64,000 bases of DNA from the NCBI GenBank assembly GCA_963924555.1, contig OZ004587.1, positions 2,356,001-2,420,000 of the forward strand, read 5' to 3'. The position numbers and the translations under genes are program-made. Shown here in pieces: positions 1 through 64,000 of the stretch (position 1 is the stretch's first letter; every line of letters starts with the position of its first letter). Source of the DNA: Crambe crambe. Lineage: Eukaryota; Porifera; Demospongiae; Poecilosclerida; Crambeidae. Under the pieces are notes generated by a model. It saw nothing but the letters and a program-made list of their open reading frames with translations, was not told the DNA's origin and made no database searches.

Positions 1-8
1 ATTTATTT

Positions 9-242
9 TTGGATGATACAGGTGCAGAAGTGGATGTCAATCCAGATGATGTCGAAATAATCACACAGAATGGCATAACTTCGATGATACAGTCATGTGA
101 GATCCTCGAGAGGTACTGTAGTTCTCGACCAGCTCATGCTAGTATCTCTGGAAATCCGCCTGTAGTCTTAGCCTTCTTTATTCCCGCATCCATTTTTGCA
201 GTCTTCGGCACTCGGCTGAAGGAGGCCCTCTCCTCCTCGTAG
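9..242 (+). other. Unassigned open frame, possible exon
   Basis: A 77-codon open frame with a fairly ordinary acidic composition in its first half (DDTGAEVDVNPDDVEII) and a hydrophobic stretch near its end. No family was recognised. Because it lies at the window edge it may be the end of an exon of a + strand gene that starts outside; a possible donor (GAG then GTACTG) occurs near 110. Equally it may be chance. The following 243-540 holds no recognisable gene. Confidence 0.15.
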
Positions 243-741
243 CTATACGCAAGTGCGCACGCGTGACATTTTTACCCACATTTTTCAAACCACGTCATTA
301 TCTGTCATTGATTCTCGCGTGCAAGTCACGTTACTTTCCTGATAGTGTGCGTGAAAGGGCAATGCGGCGTTGGATACTCTCCCTAGCATTATTTACTCTT
401 GGCACTATTGACACACCTGTCCCACACATACCACATTAATATACAGTGCTGCATGCCTGTTTGTGCAAGCATCTCTAGCTGTATGTTATCCTATACTAAG
501 CTGGGTGACTACAAAAATAATATAGAGTATGAAATGTTTGTGGAATGTATTCAACCCATTTGCGCACATCACCTATCAAAACCAGATAGTCAAGTTGCTT
601 AGGAGCAAATGGGGACGAAGCGGATAAAAGCACCAAATTTATTTTGGCAACTCCTTTGATAGTAAACTTCACTTTTGAGGTAGGGCCACCCCTGTATGTG
701 AATAGAACCCAGGATTTTTACTGCATTTTTGGGGAAAAGGG

Positions 742-1248
742 AAGAAGTCAGCATGGGATGCCTGGAAATCCTATCCAGAGGTGACCCTCTACATGGCAAG
801 TCATCCACATACTCCAATAACTGTGGAAACCAATCACTTTCAACTTTTTGAACGCTTTACTGTCATTCTCTATGATAAGACAAGCAATCTAAAGAGACAC
901 AGAGAGAATTATTCTATCAGAAAAATAAGACAATGGAAACCACCAACACAAGATGCTCTGTTGCAGCACTACAAGCATGTTGCATACCAGGCTGGGATCT
1001 GAACAACCAGTGATTTGGTCCAACAACAAACACCTACTCCAGAGGGATGTGGTTGGACATTGGACAGAGAAAGAAATTCATGGGTTCCTGCATGGACCAC
1101 ACTACCACTGGCATCTAAAGCCTGCAATGAACTAGTGAAGTGTGGCTGCAAAAGCATGAAAGGCTGTGGTGCAAGGTGTTCATGCAAGAAAGAGAACTGG
1201 AAATGCATGAGCTTTGTAGCTGCAACTGTGAAAAGTAGCTTTGATTAA
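742..1248 (+). pseudogene. Decayed Cys-rich C-terminus of a multicopy invertebrate ORF
   Basis: Frame 1 reads from an AWDAW stretch near 751, through a PPTQDALLQH segment near 932-961, to one in-frame TGA at 1000-1002, and on through WTTLPLASKACNELVKCGCK and a cluster CGC-(x5)-GC-(x3)-CSC-(x6)-C that ends near 1207. This layout (Pro-Pro-Thr segment, YQAG, WTTLP-x-ASKAC, terminal Cys cluster) matches, from memory, a widespread uncharacterised ORF family seen in many copies in cnidarian, sponge and mollusc genomes and probably carried by a mobile element. Upstream of 742 the frame is closed by several stops, so only the C-terminal third survives. The family identification rests on recognition only; the Cys cluster and in-frame stop are seen directly. 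Its function is not known to me. Confidence 0.5.
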
Positions 1249-2690
1249 AATTTCTGAAAATATTTTCGCGTTTTAATTTTTTGCAATACATAATATATAA
1301 CGCGAAATTATAATTTTTCGCGGATACCGCATTTTGGATGCAAAAATGCAAAATGTTGCATTAGTGAAAATCTTGTGTTCTACTTATGTAGCTATAGGGA
1401 TGGCTCCTACCTCAGAATTATCAAAGGGATTGCCAAAAAATTTTTGATGCTTTTATCCCATTTTTCAACTAAGTCACCTGACTAAGAGTCTTGTAACCAC
1501 TTAATGAAGACATGAGCAAGAGCATATGACCAAGAGTTCTTGAAGTTGAATACTTTTCTCCTCTCGTGTTCACCTCAGGAGGAATGGGGCCAACAGCTGA
1601 GGTTGTCTACAAGCGGCTAGTGTCCATGATACAATGGATTGGTAATATGTCTAGATCAGGTACAGGTCTTTCAAGCAGGAGATGGATGACAGCACCACTG
1701 ACTGTGCAAACTGCAAGAGCAGAATGAACACATCACCTGACAATGTTTGACTATATAAGTCATCTTGTCACATTTCATCACCATTCTTGTTATTTGAAAA
1801 AAAAATTAGTAGACAAGACAGGAGTGGGTACTCTTTACCGTCTTTCTTCCTTACTTCAAGCACAATTTTCCCCATCCAATAAGCTGAAGTAGTAAGGGAT
1901 AATTGGAGGAGTGGTGTGGTGACAGGAGCAACAGCACCTTCCTGGTCAGCATTTTACTTTCAGCCCAAACACACAGGCCCCATAGCAGTCTAAGTATTGG
2001 TAGGAATAGATATAACACGTAGGCTTAACTCAGTATCATTGGTTACAGGCTCTGCAAATCGAGAAGCCATCCCTCAGATTAGCTAGTATGAAGTCAACCC
2101 ACTTTCTCCCAATGATTCTAATTTCGGTATGACACTAGATGCTAAGAAGTGATTACATGGAGTAGGGTTAGGTACCTTCTCTAAATGGTCGTTCTCCTCC
2201 TAATAATTCACAAAATCAATGTGATAGTCCCAATTAGAAATACAATATCAGACACATTCATATTGATCACTTCTACCAAAAAATTTCATGTTTACAATTA
2301 TTTTCATGTGTATCTATTTATAGGGCTCCAAACTTAGAGAGTAAACTTCTTTTTTGTGTTTTTGCTTTTTTTATTATTTTTTTAATTTTTTTCAAGAGTT
2401 TACCACATACCAAGTAGAAAAGGCAGGCAATAAGAGTTTACTTCATATTTACAATGTATGCTTTTTTACATTACAGATATGTCAAGCTGTCAAGGCAATA
2501 ATTATTTTGATCATTAAAAATATTATTTTGCTAGTAGCTAAGTAAACAGGTGAAAGGTCAGGAAGCACAAATCTACTCTCTCACTAGTGTCCCAAGTCAC
2601 AGATTATTGAAGCTGGAAGGCCATAACCTGATAAAAGATAGGAAACATTTCCATAATACAAGCAGCTGATTATGACCTAGCTGCTTTTTA
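1249..2690. other. Gene-free AT-rich stretch
   Basis: No supported coding region, RNA gene or clear terminal inverted repeat was seen. The only long open frame (2354-2545) is a low-complexity Phe/Ile/Lys-rich product of T-rich sequence and is not supported. Confidence 0.4.
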
Positions 2691-2699
2691 TATGATGAT

Positions 2700-3240
2700 A
2701 GTTGAAGCTGACTAGATACTCACCTGAACCACATAATGCCTGTACACACTGCTTAGCAGAGTCTCATCTCTGACTGCAATCAAGGCTTGCCGCTACAGGA
2801 GAAAGCTAAAGAACTCTGCTTGCATGTGTTCTTAGATTGATCGTCAACATGGAGACCATTACCGATGATAGTAAAGCTGACTAGATACTCACCTGAACCA
2901 CATAATGCCTGCTAATACACACTGCTTAGCAGAGTCTCATCTCTGTCTGCAATCAAGGCTTGCCGCTACAGGAGAAAGCTAAAGGACTCTGCTTGCACGT
3001 GTTCTCATAATTGTATGGTAAAGATCGTCAACATGAGATGGTAGTACAATTACATGATAATAAAAGCTGATTAGATAACTTGAGCCACATAATGCCTGTA
3101 TACACTGCTTAACAGAGTCTTATCTCTGTCTGCAATTAAGGCTTGCCACTACAGAAGAAAGCTAAAAGTAAAGAACTCTGCTTGCACATGTTCTTAGATT
3201 GTATGGTAACGATCGTCAACATGGAGATGGTAATACAGTT
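2700..3240. repeat. Three-copy tandem repeat, about 170-190 bp per unit
   Basis: Three consecutive units begin with a GAAGCTGACTAGATAC-like motif at about 2703, 2875 and 3064. Each carries the same order of landmarks: CACATAATGCCTG, CTGCTTAGCAGAGTCT, AAGGCTTGCC, GAGAAAGCTAAAG, ACTCTGCTTGCA and GATCGTCAACATG. The units are diverged by substitutions and small indels, so the array is not fresh. No coding or TIR structure was seen in it. The following 3241-3517 holds nothing recognisable up to the LTR element. Confidence 0.85.
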
Positions 3241-3517
3241 TCTGACCTTATGCGCAGTCCAAAATGAAGTAGAGTTAGGCGCTCTAAGTTAATAGCATGA
3301 AGAAGGACGAAGTTGCTTTAGAAATCCCTGATAGCAGTGAAGCGCTGAGGTACTCAGGGAAGAAACGCGCTTTGATTATTTATTTAGATTACATTACGTA
3401 TTTCTTTTTTTTTCTACTTGGTATGTAATTTGAACTATTACACTGAAGATATACAAACACCCTTCTACATCACATAATATGGACATTGAAAGCGAAACTG
3501 TGCTTTAATTTTCCACT

Positions 3518-3521
3518 GTAT
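3518..3521. repeat. Left target-site duplication of the LTR element
   Basis: GTAT (or GTATT if the LTR starts one base later) directly abuts the left LTR and is repeated directly after the right LTR at 7930-7933(4). This fits the 4-6 bp duplications made by Ty3/gypsy integrases. Confidence 0.6.
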
Positions 3522-3742
3522 TTATTGTATCTCTACTTAAATTTCTTTATTGTGCACAAAAGCATGCAGAACACAAAAAGGAATAATAAGGATGATGGCG
3601 GCGGGCACCCACAAATTAACTGAAACATGACATAACATTACATAAGATGACATAAGGCCTATGTGATTACAATGACACAGTGTAGCTACGTAAATAATCA
3701 AATAACATAAGAAAACAGTACAGTCAGTTCTCAGATATTACA
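3522..3742 (-). repeat. 3' LTR
   Basis: On the element's strand it starts TGTAATATC and ends in GATACAATAA. It is identical to the other LTR at all but one position. On the coding side it is preceded immediately by a polypurine tract. Confidence 0.93.
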
Positions 3743-3753
3743 TTCCTCCACCC
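3743..3753 (-). promoter_or_regulatory. Polypurine tract
   Basis: GGGTGGAGGAA on the element's strand, directly against the 3' LTR; the expected plus-strand primer of reverse transcription. Confidence 0.85.
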
Positions 3754-5868
3754 TTAAGTGTTAACATACGCACCATAGCGATCAGGTGGATTCCTTAATC
3801 GGGAAGACCGACGAAGCGGTTCTCCAGCAGGGGGTGAAACCGGTGCAACAGGTGGAGGGTTGGCTGGATTGTCAACAGTAGGATGACTTGAGGTACCAGG
3901 TTGTTTTGGCAGAATGTCCAGTTCATTGTCTTGGTCACCTTGGTCAACAGTCTTGGTCTCAGCACTGCGGGCCCGAATCTGGTCAACATGTCGTCGGAAT
4001 ATTCTGTCATCTGCTAACCGGACTCTGTAAGAAACAGGACCACATACCTCCGAAATTTCTCCAGGTAACCATTTGGGATTGCTTGGTGAGCCTCGTACAA
4101 AAACCTTATCTCCACATTGAAAGATACGTTCCCGAGTTCCTCGGTTGTCATGCAGGACTTTCTGTGTCCCCTGGTGACGTCGAACTCGTGCACAAACATC
4201 TGGTTTGAGTAAATCAAGGTGGGATCGCAACTGTCGACCCATCAGCATCTCTGAAGGACTAACTCTAGTAGTGGTATGGGGAGTGATGCGATACTTGAAA
4301 AGGAAACGAGCGAGTTGAACTTCCATGGAATTTGAAGAAGACTTCTTTAAGGCTTCCTTCAAAACCTGCACAGCCCTTTCGGCCTGTCCATTAGAAGCTG
4401 GATGGTATGGTGAGGTTCTAACGTGGCGGATTCCATTCTTCTGGGTGAACTCGTGAAATTCCGAACTTGTGAAAGGTGAACCATTATCTGAGACAATCAC
4501 CTCTGGAAGGCCATGGACTGAAAACATGGAACGGAGTTTCTCGATGGTGTGGAATGAATTTGCAGAGGGTACAATGACCACCTCTAACCACTTTGAGTGT
4601 GAATCAATTACAACAAGGAGCATCTTCCCACGCACTGGACCTGCATAGTCAATATGTAGGCGGCTCCAAGGACGTCCAGGCCACTCCCACGGATGTAAAG
4701 GTGCCAGGGGCGGGGACTTTTGATGAAGTTGGCACTGGTAGCAATCTTTCACTTTCGCTTGTAAATCTTCATCCAGGTTTGGCCACCACACAATTCCTCT
4801 TGCCAGGCTCTTCATTCGGCAGATACCAATGTGGCCCTCATGTAAGAGCTCAAGCACTCTCTCTCGACCAGCTGGTGGTATCACCACTCGGCTTCCAATC
4901 AAAATACAGCCATCTTGTACTGATAGTTCTTGGCTCCGACGTTGATATGGGCGTAATTCAGGATCATTCGTATGAGACCATCCCTTTTTCACCATGTCTC
5001 TAACTCTTGACATTTTTGGATCCCGGTTGGTCCATTCTCTGATGTGGGTGTCTGTGACGGGTGAATTACGTAAGGTCTCAATCAGCAGAATCACGTCACC
5101 TGGCGGTGGTACTGTACTGGGGGATTCAGAGAGTGATAACCGACTTAGAACATCGGCATTGGAATGTTCTTTCCCTGGCCTATACATCATGGTATAGTTG
5201 TATGCACCCAGTGTTAAAGCCCATCGTTGTATACGAGAGGAAGCCAATGGGGGTACTGCTCGGCCTTCCTTAAACAAGTGCTTCAGGGGCTTATGGTCTG
5301 AGTAAATGGTAAACTTCCGGCCCAAGAGATATTGGTTAAATTTCTTGACTCCAAAAATGATTGCTAATCCCTCCTTATCTATTTGGGAGTACCTCTTTTC
5401 AGCAGGGGCCAGCGTCCTTGATGCGAACGCTATAGGCTTCTCCTCCCCATCTACCAGGTGGGACAGGACTGCTCCCACTCCATAGGGAGATGCATCACAT
5501 GATAACAACAGTGGTTTCCCAGGGTCAAAGTGGACTAGTAAACACTTGGAAGTTAGCTGCTGCTTGGCTTCCTGAAAGGCATTCTGTTGTGGTTTGCCCC
5601 ACTTCCACTTAACCCCATGCTGTAATAACTGATGAAGAGGTGCTAACAAGCTTGACAAATTAGGGAGGAACTTACAATAATAATTTACAACTCCCAAGAA
5701 TGACCTCAGCTGTGAGATGTCTGTTGGTGCAGGAGCCTTTGTAATGGCACGGATTTTCTCCTCACTTGGTTGTAGACCAGCCGCACTAATTCTGTGTCCA
5801 AGATACTCCACCGATGGCAGCATGAAGGCACACTTTGCTTGTTTCAGCCTAAGTCCCGCTGCCTTCAA
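3754..5868 (-). pseudogene. pol: Ty3/gypsy pol, C-terminal part: RT end, RNase H, integrase
   Basis: Continues in the same frame after the TGA at 5893-5895. It begins in the RT thumb (a GLRLKQAKCAF segment), then RNase H with LLSCDASPYGVGAVLSH, an acidic Glu in the SQIDKEGLA segment and YSDHKPL. The integrase has an HHCC zinc finger (HEGH ... CYQCQLH), a DDE core (HIDYAGP, IVSDNGSPF, NGQAERAV) and a GPY/F-like module (CGPVSYRV). There is no chromodomain; the tail is Pro-rich and ends in a basic SSRLRNPPDRYG segment. All catalytic residues looked for are present, so apart from the upstream stop this portion appears intact. The distance from the stop to this start (24 nt) is 8 codons, which shows the two parts were one frame. 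Confidence 0.93.
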
Positions 5869-5892
5869 TCTGCCAAGGACCTCATCTAAGTT

Positions 5893-7677
5893 TCAGAGAT
5901 GATCTTCTTCACTTTTCCCAGTAACTAAGATGTCGTCAAGGTAAATTGACACATGAGGGAGACCTTGTAGAATACTCTCCATCATTCTTTGAAAGATGGA
6001 CGGGGCTGAAGCCACTCCAAATGGTAGTCTGGTATACGTATACAGTCCTTTCTGGGTGTTAACTGCAACGTACTTTTGGGACTCTTCATCCAGTTTCACC
6101 TGGAGGTAAGCATGTGCCAGATCCAATTTGCTGAAGGTTTGGCCTCCAGACAGTGATGCAAACAAGTCCTCTATACGAGGGAGGGGGTAAGTATCCAGCT
6201 TGGCCACCTGATTCACAGTGAGCTTGTAGTCACCACAGATGCGGATGGAACCGTCTGGCTTAACCACAGGGACAATAGGGGTTGCCCACTCAGAGAACTG
6301 AATAGGTTTGATAACATTCAGGTCCACCAATCGTGTAAGTTCCTTCTCCACCTTCTCTCGAAGTGCGAATGGTACCAATCGTGGTCGGTAATATCGTGGA
6401 GGTTTGTCTTCATCGACGTGGATCTTGGCGGTGAACCCGGAAACTTCACCCAATTCCTCTCGAAACACCTCACCATGCTTCTCAAGGACTGCTTCCAATG
6501 TTGCTTTATCCTGTATTCTGTGGAGACTCCGCCAGTCAAACTGAAATTTTCCTAGCCAATCCCTCCCCAACAAGCTAGGTCCATTTCCTTGTACTATGAT
6601 CAAGTCCAGTTGATCTGTCTGGTCCTGGTACTTGACCTGTGCTGAAATATAACCCAGGGTCTCCAGTCGCTCACCAGTGTAAGTCTGAAGTTGGGCCAAA
6701 GTGGATTGTAACTCCGGAACTTGACCTTCTCGCCTGAGATTAAGGTAAGTATACTCGCTTATCAGGGAACGGGATGCTCCGGTATCCACTTCCAATGTCA
6801 GTTCCATATCATTCACAGTGACAACGGCTGTGATTGGTTTGTTATTTTTCCCAACGACTGTAAATAGTGAGTACTCCTCGCTTTCGGCAGCTTCCTTACT
6901 CTCTCCCACGTGATGTGTCTTGTGTGAAGTCGGTTTTCGCCGCTTCTGTTGATGTGGGTGTGTTTTACTCCTACACACCCTTGCAAGGTGCCCCACCTTC
7001 TGACAGGTGTGGCACTTAGTGTTCTTGAATCGACAATCAGGAGCCTTGTGTTGGCCTCCACATCGATAACAGGTTACTGCTGGGCTTTGTTGATGTTTCT
7101 GTTGGCGTGAAGGGTCCCTCTCACGGAGAGAGTGCACTGATGAATTTTGTGGCTTTTGCAAGTCCTTGGAACTTGCTTCTGCAGCTTCCCAAGCCTGGGC
7201 CATCTCTAAAGCTGTTTTGAACGTAAGTTCCTTCTCTGCTAACAGCTTCCGTTGAAGAGGGCCATTTCTTATCCCACAGACAAGGCGGTCACGTAGTAAA
7301 TCATTCAGACTTGTGCCATAGTTGCAGTGTTGGGACAGCTTTCTGAGTTCGGAGACGTACGTCGATATGTTCTCTCCTTCCTTTTGATCTCGGCAGTTGA
7401 AGTGATAACGCTGGACTATTTCTGAAGGTTTTGGTTTGTAATGATTCTCTAGTAGAGTTACCAATTCGTCAAAACTTTTGTCTTTTGGGTCAACTGGTGC
7501 CAACAGGTTCTGAATAAGTTCAAATGTGTCTGATCCACTTGCACTTAGGAGTACTGCTTGCTTCTTCGCATCAGTCGTGATATCGTTTGCTATGAAATAG
7601 TACGAAAGTCTCTCTGCGTAGGACTTCCATTCTTCCTTTTTTGGATCGAATTCTGAAACATGTCCGTGTACTGCCAT
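5893..7677 (-). pseudogene. gag-pol: Ty3/gypsy gag, protease and most of reverse transcriptase
   Basis: 594 codons. Residues 1-200 are gag capsid-like. Two CCHC knuckles follow at about 203-235 (CYRCGGQHKAPDC and CHTCQKVGHLARVC). The aspartic protease has VDTGAS at about 298-303 and GRDWL near 371. The reverse transcriptase runs from about 430, with KPDGSIRICGDYK, SKLDLAHAYLQV, LPFGVASAP and the catalytic YLDD at about 579-582. The frame ends at a TGA where relatives have a coding residue between the palm and thumb; a CGA-to-TGA change at a CpG would explain it (inference). The ATG at 7677 lies only 18 nt after the primer-binding site, which is why this start was chosen. Gag and pol share one frame without a frameshift signal. 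Confidence 0.93.
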
Positions 7678-7694
7678 AGCCCAGCTACTTCTTT

Positions 7695-7707
7695 ATCCTC
7701 GTCGCCA
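7695..7707 (-). promoter_or_regulatory. Primer-binding site, tRNA-Ser type
   Basis: TGGCGACGAGGAT on the element's strand, one base after the 5' LTR. It is complementary to the last 13 bases of tRNA-Ser(GCT) including CCA, as I remember metazoan tRNA-Ser(GCT). The match stops after this point. Confidence 0.75.
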
Positions 7708-7708
7708 G

Positions 7709-7929
7709 TTATTGTATCTCTACTTAAATTTCTTTATTGTGCACAAAAGCATGCAGAACACAAAAAGGAATAATAAGGATGATGGCGGCGGGCGCCCACA
7801 AATTAACTGAAACATGACATAACATTACATAAGATGACATAAGGCCTATGTGATTACAATGACACAGTGTAGCTACGTAAATAATCAAATAACATAAGAA
7901 AACAGTACAGTCAGTTCTCAGATATTACA
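7709..7929 (-). repeat. 5' LTR
   Basis: 221 bp, one substitution from the 3' LTR (position 7794 G versus 3607 A). It is flanked outward by GTAT(T), the second copy of the target-site duplication at 7930-7933(4). Confidence 0.93.
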
Positions 7930-7934
7930 GTATT

Positions 7935-8630
7935 ATGCGCATACTTTTAGGTCTGTAGTACAAAAGTGTTTAGAACAGGATTTCCACATTTTTAAATTAA
8001 GGTCTATTATCCTCTGAGGACCTTCCATTTGAATGTCAACCACTGTCCAGAACCATGGTACCAGTTAAGTCCCCACAAACTGCTACAAAGGTAAGAATTT
8101 TGCCAGAAAAACTGAACTGTTAACTTTAGACTTGAACACAAACCATCCATCCTTTAGATTACTGATTCATTTTTTTCGATTATATTTCAAAAGGCTCAGC
8201 ACATATCAACGGTGTTTGGCTGGATTTCCTGCTCAAACCAGCCAACTTTACAGCTTTAAAAATGATAAAGTTGAAATTATGCCCATGGGCGTGGTCAATT
8301 AATAGTAAGTATAGTATAAAACCCTAGCTCAAGATGCCATGTGCTTCCTCAGAGAAAGAACTGAAGATGACTGATATGCTTACAACTCACTCAACTCTTA
8401 TCGCTATCTCGTCAGTGCACGAGAAAGTAGAGGGTCTCAATATTGGACAACATCCTCTAGTCACCAGGCCCACCCACCCTCCCAGAGAGGATGGTGTACG
8501 TTTATGTGAAAAAGGTGACAAAAAAAAAGAAAAAAAAAAGCTAATCAAAAGGTCAACAACTGGCAGGCATAAGCGGGTTTTATACTATTAATCATATGGT
8601 TAATGTTTACTAATACATTTACCCTCATTA
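7935..8630. other. Gene-free stretch
   Basis: No supported gene. An 85-codon open frame at 8334-8591 ends in a Lys-run encoded by A-rich sequence; no family was recognised and it is probably chance. Confidence 0.35.
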
Positions 8631-8649
8631 GTGCACGTAAAATTGATCC

Positions 8650-9800
8650 TTACTGCGCATGAAAAGGAACTGAAATACTTACAGGACTTGAACAATAACT
8701 GGAACACAACACTTTCCACTAATAACTGGATTAGAAGGTACAGTAAGTGGGCAGCAGAGCGAGGAATACCAGCCGATATTAAACTGGTTCCTAAAGCAGA
8801 ACTAGATGAAGATTTTATGCTGAGCTTGTGAGAATTAGAGCCAGAATCGTTGAAGGTCATGATAGCTGCCCTGGACCGGTGTATTAGAGAAAATTGTGGA
8901 TACAGTATACTGAAAGACAAGGATTTTGTTCTCTCTTGCAGAGTTTTGAATAGCAAGGCTATTAGTTTACGACCTAACTGAGCAGATTCCATCACTAGCC
9001 TTAATAAACAACAGGGGTGGAGTCTTAGGTCAGGTATGGGGGTATTTACCTGACCACTTTTTAGTCATGAACTTCAAATGCTGAAAAATTTCCCCCAGAA
9101 AGCACCAAATTCGATCTAAGAGGCCCTAAAAATCAAACTTTTTCTGGGGGGGCATGCCCCCAGACCCCTCTAGATGGCGCGCTTCGCACGCTGTGTAGTC
9201 TGTAGTCACAACTACCAGTACTACCTGATCACTTCAATTTCAAAGACTCCATCCCTGAACGACCAAGGTTGGTGTCCCAGAAGCTGGAGGTAACAAATGT
9301 CCAATAGCTTGCCTAGAAAAATTGCTGTCAAAGAGACTTTCTGATTGTCCACTTTATAAAGAAAAGACTGGACTAGAGCAGCTGTCTGGTTTTCACATGT
9401 ACCTCTAAGAGTAAATACCATCATAAAAAATATGGCTCAAGCAGCAGGGCTAGATGTAACTAACAAACACTATACCAATCATAGCATCCGTAAAATAACC
9501 GTACAGGAACATGCTGGACCTTATAAACCATACATTTCTTAGTCCCATGGGTACTTTGGGACCCAGGAATTAAACTTGAAAGACAAATACATGGTCATAT
9601 TGCTAGGTGGGCCTCATTTGGGGTGTGTCATATGTGTATTTGGACAGATATTAAAGAAAGCAGGAGTGGCAGCTACTGATATAATGGCTATAGCGGGTCA
9701 TAAAAATCAGCAGTTTGTCAGATTATGGGGAGCTAGATGAGTCTGACCACCAACGACTGGGAAAAATCTTGAGCATACCAAAATTATCAGGAATCAAGTC
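8650..9800 (+). pseudogene. Broken Crypton-like tyrosine recombinase
   Basis: The N-terminal part (about 8650-8980) reads in one frame through NNWIRRYSKWAAERGIPADI, an in-frame TGA at 8829-8831, then an ELEPESLKVMIAALDRCIRE segment. This matches the core-binding region of the Crypton/KCTD1-type (DUF3504) recombinases as I know them. The C-terminal part holds the catalytic set: HSIRK (His at 9480, Arg at 9489), DIMAIAGHKNQQ (His at 9699) and, after a frameshift, DYGELDESDHQRLGKILS with the nucleophile Tyr at 9724. Between HSIRK-ITV and KKAGV there is an extra piece of roughly 120 bp. Several stops and frameshifts in 8985-9380 make it inactive. Crypton ends are hard to see and were not defined. 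Confidence 0.75.
9060..9215. repeat. Hairpin-bearing repeat fragment
   Basis: A GGGGGGCATGCCCCC self-complementary core at about 9146-9160 followed by AGACCCCTCTAG; this kind of sequence recurs in repeats of many marine invertebrates (recalled, not checked). It lies inside the broken recombinase. Confidence 0.35.
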
Positions 9801-10080
9801 AGTAGAGTCAGCATCAAACACCCACTTCCCTAACATCTCAGGCAGCTACAATAGCACTTCCTCCCGGTAGTACCTGTGGACCAGTATACAATTTAGCAAT
9901 TCTACAGTTTTATCTCTTTCTCCACATCCAACACTATATAAATATACTGAAATCAATCAGAAAAGATTTATCCTGGACTCAGATTCAGATTCGTCAGATC
10001 ATAACTATACTCAGCTATAATATGCCTGTTATGCTATATATGTACGAGTATTATCATGCATAATATTATATATGATTAAT

Positions 10081-10381
10081 AAAGGAAAAAAATATTTATT
10101 CTAAATCAAAAAAGAAAAGTAGGGATGGTTCAAAAAAGTTCAGCAACAAGAGGGTGAACTTCAGTCAAGTAACCCCTTACCCATCACCAACTACATGCTA
10201 ACTATTCCTACTTCAGTCCCATGACAGGCCAAGATGAGATATAAAGGGAGTGAAGTAGGAATAGTTAGCGCATAGTTAGTGATGAGTAAGGGGTTACTGA
10301 CTGAAGTTCACCCTCTTGTTGCTGAACTTTTTGAACCATCCCTACTTTTCTTTTTTATTTAGAATGAATATTTTTTCCTTT
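10081..10381. repeat. Long hairpin (foldback) at one end of the element
   Basis: Arms of about 130 bp (10,081-10,215 and 10,251-10,381) are complementary almost throughout, from AAAGGAAAAAAATAT at the outer end to CTAACTATTCCTACTTC at the loop. A shorter version closes the related element at 27,831-28,040. Confidence 0.9.
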
Positions 10382-11420
10382 ACTTGTTCATCATCTTTTT
10401 TGATGTAATGCTGTATTACTTTATTACAAGCAACTGGATGCTGTTATCCTGCTCTATTATTATATAGGCAACTGGATGCTGTGATGCTATCAAAAGTTAA
10501 AGTTCACGTATTGTAGCTATGTAGTTCATTGGAGATTTCATCATAATAAAGTGAATCTGATCTGGAAGGACTAATGCTATCTATACAGTTAATAATAAGA
10601 TATAAGATTGCCATTGACCTAAATTTGTACATAATTTTTTAGGCCTTTACTGATATGTACCTGATAGCTATACTGTTGCATCAAGGCTTGATTCAACCAG
10701 ACTAGTGCCTAGGGTTTACGCTTTGAGTATCGAGAGACCAACATCAAGAGAGAAAGCTAATTCAGTTGCGAGGTCAAGGTCCAAGAATCATGTGTATGGG
10801 GGCGGGGCATAAAAATGTCTGCCTCGTTGTAGGTTGAAAGCTAACAAGTTGGAAAATGAGGTGCTATTTTTGAACATGTTGAGTTAAGGGTGGTCAGACA
10901 TACCACCCACGCATGGTTGCTAAGGAAGCCAGCTACTAATGCTAAGGACTTGAAACTCCACGTGACTAAGATACACCATAACACTACCACACATACCAAA
11001 CATGAAGGAGAAAGGACAATTCTTACCCAAGATATGAAGCTTCATCACTCTCAAAGTATAAACAACTATTTCTTACTGAGTTTAGTGGCTGATTTTTGGT
11101 CAGCCATTTCTTATTACTATTCTACGTTTGATATCTTTTAATTCATTCCTATGGCAACATTGCGTGGCTTGCTAAATGAAGTTCTAGAATAGGTATCAAT
11201 AAATCCAAACAGATAATAGCTGTATGCAAATTTTAGGCCCAGTGCTATACTTCATTCCAGAAAAACAATGCATTTCATATAGTCCCATTGAAACTCTATG
11301 TATCACACTGAAAATTTATGGTTTAGTATAAAAGAAAATATTAAGTACTACTCCAATGGAGCATCTGTGCCATCCCTACTTAGAGAATACTATTGTACTC
11401 TCTGATAGGCAATCACGTGC
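10081..11420. mobile_element. Non-autonomous DNA element, copy 1 (inverted copy at 27.1-28.0 kb)
   Basis: The stretch matches 27,103-28,041 in reverse orientation across its whole length: a hairpin at one end, a shared middle (an ACTAGTGCCTAGGGTTTAC-like segment, the GAGAGACCAACATCAAGAG segment), and the far end CTCTCTGATA next to AGTAGGGATGG. No transposase was seen. An element-like piece starting TTAAGGGTGG near 10,884 may be a further insertion nested in it, since it resembles the end of the foldback element at 48.6 kb. Confidence 0.7.
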
Positions 11421-11879
11421 TTTTTTGTGTAATTTGGGTAAATTACATTCGAAATTGTCTAAAATTGCACTTGGCTTCACCTAGTGCAATTACCTAGACA
11501 GTTTCTTGTGCAATTATATCCAAATTACACTCAAAAGCATGATTACCTATACTAATTGACCACGCTCATGGGTGTAGTTTCAACTTTGTCATTTTAAAGC
11601 TGTAAATTAGCTGTCTTGAGCAGGATATCCGGCCAAACACTGTTGATATGATCGACTTCACCTTCTTCATACAATTCCAAATAGCTTGCAACCATTCCAT
11701 GGTCTGAGCCATTCTAGAATTAAAGTCTTAAACTTAACGTTAACTTACTGTAAGTGCTGTTATAAGTGCTAGGGATTGAGGCTGGAAGGTCATAGTCCTA
11801 GTGGATCTTCCTATATGTACCTTCAGCACAAGTTCCTGAAGTGTGCACTAAATATTTAGTGCACACAGAAATTTAAAGC

Positions 11880-12260
11880 ACATATTTCAGAAGATCTGAT
11901 TGGTCCAAGTCATGTGACCAGCACTAGTACAGTCCCTAGCTATGTCTCCTTTAATATCGACTCTTCAAGAATAGAGGAGTAGAAAAAATCATAGCTGGCA
12001 GAATTAAGAGTGGATATATACTTGCTGTAGCTTGAGTGGCTCATGAGGTATGGTTGTCAAGGAAGAAAAATAAAAGGTAGAGAATGCATCAACTTAGCTG
12101 CTTATCATATTTCTGAAATGGTAAGTTGTTACCTGGTCTTGAATTTGTTCTGCACTTTCTAGTAGGGAAGTTGACTCAGAATTTCATTATCTTATATGCA
12201 TCGTCCACGTCATCTCTACACAGAGAGAGCTACTGCACTCCACAATACAGTAAACTTGTT
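11880..12260. repeat. Dispersed repeat, copy 1 (copy 2 at 58.68-59.04 kb)
   Basis: Shared with 58,680-59,040 in the same orientation: GCTGTAGCTTGAGTGG, GGTATGGTTGTC, ATTTCTGAAA followed by GGTAAG, and the end CATCTCTACACAGAGAGAG (CATCCCTACATAGAGAG in the other copy). No coding content was recognised. Confidence 0.7.
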
Positions 12261-12436
12261 GCTCAATAATTATTACTGGCATAATATTATTAAATAAAAT
12301 GTATCACTATGACAGCACAGGTTTGGATTCATGGTCACTGCTCAGCAGTATGAGCTATAGTTGATTTTAAGCATCTAAAATGCCTCTAACACTATTACAT
12401 CATTAGCCTTATGAGCAACCCAGTGAGCATGACATC

Positions 12437-12990
12437 TACCGTATAGCAGGTATATTTCGAGGGGTGAAAGTTTCGCAGATTTCATGATTTCACTTCTGTC
12501 TGTGAATATTTAACCATGCGAATCACGTGGAAGAAATTTTGCAAATCAGGCGCACCAGCTAGAGTTGAGTCTAGTTCGTATGTGTGACTACAACGGATAG
12601 ACTCACCCCTCTGAAGAAAAATAGAGCCACATGATCAGATGGTCTGATGAGCTCGAGGCGGCAGAACATCTATCATCGCTAAGCCACGGCAAAAGATCGC
12701 TACATAATGTAACGCTTCGCTAACTACGGCACTCCAGTCTCCAGATATCGTTTTAAACTTAACTGTCTAGAAAGTAGTCTCAAACGAAAGATGGCCTAGA
12801 CTTGCATGTCATCGAAGCTTTAGCCAACTAGCTCTAGCTCTGTGTGCGTGCACGCGCAATTTTGAAAAAACCTGGCCAGCTAGCAAGCCAGCTGGCCATG
12901 TGCTAAACCGCAAATGATTTCCCCGCGAAATAAGATAAAAAGGTCTAATCGCGAAACTTTCGACCCTCAAACTATACCCGCTATATGGTA
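12437..12990. mobile_element. MITE with TACCGTATAGC-type terminal inverted repeats
   Basis: The ends TACCGTATAGCAGGTATA (left) and TACCATATAGCGGGTATA (right, reverse complement) are inverted repeats, with further pairing through TTTCG..GAGGG and GAAAGTTTCGC. 554 bp, no transposase. A related end pair is found at 31,455-31,902. Confidence 0.85.
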
Positions 12991-13045
12991 TATAATATGA
13001 AACTTAACACCAGCTGGGTTGCTCCCTTTAAGTGCTGAAATTTAC

Positions 13046-13243
13046 CAATTGCATAGTCTGGCACAGCCGACCCTTTACCAACCATGAGGGAATGGGGACA
13101 TATATATTTTGGATTAGTACATTTAGCAAGAAATCTGCGAATAGCGTATTCTGACGTTCAATGACGCATAATGACATATTACTCACCAGACCCTTTCCTT
13201 CCTTGCAGTTGGTAAAGGGTCGGCTGCGCCAGACTAGCAATTG
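13046..13243. mobile_element. Short MITE with GCCGACCCTTTACC-type ends
   Basis: About 45-bp inverted ends: CAATTGC(A)TAGTCTGGC then ACAGCCGACCCTTTACCAAC on the left, mirrored at 13,200-13,243. The same end motif recurs at about 37,862, 38,822 and 39,127-39,184. Confidence 0.85.
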
Positions 13244-13460
13244 CAGTGAAAATACTTGCCATGCACCACAAAGATTGAATAGGAAGAGCTTCAATGTAGA
13301 GCTAGAGAGATGCACTGGTGGTATAATAATCAGTGGGGCTAGCCTGTACCTTAATTGCAGAACTAAGGCAGGCCATTCAGTTTGTGCTTCGAAACTTAAT
13401 GTCATCTGTATAGAGCTTTAGTTAGTGTGTCTAGTGCATTATTGTTCATGTAGCACTCAC

Positions 13461-13506
13461 CAGATCCATCTTCCCTTTTTTGGATACGACTATTTTCCTA
13501 AGGCAC
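13461..13506 (-). pseudogene. G3 juxtamembrane exon
   Basis: Acceptor GGTAG at 13,510-13,507 and donor GTGAGT from 13,460. It completes the Trp split with the TM exon and encodes CLRKIVVSKKGKMDL, a basic stop-transfer type segment. At 46 nt it is longer than the 26-nt counterparts in G1 and G2. Confidence 0.6.
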
Positions 13507-13510
13507 CTAC

Positions 13511-14438
13511 CAAAAATGAAATACAACAAAATAATAATTATAGCCCTGTGTGTGCATACGTACATAAAAGGTAGTAACCAGCAAAGTTTCTAATCAGGAG
13601 ATCAACTGGTGTATCCAAAATTATCATTCTTGCACTGAAAATCAATAAATTGAAAGGTGCTAATAAGAATATAGCCTCTTCCCCAACTTTTTTTTATTTT
13701 CCTATAATTGCAAATGAAGCAAGCTACGTGGGGATACATGTTGCTTTGATAAATGCTTATTCCCATAATATTATGTGTGGTTAATATTTTGTTTGTTCAC
13801 AGCTACCTGTCAATCATTTCCACAAAGGGTTGGTGATAAAGATTGGTGGTGATAAGGAGGCACAAGCAATAGAGATGGCTCATTACAAGAAAATACAAAC
13901 TGAAACCCATCTATAAAATTAATTATGATAGAGAAGTGGCATGCTCATCATCAAGCTGAGATTAAGGGCCGCACTTGGGCCATATTCTATAATTACTATG
14001 ACCAGGTCCACATCCCATCGGTTTAGCCTCTAGTTCACTCAGAAACAAGCCGCTGTTTCAGTACAGTAGACTATACGAAGAAGCCATTAAACATAACATG
14101 CATGTGCTTAAATAACGAAGTTACCATGACTCTTAATCACTTACAAAACTTAGAGCCATTTCTTCTGAGGTCAGAACAAAAATCAGCTTCAAGATTAAAG
14201 GCTATAGCTGTACTAAAGAAAACGTTTAAACTTTGAATGTTGGTAAGTAGTGCCTGTGAGGTGTGCATTGTTTAGAAATGAAAGCTAGCGGGCTGCTCAG
14301 CTCATTGCAAAGATGAAGCATCACTAGGTGTGACGTACCCAGATCCTTGCATAATCTCATCTATTCAGCTACTCTTTTTGATAATAGTCCCCTCATGTAT
14401 ATTTGTATTGGAAAGAACATTGTGAAAAGTGGGCTTAC
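13511..14438. other. G3 intron
   Basis: Intron between the G3 juxtamembrane and TM exons. No repeat structure or further exon was recognised in it. Confidence 0.4.
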
Positions 14439-14520
14439 CATATTATTATGATGAGAACAATGATACCGATGATAACTACTATCACTGCAAAAATAGAACC
14501 AACGATGGGACCAGCAATCA
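14439..14520 (-). pseudogene. G3 transmembrane exon
   Basis: 82 nt, acceptor TTATGCAG, donor GTAAGC, phases 1 and 2. It encodes VIAGPIVGSIFAVIVVIIGI followed by IVLIIIW, a single membrane helix of 25 or more residues. It is shorter than the G1 and G2 exons because the polar N-terminal part is missing. Confidence 0.8.
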
Positions 14521-14733
14521 CTGCATAATAATAATAATAATAATGCAGATAGCAAAATAGTTATAAATTCAACACTGGCTAAATTTCCTAATATTTTCAG
14601 GTCATCCAGCATGCCCAAGCAGACACAATATAATATGGTAGCAACATATGCTTATTCTGTAGTTAATTGTAACATGTAGCTATTATGAACAAGACAATAA
14701 AAATAACTTAGCAACAAAAAATTCACTATTTAC

Positions 14734-15084
14734 GATTTCTCATAGCCATAAAATTTTCATGAATGCTCATCGTTTTGAAGAAATGAGTGACACTGCTAGT
14801 TGTTCCTGCAGAGTTGCTGGCTGTTACACGATAGTAGTATGTTGTGCCCGCCATGAGATCACTTAATTTCTCACTGAGGAGAAAGTTGACACGGGTGATA
14901 TTTGGACCACTGGTGATTGGGGAACTGCTCATATTCAAGTTGGACTCAGATAGTCCATACTGCACGACATAATTCTCAGGATCATAAGTTATAGAGGACA
15001 TAAGCCACTGCACTGTGGAGCGATTATGGAGTAAAGATTCCCTGGATATCCTCACATTCATGGGCATAGCTGGATCAGAGGCAC
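14734..15084 (-). pseudogene. G3 fibronectin type III exon
   Basis: 351 nt, phase 1 to 1. One FN3 domain with the conserved Trp (VQWLMSS), the YVVQYG strand, the Leu of the E-strand region and TTYYYRVTASNSAG. Acceptor CTCTATAG. G3 lacks the GAAT/GTATGG donor of G1 and G2 (it reads GAAAATTTTATGG) but has AATC/GTAAAT 15 nt further on, in the same phase, which is the end chosen here. Confidence 0.8.
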
Positions 15085-15339
15085 CTATAGAGTACAAAAA
15101 AGGTTAGCTACAACTATGCCACTCAATTAAGATATGTAGACCAAAAGAATAGGCTGTTATAATATAATTATAGAGAATGCAGTAGAGTTGGATGACCCAG
15201 AAAATTACCGTAAATTGAGAAATTTCAATATTAATTTATTTTCATGGTCATGTTCAACAACGAAAATTAATCACATGAAAACTACTTACCTTGTACAATA
15301 ATTATAGTGTGAAAGGTGATTACAAGTAAGTTGTTAACA

Positions 15340-16130
15340 AACAAAAATTGTAAACATAATAATGTAAACATAGAACAATACAAACTGAACTTTCTGTATC
15401 TCTTCTATTCTTGCTACAGGCTCAACTAAACTTCTTATCTGGAAAACAATGCAGAAGATGATGATATGTCCGCTCAAACCCCTCCAGAACAATCGGCACC
15501 AGCTGCCGTCTAAATCTAAAATCTTTATGATTCGTTCATCATCATCATCATCATCATCAGATTTTCTTTGACGGCTGTAACTCCATGATCCTTTCACTTA
15601 CGACAATTAAATGCAGTTATAATCACACAATGTGCTTTTACCATCGTTATTCACACAGTTTTCCTCAAAAATAATCAGTCATATCAAACGACTTTACATT
15701 ACAAACGATATTATTAGCCATTTTGAAATTAATGACGTCATTTGTCACACTCGAGCGTCTGTCACGACATGTACGTACGTGCCAACCAGTACCTAGCTAG
15801 CCTCTCAAAATAAAAAATGAGGTCATATAAAAGTAAATAAAAAGTGAAAGGAAAAAATTTTATGCTAAATAAAAAGGCCATTCCAGTGAATAAACATCAA
15901 ATTATGCTGCCTTCAATAATAATCCCTACATCACTGCCTAAACCAAGCAGAACTTTTACACTGACATGAACAATTAAAGCAGCTTGGTGGGAGGCAGTGA
16001 TGTAGGGATTATTATTGAAGGCAGCATAATTTTGATGTCTGTTCACAGAAACTGCTTGACTAAGCCTACATGGCCTTTTTATTTATTTTTTTCCTTTCAT
16101 TTAAATATAGAATATAATGCTCATGGATAT
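15340..16130. repeat. 790-bp block shared with 46.75-47.55 kb
   Basis: Same orientation, long high-identity runs: CTGTATCTCTTCTATTCTTG near 15,394, GACGGCTGTAACTCCATGAT near 15,571, ATTTTGAAATTAATGACGTC near 15,722 and the hairpin at 15,893-16,075. Here the block is in the Ig2-FN3 intron of G3; in G1 it is in the Ig1-Ig2 intron. It contains a (TCA)n run at about 15,538-15,560. Confidence 0.85.
15893..16075. mobile_element. Foldback MITE, partial copy
   Basis: Inverted arms CAAATTATGCTGCCTTCAAT and CCCTACATCACTGCC pair with 15,990-16,037. The full copy at 47,267-47,531 has longer ends (GCTAAATAAAAAGGCCATG). Confidence 0.85.
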
Positions 16131-16755
16131 TCTTTCTCTTTGTGTGGTCCAATTCTCTAGCAATCAATAAATCATTCTACTTTAAGTATGATAACATCTA
16201 CAGATCAATGGGTACAAGAATTTGTTATAGGAACAACTAACTACACCACATCAATAATAATGTATATGAGCCATACACTCTTAATTCCTTAGAAGAGTCA
16301 AGCCTATAATAATGAAAAGCACTCCTTAGCACACACATACAACCTAATACTTAATTGTTAGTATAACCATGTGCAAAATTGATGTTTGCATTACACACAT
16401 TTCAGATGCTGCAGAAGATCACTGATCAGCTGGAGGTGCTAAGTACACGGTCTACATTTTCATTTGCATATTCCATTAGGGTAATGGTTGGAGAGCACAT
16501 TGTATGTAGCAGGGTTGTGTAGAAGCTAGCTAGAATCTTGCAGGCAATTTTAATACAAAAATCACTACTGGCTGCAGATTTGATGTATGTAACAGATAAG
16601 CTATGGTTAAAATTTAGCCTTCTTACTGGAATAAAGCCTTTATCCAAAAATCTACACAATTTAAAGCTGGAAAGTATCATCTAGATAGTTGAGCCGGCTT
16701 GAAATTGAAGCATTTTAATCGCTCCTGGCAGCGTGGTGACCGTAGCAGATACACA

Positions 16756-16975
16756 CACTGTAAAAATGGGGGTGTCATGGCAACATGTGCGAAAATGACA
16801 CCAAAAATTTGTGGTACCATAACACCTAAAAGGTGTTGGTTGCTATGACACATTGGGGTGTCACAGTGATACTGAAAAATGATATAGCTACACTGATGGT
16901 GTTATGACAACATTTTTTGCACAAAAAATACACCCAAATTTGGTGTTACCATAACACCCTCATTTTTACTGTGCA
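16756..16975. mobile_element. MITE of the CACTGTAAAAATG family, long form
   Basis: Ends CACTGTAAAAATGGGGGTG and the mirrored CACTCATTTTTACTGTG-type end. Its interior is a series of GGTGT..ACACC inverted motifs. It lies in the Ig2-FN3 intron of G3. Shorter members are at 33,928, 35,536 and 55,321. Confidence 0.8.
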
Positions 16976-17061
16976 GTGACACATACACACAAACACTCAA
17001 CTAAGTACTGTAACCCTTGTGAATGCGCTGAGGGTTAATAACACAATAAACATGAACTTAC

Positions 17062-17412
17062 CAATGATAGTTCGAGTCCTTGAGGAATTACTAGTGATAA
17101 TATCAGGGGCTGGGGAGACATCCAGAGTCACTGTGCAGGTGTACGTGTGGATTCCTGCTTCAGTTGCATTGATGGAAAGTATACTACTTCCAATGGTGCT
17201 TGACTGACTGCCAGTAAAGAGCTCTGACGAAATATTGGATAAGGACCCCTCTATGGTACGCTGCCAGCTAAAAACCCTGTGAAGATTAACTGAAATGCCT
17301 GGAACAGTAATCATAGCAGAGCAGTTGAAGGAGAAACTGTTATAAGGAGCAATGTCCAGGTAACGATCAGCCACAGGATACACAGGAACCAAAGAAATGT
17401 CAATCGTTGGTT
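17062..17412 (-). pseudogene. G3 Ig-like domain 2 exon
   Basis: 351 nt, phase 1 to 1, acceptor ATCTATAG, donor GTAAGT. Ig fold markers: FSFNCSAMI (first Cys), VFSWQR (core Trp) and ATEAGIHTYTCTV (second Cys). Several N-x-S/T sites suit an extracellular, glycosylated domain. Confidence 0.85.
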
Positions 17413-17914
17413 CTATAGATTCAGAAAGGTTAGTATGATCATGATACATCAATACACTGCACTATACACTAAATTAAGTAGAATGGCATTGGGGCTTAAA
17501 TTCCTACATCAAGCCTCTGGGAAAACAATCTACCATTTCATCCTACTTCTATCCCCTTAGTTTATACACCATAACTATTGAACCAAGAGTTATGAATTTA
17601 ATTTTCAAAAGCTCTAGATGAGAGGAATAATTTTATTATCCATAACTTAAATTTCAATTTTTGCTCCATAGATCTGGTCACTAACCAAGAAGTGCAGTGG
17701 AAAATGAATGCAGTTGGAATATTTTGCCACATAATTTGTCATTAAATTGAGCGCAAATAGTGTAAATCCTACTCACAATACTGTATAAATTCAGTCTTCC
17801 CCTGCAAAGAATGTAGGTTTTGTTTAATTTCCCATTCTTGTTAGACTAAAGTTAAGTGTGAAGGCCTTATATAGCCTTACGTACGTACATAATTATTACT
17901 AGGGCAATGTACAA

Positions 17915-18345
17915 CATTTGAGTCACAGCGAGCGAGCAAGCAAGTATTCCTATAGGCTTTTGTGCTGATAGCTATTCATTTGTGCTTTCAAGATTTTGAT
18001 GTGAGTTTTATACGTAAGTGGCAGGCAGCTGCATACATAGAAAACTGTAATGCTTACCTCAAAGCACCTAGATAAGCCTAGTGCCTACAAGCCGCTTAGA
18101 TAAGCCTTGTGCCTGCTTCCCAAAAGGCTGTAGAAATGTTGAGCTGATAGTTCATTTGTGCTTTGCTGTGAGTTATGTAAGTGGCATGCATAGAAAGCTA
18201 AGTATTTACCACAAAGCACTTAGATATGTCTAGTGCCTAGCCTAGCCCTACTATCCACCATGCTATAAACAAAGAAACACGTACATATGTACGTATGCCT
18301 GGGGCATTTTGGAGTCAGCATGTTTGTTCCAGAAACTGCTACAGG
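17915..18345. repeat. Dispersed repeat, copy 1 (copy 2 at 26.31-26.76 kb)
   Basis: Shared in the same orientation from AGGGCAATGTACAACATTTG through a GAGCGAGCAAGCAAGTATTC segment to GCCTGGGGCATTTTGGAGT. A fragment also occurs at about 28,755-28,815. Here it lies in the Ig1-Ig2 intron of G3; in G2 it is between the juxtamembrane and NHL exons. Confidence 0.85.
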
Positions 18346-18959
18346 TAAAAGCCTAGCTACATGGCCTTTTTATTCAGCATAAATTTTTCCACACATGAAA
18401 GAAATTAACCACGTACACTCGGTCCATCCAGCACCACCCCCCATTCATGCAGTAGCAAAAAAGAGGCTTTATTCCAATATTTTATATGCAAAAAGACTTG
18501 TCCTCCAGATCCCCAAGGCCCCCTTTCAAGCCAACATCTAAGTTTTAGAATTTAAACTCACACTTTGATTCAGTTATAAAAGTTTCGGTAGTTTGAAATC
18601 CTCTACCATGTACTTTTATAAGAAGTGGTTGGTTTTCTAACATAATAAGCAAGTTTGAATCCTTTATCTTACAGTTACAATCACAAAACCATTTTAGTTT
18701 CTAACTGGAGAGTTTATGTAGCTCCACCCTCCATTCCATATACCGTAATGAAAGAATTATTGCTCTATAAAGATTCTCAGAACTCATTTCCATTATCAAT
18801 TTCTGCTGGGGATTAATTTTGCTTTATGTCCTTGTTTTTTATCCGTAGTAGACCAGAATATAAAAAAACTACTTTAGAATTCTTGCCCATGCACAGATGC
18901 CCATGCATAGTTGCTTTCAAGCATGCGTGCATTTTTTTAGTGGTGTTTATTAACAGCGA

Positions 18960-19600
18960 TGTTAATACTTCAGGATCATTATTGAAAAGAACTTAAAGGG
19001 TTCAACAAAGAGAAACAATGAATATAGAATGTAAGTGACTGACGGTCTCATTTTTGCCTGGGCACACTGGAGTGCTGAGGCACAGTGCTGAAGGCAACTA
19101 TGGTGGTATGTTATTAGTAGCACAGGCAAATAGTTATACACATGCACATGACCTTGACCTTACAAGCCACATGTATGTATAAGTGAGAGGCTGAGCAAGT
19201 TAACGACTGTTTGAGAGCAAGCAGCGAGAGCAGAGTGTACAACCCCAAGATTTTATGAACATCTGAACAGCAAGAGTGAGCCTTAAATAGCGAATATAAC
19301 AGAAGCTACAAAGTCGAGTTAAGACTCTGAGTTGTGAGAAAGCAGAAAGAGAGCCAAGCTGAAGATCAGGCATGTTATAATAACAGAAGTAAGCAAGAAA
19401 ACCAACATGAAAGCCATAAATAGCAAGACCAGAGGGTACAAAGCTCAAGATCATCTAGCAAGAGAGCCTGCAAGAAAGCCTTAATAGCAAGAACAGAAGG
19501 CTTCTGTTCAAGCTACAAAATCACAAGTAGGCTGAGAAAGCTGAAAGAGAGCCAAGCTATAGCTATAACCACCATAAAAGCTCGCTCACTTAAAACAACT
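18960..19600. repeat. Dispersed repeat, inverted copy at 43.57-44.24 kb
   Basis: Recurrent short motifs such as AACAGCAAGAGTGAGCC and GAAAGCAGAAAGAGAGCCAAG read in reverse complement at 43,800-44,230. The start (GCACACTGGAGTGCTGAGGC) also resembles the GCCTCGGCACCAGAGT unit at 25,548. No gene content recognised. Confidence 0.65.
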
Positions 19601-19626
19601 GTGAATAGTATTAACAAAAAAAAAGA

Positions 19627-20446
19627 GACTAAAGTCTATTCGCGTTCACCTCGACCCCGGAAGTAGCTGTGGTGTAGTAAGCTTACGTAAGAACGCGTAT
19701 TAATCCAATTAGCCACATAGTTATGGCTATAAGTATGCGCGGGTAATTGGAGCCAAGCCACGTGTTATCAGTTTAGATCAAGTTATTTTCTCGTTTCTTT
19801 TCTCGTTTTTGCGTGACTTTCTCTCATGCCTGCCATGACTCTCCCTGGACTTCTGCCTTGTTCTTCTACTGGACAATCCCCAGAGAGGTAGGGTGGTTCA
19901 GCTGACATCTCAAGCCTGCTCCTTCCTTTCCTGATCCCAGCAACTCCTGGAGGGTTTAGCAATGAATGTTCTGTATAAGCTAAACTGCCGGGAAGATTAG
20001 CAGTGATTCGAATATTGTAGTTAAACTTGAAAATGTGACTTCTCATTGATTCTATCGATCTAGTTAGCTAAAAGATTCTGTGATTCAGTTTTCTAGTTAG
20101 CTGAACTATTCTATAATTCATATTTCTTAGTTTTAACCAGCAGTTACTTGCGTAAGCTGGCTAACTTACTCGAGATTCAGTAGCACCTGGCAGCCATTGT
20201 TGTTGCTCTATCGCGCGCAATGCGCGCGCACTACATTCCTTGTGGTGAATGGCAGCTCCATACTTTGCTTATGGGACATACAGCTAACTTCTTACTGGTA
20301 AGGATTGAGTCTTTATAAAAAGTATCATCATAAATCTCGGATAATTAGCTAGCTGCTGGTGTTTGAAATTTTGAAATTGGTCAAGAATTGAGCAAGTTAT
20401 CACGGATATAAAAAGGTCGAGGTGAACGCGAATAGACTTTAGCTTG
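19627..20446. mobile_element. TIR element in the G3 Ig1-Ig2 intron
   Basis: Ends ACTAAAGTCTATTCGCGTTC and, mirrored, GAACGCGAATAGACTTTAG give about 29-bp inverted repeats that continue into ACCTCGACC. About 820 bp. The interior has an 87-codon minus-strand frame (19,783-20,046) of unknown relation and no recognised transposase. Confidence 0.85.
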
Positions 20447-20667
20447 TTATCACAGCTCTCTTCTACAATGAAGTGCTTCACATACTACAGCAGTCCAAGT
20501 TTCTCAGTAATATAACACCCTCGATCATTGGAATCATAGCTATCGCTTAGCGTTTGATTTTGCACATGCTTATTTTTCATGGGACTTCCCATATCCTATG
20601 GAAATTGTTATTTAAACCTCAAAATATCAGTAAGATAAGTTAAGATGCATAGCAGCAAAATACTTAC

Positions 20668-21012
20668 TAGAGACTGAAATATCTCTGGTTTGTTGTGGTG
20701 TTCTTATGAGTACCATATTATCAGACATGATTGTAGCATTGCAGTGGTAAATGCCTTCATCTTGTGCACTCATGGGGTTGAACTCCAACAAGCGCTGAAA
20801 TCTGTTTCCGCTTCTAAAGAATATGACTACACTCAGTTTCACATTGCTTGAGTTGTCTCGGATGCCAGGCCCTGAGAATGAGATATCCACTTCAACTTCA
20901 TCAATTCTGGGAGTGCTTAGCAGGTATGCCAAAGTATAACTGTAATTGATATTCAATCCAATATAGGTTACTCTTGAAGCAATTGTTTGTCGCTGAATTA
21001 ATAGTGTATGAT
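20668..21012 (-). pseudogene. G3 Ig-like domain 1 exon
   Basis: 345 nt, phase 1 to 1, acceptor TTTTCTGCAG, donor GTAAGT. It has the F-strand motif SAQDEGIYHCNATI, but the partner cysteine of G1 and G2 (YSCTLTYLL) is Tyr (YSYTLAYLL). The domain should therefore lack the core disulfide, which fits relaxed constraint in G3. Confidence 0.85.
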
Positions 21013-21782
21013 CTGCAGAAAATAAGAAAAATGGATTAGTACCGGTGTTACAATTAACCTGGTTTTTTGTTAGCTTTTTTTGTTTTTGGTTTTTTGTTTT
21101 TTGTTTTAATCAGAGTTCATAGTACACATTAGTTATCCCATGTGCAATAGAAGTCAATCAGCCATTAGCTATTATGTATAATAATTATTATGCATGAGCA
21201 CTATAGTAGCTAACCTAGATGAACCTCTTTTGCCTTGAGGACAGTATTATTGGAGTATATTACTCTCAAATTAGTGGTTCAACAAGTGGTTGTATTGGGT
21301 GGCTCAAGAACTAGTCTAGAATTACTTTTAGGCAACATACTGGCAAGCAGTGTAGAGCAGGTAGCAGTTTTCTCATTCAATGGACTCTGATGCTTCTATT
21401 ATTTTATTTGCTAGTGTTGTTTATGGATAGTTTTGGTGCTGTAAAGTGCATAAAAGCAGCTACAGCTGCAGGTATTTTTTCCTACAGCCAAAGGATGATG
21501 TGCACTATTAGAAAATTTTGTTGCGTGCATATGGCGAGCTATGCCATCTTAAATTTCTCAGGCATTATATGCCCTGAATTGGGCAACTGCATACTAAGTA
21601 GAAAAAAATTACTTCTGAATAAGCAACACGAATGTCACACCAGAATTTCGAACTAAAGTCAGGCAGAAGCTAGTTTCTTGTTTCCTGATACTACGAAACG
21701 ACAATTAAAGTCCAGAGAAGAGCAACAAGGTAGCACAGATAGCTTAGTTAGTAAGCTTATAAGCTAGAAAGCCTACCTTAGT

Positions 21783-22226
21783 TTGAGTGTATTGTTACTA
21801 CTATTCATATCAGTAGTCGTACTAAGCTGTTTTTATTACCGTGTCCACCACCAAAAAAGCTGCACAGTTCATAGAGATCAAGATACTGTAGAAAATGCTA
21901 CTAGTGCAAACCAAGATACTATAGAGAATGCTACCAGTGCAGACACACCAACTGAAGGAATTTATTCACTAATTTCCCAAGAAAATATCCATACCATCTA
22001 TGACACAGACACAGAGTATGAAGAGTATCAAAACAATGATACGAGTGCTATGAATGAACCCAATAACGCCGACTATTCCATGATTACTTTGGAAAGTCTC
22101 ACAAATGATAAGAAATGTCAGCATGCTCCTGACAATTATTCCATGATCACTTCTGAAAGTCTCAAGACACGTCAAGACATACAGCATGATCCTGAACTTC
22201 TAGACATTCCAGACGGGCGAAGGTGA
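21783..22226 (+). CDS. Isolated TM plus Tyr-motif cytoplasmic tail exon
   Basis: Opposite strand to the receptor genes. 147 codons are open from 21,768 to a stop at 22,224-22,226. A hydrophobic stretch (SVLLLLFISVVVLSCFYY) is followed by RVHHQK, a basic stop-transfer, and a polar tail of about 120 residues. The tail has two VENATSA/IENATSA repeats, then three Tyr-Ser-x-Ile motifs (IYSLIS, DYSMIT, NYSMIT), the last two within a repeated YSMIT-x-ESL unit, and EYEEYQNN. Y-x-x-I/L motifs resemble immunoreceptor tyrosine motifs, and YQN is a Grb2-type site (inference). No extracellular part or signal peptide was found on this strand nearby. A possible acceptor (CCTTAG) just upstream coincides with a rearrangement breakpoint, so the true 5' part may have been deleted. 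Either a terminal exon of a damaged gene or a relic. Confidence 0.5.
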   Translation: MSVLLLLFISVVVLSCFYYRVHHQKSCTVHRDQDTVENATSANQDTIENATSADTPTEGIYSLISQENIHTIYDTDTEYEEYQNNDTSAMNEPNNADYSMITLESLTNDKKCQHAPDNYSMITSESLKTRQDIQHDPELLDIPDGRR

Positions 22227-23584
22227 TACAATGATATACCAAAATGTCACAACTTTAATGAAGAATATGGACACATCAAAAGCTCTTCCCGATTTTTATG
22301 AATCATCAAATCAACTATAATGTAGCCATCAATATTATCATTGTTCTTTTTTATATTTTAGCTACTTTATTTACCACATGATAACTAATTTGTGACATTC
22401 TGTAGTAATACCCTCTAAGTTCACCAAGATCAGCCTTGTTTTTTTTAGTCAGCATTAATAAAATTTCTGATATTTTCCCTGTTGGTCCTGGCATCATCTC
22501 ATGGTGGCCAGTATCATTCATTCTGCTCTTCCCAATAGCTAGTTATTTGTTTGGAATACAAAAAATAATTGCATATAGCTATGTAATTTCACAATGGTAA
22601 TTGAACTATTACAATTTTGCTCCATAAGACCCCAATCTACGTACTCTGAAGTACCAGAGAGAGTGAAATCCATTAGGTATAGACTTACACACGGTGCAGC
22701 ATATTCCTAGTTGGCCAGGAAGATGACCACTCTATATAATAGTGCTTATAACAAGAGGGTCACTGACATCCACCTCATCAAGAGAGTCATAGAGAAACAT
22801 GATCCCAATAGTCTGAATGAAGATAATGTGTAGCTACATGGCAATTAATTCTAAACAATGCATCATGCAATACTTCATCCATACAAATTAAGACTGCAAT
22901 AGTGTAGCTATATATCAGGATGCCATTAGGGATTGAGTCATTGAATATTAATTTTGATAGCTATTTTCCAACTCCACTATATACATTCAAGACTACTCAC
23001 ATCCACATAGTGGCTATGAATTGTGCATGTCAATGTTGTTGGAAAGTATCTCATCACAGAATGACGGTCAATGTTATGCCCCCACATGCACCCTATAGCT
23101 GGCAGAGATCCTCATCCAGGATATTTTTCCACCCTTGGAATAGATGAAGCTAGCTCATTAGCTACCTAATAAATTATTCATAAGACAATTGACCATATAA
23201 CTTAATAAATTTGATGATAGAGAGTGCTTGTAGCTATTTGAATCAGACAGACATGCAAATTAGCAGACATGCTGGTCATTCAAGATCAACCTAGGAGTTC
23301 ACTTTCCATAGCCTATTAATTCTTATGCCAACCTGCTTTGATAAAATTTATCATTCCTAGCTAGAACTAGCTATGCTGGCAGAATGTGCCAGTCTCCATA
23401 ATTATCATCATCAACACAGCAACAACAAAAGAACTACAATAACAATAACTACGTACATGTACAACAACAATAACAACAATAATAACGATGATCGACTAAC
23501 TTGATGATACGAAATAATGTAAAAAATAGGTCATTAGCTTAGTAGTGATATAGCTAGTTTAAAGAGTGAGTGGCTTTCTCTAGT
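22227..23584. other. Spacer downstream of G2, homologous to 39.49-40.87 kb
   Basis: Matches the spacer downstream of G1 in patches: CCCTCTAAGTT near 22,409, GATATTTTCCCTG near 22,470, GTTGGCCAGGAAGATGACCA near 22,711, CAAGACTACTCAC near 22,987. This includes the probable 3' flank of the Tyr-tail exon. No independent gene seen. A CAA-rich run lies at about 23,410-23,480. Confidence 0.6.
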
Positions 23585-24549
23585 TCAGAGTATTGTTATT
23601 TCAAATGACAGCACTCTCCCAGTTTTGAATTCACATACATAGAGCTTGCCATTTGTGTCCACTGTCAAACCACAGGGGTCAAAATCCTTGCATTCTTTAG
23701 GGAAGAATGACTTTACAAACCGACCATTTGATTTGAACACAGAAATGCGTTTGTTACCACGATCACTGACATATAGTATATCATTACTTCGATCAATAGT
23801 GATACCAACAGGATAATTGAATCGTCCATCACCACCACCAGACCCACCAAATGTCGATATGAAATTCCCATCAGGGCTAAATACTTTGACACGATGGTTT
23901 TCATTGTCCACCACGTATATCTTCCCATCTTTATCACAAGCGACACTTGTGGGGCAATGGAACTCTCCTTTATCACAAGCGATACATGTGGGGGAATGAA
24001 ACTTTCCTTTACTTGATCCCGACTTTCCAAGGGTTCTGCATTCACTAAGATCTTCTGCATTAAGAACATTCACTGATTTATTAAGAGTGTCAGTGACATA
24101 CACCTTATTATCAAAAATGGAAATTCCAGTGGGCCAATATGCATAACGATCTTGGTTGCTTCGGTTCGTAGTGCAGTGTACAAGTGAAGGAGACTGGCCA
24201 TCCACCAGAAACTTTTTGACACAATGGTTGTAGCGATCTGTCACCAGAATATTTCCACTTGCATCTATTGCTATCTCACTAGGTTTGTTAAGGTCTTGAC
24301 CTCTAGTCTTGGAAGCAAAAGTTCCACGTCTATAAACACATGTTAATTGAAGATTTTTATTAGGAATTGGTTCTCCGGTAGAAGTGAAAAAGTGCAGAGA
24401 GTTAGCCTCATTGTCAGCTACTATTATATGTCCTTCTTTGTCGATAGCTATTCCCCAAGGCCCCTGGACTTTATCACTGGTTAGAAAAGGATGACTCGAC
24501 TCTTCCACCACCACGTTGGGTATTCCACCTTGGTCTATCTGATAAACAC
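23585..24549 (-). CDS. G2 NHL propeller exon
   Basis: 965 nt, acceptor TTATTAG, phase-1 start, stop at 23,585. Six NHL-type repeats with the (G/L)-x-(A/T)-(V/I)-D pattern: QGPWGIAIDKEGHIIVADNE, LNKPSEIAIDASGNILVTDR, WPTGISIFDNKVYVTDT, CPTSVACDKDGKIYVVDNEN, YPVGITIDRSNDILYVSDRG, FDPCGLTVDTNGKLYVCEF. Blade 4 is preceded by a small internal duplication (FHSPTCIACDKGEFHCPTSV) not present in G1. The best known relatives are the propellers of TRIM2/3/71 and Brat. Confidence 0.9.
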
Positions 24550-27500
24550 CTAATAACAAAATTAATGTGATAGTCTCCCAAAAAAAAATAAATCATGAGT
24601 CACATATTTTATATTGATCACTTGTTCATACCATTCCAATAATAATTATTTACTAGTTTATTATAGGCCAATTACCTTAGTACAGAATATATTTTTATAA
24701 TTTTGTAGCACTACATGCTTCAAATGTTGGAGCAATTAGGTAATGCAAATCATTTTGTATATACTAAAGCCTAATTTGCTGCTAATGAAATCCTCGAAAT
24801 ACAGACCAATGAAGACTGAGAAGTATGCATTACATGAATCCAACCAAGAATACCATAAAAACACTTATGTTATATTATGAAATGCATTTCCGGTTATATT
24901 AACAGCGACATAAAATAGATCATCATAATATTTTGACAAAACTGTTTTTACTGTGAAGGAAGTTCTGCAGCAGTTGTTAACCCTCTGCGCATGCGCAAGG
25001 GTTATTCAGTTTGTCTGTCTGTCTGTCTGTTACAACTATTCCAGAGCCAGCGGCACTTACCACACTTCAACTTCAGTCTCAACGATGTCTAGACGATACT
25101 CTTGAGTGTTTATATTGAGCGGATTTTTGGAAAAGGCTTTATTCCAGTAAGAAGGACACAATTCCAGCTCCGCAACTCTGTGCTGCCAACTCCATCTAGG
25201 CCATACTGTAAGGTAAGTTGATAGAGCAACAGCATATATCTCATAGCCAGCAGTATCTTTAGTGATAAATCTATGACGGTGGCTTCATGCATTTAGGTAG
25301 CTGCTACTGTTTACCTGCATGCTTAATCATATCTGTGCAGTTTTCCAAGTAGAATATTTGTACATGCAGGCACTGATAATGAGAATGTGGAATCTGTAGT
25401 ACAGATACTGCTAGCTAGCTCAACAGTATGGAACGCTTTATAGATGATCATTCAAACTTAATACTCCTCATTGGTGATCTGCTCAATATCTGACACAATT
25501 GATTATTATTATTGTATGCAGAGGGTTAGCACTTCAGTGCTTTTTTGCCTCGGCACCAGAGTACCAAGGCACAGTGCCGAAGGTGACTATCTATATATCT
25601 ATGATGGTATGTATTAATAGCGCACGCAATGATGCGCAGTGATGCATAACGAGCACGTGCATTAACAAGCTCTCAAGCTAGCTAGCTAGCCAACAAGCTC
25701 TACAGTACTAAGACAAACAGACACGCTCAGGCTCAGGCTCACAGTCACTACGCAACCGTGAAGAGAGTGCTGATGCTTCTTTGCCAACAAATCAAGCCTA
25801 TGCAGAGAAGACAGCAATGAACAAAAACAACAGATTGCAATGTACACGCCAAAGAGAGAGCCATGTTGAATCCAGTACACATACTTCAATCAAGCTATGC
25901 GAGAGAATCATTCAAAACGGGCAGTTTGAAAGCATTGAACAGCAAGAATACTAGCTGTGTAAATACCAACCTTACTACAATAAGCCATGTTGCTCAGTGC
26001 ACATTATTTAGAAAGTTTAATAATAATAAAGGTTGCACTGAAGTCATGCCGAGGCATTCCTAGTCCTTTTAAAAGACTAATTTGTTCATTATTCTAGTGA
26101 AGTGGTTATGATAGGAAATCTTTGTTCATTTTTTAATAAAGTTTGTTATGATGATGTGTTTTACGTTTTACAGCATAATAATTATTAGTGATCTTTTTAA
26201 GGCCCCTAACATATAGTGGAGCAAAACTGAAAGAAGAAGAATATGAATGGGTGGTCAAAAGTAGACATTGGTTGTCGATAATAACGCCATAGAGTTGATG
26301 TACCAAATTAAGCATAACTAGGGCAATGTACAACATTTGAGTCACAGCGAGCGAGCAAGCAAGTATTCCTATAGGCTTGCTGATAGCTATTCATTTGTGC
26401 TTTCAACTCCTTGGAAGTAAGTTGGCAGGCAGCTTACATAGAAAACTGTAATGCTTACCTCAAAGCACTTAGATAAGCCTAATACTTACAAGCCGCTTAG
26501 ATAAGGCTTGAGCCTGCTTCCCAAAAAGGCTGTAGAGATGTTGAACTGATAGTTGATTTGTGCTTTGCTGTTGAGTTATGTAAGTGGCAGGCAGCTGCAT
26601 GCAAGTACTTACCACAAAGCACTTAGATATGTCTAGTGCCTACAATCCACTTAGTATCCACCATGCTATAAACAAAGCGATGTAGAAGTCAATCAAGCAA
26701 TTACAATTATTGCACGACATGTAGGTATGTATGTACGCCTGGGGCATTTTGGAGTGTAGACATAGATTTAAAATTTCAATGAGTCATGACCTGAGAGTCA
26801 GCTCCCTCGCTGCAACAAGTATTCGATCAAATCATGAGAATAGCAATAGCTTCCCTTTGGTTGTTGTAAGTTTTGATGACTACCAGTGAAGAAGATTATG
26901 GTGAGAGGAATACGTTTAGGGTGGCTTACGCTCTATTGTAGTTACGTATCATGATCAGATGACGACGTGGCTACTATTTATTTCATACCTCAGATAGTTA
27001 CTAGTATCGACTATGTGGCCACTTGCATACACAAATTGTTTTGCTTACAATACACTATAATGATAATTTTAAAAGTACTCTATGAGGATTTTCTATTATC
27101 AGAGAGTACGATAGTACTCTCTAAGTAGGGATGGCATGGATCACCCCATTGGACTAATACTTAGTATTTTCTTTCATAACTTCCCTCCTACAATTAGCAA
27201 CTCCTAACTTGGAGACAGAACACAAGTATAAAGAGCAGAAGACAAAGCAGTATCATTTTACAGCGACTTTAAAAATCACCGTTTTCACCTGGTCGTTCAT
27301 CATCATCATTAAACAACTTATTCAGAAATGGTTCACTCAAATGCTATAATTTTTATATCAAACGACTCAAAATAATTATTAACTGCGCTCCTTTAACTCG
27401 ATATGTTCAAAAATAGCTCGTCATCTTCCAACTTGCTAGCTTTCAACCTACGTGGCAGATCTTGGATCTTGACCCCACAACTGACTAGCGAATCTGTCAT

Positions 27501-30500
27501 TTAATAGCTTTCTCTCTTGATGTTGGTCTCTCGATGCTTAGAGTGTAAACCCTAGGCACTAGTCTGGTTAGGAATCAAGCCTTGATGCAACAGTATATCA
27601 GGTACATATCAGTAAAGAGTTTAAAAAATATATATACAAAATTAGGTCAATGGCAATCTTATAGACAGCATGTCCTTCCAAATCAGATTCATTTCAGCTC
27701 ATACAACCATTGAACTACATAGCTACAATACATGGACTTCAACTTGGATAGCAGGACCACAGCATCCAGTTGCCTATAATAAAATAATAGATCATTACAT
27801 CAAAAAGGGTGATGAACAAGAAAAAATATTTATTCTAAATAATAAAGAAAAGTAGGGATGGCTGTGTGCGGTTCAAAACGTTCAGCAACAAGAGAGTGAA
27901 CTTCAGTCAAGTAACCCCTTACCCATCACCAATATTACCAAGCTACAAGCTACTTGACTGAAGTTCGCTCTCGATCTCTTGTTGCTGAATTTTTTGAACC
28001 ACACACAGCCATCCCTACTTTTCTTTTTTATTTAGAATAATCAAAATAGAACCTCTTAAAATTACACTCACTAGCAGTGACACTCACCCCACTTGTTTTT
28101 TTTATTTCTCCACCTACTAAAAAAATGAATAGTAATTTTATCATATATACCAAATAGAAAAATTAATGTTTTAGAGCTTTATTCATCCCTCCTCAGTACA
28201 TACTACCATCTTCAGCCATGCTAAGCAGGATGCCATTTTCTTTTCTCTATGTAGCATAATATGTAGACCACTGCTACATTATAGGTAATTGCTCTATTTT
28301 AGAGGTACAATAATTATCATACATGAGAATTGATAATATGGCATGAAACAAAACCCTTTGCCTATGATTATAAAGGGTGTGTAAACTGTAAAAAGTGAGG
28401 GATTTACCATACTATGATGATAGCAATGATGACACCAATGATGACGAGGATGAGGATCGAAAGTATAACCGGAAGTGTGGGATCAACAATCGAATCAACA
28501 TTAGCTGCATTAAAATAATAATAATAAGGCTTTTTTTTTCAAAGACTAAAAGTAAATAATATTGCATGAAAAATAATTCACTGACTCTCAGGTCATGAGA
28601 TTGAAATTGTAGGTCTACACTCCATAATGCATGTATGTGTCCCATTAGTAGTGTCCTGTGCATGTGTAATGTACATGCTCCATTTATAATTGCAATAGGG
28701 TTAGGCTAGGTGCTTAATGTTTGATTCAATGAAAAAGTATGTTATGTGATAGTCTTGGGTAAGGGCAATGCGTAATATTTGAGTCACAGCAAGCGAGCAA
28801 AGTATTCCTATAGCTTGATACATAATGCTCACTATGAGACTAGAGGGCAAGGCCAGATGAAAAGATTTTGAAAAGAAGCCACTCAAGGCAAGAGTTATGG
28901 CACTTTTTAGCCATTCAATCGCTTGATTGATGGCTAGAAGCAATCAAGACTCAGGAGTGTTGCCTTTTCTGATCAAAATCTCTTCGTTTGGCCCTGCATC
29001 TTGGTTTGCATAATTGGAATAAGCACAAAAGACTATCAACACAAGGTTGCTGCTTGAAAATTTTGACGACAAAAAAAAAATCGATCAAAGCATGGCTTGA
29101 GTTTCTCTGAAACGGTAGCTTCTACAGTGTCTAGTTTGTCCTCAGTTGTAGAGTAGTAGGAAGAGGTAATCAGTATGAAACTGTAGTTTTCAACTATAGC
29201 ATCTCATAGTCAGTGTTACTATCTGCCTCACTAACTTATAAATAATTATTCATGAGCAAACATAAAGGGGGGGGGTGGTAACTAGCTGATATGCACACTG
29301 CTATGCAGCCCACATGGAATTGTCATTTTCGTTGTTACAATGTACAATATTATTTTTGTACACAAGATTAATTTCAATAAATAATTAAAAATGAAATTTC
29401 CCAGTTTAGGTTTCTTATTATAGCCATACATTCTTCATGATTGCTTGTCATGTTGAAAGAAGAAGTGATAGTACTGCTATTCGTTCCTGCTGAGTTGGTG
29501 GCTGTTACACGATAGTAGTATTTAGTGCCCACCATGAGATCACTTAATTCCACACTAAGGAGAAAGTTGACGCGGGTGATATTTGGACCACTGGTGATTC
29601 GGGAACTGTTCATATTCAAGTTGGACTCAGATAGTCCATATTGCACCACATAATACTCCTGATCATAAGTTATAGAGGACACAAGCCACTGCACTGTGGA
29701 ACGATTATGGAGTAAAGATTCCCTGGATATCCTCACATTCACGGGCATAGCTGGACTAGAGGCACCTATAGAGTACAAACAAAGGTAGCTTAAAACTATC
29801 TCACTCCGAGTATGAGATACGTAGAGCAAAGGAAGGCAATTTGCACTTAGGGAATCAGATGACCCAGCAATAAGATGGCCACCAATGAAATGCATGCCCA
29901 CATGCATAGTCCCCCTTCTATCCAAAATTTCTGTATGAAACCCTGCTCAAACATAATTGACTATTGTTTCACTTCATCATTGATGTGTGGTCCAATTCTC
30001 TATCCATATTACAAATTCAATTTAGCCATACTATGGCGTTATAAGTATAACAAGTTAGTCTTTTAAAAGACTAGGAATCCCTCGGCACAACTTCAGTGCA
30101 ACCTTTATTATTGTTAAACTTTCTAAATAATGCGCACTGAGCAACATGGCTTATTGTAGTAAGGTTGGTATATGGGATTTGTTTAATATACAGGTACAAC
30201 CCTGTATTCCTAACTACACCACATCTATCCCTTAGAATATTCAAGCCTACAATATTAATTAATACGCATTATCAATGATTTACCAATGATACTTTGAGTC
30301 TGTGAGGAATTACTAGTTATGATATCAGGGGCTGGAGAGACATCCAGAGTCACTGTGCAGGTGTAAGTGTGGATTCCTGCTTCAGTGGCATTGATGGAAA
30401 GTACACTACTTCCACTGGTAATTGACTGACTGCCAGTAAAGAATTCAGCAGAGATGTTAGATGAGGATCCCCCTATGGTATGCTGCCAGCTAAAAATTCT

Positions 30501-33500
30501 GCTAAGATTAACTGGAGTGCCTCCAGCAGTTATGATAGCTGAGCAGATGAAAGAGAGACTGTTATAAGGGGCAATGTTCAGGTAACGGGTTAACACAGGA
30601 TTCACAGGATCCAAAGAAATATCGATCCTTGGTTCTACATATTAAATTTGGAAGGTTAGTAACATAATACATCAATACATACTATACATGTATGTCCCCC
30701 CCCCCCCCCCCCCTCCCTCCCCCGTCAACCAAAAATTAATCAATAGTCCCTTGTTAGCAAAGAAAAAGATCAGCTTTATCTTTGGCTATAACCATAGTTA
30801 GCAGCGATCTTGCAACATGAAATCCAGAATTTACATAGCCTTCTTCTAAATGACTTTGGAGTTGGGCTACTTGAAAGGAGGCTATGTAAATTTTGGTTTT
30901 GCTGTTCATTATGCTTTTTGGCTTCCTTATTTTAATTCCAGTTGTATAAAGTCATTATTCTTTTTTTACTAACCTATTATTCTTTAATTATGCTCGTAGC
31001 TGATGTCATTATGTATTGAAAGACTACGTAAATAGCTACTTACTATCTCACTAGCAGACAAGTTTGGTCAATCTAGGCTAGCTAGTGTAGGCACACATGA
31101 TAAATACATTCAAGATCAACAACCATGAAGTTCACTTTCAATAGCCTATTATGCCAGCATTATGCTTCCTGCTTTGATTGCAGATTGCCAATCTGCTGTA
31201 CTCATTATGGAGTAAGAGAGAACCGAAAGACATGCAGCTGACTTAATTAATTAGCCACAAAGAGTTGTTTCTTATGATGACTCTATATAATTATTATACA
31301 GGATCACTATTCAAAAGAAGTAATGAAGGTTCAAGAAAAGAGAATGCTTGAATAAAAGAGTATAGACAATGCTGACAGTCACATTTTTTATCACTGCATG
31401 CCACCATGAAAGAATAGCTCTTCAACAATGCAGTGCAAGTTTCTAGTATAGACATACCGTACAGCAGGATAATTTCGGTGGGATAAAAACGGTAATTTCG
31501 GTAATCAGTTTATCTATCGAATATTTTCTATCAAATTTTTTTCCAAATAAAGCCACCGTTTAGACATTCGTACATTCAACTGAATTACGGCACTATACAT
31601 AACCTATGTAACCTTCTGGTCCACTTTCTTCTTAGCTATAATAATAGCTAGATTCCATCAAATAAGAAGTCACAATGATCGTGAAGAGGGCTATACCTGA
31701 AGAAATGAAGGCCAAAAATAGTATGGAAGCCAAGTGAAAATGGAGATTCAGCAGCTGTAAAGCGAAGTCCATAGATATTGTTGCACACGTGCTAAAATAA
31801 TCATAGCTACCGAATAAAAGACTTACCGTAATTCTTCATCTGTCTCGTCCTTTGATGATTAACAAAATATTTTATCTCCGAAAAAAACCCCGCTGTACGG
31901 TAATACCATCAATCATTGGAATTACAACTACCTAGCTAGGCATTATTTGTTTTGCACAATAATTATTATGCTTATTTTTCGTTGGGCTTCCTACGTATAT
32001 CCTATGAAAATTATAATTGTCGTTCTACCCTCAACACCTTGAAACTTTAAACATCTGAATATTATACAGTTAAACATGCATAGCAGCAAAATACTTACTA
32101 GAGACTGAAATATCTCTGGTTTGTTGTGGTGTTCTTATGAGTACCATATTGTCAGACATGATTGTAGCGTTGCAGTGGTAACTGCCTGCATCTTGTGTAG
32201 TCATGGGGTGAAACTCCAACAAGCGCTGAAATCTGTTTCCTCTTCTGACTAACATGACTTCACTCAGCTGCACATTGTTTGAGTTGCGTCGGATGCCAGG
32301 CCCTGAGAATGAGATATCCACTTCAACTTCCTCAATTCTGGGAGTGCTTAGCAGGTATGTCAAAGTACAACTGTAATTGATATTCAATCCAATATAGTTT
32401 ACTCTTGAAGCAATTGTTGTTTGTCGCTGAATTAATAGTGTATGATCTGCAGAAAATAAGAAAAATGGATTAGTACTGGTGTTACAATAACCTGGTTTTT
32501 TGTTAGCTTTTTTTTTTTTTTTTTTGGTTTTTTGTTTTTTGTTTTAACCAGAGTTCATAGTACACATTAGTTATCCCATGTGTAATAGAAGTCAATCCAT
32601 TAGCTATTATGTATAATAATTATTATGCATGAGCACTATAGTAGCACTGGGTAGGAACAAGGGGGGGCCACAGGGGCCAGGGCCCCCCCCCCCCCCATTA
32701 TTTTCAGACAGGGGGGCAGGGCCCCCCTATTTAATTGCAAAGTACTAGGACTGAATGTCAATAAATTACTTTGGAGTTTGATTTTTTTCTAGAAACTAGT
32801 CAGTAGTGCCAACCCCCCCCCCCCCCCCCCCCCCCCAGTAAAATAGGCGTGGTCTTAACTAAAACTTAGGTGGCCCCCCATTCAAAATTATCTTCCTATG
32901 CCACTGAGTAGCTAGCCTAGATGAACCTCTTTTGCCTTCAGGACAGTATTATTGGAGTATATTACTTTTAAATTAGTGGTTCAACAAGTGCTTGTATTGG
33001 GTGGCTCAAGAACTAGTCTAGAATTACTTTTAGGCAACATACTGGCAAGCAGTGTAGAGCAGGTAGCACTTTTCTCATTCAATGGACTCTGATGCTTCTT
33101 TTATTTTATTTGCTAGTGTTGTTTATGGATAGTTTTGGTGCTGTAAAGTGCATAAAAGCAGCTACAGCTGCAGGTATTTTTTCCTACAGCCAAAGGATGA
33201 TGTGCACTATTTAGAAAATTTTGTTGCGTGCATATGGCGAGCTATGCCATCTTAAATTTCTCAGCCATTATAATATGCCCTGAATTGGGCAACTGCATAC
33301 TAAGTAGAAAAAAATTACTTCTGAATAAGCAACACGAACGTCACACCAGAATTTCGAACTAAAGTCAGGCAGAAGCTAGTTTCTTGTTTCCTGATGCTAC
33401 GAAACGACAATTAAAGTCCAGAGAAGAGCAACAAGGTAGCACAGATAGCTTAGTTAGTAAGCTTATAAGCTAGAAAGCCTACCTTAGTTCTGGTGACATG

Positions 33501-34721
33501 ACTCTCTTGGATTCTCCATGGTGGCGACGCACAAAGCTTTCTGAGCTTTCATGGCTGACTAGCTAGCTATATTTGAAGCCTTTCTACTCTAAGCTCCATA
33601 AATTTAAATTTCTACTTCAGATCTAAAATTTTAAAAATAATTTCAATAGGTAGCTAGCTACATAGAGAAAGGAAAATGTCATCCTACTAACCTAACCGAA
33701 CTATCTGTATTTTCTCAGTAAAAGCTGAGAACTAGAAGATGGCATAATTATATTTTTTGGCTCTAGTACGACTATAAGATGGGAAGGACAAACCTCTAAG
33801 AGTGCAGAAACATCACATTATTTACATTACTACTTTTAGTGTTATTATTATGTAGGGATGACGGGCAAACTGGTCAAAAAAGAGTTGGAACAAGGGCCGA
33901 AAGGAATGAGATTATGCAAAGATTATACACTGTAAAAATGAAAGTATGTACTGCACACTAAATTGTCCCAATACACACACTAAAAACAAAACAGTGTGTG
34001 TATTGGGACAAAATGGTGTGCAGTAAACACTTTTGTTTTTACAGTGTAGGCTATAATTCTTTTTAAGTATGCTCTGGAATCTGAGAATCTTTCTGGAATA
34101 ATACAGAGATCTTGGGAATCATAACACATGAAATTGGAAGGCAAAAAAAATCCTAGATCCCACACTTTGTGCGGTCAGTCAATGTATGCCTAGTATTACG
34201 TCCTAAAATTGTCAGTTAGCAGGGTTTATTCCAGGGAGGGCCAAGGGGGGCTTCCCCCTAAAGAATAGCTTACCCTAGCTTTCCTAATGAGATTATCATA
34301 GAATTCCACATAATGTACTGGTTTGTAGTTGCCCTTCCTCATTTTTTTTCCACTAGGCATTTGCCCCCCTCAAGCAAAATTAGTACAGATGTGTGACCTT
34401 GAAAGTGCAAGCTAGAAGAATGAAGTCAGATCTGGGTGCTGTCACTAGACCAGTCATTCCTACATCACCTTTACATAATATTATAGTTTTTATTGTTTTT
34501 GTTGTTTTGGGTTTTTGTGCTCACTGACATAATTTCAATGAGTCATGACCTAAGAGACAACTTTGCTTTCTCACTGATTAATAGTCCATGTAACCATGTA
34601 ACTATTCCTTATTGCTTGGATAATGATACTTACTTTGAGCTGACACACGAGGGGAATATGTCATAATCAGAATAGTCACTCCCATTATCAAGGGCTGGAG
34701 ATAACTCCTTCTTGACTTCAT
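23585..34721 (-). CDS. G2: putative Ig-Ig-FN3-TM-NHL receptor
   Basis: Seven exons: 34,721-34,634; 32,446-32,099; 30,634-30,284; 29,765-29,430; 28,504-28,408; 28,113-28,088; 24,549-23,585. All junctions use GT-AG with consistent phases (1,1,1,1,2,1), and the sum is 2211 nt, that is 736 residues plus stop. Order: signal peptide (1-29), Ig1 (30-145), Ig2 (146-262), FN3 (263-374), TM (about 386-406), basic juxtamembrane piece WRNKKNKWG, six-repeat NHL propeller (about 416-736). Positive residues after the helix predict the NHL part inside the cell. Known NHL propellers bind RNA or protein; Ig/FN3 domains are typical of adhesion and recognition receptors. That the NHL exon belongs to this gene is inferred from phase, strand, order and the parallel case of G1; the last intron is long (3.5 kb) because of repeats. 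The alternative is two adjacent genes. Confidence 0.65.
24979..25526. mobile_element. TIR-like repeat with AACCCTCTGC ends
   Basis: Starts with the near-palindrome AACCCTCTGCGCATGCGCAA and ends GCAGAGGGTTAGC. A (GTCT)n microsatellite at about 25,012-25,031 and no coding content. A similar hairpin (AACCCTTGTGAATGCGCTGA) is at about 17,011. It lies between the juxtamembrane and NHL exons of G2. Confidence 0.55.
25540..26085. repeat. Dispersed repeat with inverted copies at 36.53-36.99 and 30.05-30.17 kb
   Basis: The unit runs from TTTTTGCCTCGGCACCAGAG to CATTCCTAGTCCTTTTAAAA. Reverse-complement matches: 36,530-36,985 (about 460 bp, e.g. ATTCAAAACGGGCAGTTTGA versus its mirror) and 30,052-30,165 (only the last 110 bp). 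Confidence 0.8.
26312..26755. repeat. Dispersed repeat, copy 2 of 17.9-18.3 kb
   Basis: Collinear with 17,915-18,345; see that entry. The following 26,760-27,100 matches 42,600-42,790 downstream of the G1 juxtamembrane exon, which shows the G1 and G2 introns are homologous. Confidence 0.85.
27103..28041. mobile_element. Non-autonomous DNA element, copy 2, with empty site in G1
   Basis: Begins TCAGAGAGTACGATAG and ends in a hairpin (27,831-28,040) finishing TTATTTAGAATAATC. In the homologous G1 intron (about 43,128-43,160) the flanks GAGGATTTTC.ATTA and AGAAC.TCTTAAAATTA are joined directly, so the element inserted here after the duplication. Reverse-orientation relative of 10,081-11,420. Confidence 0.8.
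28088..28113 (-). CDS. G2 juxtamembrane micro-exon
   Basis: 26 nt, acceptor TTTAGTAG, donor GTGAGT, phases 2 to 1. It encodes (W)WRNKKNKW(G), strongly basic. The equal-length micro-exon in G1 supports it. Confidence 0.65.
28408..28504 (-). CDS. G2 transmembrane exon
   Basis: 97 nt, acceptor AATGCAG, donor GTAAAT, phases 1 to 2. It encodes NVDSIVDPTLPVILSILILV then IIGVIIAIIIV: a polar stalk then one helix of about 21 residues. Confidence 0.85.
29430..29765 (-). CDS. G2 fibronectin type III exon
   Basis: 336 nt, phase 1 to 1. Conserved Trp (VQWLVSS), YVVQYGLSES and KYYYRVTATNSAG. Acceptor CTCTATAG; donor GAAT/GTATGG, which is weak but is the only phase-1 donor that keeps the frame and is shared with G1. 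Confidence 0.85.
30284..30634 (-). CDS. G2 Ig-like domain 2 exon
   Basis: 351 nt, phase 1 to 1, acceptor ATATGTAG, donor GTAAAT. LSFICSAII, IFSWQHT and TEAGIHTYTCTV mark the two cysteines and the core Trp. Confidence 0.88.
30696..30713. repeat. Poly-C run
   Basis: Eighteen C in a row in the Ig1-Ig2 intron of G2, followed by CCT-rich sequence. Confidence 0.9.
31455..31902. mobile_element. MITE with TACCGTACAGC ends, in the G2 Ig1-Ig2 intron
   Basis: Left end TACCGTACAGCAGGATAATT and right end (reversed) TACCGTACAGCGGGG; 448 bp without coding content. Related by its ends to 12,437-12,990. Confidence 0.85.
32099..32446 (-). CDS. G2 Ig-like domain 1 exon
   Basis: 348 nt, phase 1 to 1, acceptor TTTTCTGCAG, donor GTAAGT. 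First Cys in NYSCTLTYLL, second in TTQDAGSYHCNATI, about 65 residues apart. No canonical core Trp is evident. One extra codon compared with G1 and G3 near the N-terminus (QTTIAS). Confidence 0.88.
32504..32840. repeat. Homopolymer-rich insertion in G2 intron 1
   Basis: A poly-T run (about 32,509-32,525), a poly-C run near 32,687-32,697 and a 24-base poly-C at 32,813-32,836, around sequence of the GGGGGGCAGGGCCCCCC type. Most of 32,648-32,905 is absent from the homologous place in G3. Confidence 0.75.
33928..34046. mobile_element. MITE of the CACTGTAAAAATG family, empty site in G1
   Basis: About 50-bp arms: CACTGTAAAAATGAAAGT ... TTGTCCCAATACACAC mirrored. In the homologous G1 intron near 50,160 it is missing, so it inserted after the G1/G2 duplication. 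Confidence 0.88.
34634..34721 (-). CDS. G2 signal-peptide exon
   Basis: 88 nt of coding sequence from an ATG at 34,721 to donor GTAAGT (after CTCAAA). It encodes MKSRRSYLQPLIMGVTILIM then TYSPRVSAQ: basic n-region, hydrophobic core, cleavage likely near the SAQ. It ends in phase 1, matching the Ig1 acceptor. The same exon is present in G1. Confidence 0.75.
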
Positions 34722-35535
34722 TATGGTGTTCACAATAATAGCTGAATTTAAAAGAAATACCAAATAATAGCTATACTTATTATAGCGGGAAATTTCGAAA
34801 GGTCCAAATTTTGATACAATTTCATATGCTAAATGTTTCTTCCTGACTGGAAGGCTAATAAAGCCGTAACAGATGTAGGCAAACAGTAAAGTTCATTGAG
34901 AGTTCATCAAAGCAAACAAGCTACAGCAAGTTCACTTGAATGACAACATGCTTCTTCTCTATAGCAAACTATGTTATATCCCATGGCTTCAGTAGATCTG
35001 ACCGATAGGTGTGGCTTTATAGCTGGCGTTTGTTCGTGAAATTAGATTCCACGAATAGAAAATTTAAGCCGATTCACAAAATATGAATCACTCGAAAATT
35101 AAGTGCTATTATTATTGTGTTCTCTATGGCCCTTTGGCTTGCAGGCATGCATGCTCACATGACCTGATTTGCAAAAACCCTACACTGTAGCAAGAAAAAT
35201 TTTGCAATGTTCTATGATTCGCTACAGTGAGGGTTTTCACAAATCATTTATAAAAGACATGTATATAGCATAAAATTATTTTTTCTACAATGTGGTTTAC
35301 ACAAGGGAAGTAGACTATACAAAAACAATGCAAATACTTAGTTCCCATGACATTAATGATACAACAGGTACACTCGGTTCTCCCTAAACTGATCAGAGTG
35401 GTGCATGCTTGAATACCACATTACAGGATTTTGATATTCTTGTGGCTATCAAAATACATTGTTTTAACCACATGAAAAAAATGGGCCCATCAGAATGGTA
35501 TTGCACCTCTCTAACACCCTTTGGGGAGAACCCTA

Positions 35536-35644
35536 CACTATAAAAATGAAAGTGTGTACTGCACACAAAATTGTCCCAATACACACACAAAACAGTGTGT
35601 GTATTGGGACATGGTGTGAAGTAAATGCTTTCATTTTTACTGTG
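35536..35644. mobile_element. MITE of the CACTGTAAAAATG family, also present upstream of G1
   Basis: The same element sits at the equivalent place upstream of G1 (55,321-55,420), so it was there before the duplication. Confidence 0.88.
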
Positions 35645-36529
35645 TAAGCTTTACTATCATGTAACTCTCATAATAATAAAAAATATGAGAGTAAGTTATG
35701 CCGAATCAGGCGATGCCATACTGCATTGGTCGGGATAAAATGCTACACATTAAATCAAATACATAGCCATACCACAGCCCAATTTTTTTCCAGCTCGTAC
35801 CATTATTATGACTAACAAAGTGCATTTATAATCTTCCATGCTGAGTCTTTCCTACTCCCCTGGCTATGTACAGTTCTCCTTCAAATCAGATCCACAGCGT
35901 AGCAGTATTATAGCAGCAGGGTTCACCCCAAAGGGTGTTAGAGAGGTGCAGTACCACTCTGATGGGGTCCACTTTAATTTCTTTCATGTGGTTAAAACAA
36001 TGTATTTAATAACCACAAGAATATCAAAATCTTTAATGTGGTATTCAAGCACTGCTCTGATCAGTTTAACTGAGGAGAACCCTGCAGCAGCCCAGTAATT
36101 ATTTAAGTAATTACAGGAGGTTGAGGATGCAGACGAATATGTACTGGTAGATGGATAAGTGAGTCTATCTTCCCTGAGTTATAAGCTCAATGTTGTTATA
36201 TCAATTCACACAACTTTAAAAAAAAAAGAAGCTGTATTAAGGCAAAATGGGTTCTTAATTCTCTATTGCAGTGCATCTATGGAATGCGCATGCATAATAA
36301 TTATTGCTTTCAATCTTGTAGATACTCCAGATACATGATTTGGTATCAAACCCGAAGTAGCTGTGTGTAGCAGTAGTAACACAGCTTTCATTAACTACAT
36401 TTACAATAACTGCATTAATTCTGTTGCCTAACAACTGTAGGGGTTTTCCCTGGGAAAGCACCAATAAGAAGTGGTTAGGGAAGTTGGCCTCATTAGTAAT
36501 TCATTAGCATGTGGCATGAATACATCCAT

Positions 36530-36985
36530 TCACACAGCTAGTATTCTTGCTGTTCAATGCTTTCAAACTGCCGTTTTGAATGGTTATTCTCACACATAGC
36601 TTGATTGAAGTATGTGTACTGGATACTTTCATTGTTTGGAAGCCTCAGTCTTCTGAGATTCTCCTTCACCATGGCTCTCTCTTTGGCACTTCAAACGATC
36701 ACTAGTTCATGTACACTGCAATCTCTGTTGTTTTAGTTCACTGCTGTCTTTTAGTCAGTTCTCTGGAGGTCATATTAAATGGGCTTGATTTGTTGACAAA
36801 GACGGCCAAGAAGCATCAACATTCCTAGAATTACCGGCTGCGAGCCTGAGCCTGTCTGTTTAGTAAAGCTATGTCTAGCTAACTCTAGCTCTAGAGATTA
36901 ATGCACATGCTCGATATGCACGTGCGCGTGAAAAGTACCACCATAGTCACTGCGCCTCGGCACTTTGATGCCGAGGCAAAAATTC
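36530..36985. repeat. Inverted copy of the 25.5-26.1 kb repeat
   Basis: Reverse complement of 25,540-25,940, from AGTATTCTTGCTGTTCAATG to GCACTTTGATGCCGAGGCAA. Confidence 0.8.
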
Positions 36986-37859
36986 AAAAGTCAATTACTT
37001 CATGGCCAATGTATGAGGGTATAGCTTTCAGGGTTTCATCTAAGGGGGCATAGGGGAAGCTTGCCCCCCAAACAGCTAGCTCGACTTCCCCCCCAAACTG
37101 ACTGAATTTCTCCCCCACATAGGCTACTCCCTGTGGTCACCAAAGGGAGTAATTGAGGGATACTTCAGAGTAGTAAACAATTTTAAAGAAGTTGTAGTTA
37201 TGAGCTGACTTACAAACAGAAGTAGACAATTTGCCAATATATAGTATGTGGAAATCCCCTTTCAGGATAACTTGGGACACTGCATGTCCATGCGATTTGA
37301 CAAAGCTTAAACAGTGCGCTATGCATGTTTTGCTAACTGATCAATTCTTTAAAACACAGAGATCATTATGAATGTTCAGATAAGGAAGCTTGAAGTTAGT
37401 TTCTTGCAAATCAGCAGTGTTCGGGGCTGCTTATTACCAACAGATTAACAAAAGCACTCTAGATTGGCTTCAAAGAGAGAGAAAGCATAGATGCTTATGT
37501 GTGCAAAATAAGATCTCAAAACTCTTAGTAATCACGAAGCAAGATTGAAATCTAACTTCAGTGTCCCATGTCTCAAGTCACACCACTTTACTTATATATA
37601 GTCACAAACCTTGCACAAAGTAAGCACCCTCAATGTCTACGCCTAGGGGCCCCGTGATGTTCATGCACATACTTGATGCTCATGCACTACACAAAGAAAG
37701 GACAGACAAATTTGATCTAAGGATTCTATTCAACGAGTTCAGATCATCTTCCATCTTTTGTTAACTACACTCAGACACACCCACATCCAGCTTGCTACAC
37801 CCTTGATATATTGTTGCAGCTCACTCACCTTCCCTCTTCTTTAACAAGATCGAGATTTA

Positions 37860-38850
37860 GTCTGGCTGCGCCGACCCTTTACCTCCTCACATGGACCAAT
37901 CAGATTTGTAGGCAATGATGTCAGCATGAATCTGATTGGTCCATGTGACTTTGCTGGCTGAAGTATAGTGTCAAGCAACCTGCAATCCACTGTACAGTGG
38001 TTTGCAGGTTGCTTGGCACAATACTTCAGTCAGCAAGGTCACATGGACCAATCAGATTCATGCTGACATCATTGCCTGCAAATCTGATTGGTTCATGTGA
38101 CCTCGGTGGCTGCAGTACTACAGCGGTTTTCCAAAATCTTGCAACTACAGAAAGCGAGTCACATGATCAATATGAGCAATCTGACCAACCAGTTCGCTCC
38201 AATCACTTCCGCTTTCCGCTTTCCTGTTGCAAGGTTTTGGAAAACCGCTGTCAAGCAACCTGAAATCTACTGTGAATCTGATTGGTCCATGTGACCTTGC
38301 TGACTGAAGAGTACTGTGTCAAGCAACCTGCAAACCACTGTGTAACGCTGCCGGCCAGGACGGCGGCCCAATCAGATTGCTAGAAACTTATGCGCGCGCT
38401 CTTCCTTAATTACCCGCGTGCTTCCCGGCATGGCTAGCTAGCTAGCTGTAGACTGTAGTGTAGCGATGGCAGAACAGCTACCTAGTGACCACAGTTCCCC
38501 TGTGCATGATGAGCGCTTCAAGAAGCATTTAGATTCGACTGAATAAAGCCTGAATAGTTAAAGGCTGTAGCAGGGGTAAGAACAGCCTCAAGATCCAGGC
38601 TCTCTCCCCTCTTCTCTAGCCCTTCTCCTTGGCTATGCTCTTCTACAAACTTGTTCTTCAGTCGTTTATCAGTCTCCTGTCTCCAAACACACTGAGCCAT
38701 GACTAGCAGTAAACCCCACCCATCAATTGCAAATACGTGCGCGAAAATATTTATTGTGATGTAATCTGTGATGTAATGACACAACTCGTTATGCTAGAGT
38801 TACCAGATCAGACCCTTTCCCCCTAGGTAAAGGGTCGGCGCCACCAGTCC
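37860..38850. mobile_element. Composite element with GCGCCGACCCTTTACC ends
   Basis: Begins AGTCTGGCTGCGCCGACCCT at 37,860 and ends with AGGTAAAGGGTCGGCGCC at about 38,826-38,843. Between lie a large palindrome and reused blocks (GACCAATCAGATT in both orientations, CAAGCAACCTGC three times). A 26-codon + strand frame starting at 38,466 (MAEQLPSDHSSPVHDERFKK) has a normal-looking protein composition but no recognised relative. No transposase. Confidence 0.6.
37889..38100. repeat. Large near-perfect palindrome
   Basis: Arms of about 105 bp meet at CCACTGTACAGTGG (37,988-38,001), with a few mismatches. The arms hold ACATGGACCAATCAGATT and its mirror. Confidence 0.9.
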
Positions 38851-39126
38851 ATGGATCCAACTTCCATTATTTCCGGTCGCGGTTGGACCAAGCAATTACA
38901 TCCATGAATGTTGTCATTGCAGTGTGATGTCAGCAATTTCACTGCTGCTTGCTGACTGTTATCTAATGCATATGCTCAATTTAGCAACAGAAGGATTGAT
39001 TACTTCGGATATTTGTTGCTATTACTGTGATTCGTTCCTGCCCCCCCCCCAATAAATTTCCTATTCCTACTCCACTGTGATCCATCCAAGGATTCTATTT
39101 AACTATAGCTCAGATCATCTTCCATC

Positions 39127-39184
39127 TTTATTCAGCGTAGCCAGACCCTTTAACTACACAAAGGTAAAGGGTCTGGCTACGCGA
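39127..39184. repeat. Minimal hairpin of the CCAGACCCTTTAC family
   Basis: GCGTAGCCAGACCCTTTA ... TAAAGGGTCTGGCTACGC, about 23-bp arms with a short loop. Probably an end-to-end solo TIR pair of the family at 13,046 and 37,860. Confidence 0.8.
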
Positions 39185-39389
39185 GACTACCTACACCCCT
39201 GCATATCACCTCGAGCTCGTTGTCTAGTGCGCAAGCGCGCCAAGTGGCGGTAAAATTGAAAATAGTGTAGCGAATACATAGACCTAAGAAATTGCTTTGA
39301 TGAAAGCAAAAGTCCAAGGGTGGCCGCCTAGAGTCACCAATTGAACTCAGATTGTGAAGAAGCAAGTGACCTTAGATACACAGCAGGCA

Positions 39390-39492
39390 TGATAAGAAAA
39401 GTCAAGATATACAGCATGCTCCTGACAACTATTCCATGATTACTTTTGAAAGTCTCAAGACACGTCAAGATGTACAGCATGATCTGACACTC
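39390..39492 (+). pseudogene. Fragment of the Tyr-motif tail exon
   Basis: Matches 22,107-22,200 and reads HAPDNYSMITFESLKTRQDV to a stop just downstream. Only the last tyrosine motif remains; the TM part is missing. Its downstream flank matches that of the intact exon, so the piece belongs to the duplicated spacer. Confidence 0.7.
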
Positions 39493-40478
39493 TGTAGCTA
39501 GTAATAGCCACACCCTCTAAGTTTACCAAGGTCATAATAGCTAGCCTTGTTGTTTTAGTCATTAATAAAATCTCTGATATTTTCCCTGTCGGTCTTGGCA
39601 TCATCTCAATTCTGCTCTTCCCAATAGCTATAGAGCTATTTGTTTTGGAATACAAAAATAATCTAACAATGGTAATTATAGTGCTTTAAATTTTTGCTCC
39701 ATCTAGCTACTCTGAAGTATCAGAGAGAGGTAATCCACTAGGTACAAACTTACGCACTGTGGGGAGCATTTACTGGACAGCATTAATATATATTCCTGGT
39801 TGGCCAGGAAGATGACCACTTCATAGTGCTTAGCTATATATAACCAGAGGGTCACCATCAAGATGATCCCAATAGTCTGAATGAAGATGTGTACATGGCA
39901 GTTAATTGTATCATGCAATACTTCATCCATATAAAGTAAGATTGCAACAGTGTAGCTATGTATCAGGATGTATGTACAGTCATTGAGTGATAAAGAAGTA
40001 TTTTCCGACTCCACCACGTTCAAGACTACTCACGTCCACATAGCGGCTCTGAACGGGGCATGTCGATGTTGTCAATGACAGTCAATGTGATGACTCCTCT
40101 GGCTAGTGGTAGAGGGTCTCACCCAGGACCATATTGTCCTAACTTTTTATAATTTCCATCCTTGGAATTAATGCAGCTAACTCTCCAGAATGAAAAATAG
40201 AGATTTTCCTTGTGTTTCAAGAGAAGACTTGAAGGAAACAGTGTATTTTTTGTAGGAAACAGTGTAAGATACACAAGGGTATGGCATAATTATTTCATGA
40301 TATTTTGAATAGGGAAATAAGGAAACATGCCGTGCCTTTGTGTATCCTATGAATTTCAGGTTTCCTTCAGGTTTCAGGCTAGGATATCTCATAGTGTACC
40401 AGAATTATGCTTCCTGCTTTGATAGACCTAGAACTATGCTGGCAGAATGTGCCAGTCTCTATAATCATCATATATATT

Positions 40479-40527
<49 letters not shown>
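40479..40527. repeat. (CAA)n microsatellite
   Basis: About 16 CAA units; a shorter, imperfect CAA-rich run sits at the same place downstream of G2 (23,410-23,480). Confidence 0.95.
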
Positions 40528-40534
40528 AATAATA

Positions 40535-40800
40535 ATTCAATAGAATTAGTTCTCATAAAATTAACTTATGAAACAAATCACCAAATAAGCTATTTTATGA
40601 GAACTAATTCTATTGAATTTTTATCATGTTAGCTGAGAATAATAAGCAGAACAAAATAATACTTAATAAATTTAATATTAATATTTAATAGTAATAAATT
40701 TATTGAATTGAAATAAGCTAATTTTATGAGAACTAATTCTATTGAATTTTTATCATGTTAGCTGAGAATAATAAGCAGAACAAAATAATACTAAAATGAT
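40535..40800. repeat. Inverted and direct repeats of an AATTCTATTGAATTTTTATC unit
   Basis: The unit starting TTTTATGAGAACTAATTC occurs at about 40,595-40,668 and 40,712-40,790, and inverted at 40,536-40,560. The same family reappears at 51,400-51,600. Confidence 0.85.
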
Positions 40801-40869
40801 AATAATGTAAAAAATAGGTCATTAGCTTAGTAGTGATAAAGGTTTAAAAAGTGAGTGGCTTTCTCTAGT

Positions 40870-41741
40870 TCATATATCAAATGACAGCACTCTCCCATTT
40901 TCGAAGTCACATACATAGAGCTTGCCATTTGTGTCCACAGTCAAACCACAGGGGTCAAAATCTTTGTATTCTTTAGAATGAAATGACTTTACAAATCGAC
41001 CATTTGATTTGAACACAGAAATGCGTTTGTTACCACGCTCACTAATGTATAACATATCATTGCCTCGATCGATAGTGATACCAACGGGACGATCAAATTG
41101 TCCTTTACCTTTACCAGATTTACCAAATGCTGATATGAACTTCCCATCAGGGCTAAACACTTGGACACGATTGTTATCATAGTCCACCACATATACCTTC
41201 CCATCTTTACCACAAGCAACACTTGTGGGGCAATGGAAATTTCCTTTCCTTGATCCAGACCTTCCAATGGTATCACGTTCACTAAGATCAGTTGCATTAA
41301 GAATACTCACTAATTTATTAAAAGTGTCAGTGACATACACCTTATTGTCAAAAAAGGAAATTCCAGTGGGCCAATAATTTTCGTTCAAATCTTGGTTGAT
41401 TTTGTTCTTACTGCAGGGTACAAGTGAAGGAGACTGGCCACCCACCTGAAACTTTTTGACGCAATGGTTGTCGCGATCTGCCACCAGAATATTTCCACTT
41501 GCATCTATTGCTATCTCGTTAGGTTTGTTAAGGTCTTGACCTCCAGTCTTGGAAGCACCATGGTTATAAACATATGCTAATTTAAGAGTTTTAAAATTTT
41601 CTTCTCCAGTGGAAGTGAAAAAGCGCAGGCAGTTAGCCTTATTGTCAGCTACTACTATATGTCCTTCTTTGTCGACAGCAATTCCCCAAGGCCCCTGGAC
41701 TTCATGAAAAAGACAACTTGACTTTTCAATCTGATAAAAAC
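40870..41741 (-). CDS. G1 NHL propeller exon
   Basis: 872 nt, acceptor ATTATTAG, phase-1 start (G/GT), stop TGA at 40,870. Six repeats: QGPWGIAVDKEGHIVVADNK, LNKPNEIAIDASGNILVADR, YWPTGISFFDNKVYVTDTFN, HCPTSVACGKDGKVYVVDYD, RPVGITIDRGNDMLYISERG, DPCGLTVDTNGKLYVCDFEN. Compared with G2 the segment between the acceptor and the first blade is shorter by about 15 residues. Confidence 0.9.
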
Positions 41742-44700
41742 CTAATAATAAATGTGATAGTCCTGAGTAAAAATTATTAGATACAAAATAATTAATTTCT
41801 ATATTGATAACTTCCTCATACCATTCCAATATTTATTCAGATTTAGCTACTAGTTCATATTATTTTCGATTAACTTACAGTACAAGATGTAACTATAATT
41901 AATTTTGTAGTGGTAGGTGACTACAAATATAATTCAGCAGCAACCACTCTATAGTACTGTCTGTTTAGTTAACTTCTTTTTTCAATCACAAATAATCATA
42001 ATGCCAAATGTTTCAGCTGAAATGCCTCAGTCATCATTAGGGCTTACATAAATAAAAATGAAATTGTTTCACTCTATAGTAGTTAGCTAGAGTAGCTGTA
42101 CCTCCCACAGACAAAGGCATAAAATTACGGAGCCAAAAATTATTGGCTGCAGCCTAGCCATGTTTGACTTGTAAGAGACATAAACCACACCCACTCACTA
42201 ATAACAATAATGTTGAGGAATAGTTACTTCAGAGCAGGTACTGGGGGGAAGCTTCCCCCCCCCCCCCCCCCCCCCCCCCCAAAGTAATTCATGAAATTTA
42301 GTTATAAGCAGCCATAGGTACATGTTGATTTTTTTTCTCCTTCCAATACTGAGTGATACTTCTGAATTCAGTTTATCTGGTCCTTCTATACTTATTCGCA
42401 TTGTATGATGGTTTCTTCACCAAGTCTGTGCACATTATTCTTAGCTGCCATTAGCTAATATACCAATGTAAGTGCAGAATAAATAAATAGCATGCAGTGC
42501 CTACAAAAGTGGGTGTGGTCAAGGATTCCAAGGCGTTCTTCCCCCCCCCCCCCCCCCCCCCAAACAAGAAATCCTAGATGAAACCCTGCAGAGCTACATG
42601 TACCAGATTAAGCATAACAAGTATTCAACATGAGAATAACAATAGCTTCCCTTTGATTGTTGTAAGCTTTGATGACTACCAGTGAAGAAGATTATTGGTG
42701 AGAGAATACTTTCTGGGTGGCTTACAATATGTATATACCTCAGGTATTAGTATTGACTATAATGATAATTAGTGAGCGAGAAGTGATGCATAATTATGTC
42801 ACATTTAATATGCATGCTCATACATTAATTTTGTTTGACCTTTGACCCCTCAAACAAAACGTGCCCACAACAAACAGATATATAGAACTTATTGCATTTT
42901 GTCATAGAGGCCCTAGGTAGATTGTAGGCTCTTGGCTTTCTAAGTGCTTATGGTAAGCAAACAGCCTCCAGTGTATGCAGCTGCCACCACCACTTCATCC
43001 TGACAGCAATATCTTAGCCTAAGAAGTTAAAGTACAAATGACTTTCACCAACTTCTTTGCTCGCCAGTTGATCGAATATGTTACGCGAATATACCCTAGT
43101 TTTACAAGTACCTTAGTGTACGTATGAACACGAGGATTTTCCATTACAGAACTTCTTAAAATTATACTCACTAGCATCAGACACTCACCTGATCTACCCC
43201 ACTCGTTTTTCCACCTACTAAAAAATAAATAATTTGATTATACATGACAAGTAGAAAAATTAATTATATAATGTGATGTTTACAGGCACTCTAGAGCCTT
43301 TATTCTTTCCTCCTTCTTCCCTCCTCAATACATACTGCCAAAAATTATATGCTATCTTCAGCCATGCTCAGGATGCCATTTTCGTTTCTCTATGTAGCAT
43401 ACTATGTAGACCACTAATATGCTACACACATTATACGTAGGTAATTCCTCTATTTTTTTAAGGTACGTACAATATCAATAGATAATACAGCATGAAACTA
43501 AACCCCTTGTCTATGATTTATAATATTAAAATTTATTTGAAAGGGTGTGTAAACTGTAATAAGTTAGTCTTTTAATGTCTCGGCACGTAGTAAACTTATT
43601 ATCATTTGGTTATCACTGATTTTTTGCAGGTATATAAATAATTATAGGAGTCACACTGAGGACTGAAGATCTTATTTTTTGCATGCACTGTCATTATCAC
43701 ATCATAGTTTTTTGTTGTTGTTGTTTTTTGTTGTTGTTTTTTGTTAATGCTATTCATAGTATTTTTAAAGTGAGCAAGCTTTTATGATAGTCATAGCTAT
43801 AGCTCGGTTCTCGTTCAGCTACTTAATTGTGACATTGTAGCTTCTGTTCTCGCTATTAAAGGGCTTTCTTGCAGGATCGATCTCTTGCTATATAGATGAT
43901 CTTGAGCTTTGTACCCTCTGCGCTATTTTTCATGCTGGTTTTCTTGCTTACTTTCTGTTATTATAACATGCCTGCTCTTGCAGCTTGGCTCTCTTTCTGC
44001 TTTCTCATAACTCAGAGTCTTAACTCAACTTTGTAGCTTCTGTTATTTAAGGCTTACTCTTGCTGTTCAGACAATTGAGGTTTATACACTCTGGTCTCAC
44101 TGTTTGCTCTCAGACAATTGTTAATTTTCCCAGCCTGCTGTTTCTTACATACTAAGGTCAAGGTCATGCGCATGTGAATAACTATTTGTGCGTGCTACTA
44201 ATAAGAATAAGACATACGTACCCTACCATAGTTGCCTTCGGCACCAGAAAATATATTTAATGAGAGATTTACCATATTACGATGATAGTAATGATGACAC
44301 CAACAATGATGACGAGGAGGATGAGGATCGGAAGTATAATCGGAAGTGTGGGATCAACAATCGAATCAATATTAGCTGCATTAAAAAATGAAATAGCATA
44401 AAGTATTCATTTTTTTCAAAGACTAAAAAGTAAATATATTGCATGAAAAATAATTCATGCAAGCAAGCTGACTCTCAAGTCATGAAATTGAAATTGTAGG
44501 TCTACACTCCATAATGCATGTAGTGTCCCATTAGTAGTGTCCTGTGCATGCATAATGTACATGTTCCATTTGTAATAGCAATAGGATAGGTACTAAGGCA
44601 AGAGTTATGGCACTTTTTAGCCATTCAATCGCTCGATCGATGGCTAGAAGCGATCAAAACTCAGGGTTAATCTCTTTGTCTGGCCCTGCAGCTTGGTTTA

Positions 44701-47700
44701 TACAACTGGAATAAGCACAAAAGACTATTATCAACACAAGGTTGCTGCTTGAGAATTTTGACGACCAAAAAATAATCTATCGAAGCATGGCTTTAGTTTC
44801 TTTGGAACAGTAGCATTCTACAGTGTTTGGTTTGCCCTCAGTTGTAGAGTAGGAAGAGGTAGTCAGTATGAAAATATACATAGTCTTCAACTATAGCATC
44901 TCGTTATTACTCGCCTCATTAACAATTAACTCATGAATTATTCATGAAAAAATTCCAAAGGGGGTGGAACTAGCCGATATATATGCACACTGCTATGCAG
45001 CCCACATGTTGAATTGGGAAATAAATTTCAATTTCGTTGTTACAACTTTAACTTTTATATATACATATTTTGTACATGGTTTTTTTCTTTGCTGAATAAG
45101 AATAAATAATTTTAACAATAGGTTTCTTAACATAGCCATACATTCTTCATGATTGCTCGTCATGTTGAAGGAAGAAGTGATAGTACTGCTATTTGTTCCT
45201 GCTGAGTTGCTGGCTGTTACACGATAGTAATATGTAGTGCCCACCATGAGATCACTTAATTCCACACTAAGGAGGAAGTTGACACGGGTGATATTTGGAC
45301 CACTGGTGATTGGGGAACTGCTCATATTCAAGTTGGACTCAGATAGTCCATACTGCACCACATAATACTCCTGATCATAACTTATAGAAGACACGAGCCA
45401 CTGCACTGTTGAGCGACTATGGAGTAAAGATTCCCTGGATATCCTCACATTCATGGGCATAGCTGGATTAGAGGCACCTATAGAGTACGAACAAAGGTAG
45501 CTTAAACTATGCCACTCCAAGTATGAGATACGTAGAGCCAAAGGAAGACGATTTGTACTTAGAGAGTGCAGTAGCTATAATGTAGGGAATCGGATGACTC
45601 AGAAATAAAATAGCCACCAGGTATTCATGTTTGCCAACTTTAAATTCATGCTTTGAAGCCTAAAATACACACTCTCTTTTAGATGCTAATAAACACTCAA
45701 CAGGGTTTCATACAGTGGAGGGAGAAATTCCCCCTCCCCATAAACCAATTACTGAATATGTGTCTTAAAAATAGCACATTTTTCCTCACACAAGTACGCC
45801 CACATGCATAGTCCACCCTCTATCCAAAATTCCTATATGAAACCCTGCTCAACATATTGACTATTCTTTCACTTCATCATCATTGATGTGTGGTCCAATT
45901 CTCTAGCCATGGTACAACTTCATAGCTCTACCATAATCATTCCAATACATCTACAGATTGATGGGCCCAATAAAGTTAGATTATGATACAGTGGAACCTC
46001 CGATGAAGGACCCTCCAAGAAAAGCACAACCTCCCAACAAAGGACACTCATTGGGCCCCTTTAACGTACCTCTGAGAAAAGGACAAAGTGGCTAATCCTG
46101 AATTGTATTGGAAGTTCTACTGTAGACTATAAGCATTTCAATTTTGTGGTTAATGGGATTTGTTTATACAGGCACAACCCTGTATTTCTAACTACACCAC
46201 ATCAATCCCTTGCAACATTCAAGCCCATAATAATACACAGCAATTAACAAATAAGCATTATCAATGATTTACCAATGATAGTTTGAGTCTGTGAGGAATT
46301 ACTAGTGATGATATCAGGGGCTGGGGAGACATCCAGAGTCACTGTGCAGGTGTACGTGTGAATTCCTGCTTCAGTGGCATTGATGGAAAGTACACTACTT
46401 CCACTGGTACTTGACTGACTGCCAGTAAAGAACTCAGCTGAGATGTTGGAAGAAGATCCCCCTATGGTACGGTGCCAGCTAAAAACCCTGTGAAGATTAA
46501 CTGAAGTGTCTTGAACAGTAATCATAGCAGAACAGTAGAAGGAGAAGCTGTTATAAGGAGCAATGTCCAGGTAACGACCAGCCACAGGATTCACAGGATA
46601 TAAAGAAATATCGATCCTTGGTTCTACATATTAAATTTGGAAGGTTAGAGGTTAGTATCATAATACATCAATACACACTATAGATCCTCCACCCAAAATC
46701 AATCATTAATAAAACCTCGATACCTTGAAACTTGAAACATCTGAATATCAGAGAGTGCGGTAAGAATAATATAAACTGGACTCTCTGTATCTCTTCTATT
46801 CTTGCTACAGGCTCAACTAAATTTCTTACATCTGGAAAACAATGCAGAAAATAATGATATGTCTGCTCAAACTCCTCCAGAACAGCGTCAACAATAGGCG
46901 TCTAAATCTAAAATTTTTATGATTGTTCATCATTATCAGATTCATCAGATTTTTTTTTTTTTTTTTGACGGCTATAACTCCATGATCCTTTCACATACGA
47001 CAATCAAATTCATATCAATTGATGAAGTTATAATCACACATTGTGCTTTTACCATCGTTATCCACACAGTTTTCCTCCAAAATAATCAGTTATATCGATT
47101 CATTATAAACGATATTATGTCAGCCATTTTGAAATTAATGACGTCATTTGTCACGCGCAAGCATCTGTCACGATCACATGCATGTACACGCGTGCCAACC
47201 AGTAGCTAGCTCTAAATAAAAAATGAGGTCACATAAAAGGTAAACAAACAAGTGAATGGAAAAATTATGCTAAATAAAAAGGCCATGTAGGCTTAGTCTG
47301 TACTTTTACCTATAGCAATTTCTGTGAATAAAATTATGCTGCCTTCAATAATAATCCCTACATCACTGCCTAAACCAAGCAGAACTTTTACACTGACATG
47401 AACAATTAAAGCAGCTTGGTGGGAGGCAGTGATGTAGGGATTATTATTGAAGGCAGCATAATTTTGATGTTTCACAGAAACTGCTATACATAAAAGTACA
47501 GACTAAGCCTACATGGCCTTTTTGTTTAGCATAATTTTTTTTCCTTTCATTATATTATTACGGTTAAGATAAGTTAAACATGTATAACAGCAAAATACTT
47601 ACTAGACACTGAAATATCTCTGGTTTGTTGTGGTGTTCTTATGAGTACCATATTAGTAGACATGATTGTAGCATTGCAGTGGTAACTGCCTTCATCTTGT

Positions 47701-49463
47701 GCACTCATGGGGTGGAACTCCAACAAGCGCTGAAATCTGTTTCCACTGCTAAAGAATAGGACTTCACCCAGCTGCACATTGCTCGAGTTGTCTCGGATGC
47801 CAGGACCTGAGAATGAGATATCTACTTGAACTTCATCAACTCTGGGAGTGGTTAGCAGGTATGTCAAAGTACAACTGTAACTGATATTCAATCCAACATA
47901 GTCTACACTTGAAGCAATTGTTTGTCGCTGGATTAACAGTATATAATCTGCAGAAAATAAGAAAAATGATTAATACTGGAATGGTATTGCAGTAACCCCA
48001 CAACCTCCCGTTTTTTTTGGTTTGTTAGTTTAATCAGAGTTCATAGCACACATTACCCCATGTGCAATGGTAGTTGGGTGCTCCATAGATCACATGAGCT
48101 CAGCCATTATAAATATCTTTTGCCTTCAGGACAAATTAGTAGTTGAACGAGTGCTTGTACTTGGTGAGTAATACAGGTAGTTTTCTCAAAAAACATAACT
48201 TGAGTTGTTAAAAGTTAATTGGTACTGCAACTGTCATCCATACATAACTACTCCAAAAGCTACGTACTTAAGGGTTAATTTCTCCTCATACCCAGGCCCC
48301 AATTTTTTCATGGGGCCTATAGCTAGGAGTGTTAAGGACCTAGGTTAGGCAACATGCTGATTTGCTAGTGTTATTAATGGTGCTGTAAAGTGCATAAAAG
48401 CAGCTACAGCTGCAGGTATTTTTTTTTCCTACAGCCAAAGGATGGTGTGCAGTATTTAGAAATTTTTGTTGCCAATATCATAAAAGAGCTATGCCATCAT
48501 TTCTCAGCCATTGCTCATGTAGTGCTCAACATTACACCATGATTAAATAATTACAAAGGGAACTGCATATTAAATAGAAAAAAAAATTTTTTTGAATAAT
48601 TAAGGGTGGTGGCACATCTCGCCCACACATGGTTGCTAAGGGGTCATATCACCAAAACTACTTGCACCATAGACTTTAAACTGCACATGGCTATAAAGCA
48701 GCTTAGTAATACTACACACACACAAAAAAAGAAGAAGAAAGGTCAAATCCTACAGGTGCTATGAACAGTTTTCAAATTCAAACTAAAAAGCATTACTTCT
48801 CACTAACCACCAAACTTCACTGGCTGATTTTTGGTTTGTAGCTTTCTAGCACCACTCTCTACAAAATCACAGAAGGGTTTGTTGATATCTATTTTGCTTC
48901 TTGATTTAACCCAGAAACTTAAATACTCACTTTTGGGAAGTCAAAAAGTAAAAAAGATACCAACAAATCCTTCTGTAATTTTGTAGAGAGGGCTACTAAG
49001 AAGCTCTAGGCCAAAAATCAGCCACTTAATTCCAGCGGTCAGTGAGAAGCAATGCTTTTTATCTCTAAAGAGTAAAACGACTCATAGCACCTGTAAAAAT
49101 TAACCTTTTTTCTTCATTTTTAGTGTGTATATTAGTGATATACTACCTTATAACTTGTGCAATTTGAAGTCCATAGCTATAGTAATTTTGGAGTTATGTA
49201 AGAAAGACTAAAATTTAATTGTTAGCACGTGCGTTGCTATGTGCCACCACCCTTAAGCAACATGAATGTCATGCCGGAGTTTCAAACTAAAGGTCAGGCA
49301 GAAACTAGTTTCTTTAGTCTATATTTTCAAGCGCAAGCTTATAAGCTGGAAGGCCTACCTTAGACATGACTTCTTGCTGTTTGGATTCTCTGCACACGAA
49401 GCTGACTAGCTAGTTTTAGCACTATGTTTGAGCCTTTCCAGGGCTGTATTCAGATATTTTACT

Positions 49464-49494
<31 letters not shown>

Positions 49495-50872
49495 GGCAAA
49501 GGAAAAGTGGATCTACACATGGTATAGATGACCGCATGGCCATAGGGAGAGGGGGAGGGTGCAGGAGGGGGATGTACCCCCTCCCACGCAGAGCGCAAAA
49601 GAAAATTTTACTTGTTTTGGAGGACTCGTTGTTGGCTAATTCTCCTACCATTTTCATAAGTGCCAATTTTTGTACTGAGTTAAAGAATTGTACTAAGTGC
49701 TCTCTGAGAGTGATCTGGAAGAAATTGTGGATGCATGGCAGAGAAAGATAAGTCATTATTAGCTGCTCATTTTTAATTTAAAATCTCTAAATTTAAAGAG
49801 GGACAAGATTAACTCAAGGGGGGTAAGTGCCCCCCTGCGCCCCCCCCCCCCCCTAAATGCACCCCTGCTTTCTACTTTAGTCTAAGCTCAAAAATATTTG
49901 AAGCCTTTCTACTTTAGCTCTAAAACATTTTTTTGCATAATCTATCTATGCAGAAAAGAAAATGGCACCCTGCTAGCCTCACCAAACTATCAAAGCAATG
50001 GCTGAGAACTCTAGAAGATGGGATATAATTTTTGGCTTTAGTACAACTATATAAGATGGGAAGAATAAAGCTCTAGAGTGCCTGTAACAGCAGAATCATT
50101 ACATTACATTACTACTGGCAAAAAAGAGTTGAAACAAGGTCTATGGCTCCTGCAGATTATGCTAGCATAATTTTTTTGGTATGCTCTGGAATCTGAGAAT
50201 TTTTTCAGAGATTTTGGGAATCATAGCACATGAAATTGAATCCAAGAAGGCTAGATCCCACACTTTGTGCAGTATGTGGTCAGTCAACATATGCTAGCAT
50301 TAGTGTAAGCAAGGCCTAAAATTGTCAGTTAGCAGGGCTAGCTAACTAACCCCACCCCCTAGGAATTGGCTAGCTTTCCTAATGAGATTATCATAAAATT
50401 CCACATAATTATATGTAGTTGTCCCTCCTCAAATTTTTCCACTAGGCATTTACCCTCCCCCCAAACAAAATTCTGAATTAAACTTGTTAGTATAAACTGA
50501 TGTGTGACCTTAAAAGTGCAAGCTAACAAGAATGAAATCAGATCTGGGTGCTGTCACTAGACCAGTCATTCCTATATATCACCTTTTTTCCTTTACATCT
50601 ATTAGAGTTGTTTTTATTTTTTATTGTTATTTGCTTTTGTTTTTTTTTGTTGTTATTGTTGTTTTTTTGTGCTGACTGATAATAATTTCAATGAGTCATG
50701 ACCCTGTAAGAGACAACTTTGCTCTCTCACTGATTAATAGTCCATGTAACTATTCCTCATTGCTTGGATAATGATACTTACTTTGAGCTGACATACGAGG
50801 GATATAATATGTCATAATCAGAATAGTAACTCCCATTATCAAGGGCTGGAGATCACTCCTTCTTGACTTCAT
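40870..50872 (-). CDS. G1: putative Ig-Ig-FN3-TM-NHL receptor
   Basis: Seven exons: 50,872-50,782; 47,947-47,603; 46,623-46,273; 45,477-45,142; 44,375-44,273; 43,214-43,189; 41,741-40,870. Phases are the same as in G2, and the sum is 2124 nt (707 residues plus stop). Layout: signal peptide (1-30), Ig1 (31-145), Ig2 (146-262), FN3 (263-374), TM (about 386-408), juxtamembrane WKNEWGRSG, NHL propeller (about 418-707). Both Ig1 cysteines are present. The juxtamembrane-to-NHL intron is 1.45 kb, the shorter of the two cases, and no other terminal exon was found in it. Predicted type I membrane protein with the propeller in the cytoplasm (inference from the signal peptide and the single helix). Transcript evidence would be needed to prove the last junction. 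Confidence 0.68.
42255..42280. repeat. Poly-C run
   Basis: 26 C in a row after GGGGGGAAGCTT; a second run of 21 C is at 42,541-42,561. Both are in the G1 intron before the NHL exon. Confidence 0.95.
43189..43214 (-). CDS. G1 juxtamembrane micro-exon
   Basis: 26 nt, acceptor TTTAGTAG, donor CAG/GTGAGT, phases 2 to 1. It encodes (W)WKNEWGRS(G). Confidence 0.65.
43570..44240. repeat. Inverted copy of the 18.96-19.6 kb repeat
   Basis: In the G1 TM-to-juxtamembrane intron. Reads in reverse complement to 18,960-19,600; GTTTTTTGTTGTTG runs lie near 43,710-43,745. Confidence 0.65.
44273..44375 (-). CDS. G1 transmembrane exon
   Basis: 103 nt, acceptor AATGCAG, donor GTAAAT, phases 1 to 2. NIDSIVDPTLPIILPILILL then VIIVGVIITIIVI: one helix after a short polar stalk. 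Confidence 0.85.
45142..45477 (-). CDS. G1 fibronectin type III exon
   Basis: 336 nt, phase 1 to 1; VQWLVSS, YVVQYGLSES, TYYYRVTASNSAG. Donor GAAT/GTATGG as in G2. Confidence 0.86.
46273..46623 (-). CDS. G1 Ig-like domain 2 exon
   Basis: 351 nt, phase 1 to 1. FSFYCSAMI, VFSWHRT and TEAGIHTYTCTV give the Cys-Trp-Cys core. Confidence 0.88.
46750..47550. repeat. 800-bp block shared with 15.34-16.13 kb
   Basis: Same block as in G3 but in the Ig1-Ig2 intron of G1. It contains the complete foldback MITE at 47,267-47,531. Confidence 0.85.
47267..47531. mobile_element. Foldback MITE, complete copy
   Basis: Ends ATGCTAAATAAAAAGGCCAT and, mirrored, ATGGCCTTTTTGTTTAGCAT; the arms pair through GTAGGCTTAGTCTGTACTTT and further through the CTGCCTTCAATAATAATCCC part, about 120 bp each. 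Confidence 0.92.
47603..47947 (-). CDS. G1 Ig-like domain 1 exon
   Basis: 345 nt, phase 1 to 1, acceptor TTTTCTGCAG, donor GTAAGT. SYSCTLTYLL and SAQDEGSYHCNATI carry the two cysteines. Confidence 0.88.
48604..49252. mobile_element. Foldback element with TTAA target sites, G1 intron 1
   Basis: TTAA at 48,600-48,603 and 49,253-49,256 flank GGGTGGTGGCACAT and its mirror. Arms of about 300 bp are imperfectly complementary. The homologous place in G2 (near 33,325) reads GAATAAGCAACACGAA without it. TTAA choice is known for piggyBac and Kolobok transposons. Confidence 0.85.
49464..49493. repeat. Poly-G run
   Basis: 30 G in a row. The low-complexity Gly- and Pro-rich open frames over it on both strands are artefacts of the run. 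Confidence 0.95.
50782..50872 (-). CDS. G1 signal-peptide exon
   Basis: 91 nt from ATG (50,872) to CTCAAA/GTAAGT, phase 1. MKSRRSDLQPLIMGVTILIM then TYYIPRMSAQ. The frame stays open further upstream, so an earlier start cannot be excluded, but only this ATG gives a typical signal peptide and is shared with G2. Confidence 0.75.
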
Positions 50873-51299
50873 TATGGTGTTCACAATAATAGCTGGATTT
50901 AAAAGAAATACCAAATAATAACTATACCATATTATTATTATAGCGGGAAATTTCGAATGGTCCAAATTTTGATATACTTCATATGCTAGACGTTTCTTCC
51001 TGACTGGGAGGCTAATAAAGCCGTAACAGATGTAGGCCAACAGTAGAGTTCATTGAGAGTTCATCGAAGCAAACAAGCTATAGCAAGTTCACTTGTGCCT
51101 CTTCTCTATAGCAAACTATGTTATATCCAATGGCTTCAGTAGAGGACAGTATTACTGTGGCAGGAAACTACTAGTGTGCACCACATCAGATTGTGGAATT
51201 AACTGTTCGAATATTTCTTTGGAGTTGAGCCTACAAAAATTTTGATGAAAAAATATTCCCACTATACTGTAATCGGCTAACTTCTCTCAGCTAACATAA

Positions 51300-51640
51300 T
51301 AAAATTGATTTCAACGATAGAATTCGTTTTCATAAAATCAGTTTTATGAAACAAACCACCACTGTTCAACCAGAATACTCTAACTCTGCTTATTATTCTC
51401 AGCTAACATGATAAAAATTCAATAGAATTAGTTCTCATAAAATTAGCTTATGAAACAAACCACCAATAATAACGAGCGTAGCTATATAAGGACGTTTCTG
51501 TGTGCATTTTTTTTGTATCACCCTGATGAAGGCTAGAGTATTCTGGTCGAAACGTTGGTGGTTTGTTTCATAAGCTAATTTTATGAGAACTAATTCTACA
51601 GAATACTCTAGTCTTCATCAGTGTAATACTGGTGCAAAAT
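51300..51640. repeat. Inverted-repeat cluster with CTGATGA...GAAAC core
   Basis: Three partial copies, in both orientations, of a GAGTATTCTGG unit near 51,360, 51,535 and 51,605, between ATAAAATTAGCTTATGAAAC units in both orientations. The copy at 51,523-51,553 reads CTGATGA, a possible stem, then GAAAC, like the core of a hammerhead ribozyme; see findings. Confidence 0.6.
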
Positions 51641-52148
51641 TGTGAAAATGATGTAACTATAAAAACATAAAACATAGATAGCATACACATTCTACATCAA
51701 GTTGTATAGCTAGCTAGCTCTGGACCTATCAGAGAAAACAAATGAAGACACAACAAGAACTACCCTTCTCTGAACCAATCAAACTAAGCTTATTGCCATA
51801 GATACTTTATCAAGCGGGTATGGTGCTCACCCTCTTCCCACGATGATCCTTGGATGACCAGTTACTTTGTCAAGGGAGTGCATTACTATCATCAGATGAC
51901 CTTGTATCCCTAGCTGGATGATTACTTAACCAGAAGGTTTCCCAAGACTATCTAGGGATAACAGTAGCTATAGATGTATTCACTCTCATCCCATACTTAT
52001 ACCTCAGTTATCTATCTGGACACCAACTTTTTTTCCAGGCTGCTGGATAAGTGAATTAGTCCAGATGTGGTTATGCTGTGTTGTATAGTTGGGCTAGTAC
52101 TAACAACCTAGAACAGTGTAGATACTTGTTATCCAGTAGTTAATTACA

Positions 52149-52233
52149 TCCAGAATACATGTACTACAAGCAATAATGGTAATCAATTTTTGATTACCAT
52201 TAATGTTTGCTTGTAGTACATGTATTCTGGATA
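52149..52233. repeat. Near-perfect palindrome
   Basis: TCCAGAATACATGTACTACA ... mirrored, centre GGTAATCAATTTTTGATTAC; arms of about 40 bp with one or two mismatches. Sequence between 51,650 and 52,148 shows nothing else. Confidence 0.9.
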
Positions 52234-52267
52234 AAGAGGTACAGATAACCTAGGTTACACTGTACCA

Positions 52268-53868
52268 CACAAGTTTGCCCAGTTATGTATGGGTCATTCC
52301 ATTTCAAATCAACCAAAGATAAAATGTGACCCCTCCAGATTTTTGTCAAATTTGGTGAGGTCAGAGTACTTATAGAGTATTGCAGCCACACCAAATTTCA
52401 GCTCCATTCATCGAGTATTCATGCTGACTTGTGGTAATTTGAAAGTCACCATTTTGAGTAAATTAGGTTTACTTTAATTCCTGCAACTTCAGTAATTTTT
52501 GTCATGGAGATTTGGGTCTAGTACCATCTTGAAGCTCTTTCTATGCCCTTTCAGATGATGAGTAAATATAGAGCAATTGTGAAACTGAAAGTGAACAATG
52601 GCAGACTGTGACCTTTGACCTTTGTTATTTCAAAAAACGCTGCTTTGATTTCAAATTTTTTTCAACTGTAACTTAGTCTCATGGCTTGTTTAACTTCCCT
52701 AAGTTTCAATTTGGGATTGCTTTGGGATCATGAGATATCAGTGAAAATGTCCTTAAAATGGTGTCTTTTCTATGATCTCTGATGTTGACCCCTAACTTTG
52801 TTGGTAGTCATGCTATAGATGCGATTTTCATGTCATTTTGAAGCTCTTTGAATGCTCTTTTTTAGGTGGGGTACCATGCACAAGTATTTTGAAACTGAAA
52901 GGTTAAAGTACAATATGTGACCTTTGACCTTTGCTATCATTCATCTTTATAAAATTCTTGCCTTTGTTGGCTCTATGCCTCAGATATCTATTCTACCTAA
53001 TTCTAGTTTGTTTTGTTTTTTTTTTCATTTAGCTAGAACTTACAGTAAATCATCAAGTATTTTCTTGTTAGCTACATTAAGGGCGTATCGACCTGCCAAA
53101 GGCAGGTCGAAACGCCCTTGGCTACATGCAGTTCTTCAAACTTACAATAAATTGTTGTGGCTGTTGGCAATCAAGAGTTAGGTGATTGAATTGCTTATTG
53201 AAGGACTGAAGAGCAACTAACAAGTGTGAGAAAGTAGGTAATAGGTTGCTATGCTTCTATACAGCAAAGGTTAAAGGTCAAATGATGTGAACCCTTAATC
53301 TTCAAAATGACACTGCATGATACTCCCTGAAAGAGCATTCGAAGAGCTTCAAAATGAGATAAATATCATGAGGTCTTTAGATATCAGAGATCATACAAAA
53401 AAGACACCATATTATGGACTTTGTTGCCAATATCTCATGATCCCAAAGCAATCCCAAATTGAAACTTAGGGAAGTTAAACAAGTCCATGAGACTAAGTTA
53501 CAGTTGAAAAAAATTTGAAATTGAAGCAGCGGTTTTTTGAAATAACAACGGTCAAAGGTCACAGTCTGCCACTGTTCACTTTCAATTTCATAATTGCTCT
53601 ATATTTACTCATCATCTGCAAGAGCTTCTAGACTCAAATCTCCATGATAAAAATTACTGAAGTTGCAGGAAGTAAAGTAAACCTAATTTACTTCCAAATG
53701 GTTACTTTCAAATTACCACAAGTCCACGAATACTCGATGGATGGAGCTGAAATTTGGTGTGGCTGCAATACTCCATAAGTACTCTGACCTCACCGAATTT
53801 GATAAAAATCTGGAGGGGTCACGGTTTATCTTTGGTCGATTTGAAATGGAATGACCCGTATGTAAGAA
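52268..53868. mobile_element. Large foldback element, about 600-bp arms
   Basis: Ends GGGTCATTCCATTTCAAATC and, mirrored, GATTTGAAATGGAATGACCC. Complementarity continues through ATCTGGAGGGGTCAC, CAATTTGGGATTGCTTTGGG and AGACACCAT... on the inner side. The middle (about 52,900-53,250) holds a smaller hairpin CGACCTGCC/GGCAGGTCG. No transposase. Upstream of G1. Confidence 0.88.
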
Positions 53869-54583
53869 AACCCAAGTGATCTATAGCCTTCCCATGGCAT
53901 TGCTGGACATACATTGCTTATTGCAGAAAACTAAAGTGGTAATTAAAAAGGGATATACGTAATTCAATATAAAGAATAAAAGAAGTGTACTGCTCTCTGA
54001 ATAGAATGGGACTCTTTGCAGTAAAGGGTGTGCATATCACTATGGAGTAAAGTAACACATCACTCAAATTGATCAGACCAATTCTGATCAATAGGTGTGG
54101 CTTTATAGCTGGCGTTCGTTCGATTCCATAAAAAGAAAATTTAAGCCGATTCGCAAAATATGAATCCCTCGAAAATTAAGTGCTATATGGTATGTTCTCT
54201 ATGGCCCTTTGGATTGCAGGCATATGCTCACATGACCTGCATAATTTGCAAAAACCCTACAATGTAGCAAAAAATACAGGAAAAATTGTTTTGCAATGTT
54301 GTCTATGGCCCTATGATTGGCTACAGTGAGGGTTTTCACAAATCAGGTGATATAATTATAAAAGCAAACATGTAATGATATGTAGCATAAGACATGTATA
54401 TAGCATAAAATTATTTTTTCTACAATGTGGTTTCATAATGACATATCAGATCACACATATCAGATCACACAAGGGAAGTAGACTATACAAAGTTAGTTCT
54501 TAGTTCTCCCCAGTGAAACTGATCAGAGATACCACATTAAAGGATTTTGATATTCTTGTGGCTATTAAAATTCATCGTTTTAA

Positions 54584-55246
54584 GGGAGTTGCTACCCACA
54601 ATTTTGGTGATTTTCGAAATATTTTGTCGAACTTCTAGGCTTCATACCGCCTTCATACATGCGCCTAGAACCTTTTTTTTTACCACCAAATTGCAGCCTT
54701 TTTAAAGAGCTTTCCAATGGTCTATTCAAAACCCCCTAAGTCCAATCATGACCAAGATAGCAAAAATATTTTAGAAAATCGTACAACTGATATCTCAAAA
54801 TATATAACCCTTCATACTTATTATGTGTTTAATACATGCCAAACACTACACAATGTATGCAGTGTACTACCACTAAGTGGTGGTCATTCACACTTGAGTA
54901 GCTTCAACCACATGTTGACACAGCTAATTCCCTGCATACATTGTTTGGTATTTGGCATGTATTAAACACAGAAGTATGAAGGCTTATAGATATCAGTTGT
55001 ACTTTTGCTATCTCGGTCATACATTGTTTGGTATTTGGCATGTATTAAACACAGAAGTATGAAGGCTTATAGATATCAGTTGTACTTTTGCTATCTCGGT
55101 CATGGTTGGACTTAGGGGGGGGTTTTAAATAGACCATTGGAAAGCTCTTTAAAAAAGCTGCATTTTGGTGGTAAAAAAATGGTATGAAGCCTAGAAGTTC
55201 AACGTAATATTTTCGTGGTTTTTATTTTTGTGCCGAATCCATCTCC
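54584..55246. mobile_element. TTAA-flanked foldback element upstream of G1
   Basis: TTAA at 54,580-54,583 and 55,247-55,250. Inverted arms share GAACTTCTAGGCTTCATACC and TTTCCAATGGTCTATT. The equivalent G2 site (about 35,470) lacks it. One arm carries an 83-bp tandem duplication (54,938-55,020 and 55,021-55,103). Confidence 0.87.
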
Positions 55247-55320
55247 TTAATAACATGAAAGAAAAATGGGCCCATCAGAGTGGTATTGCACCTCTCTAAC
55301 ACCCTTTGGGGAGAACCCTA

Positions 55321-55420
55321 CACTGTAAAAATGAAATTGTGTACTGCACACAAAATTGTCCCAATACACACAAAACAGTGTGTGTATTGGTGTGCAGTAA
55401 ATGCTTTCATTTTTACTGTG
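55321..55420. mobile_element. MITE of the CACTGTAAAAATG family
   Basis: Counterpart of 35,536-35,644 at the equivalent place upstream of G1, now about 10 bp shorter. Confidence 0.88.
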
Positions 55421-55912
55421 TAAACTTTACTATCATGGGATAACAGCCTTATAAACTATAATAAAAAATATGAGAGTAAGTTAAACCGAATCAGGCGATC
55501 CCATACTGCACTGGTCGGGATAAAATGCTACACATTAAATCAAATACATAGCCATACCACAGCCCAATTTTTTTCCAGCTCATACCATTATTATGATTAA
55601 CAAAGTGCATTTATAATCTTCCATGCTGAGTCTTTCCTACTCCCCTGGCTATGTACAGTTCTCCTTCAAGTCAGATCCACAGCATAGCAGTATTATAGCA
55701 GCAGGGTTCACCCCAAAGAGTGTTAGAGAGGTGCAGTACCACTCTAAAAGGGTCCATTTTTCTTTCATGTGATTAAAATAAACGTATTTTTATAACCACA
55801 AGAATATCAAAATTGTTTAATGTGGTATTCAAGCACCGCTCTGATCAGTTTAACTGGGGAGAACCCTACAGCAACCCAGTAAGTATTTACAGGAGGTTGA
55901 GGTAGCCTCGTC

Positions 55913-56516
55913 CCCAGGCTCTCGCGCGCGCACGAAAGGGGGGAGGGGAAGAAAGAGAACCTGGTACACAGTGATCGTAAATTTTATCACGTGCGACTTC
56001 TCCCGCCCGGCGCGTTATCTAATTATGATGCTTCGATGTGCTACAATTCGATCTACCAATCCATCAGGGGAGAAACTACCAGTACAGGCAGGTCTTGGAA
56101 GTGTCAAGTTGGTTATACCATCACAAAAGGGAGTATTTTATAACATAGGCTCTTCCCGAAGTCAGTAAGAATATGCTGCTTCCTTCGTAAACGGCTCTTA
56201 TCGACAGATGCTGCTCATCCTTCAAGGAGAGATCGCTAAAACCTAACCTTCCAAGTCCGTCTTCTTCAAACTAGCATTGCTACTAGCACTAGGAACACTA
56301 GATACTCCATTGTAGACATTATGTTATGAATCGATGACATCATTTATATTACGCATTTGTACGTAGAATGAACCGAAGAATTACGGAAGAATATAAAATT
56401 CACAGATTTCTGTGAAAAACCTGAGCATGCACAGTCAGTGTGTACCAGGCTCTCTTTCTTCCCCTCCCCCCTTCCATGCGCGCGTGAGAGCCTGGGGATG
56501 AGGCTAGAGATTGAGG
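55913..56516. mobile_element. TIR element with TAGCCTCGTCCCCAGGCTCT ends
   Basis: About 65-bp inverted ends; TTGAGG occurs on both sides (55,907-55,912 and 56,521-56,526). It is absent from the equivalent G2 site (about 36,125). The interior has a 65-codon + strand frame (55,971-56,168) of unknown origin. Confidence 0.85.
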
Positions 56517-56642
56517 ATGCAGACAAATATGTACCAGTTGAGTCTAGTTATAAGCTCAATGTTGCTAAATCAACTTTGTAAAAAAAAAGCTGTATGAAGG
56601 CAAAATAGGTTCTTAATTCTCTATTGTAGTGCACATATAATA

Positions 56643-56786
56643 GTTAGACAACGAGACCAAGGTATCTACGGTCTATTTAGAAACCTGAGAGCCCTGGGCT
56701 GTAGCGTCCCAAGCGCAGCGAGGGCGCTACTAAGGGCCCGAAGGTTTCTAAACAGACCGTAGATCCCGTTGGTCGAGGTGTCTAAC
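56643..56786. mobile_element. GC-rich hairpin MITE
   Basis: GTTAGACAACGAGACCAA ... mirrored at 56,769-56,786; the inner parts GATCTACGGTCTGTTTAGAA pair too. The loop includes AAGCGCAGCGAGGGCGCT. The larger stretch 56,636-57,100, with two GCGTGATTCTAAGTG units at about 57,000-57,045, is missing upstream of G2. Confidence 0.85.
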
Positions 56787-57234
56787 TTATTTAGACTATA
56801 GCCAATCACTGGAGTTGTTTAACTTACCTCAACACGCACTTGGAAACAATAACCATGGTTTTTAAATGCAACAAACATGGATCAGAGCGCACCTAGAAAC
56901 AATAACCGTGGCCACCGCGATGCGTTGCTAGAATTGGACCAATTGGAATGACCATCTTTACCAGGTTTACCTAGGGCAAGTGAATTCTAAGTGCTGTAAG
57001 GCGTGATTCTAAGTGCCATAAGGCGTGATTCTAAGTGAATAGAATTCACCAAATGGACCAATCAGATTCCTTGATTGTGACTAGCTATAGTCTAAGTATG
57101 GAAATGTACATGCATAATAATTATGGCTTTCAGTCTTGTAGATACTCCAGATACATTATACAGTATTAAACCTGGAAGTAGCTGTGTGTAACACAGTAGT
57201 AACACATCTTTCATTAATCCAATTAACTACATTG

Positions 57235-57970
57235 TTGGGGTTTCGGGGTATGAGCAAACCTGTGGTTATTAAAATTCTATTTTTTTGCTGCTTATTCTTA
57301 TAAGCCCATAGCTAAGTTAAACCTAGTCCCATTCCCAGACCAATTTTCTTCCCACACAATTTTTGGCACGTGCAGAGGGAGGGGGAAAAAACGGTCTTAT
57401 TCCACCTGAATTCTTGCACTGTGCAACCCCAAAAATGCAGAATAGTGTGCACAGTATGACATGTATTTATTTAGTGTCTAGCTAGATGTATCATTGAACT
57501 GCAATCACACGGAAAGCTCCTACCAAAGGCTGAGGTGGCTAGCCAAGGCCTTGAGGCTACGTTTGTTACACATGCGCATTATGTTTAATGGCTTCTTTAT
57601 ATAGTCCCTGTACTAAGAGAGCAGCTTTTTTCTAGAGGCTAAACTGATGCCACACTGCACTGGTTGGGTAAAACATAGCCAACAACTTACTGTATTCCAA
57701 CTTCATTTTTGTATTAGTCCTATGGAGGATCATAGGTCATCCCTACATAGAGAGCACTATACCACGCTCTCTTATTACACAACAGAGCACGTCTGCATGC
57801 CCATGCTAACGCCAGCTACACAATCTCCAAATTGTGCACCAAAATGGCCACCATTGGCATGGTAAAAGGATACATTGCAAACAATCAATAATTTAGTATG
57901 TGTAGCTGCATCATATCTTGTGCTCCCATCAACCCATAAGCATACTGCAATCTGATTGGTCAATAGGTGC
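57235..57970. other. Insertion-like stretch missing upstream of G2
   Basis: Interrupts the homology between the G1 and G2 upstream regions. It contains a GGTCATCCCTACATAGAGAG end fragment (57,735-57,755) of the family at 11.9 and 58.7 kb. No gene recognised. Confidence 0.45.
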
Positions 57971-58272
57971 ACTGCATTTGTTGCCTAGCAACTGTAGGGG
58001 TTTTCCCTGGGAAAGCACCAACAAGAAATGGTTAGGGAAGTTGGCCACTTCATTAGCATGTGGCATGAAGTTGATAATTTCTAGGTAGGGCTATATGGGT
58101 TAGTTGGGTTGGTCGAGTTTGGCCTGACCAGGATTTAAAAATTCAAAAGTGAATTACTTCATGGCCAATGCATGCATTCAGGTTTCATCTAAGGGGGCAT
58201 AAAGGAAGCTTGCCCCCCAAACAGCTCAACTTCTCCCCCAAACTGACTTAATTCCCCCCCCCCCCTTATAGG

Positions 58273-58321
58273 TCACTCCCTTTGGTGACCACAGGTTATT
58301 ACTTGTGGTCACCAAAGGGAG
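58273..58321. repeat. Perfect hairpin
   Basis: CTCCCTTTGGTGACCACA ... TGTGGTCACCAAAGGGAG with a loop of about 10 bases. Upstream of G2 (near 37,130) the left arm is changed, so the hairpin is lost there. Confidence 0.9.
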
Positions 58322-58360
58322 TAATTAAGGGATAATTCAGAGTAGTAAACATTTTAAATA

Positions 58361-58363
<3 letters not shown>

Positions 58364-58402
<39 letters not shown>
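58364..58402. repeat. (TC)n microsatellite
   Basis: About 19 TC units. Confidence 0.95.
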
Positions 58403-58407
<5 letters not shown>

Positions 58408-58679
58408 GTTTTAATGGTTTTATGTATTCATGTCTAGAGTTCATTCTTCTATGTGCATGCAGGGACACCAATGATTATTATCAGCGAGTCAAGGCTTGAA
58501 GTGTTGAGCAGTCGAAGATGCAAAGGAGTCTACCGGGTAGATGGATTGGTAAATGTAAAATCCCCGAGTTGATTAGCTAGCTGAGCTGAGTATTATTATA
58601 ATTTCGAATAATGGATATCAATTACGCACATGCGTATTATCGAAAATATGGCTTCCAATAAATTAAGTTAGTCAAGTGC

Positions 58680-59040
58680 TGTGCTTTGTAGTATTTCCTT
58701 TTATATTGACACTTTCGAGGATTGAAAGATCGTAGATGGTAGAATTTGGAGCAGAAATCATAGCTGTAGCTTGAGTGGTTCAAGGGGTATGGTTGTCTAA
58801 GAAGAAGAAGAAAAATAGAGAAGAAGAATCCAGCGATTTACCCGCGTGCCGTATTTCTGAAACGGTAAGCTCCCTGGTCCTGAAACTTGGTCTGCACATT
58901 GTAGTAGGCTCTAGTAGGTGGTGGAACTAGAATTTCACTTTTGTATTAGTCTATATGTGGCGCGTGCAGCCGTTCAGGTCATCCCTACATAGAGAGCTAC
59001 TGCTCTCTGTGATAAGAGAATAATAGGAGAATAATAGGTA
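58680..59040. repeat. Dispersed repeat, copy 2 of 11.9-12.3 kb
   Basis: See 11,880-12,260; ends CATCCCTACATAGAGAGCTA then CTGCTCTC. Confidence 0.7.
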
Positions 59041-60951
59041 GAGGTAAGTAGAATAATAGGATAGAATAATATTATAGGTAAAGTGGGTTTAATTCATTAC
59101 TTGTCACCCACTTATCCAGTCTGAAAAAAAGTGGACCAGCAGAACCGATCTGCTATGACCCTTCCCTCCTTGAGTTGGTAAAGGGGAGAATATAAAGTAT
59201 CCATGGCACACTTAGTGTGGTTGTATGTATACTAATAGTCACAAACCTTGCAGCATACATACCAACCATCCAGATTTCCCTGGATTATCCAGGGATTGGA
59301 TGTCAAATCCAGGCATCCAGGAAAATTCAGGGAACATTAACATCATTATGCCTAGGTAGGTGCTCTTAAACAATGGCTACATTACCAGATTCTGCCTTGA
59401 AGCCTACGATTGCGTGTATGGGGTTGGTAAGTAGAAAAAGCACCCCAAAAAAAATTTTTTTTAAGTCTACAGGCCTTGTGATGTTCACGCACATACTTGA
59501 TGCTCGTAAAGATAATGATTCTATTTAGCTAGAATAGCTTCCATTTCAAGTTATTTCAAACTCAAAATGTTAACTGCACTCAGGCACACTCACATCCTGG
59601 CCTAAATTAATAGCTTGCGGCACCCTTGATACATTTAGTTTAACTGTTGCAGCTCACTCACCTATTTGCTGCTTAAAAAATGGCTTTCTTTCATCATTCA
59701 CCACTTACGTTTACGCGGTTTCCTTTTTTTTTTTTCCGCACGTGACTTATACACCGCGAGCTGGCTCGCAGCATGCTCGCAGCATGCTCCCCCAGAAAAG
59801 TTTTGGATTTTTGGACCTCTTAGATTCAATTTGGCGCACTCTAGGACCAAGACTTTAGATATGGTTTAAGTTACCCTTTGAATAAATTATTTTGTGACAA
59901 TAACTAACAGCTACACAACAATATTTCAATTAAGTTATTTGAATTTTCCAAACAGCCATAGTCTGTGCTCTGAGTCACACCACAAATTCATTAGCCACAT
60001 CAATTTCATTCAATAAATCAGTGCGATCTTTATGCACATGCAAAATCATTAGGCCTGACATAGGGCTGAATCCACAGGCTAATACAGGCTAACACAGGGC
60101 TGGATCCAGGAGTGGGATTGAGGGGGTTACAACCAAGCTAAGTCTTTAGATAAAATGATACATTATAATGCAATATGACCATGCCTACTTGCTTAGCCGT
60201 ATCCATTTTTCTTGTGTTTCTGCTCTAAAGTTATATATGAGCTAACTCAACTAATGTGGTTACTACAGCCATCATCATCTAAGGCTATGGTCAAGAAAGA
60301 AACGCTCTATGTATACATGACACATCCATTTTGGCTTGCACTTTCAAGGTCACATAACTCAGTGCATACTAACTGTGATTTCCTTCATGAACACCTGTGA
60401 CCTTGCATGTGTCACTTAAGAGTTTGAGTGTAATAGCTAGCTAGCCGTACTGGGAGCTCCATCACTATCATGGTCTCTTTATTATCTCAAAGAATAACTC
60501 GCTACATAAAAAGACAATTTTTAGAAAGGAGGCCGTTATAGCCAGATGGCATTTTACTTGGTCCGGGGGAGGCCGGTATTACAGTTAATGTCCAGCCCTC
60601 CTTCACACTTCTCATGGAAAGGATCTTATTAGCTAAGCATTAGCTATTAGCTAATACTTGATTAGCTAGCCATAATTATAATAATATTGATCATAAAAAA
60701 TTTTGTACAGCCTACACAGTAATTTTCTATGTCAAAATGTAAACTTTTGCTGTGAATTATTATAGCTAACAAAGAATACTGGAAATGCATCTCGTATAAC
60801 AAATATTTTTACTGTGTAGCTATCAACAACTACAACAACATAATGTGACGATAACAACAACAATAATAATAATAAAACAGACTACAGTGTAGCTACTATT
60901 ACTAACAGTGATAAGCTAGCTAGCTACAGTTTAATGAGTGAGTGGCTTAGA
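59041..60951. other. Spacer between G0 and the G1 upstream region
   Basis: No supported gene. Patches match the G2 upstream region (59,230-59,600 with 37,590-37,790). Just after the G0 stop the minus strand reads GCCACTCACTCATTAAAC, and the G1 and G2 stops are followed by very similar sequence (GCCACTCACTTTTTAAAC and GCCACTCACTCTTTAAAC), which suggests a shared 3' untranslated segment; ATTAAA in G0 could serve as a polyadenylation signal. Confidence 0.5.
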
Positions 60952-62103
60952 TTACTCTATTGCTATTTTGAACAATAGCACTCTCTTTGTTTTGAATTCA
61001 CACACATAAAGCTTGCCATTCTCATCCACAGTCAAACCGCAGGGGTCAAAATCTTGACATACTTCAGAACGGAATGATGCTACAAACTGGCCATCAGTTT
61101 TGAACATAGAAATGCGTTTATTACCACGGTCACTGATGTATAGCATATCATTGCTTTGATCAATAGTGATACTGATAGGACGATTGAATTGTCCTTCACC
61201 ATCACCAGATTTACCAAATTTTGACTCGAACGTCCCATTGGGGTTAAATATTTGGACACGATTATTGCCATTGTCCACTACGTATATCTTCCCATCTTTA
61301 CCACAAGCAACACTTGTAGGGTAATTGAACTCTCCATTATTTGATCCAGTTCTTCCAAAGCTATTTTCAAACTCAAGATTTTCTTTGAGGATATTCACAT
61401 GTCCATTAATAGCATCAGTGACATACACCTTTTTGTCAAATATGGAAATACCAGTAGGCCAATAATTCCGATTTGGGGTCATTTGGTTCGTAAAAGATTG
61501 TATTAGCGAAAGATGCTGGTCATCCACCCGAAAATTCTTAACACAATAGTTGGAGCGATCGACCACCAGAATGTTTCCACTTGCATCTATTGCTACCTCA
61601 CAAGGTTTATTAAGCTTTTGGTCTTTATTCTTGAGTGTTATAGGTTTTCCAGTAGAATTAAAAATGCGTATGGAGTTTGCTTCATTATCAGCTACTATGA
61701 TTTCTCCTTTTTTGTTCACAGCAATTCCCCAAGGCCCCTTAACTCTATTACTGGTTAGCAAAGGAAAACTCAACTCTTCAACTTCCACTTTGGTTATTCC
61801 CCCTGGACTTTGGTGTACTTCAATAATAGAAGGTTTTGAGTATACAAGATCATAGCTTCCTGACTCTGCTGGTCGAATGTCTTCAGATAAGCTCTGCCCC
61901 ATGGATTCATCAATAAGGGAATTTTCATTTAGCTCTGCCTCATGACTCCTGCTTCCTGACTCTGCTGCTGGTTGAATGTCTTCAGACAAACTCTGCCTCA
62001 TAGATTCATCCATAAGGGAATTTTCAATTGGCTCTGCCTCATGATTCCTGCTTCCTGACTCTGCTGGTTCAATGTCTTCAGACAAGCTCTGCATCGTGGT
62101 CTC
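60952..62103 (-). CDS. G0 acidic-repeat and NHL exon
   Basis: 1152 nt including the stop, acceptor TTTATCAG at 62,104. Starts ETTMQSLSEDIEPAESGS. The acidic repeats come from a three-unit minisatellite at about 61,850-62,094. NHL blades: GPWGIAVNKKGEIIVADNEA, LNKPCEVAIDASGNILVVDR, YWPTGISIFDKKVYVTDAIN, YPTSVACGKDGKIYVVDNGN, RPISITIDQSNDMLYISDRG, DPCGLTVDENGKLYVCEFKT. Confidence 0.9.
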   Translation of the reverse strand, partial: ETTMQSLSEDIEPAESGSRNHEAEPIENSLMDESMRQSLSEDIQPAAESGSRSHEAELNENSLIDESMGQSLSEDIRPAESGSYDLVYSKPSIIEVHQSPGGITKVEVEELSFPLLTSNRVKGPWGIAVNKKGEIIVADNEANSIRIFNSTGKPITLKNKDQKLNKPCEVAIDASGNILVVDRSNYCVKNFRVDDQHLSLIQSFTNQMTPNRNYWPTGISIFDKKVYVTDAINGHVNILKENLEFENSFGRTGSNNGEFNYPTSVACGKDGKIYVVDNGNNRVQIFNPNGTFESKFGKSGDGEGQFNRPISITIDQSNDMLYISDRGNKRISMFKTDGQFVASFRSEVCQDFDPCGLTVDENGKLYVCEFKTKRVLLFKIAIE

Positions 62104-63535
62104 CTGATAAAGTTATGATAGACACATTTATAATCATGTATTGATTACAATCTAGCTACTTTTATACAGCAAATGAGAAAATTTCCAAGTTGCATGATTA
62201 CTAGTAGATTTAGAGCTGATATAGTTTGTGCATGGGTTACAGTGCAGTGATAAGCTACGACATGAGGTTAGCTACCATTTGAGATACAATCAGAGAGCTA
62301 TGCTTGACACGCAAAACGCCCACGCTCATTAATAATATAATAATCTTCTTCTTGATAGCCATAACTCCCGATTGCTTCATCCTATATCTACGATCTTGGT
62401 ACCATATTGAAGCTCTACACCTGATCTAAGGAATGGTATAGTTCAAATTGAACAAGTCCTAACTGTCAATTTCCGTCCGAGTGCCTTCGTGGACGCTTGA
62501 CAGCCATAACTCCTGACTACTTCATCCTATATCTACGATCTTGGTACCATCTTGAAGCTCTACACCTCAGGTAAGGAATGGTATTGTTCAAATTGAAGTA
62601 AAGCTCAAGTCCTAACTGTCAATTGCCGTTCGAGTGCCTTCATGGACGACTCAAATTCTTGAATGCTTTGTAGGCAGCACAGTTACACTTCGTAGACGCT
62701 TCGTAGACAACATTAGAATGTTTCGTAGACACAGTTAGTTTATACACTGAGAAAAAACTGTCTTGCTAAGTTGCAGTGGGTGTGGTAAGATTATTTGGTA
62801 AAGGGTCTTTCTTGCATCCTTAGCCACGTCCCTTGAAAAAGTGTGCAAACGAGTGAGAGCAAAAACATTTCTCCTAAATGAAAGAGTGATGTAGGCTTGA
62901 GTGCATGACTATAAAAAGTACGGAAACAAGGTGCTGGCTATGTACTGCATTTGCTCGGCAGAATTGACAAACCTTACATCGTTGCATAGACTGTATTTGT
63001 CACTGTGCTCTGCTAACTGTCATAAAATTGACATAAATCCTACATTGCTGCAAGATGTAGCCAAAAAAAATATGGCAGCAGCGATGTAGGGTTTATGTCA
63101 ATTTTATAGTTTTTTTCTATTTAGTATGTATTTTTTTAATCAAAGAGGAATTTTCTTTTGTAGGTTCTCCTAGCTAGACAACAGCTATACATTCAGCTGA
63201 CCAACAATGACAATGTTTGATACCAGCTAAAAATTTAAAAAGTACAATTTTACCCAAAATGTTACTTTTGATTAGAGCTGGAAGCTACTGATTTCTCAAA
63301 ACTTGTCATCTATGTGAAATTGTACTTCTTTTCAAAACCAGTTAAAATATGGACCTTCTAAATCACTATCTGCAACTCCATAATTCTGTTTACTTAAAAT
63401 TTATGTCAATTGTAATACACTTACTCTTTCTTTTACAGGTTGCCCATTAAGTATCCTGTCAAACTCTCTCAGTTTTCTTTGTATTTCATTCAGTTCTCTC
63501 TGCTGTTCTTCATTCTGCCTTTTCACTTCTTCTAT
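60952..63535 (-). CDS. G0: coiled-coil/NHL protein, 5' end outside the window
   Basis: Two exons seen (63,535-63,425 and 62,103-60,952), joined in phase 0. The first encodes a 37-residue coiled coil (IEEVKRQNEEQQRELNEIQR...), the second three acidic repeats of about 32-36 residues (each with QSLSEDI-x-PAESGS) and then a six-repeat NHL propeller. Coiled coil followed by NHL recalls TRIM-NHL ubiquitin ligases, whose RING and B-box would lie further upstream, beyond the window (inference). No transmembrane segment is visible. The NHL part aligns with G1 and G2 from VHQSPGGI (VYQIDQGGI in G2), exactly where the G1 and G2 splice acceptors fall. Confidence 0.75.
62352..62658. repeat. Two-copy tandem repeat, about 155 bp
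   Basis: TTGATAGCCATAACTCC...GTGCCTTCGTGGACG (62,352-62,497) and TTGACAGCCATAACTCC...GTGCCTTCATGGACG follow each other. After them short CTTCGTAGAC units occur at 62,685-62,735. Confidence 0.88.
63018..63111. repeat. Hairpin, about 30-bp arms
   Basis: CATAAAATTGACATAAATCC then TACATTGCTGC, mirrored at 63,080-63,110. Probably a minimal MITE. Confidence 0.85.
63425..63535 (-). CDS. G0 coiled-coil exon
   Basis: 111 nt, 37 codons, phase 0 to 0, acceptor GCTTCAG, donor AAAGA/GTAAGT. Heptad-like spacing of Ile/Val/Leu among Glu, Gln, Arg and Lys, ending FDRILNGQPVKER. The sequence beyond 63,535 to the window end shows no further exon that I could support. Confidence 0.8.
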
Positions 63536-64000
63536 CTGAAGCAAGGTGATAATCATTACTTCATCACTATGTGAAGTTAGAATACCACAAATTTCAATTA
63601 GCCATAATTAATTTTTCACTGTTGATAAAATTAATTCAACATCATTGTGAAAAATAAATAATAGTAGTAAATCCAAAAGCTTAAGTCATCAATTATCAAC
63701 TTATCATCCAGGGTGTGAGCGGTATATTTTACTGAGCATATACGGTGGATACCAAAATGTACATGTGATCAGCTGTTGTGTGGAATTTAAGGTATTTAAT
63801 AGCTAGCTAACACTACAACTTGTTAATAAGAAAAATAACTGCTTAGTCAGCTATGTTTATACTAAAATGACAGCTAATAACACAGATTTGTGGCATTTAT
63901 TGTGCTTGTGTAAACTCTACAAGCAATGCAAACTTCCAAATCGAAGCTTAATGGAATGATGGATCTATACTTGAGACCATGAGATCAGGAGTTGAGTAGC

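Follow-up and report, generated by a model that had tools for sequence, protein, structure and literature searches.

Can a sponge cell-surface receptor carry an NHL propeller as its cytoplasmic tail? The question is raised by a 64,000-nucleotide stretch of Crambe crambe DNA (the window, C10:2356001-2420000, where C10 denotes its contig, OZ004587.1), in which a sequence-only reading had proposed two tandem genes, each joining two immunoglobulin (Ig) domains, a fibronectin type III (FN3) domain, a transmembrane (TM) helix, and an NHL propeller in a single chain. The genome (143 Mb, 119 contigs) was searched with the Ig1, Ig2, FN3, and NHL exons as queries. We regard the fusion of an Ig/FN3 receptor with an NHL tail as likely to be real, judging from gene structure. 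The two genes (G1 and G2) and a third intact gene (G5) would thus encode type I membrane receptors comprising a signal peptide, two Ig domains, FN3, TM segment, a short juxtamembrane (JM) linker, and a six-bladed NHL propeller. One mRNA would carry all exons, the propeller would sit in the cytoplasm, and recognition of an outside ligand or of cell contact would be relayed by the propeller, which would serve as a protein docking platform. Such a tail would have no built-in RING ligase.

Gene structure of the tandem receptors

G1 occupies window positions 50872-40870 and G2 positions 34721-23585, both on the minus strand. Each has seven exons with GT-AG borders and is open throughout, giving 2124 nt and 707 aa for G1, and 2211 nt and 736 aa for G2. 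The exon number, borders, phases, and totals originally claimed for both genes were reproduced exactly. The exons of G1 are as follows:

50782..50872, minus strand: exon 1, start codon and signal-peptide-like sequence (splicing; exon similarity)
47603..47947, minus strand: Ig1 exon (splicing, Pfam search)
46273..46623, minus strand: Ig2 exon (splicing, Pfam search)
45142..45477, minus strand: FN3 exon (splicing, Pfam search)
44273..44375, minus strand: transmembrane exon, exit phase 2
43189..43214, minus strand: JM mini-exon, 26 nt (alternative acceptor 3 nt away)
40870..41741, minus strand: NHL exon including stop codon (Pfam search)

Those of G2 follow the same order:

34634..34721, minus strand: exon 1, start codon and signal-peptide-like sequence
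32099..32446, minus strand: Ig1 exon
30284..30634, minus strand: Ig2 exon
29430..29765, minus strand: FN3 exon
28408..28504, minus strand: transmembrane exon, exit phase 2
28088..28113, minus strand: JM mini-exon, 26 nt, WRNKKNKW
23585..24549, minus strand: NHL exon including stop codon; stop-to-stop frame without methionine

A single segmental duplication includes both genes, which are duplicates over most of their length; their agreement is therefore inherited, and neither copy independently corroborates the other. The FN3 donors were picked for phase, and those of G1/G2 differ from those of G3-G5 (the further loci described below). An FN3 donor present in all five loci (AGC A/GT) was rejected because the FN3 domain would lose its end; the donors used instead, which lie further on, give the claimed totals. 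Three conserved blocks were likewise not accepted as exons: one at 48.36-48.51 kb of the window, across which no frame is open in G1, G2, or G5; one at 49.25-49.31 kb, not long enough for a verdict; and a 117-bp block in a G1/G2 intron (42616-42725), which matches in all three frames, is absent from the equivalent introns of G3-G5, and is partly repeated elsewhere.

Further loci with the same exon order

G1 and G2 were confirmed as tandem genes; the count of two, however, proved too low: at least five loci of this type are present, and they form part of a larger receptor cluster. On the same contig, the further loci G3, G4, and G5 likewise carry Ig, Ig, FN3, TM, JM, and NHL exons, arranged in that order. 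G5 represents a diverged lineage and encodes an intact protein of 723 aa. In G3, exon 1 was not found and the first Ig cysteine of Ig1 is replaced by tyrosine; the Ig1 exon of G4 is frameshifted. The single-chain architecture proposed for the receptors is thus well supported by the gene structure of G1, G2, and G5, with G3 and G4 sharing the exon order. Exon 1 is very similar in G1, G2, G4, and G5 and also occurs upstream of a sixth locus, NHL6, a relative of the receptor NHL exons. G3 and NHL6 lie wholly or largely in the window:

20668..21012, minus strand: G3 Ig1 exon (third receptor)
17062..17412, minus strand: G3 Ig2 exon
14734..15084, minus strand: G3 FN3 exon
14439..14520, minus strand: G3 transmembrane exon
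13461..13506, minus strand: G3 JM exon, 46 nt (37 nt via the next acceptor)
C10:2353737-2354720: G3 NHL exon, just beyond the window
60952..62112, minus strand: NHL6; its acidic repeats resemble a TRIM linker

Domain composition and membrane topology

The Pfam NHL profile matches far above its cut-off, with E-values of 6e-39 for spliced G1 and 2e-35 for G5. The NHL exons of G1 and G2 contain six NHL stretches each (at E 0.05, five are recovered in spliced G1 and four in G5), and the six blades of the receptor propeller align in order with those of TRIM71. The extracellular domains match their profiles less closely. In spliced G1 and G5, the FN3 exon scores above the cut-off for Pur_ac_phosph_N and below it for fn3; when exons are taken singly, G2 exceeds the fn3 cut-off of 25 (26.2) and G3 narrowly misses it (24.3). 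The 'ig' profile passes in G5 only (28.2 bits against 21.8), with spliced G1 and the G2 and G3 exons below the Ig cut-offs. By eye, Ig1 and Ig2 of G1, G2, and G5 show the Ig hallmarks of cysteine pairs, tryptophan, and Asp-x-Gly-x-Tyr-x-Cys.

A hydrophobic TM segment is present in all five loci, and the signal peptide was judged by eye. The propeller had been placed inside the cell by the sequence-only reading on account of the basic residues following the helix. This holds in so far as the net charge over the 20 residues after the TM segment is positive (+3 in G2, +4 in both G3 and G5), although it is only +1 in G1. N-glycosylation sequons number 10, 12, 11, and 10 before the TM segment in G1, G2, G3, and G5, respectively, and 1, 2, 2, and 0 after it. 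The predicted cytoplasmic position of the propeller fits both the charge and the sequon counts.

The junction between transmembrane segment and propeller

Whether the propeller belongs to the receptor depends on the junction, where TM, JM, and NHL exons lie in this order and on one strand in all five loci. Every TM exon exits in phase 2 after TG, with the donor GTAA. The NHL acceptors used were TATTAG in G1-G4 and TTGCAG in G5, at which the NHL exon is entered in phase 1 in G1/G2 and phase 0 in G3/G4/G5 (for G4, where the frameshift in Ig1 displaces the summed phase, the phases come from the frames of the exons). A direct TM-to-NHL join at these acceptors is out of frame in five of five loci, and inclusion of the JM exon brings every one of them back into frame. 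This small exon has a GTGAGT donor and encodes a net positive charge (only weakly basic in G1); it measures 26 nt in G1/G2, 46 nt in G3/G4, and 37 nt in G5. Relative to G2, the JM exon of G3 is longer by 20 nt and the 5′ end of its NHL exon by 22 nt, neither of which is a multiple of three, yet their sum is 42. The G3/G4 acceptor is lost in G5, where splicing at the following AG, nine bases further and shared with G3/G4, preserves the reading frame. Alignment of the JM exons of G1/G2 with those of G3-G5 did not rise above shuffled sequences.

The TM-to-NHL introns were scanned for cassettes, defined as open stretches of 15-80 nt between an AG following a tract of at least 60% pyrimidine and a GT[A/G]AGT donor. 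Cassettes of any phase numbered 6, 6, 10, 13, and 1 in G1 to G5, and those in the right phase 2, 2, 3, 5, and 1, of which the JM exon with its alternative acceptors makes up 2, 2, 2, 2, and 1. The JM exon is therefore the sole right-phase cassette of the scan in G1, G2, and G5, with one other in G3 and three in G4. As the five loci share ancestry, their phase agreement amounts to about three lineages, with a chance probability of about 1 in 27. Each NHL exon contains other open-frame AGs, at least one of which would allow a direct TM join in every locus; the direct-join AGs lie 25-77 nt inside the NHL exon and, by eye, lack a good pyrimidine tract, and the NHL exons of G3 and G4 hold further AGs in phase 1. 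Given these alternatives, the phase argument rests on choosing the first acceptor after a pyrimidine- or T-rich stretch. Joins at the alternative AGs would likewise be fusions.

In each of the five loci, reading through the TM donor leads to Trp-stop; a tailless form could thus exist. Retention past the JM donor yields a short tail followed by a stop in G2 and G3.

Constraint on the NHL frame and alternative gene models

The NHL frame is stop-free in G1-G5. In both the G2-G5 and the G2-G1 alignments, all seven gaps are multiples of three; G2-G3 has a 22-nt gap at the 5′ end, where the sequence is read in another frame. In neutral simulations, with the observed number of substitutions all placed on G2 (4000 runs for G2-G5, which differ by 216 substitutions), the probability of encountering no stop was 0.002 for G2-G5, 0.028 for G2-G1, and 0.029 for G2-G3. 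NHL dN/dS ranges from 0.48 to 0.84 over the six pairs of G1, G2, G3, and G5, values that are not far below 1, above all those with G1, which are the highest; the ranges for other exons are 0.30-0.56 (Ig2), 0.19-0.91 (FN3), and 0.64-1.29 (Ig1). The NHL frame appears to be constrained, though loosely.

These data bear on two alternatives to a fused receptor. One is that the NHL exon is part of another gene further downstream, a TRIM-NHL remnant equipped with a first exon of its own; the receptor would then end after the TM segment or, through intron retention, after a short basic tail. The TRIM-like nature of the propeller is in keeping with such a gene, as are the stops met in G2 and G3 on retention past the JM donor and NHL6 itself, where an NHL exon within the window is preceded by a coiled-coil exon and no Ig exons were found upstream (a search with the 37 aa of the coiled-coil exon matched NHL6 alone). 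G4 has a methionine 15 residues ahead of the propeller, from which its NHL could start. The stop-to-stop frame of G2 (335 codons), however, has no methionine at all, and those of G1, G3, and G5 lie within the propeller only. Nor does a first exon suggest itself upstream: among sense frames of at least 12 codons, a length that misses shorter exons, no peptide in the JM-to-NHL introns is common to G1/G2 and all of G3-G5. Intron matches at E up to 0.01 consist of one between G1 and G3, two between G2 and G3 (repeated DNA), one between G2 and G4, and none with G5, and the intron in G1 offers only 1447 nt. Together with the phases, which agree in five of five loci at the acceptors used, these observations make a separate gene unlikely.

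Alternatively, the loci might mostly be decaying copies of a dead receptor, with the open NHL frame as a remnant. Decay is visible in G3, without exon 1, and in the frameshifted G4, and an NHL dN/dS of up to 0.84 would accord with it. Against this stand three intact genes in two lineages and an NHL frame that has stayed free of stops, with its gaps in threes, across the divergence of G2 and G5; we consider general decay very improbable. A transcribed fusion remains the favoured reading.

Origin of the propeller

The likely source of the propeller lies on the same contig. At C10:1.11 Mb, a broken TRIM gene retains a B-box piece (24.0 bits; cut-off 24.1) and NHL pieces in different frames, with the stretch between them reading by eye as a coiled coil. 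The start of its NHL is 60% identical to that of G2 over 110 aa, the match beginning near the start of the receptor NHL exon, and among the matches listed this relic is the nearest relative after the receptor NHL exons and NHL6. The possibility that it was a processed receptor copy with joined exons was rejected when it proved to be a TRIM relic. NHL6 has kept TRIM-like linker sequence ahead of its NHL. The C-terminal exon of a TRIM-NHL gene on this contig was probably captured and then duplicated with the receptor, and we take such capture to be the simplest account of these sequences. No RING or B-box was matched by Pfam in spliced G1 and G5.

The propeller as a proposed docking platform

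The closest solved NHL domain by sequence is that of fly Thin (E 3e-52), followed by TRIM71, TRIM2/3, and Brat. The sequence-only reading had allowed for NHL propellers as platforms for either RNA or protein. RNA contacts of LIN41, as given in the available part of the source, were taken as eight arginine or lysine residues plus Tyr658 and Trp660 (PMC5908797). By this list, five of the eight basic contacts (R564, R581, R676, R707, and R770) are absent in all four receptors aligned, and the remaining three are partly kept: R611 is lysine in two, K628 arginine in three, and R752 arginine in two. Tyr658 and Trp660 align in all four, across a one-residue gap.

An NHL tail serving mainly to bring mRNAs to the membrane, in the manner of cytosolic LIN41 or Brat, would be compatible with the aligned Tyr658 and Trp660, with the presence of TRIM71 and Brat among the closest solved relatives, and with the basic cytoplasmic part of G1, G2, and G5 (pI 8.4-9.1). 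The pI of 6.2 in G3, the closer relationship to Thin, and above all the basic contacts missing from that list speak against it, and we hold this role to be improbable. As LIN41 RNA contacts are mostly lost, a protein docking platform appears likelier than a LIN41-like RNA binder, and the RNA side of the earlier suggestion is not supported for binding of the LIN41 type. Other modes of RNA binding may apply to the tail.

Relation to known receptors and NHL proteins

The six-bladed propeller is shared with TRIM-NHL proteins (Thin/TRIM32, TRIM71/LIN41, TRIM2/3, and Brat); in the receptors, however, it follows a TM segment and an Ig/FN3 ectodomain, and B-box and RING are unmatched as described above. 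Teneurins are likewise membrane proteins with NHL, and the TEN_NHL profile scores above its cut-off here, far below NHL. Teneurins are type II proteins with extracellular NHL and YD repeats, whereas the Crambe receptors are predicted to be type I, with NHL after a TM segment and basic stretch and thus probably inside. A sponge receptor with an Ig-like ectodomain is the receptor tyrosine kinase of Geodia cydonium (PMC12018476); according to the available part of that source its cytoplasmic domain is a kinase, in contrast to the NHL propeller of the Crambe receptors. The receptor family is of a known kind, and its NHL tail is what is new: no description of a receptor joining Ig/FN3 to cytoplasmic NHL was found in literature searched by title and the start of the abstract, with most subscription papers and bioRxiv outside this scope. 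A receptor leading from TM segment to NHL propeller would be a signalling layout without a description found, and the TRIM relic indicates the likely route to it, namely a receptor gene capturing a TRIM C-terminal exon.

The receptor cluster

Of 32 Ig1 matches in the genome, 26 fall within 1.2 Mb (C10:1.40-2.60 Mb), the other six being on C12 and C20. Eleven of the 26 form class A (G1 itself and those whose Ig1 shares 58% identity or more with it) and 15 form class B (41-50%). Listed NHL matches comprise that of G2 itself and five others on C10 at 65-79% identity, two pieces at C10:1.11 Mb (67% and 57%), and remaining matches at no more than 52%. Class A receptors precede five of the six C10 NHL exons, in the same orientation; they are G1-G5, the class A members with Ig1 identity of at least 75%. 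The sixth exon is NHL6. The other six class A receptors have no NHL nearby among the matches listed. In one of these six, the distal receptor L033, 6.4 kb of the tail region shows a TM segment, no NHL recognised by eye in the listed open frames, and a JM alignment scoring like shuffled sequence (27 at best, against 26).

Class B receptors differ in their tails. Among nine class B loci whose downstream DNA was covered, three show a TM segment and single-frame tail with repeated YSLI- or YSMI-like motifs, two the same TM segment with an interrupted tail, three another TM type, and one no TM segment in the scan. The strict ITIM pattern has no match in the three full tails.

To our knowledge, the receptors of sponge self/non-self recognition are still to be settled, and this clustered, duplicating Ig receptor family is a candidate for them. 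We put forward, as a speculative and rather doubtful proposal, that the 1.2-Mb cluster works as a recognition complex of the sponge, for self/non-self or for immunity, whose Ig-Ig-FN3 receptors differ in their inner tails—tyrosine-motif or captured TRIM-NHL—and where outside contact would be read by propeller-docked effectors. The cluster resembles the Alr complex of Hydractinia, a large clustered Ig-superfamily family of 41 members (PMC11999971), in its clustered Ig-superfamily receptor genes; it differs in phylum and in its NHL tail, which is not mentioned for Alr in the available part of that source.

In keeping with a demosponge, contig C15 has six copies of a silicatein-like active-site motif in a span of about 12 kb, against none in the reversed control; the two flanks that were translated read by eye like silicatein.

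The TM exon and alterations in G2 and G3

In all five receptor loci with an NHL exon found on the contig (G1–G5, exon order Ig, Ig, FN3, TM, juxtamembrane, NHL), translation beyond the TM donor gives tryptophan and then a stop; intron retention would thus yield a tailless receptor. Three further features concern G3 and G2:

3522–7929: LTR retrotransposon with Gypsy-like frames, judged by eye
21768–22226, plus strand (opposite to G3): TM and cytoplasmic tail with repeated YSLI/YSMI motifs
23585–24549: G2 NHL exon, containing a 39-nt stretch private to G2 among the sequences compared

The retrotransposon, a recent insertion whose 221-bp ends are 99.5% identical, separates the juxtamembrane exon of G3 from its NHL exon. 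The TM/tail segment sits where the G2 homology of G3 stops, and its tail is of the type seen in class B receptors, a class defined by Ig1 identity to G1. The extra stretch of G2, absent from G1, G3, G5 and NHL6 (0 of 4), resembles the adjacent blade start (FHSPTCIACDKGE next to FHCPTSVACDKDG).

NHL6 and the TRIM relic

NHL6 is an NHL exon related to those of the receptors:

60952–62112, minus strand: NHL6 NHL exon with acidic repeats
63425–63535, minus strand: coiled-coil exon, able to splice to the NHL6 exon in phase 0
C10 (this contig):1109601–1113600: broken TRIM gene with B-box, helical stretch and NHL

A copy of receptor exon 1 lies 2.4 kb further upstream of the coiled-coil exon, outside the window; it exits in phase 1 and therefore does not join that exon directly, and no Ig matches lie between this copy and NHL6. 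Among the matches listed, the broken TRIM gene is the nearest relative of both the receptor NHL exons and NHL6.
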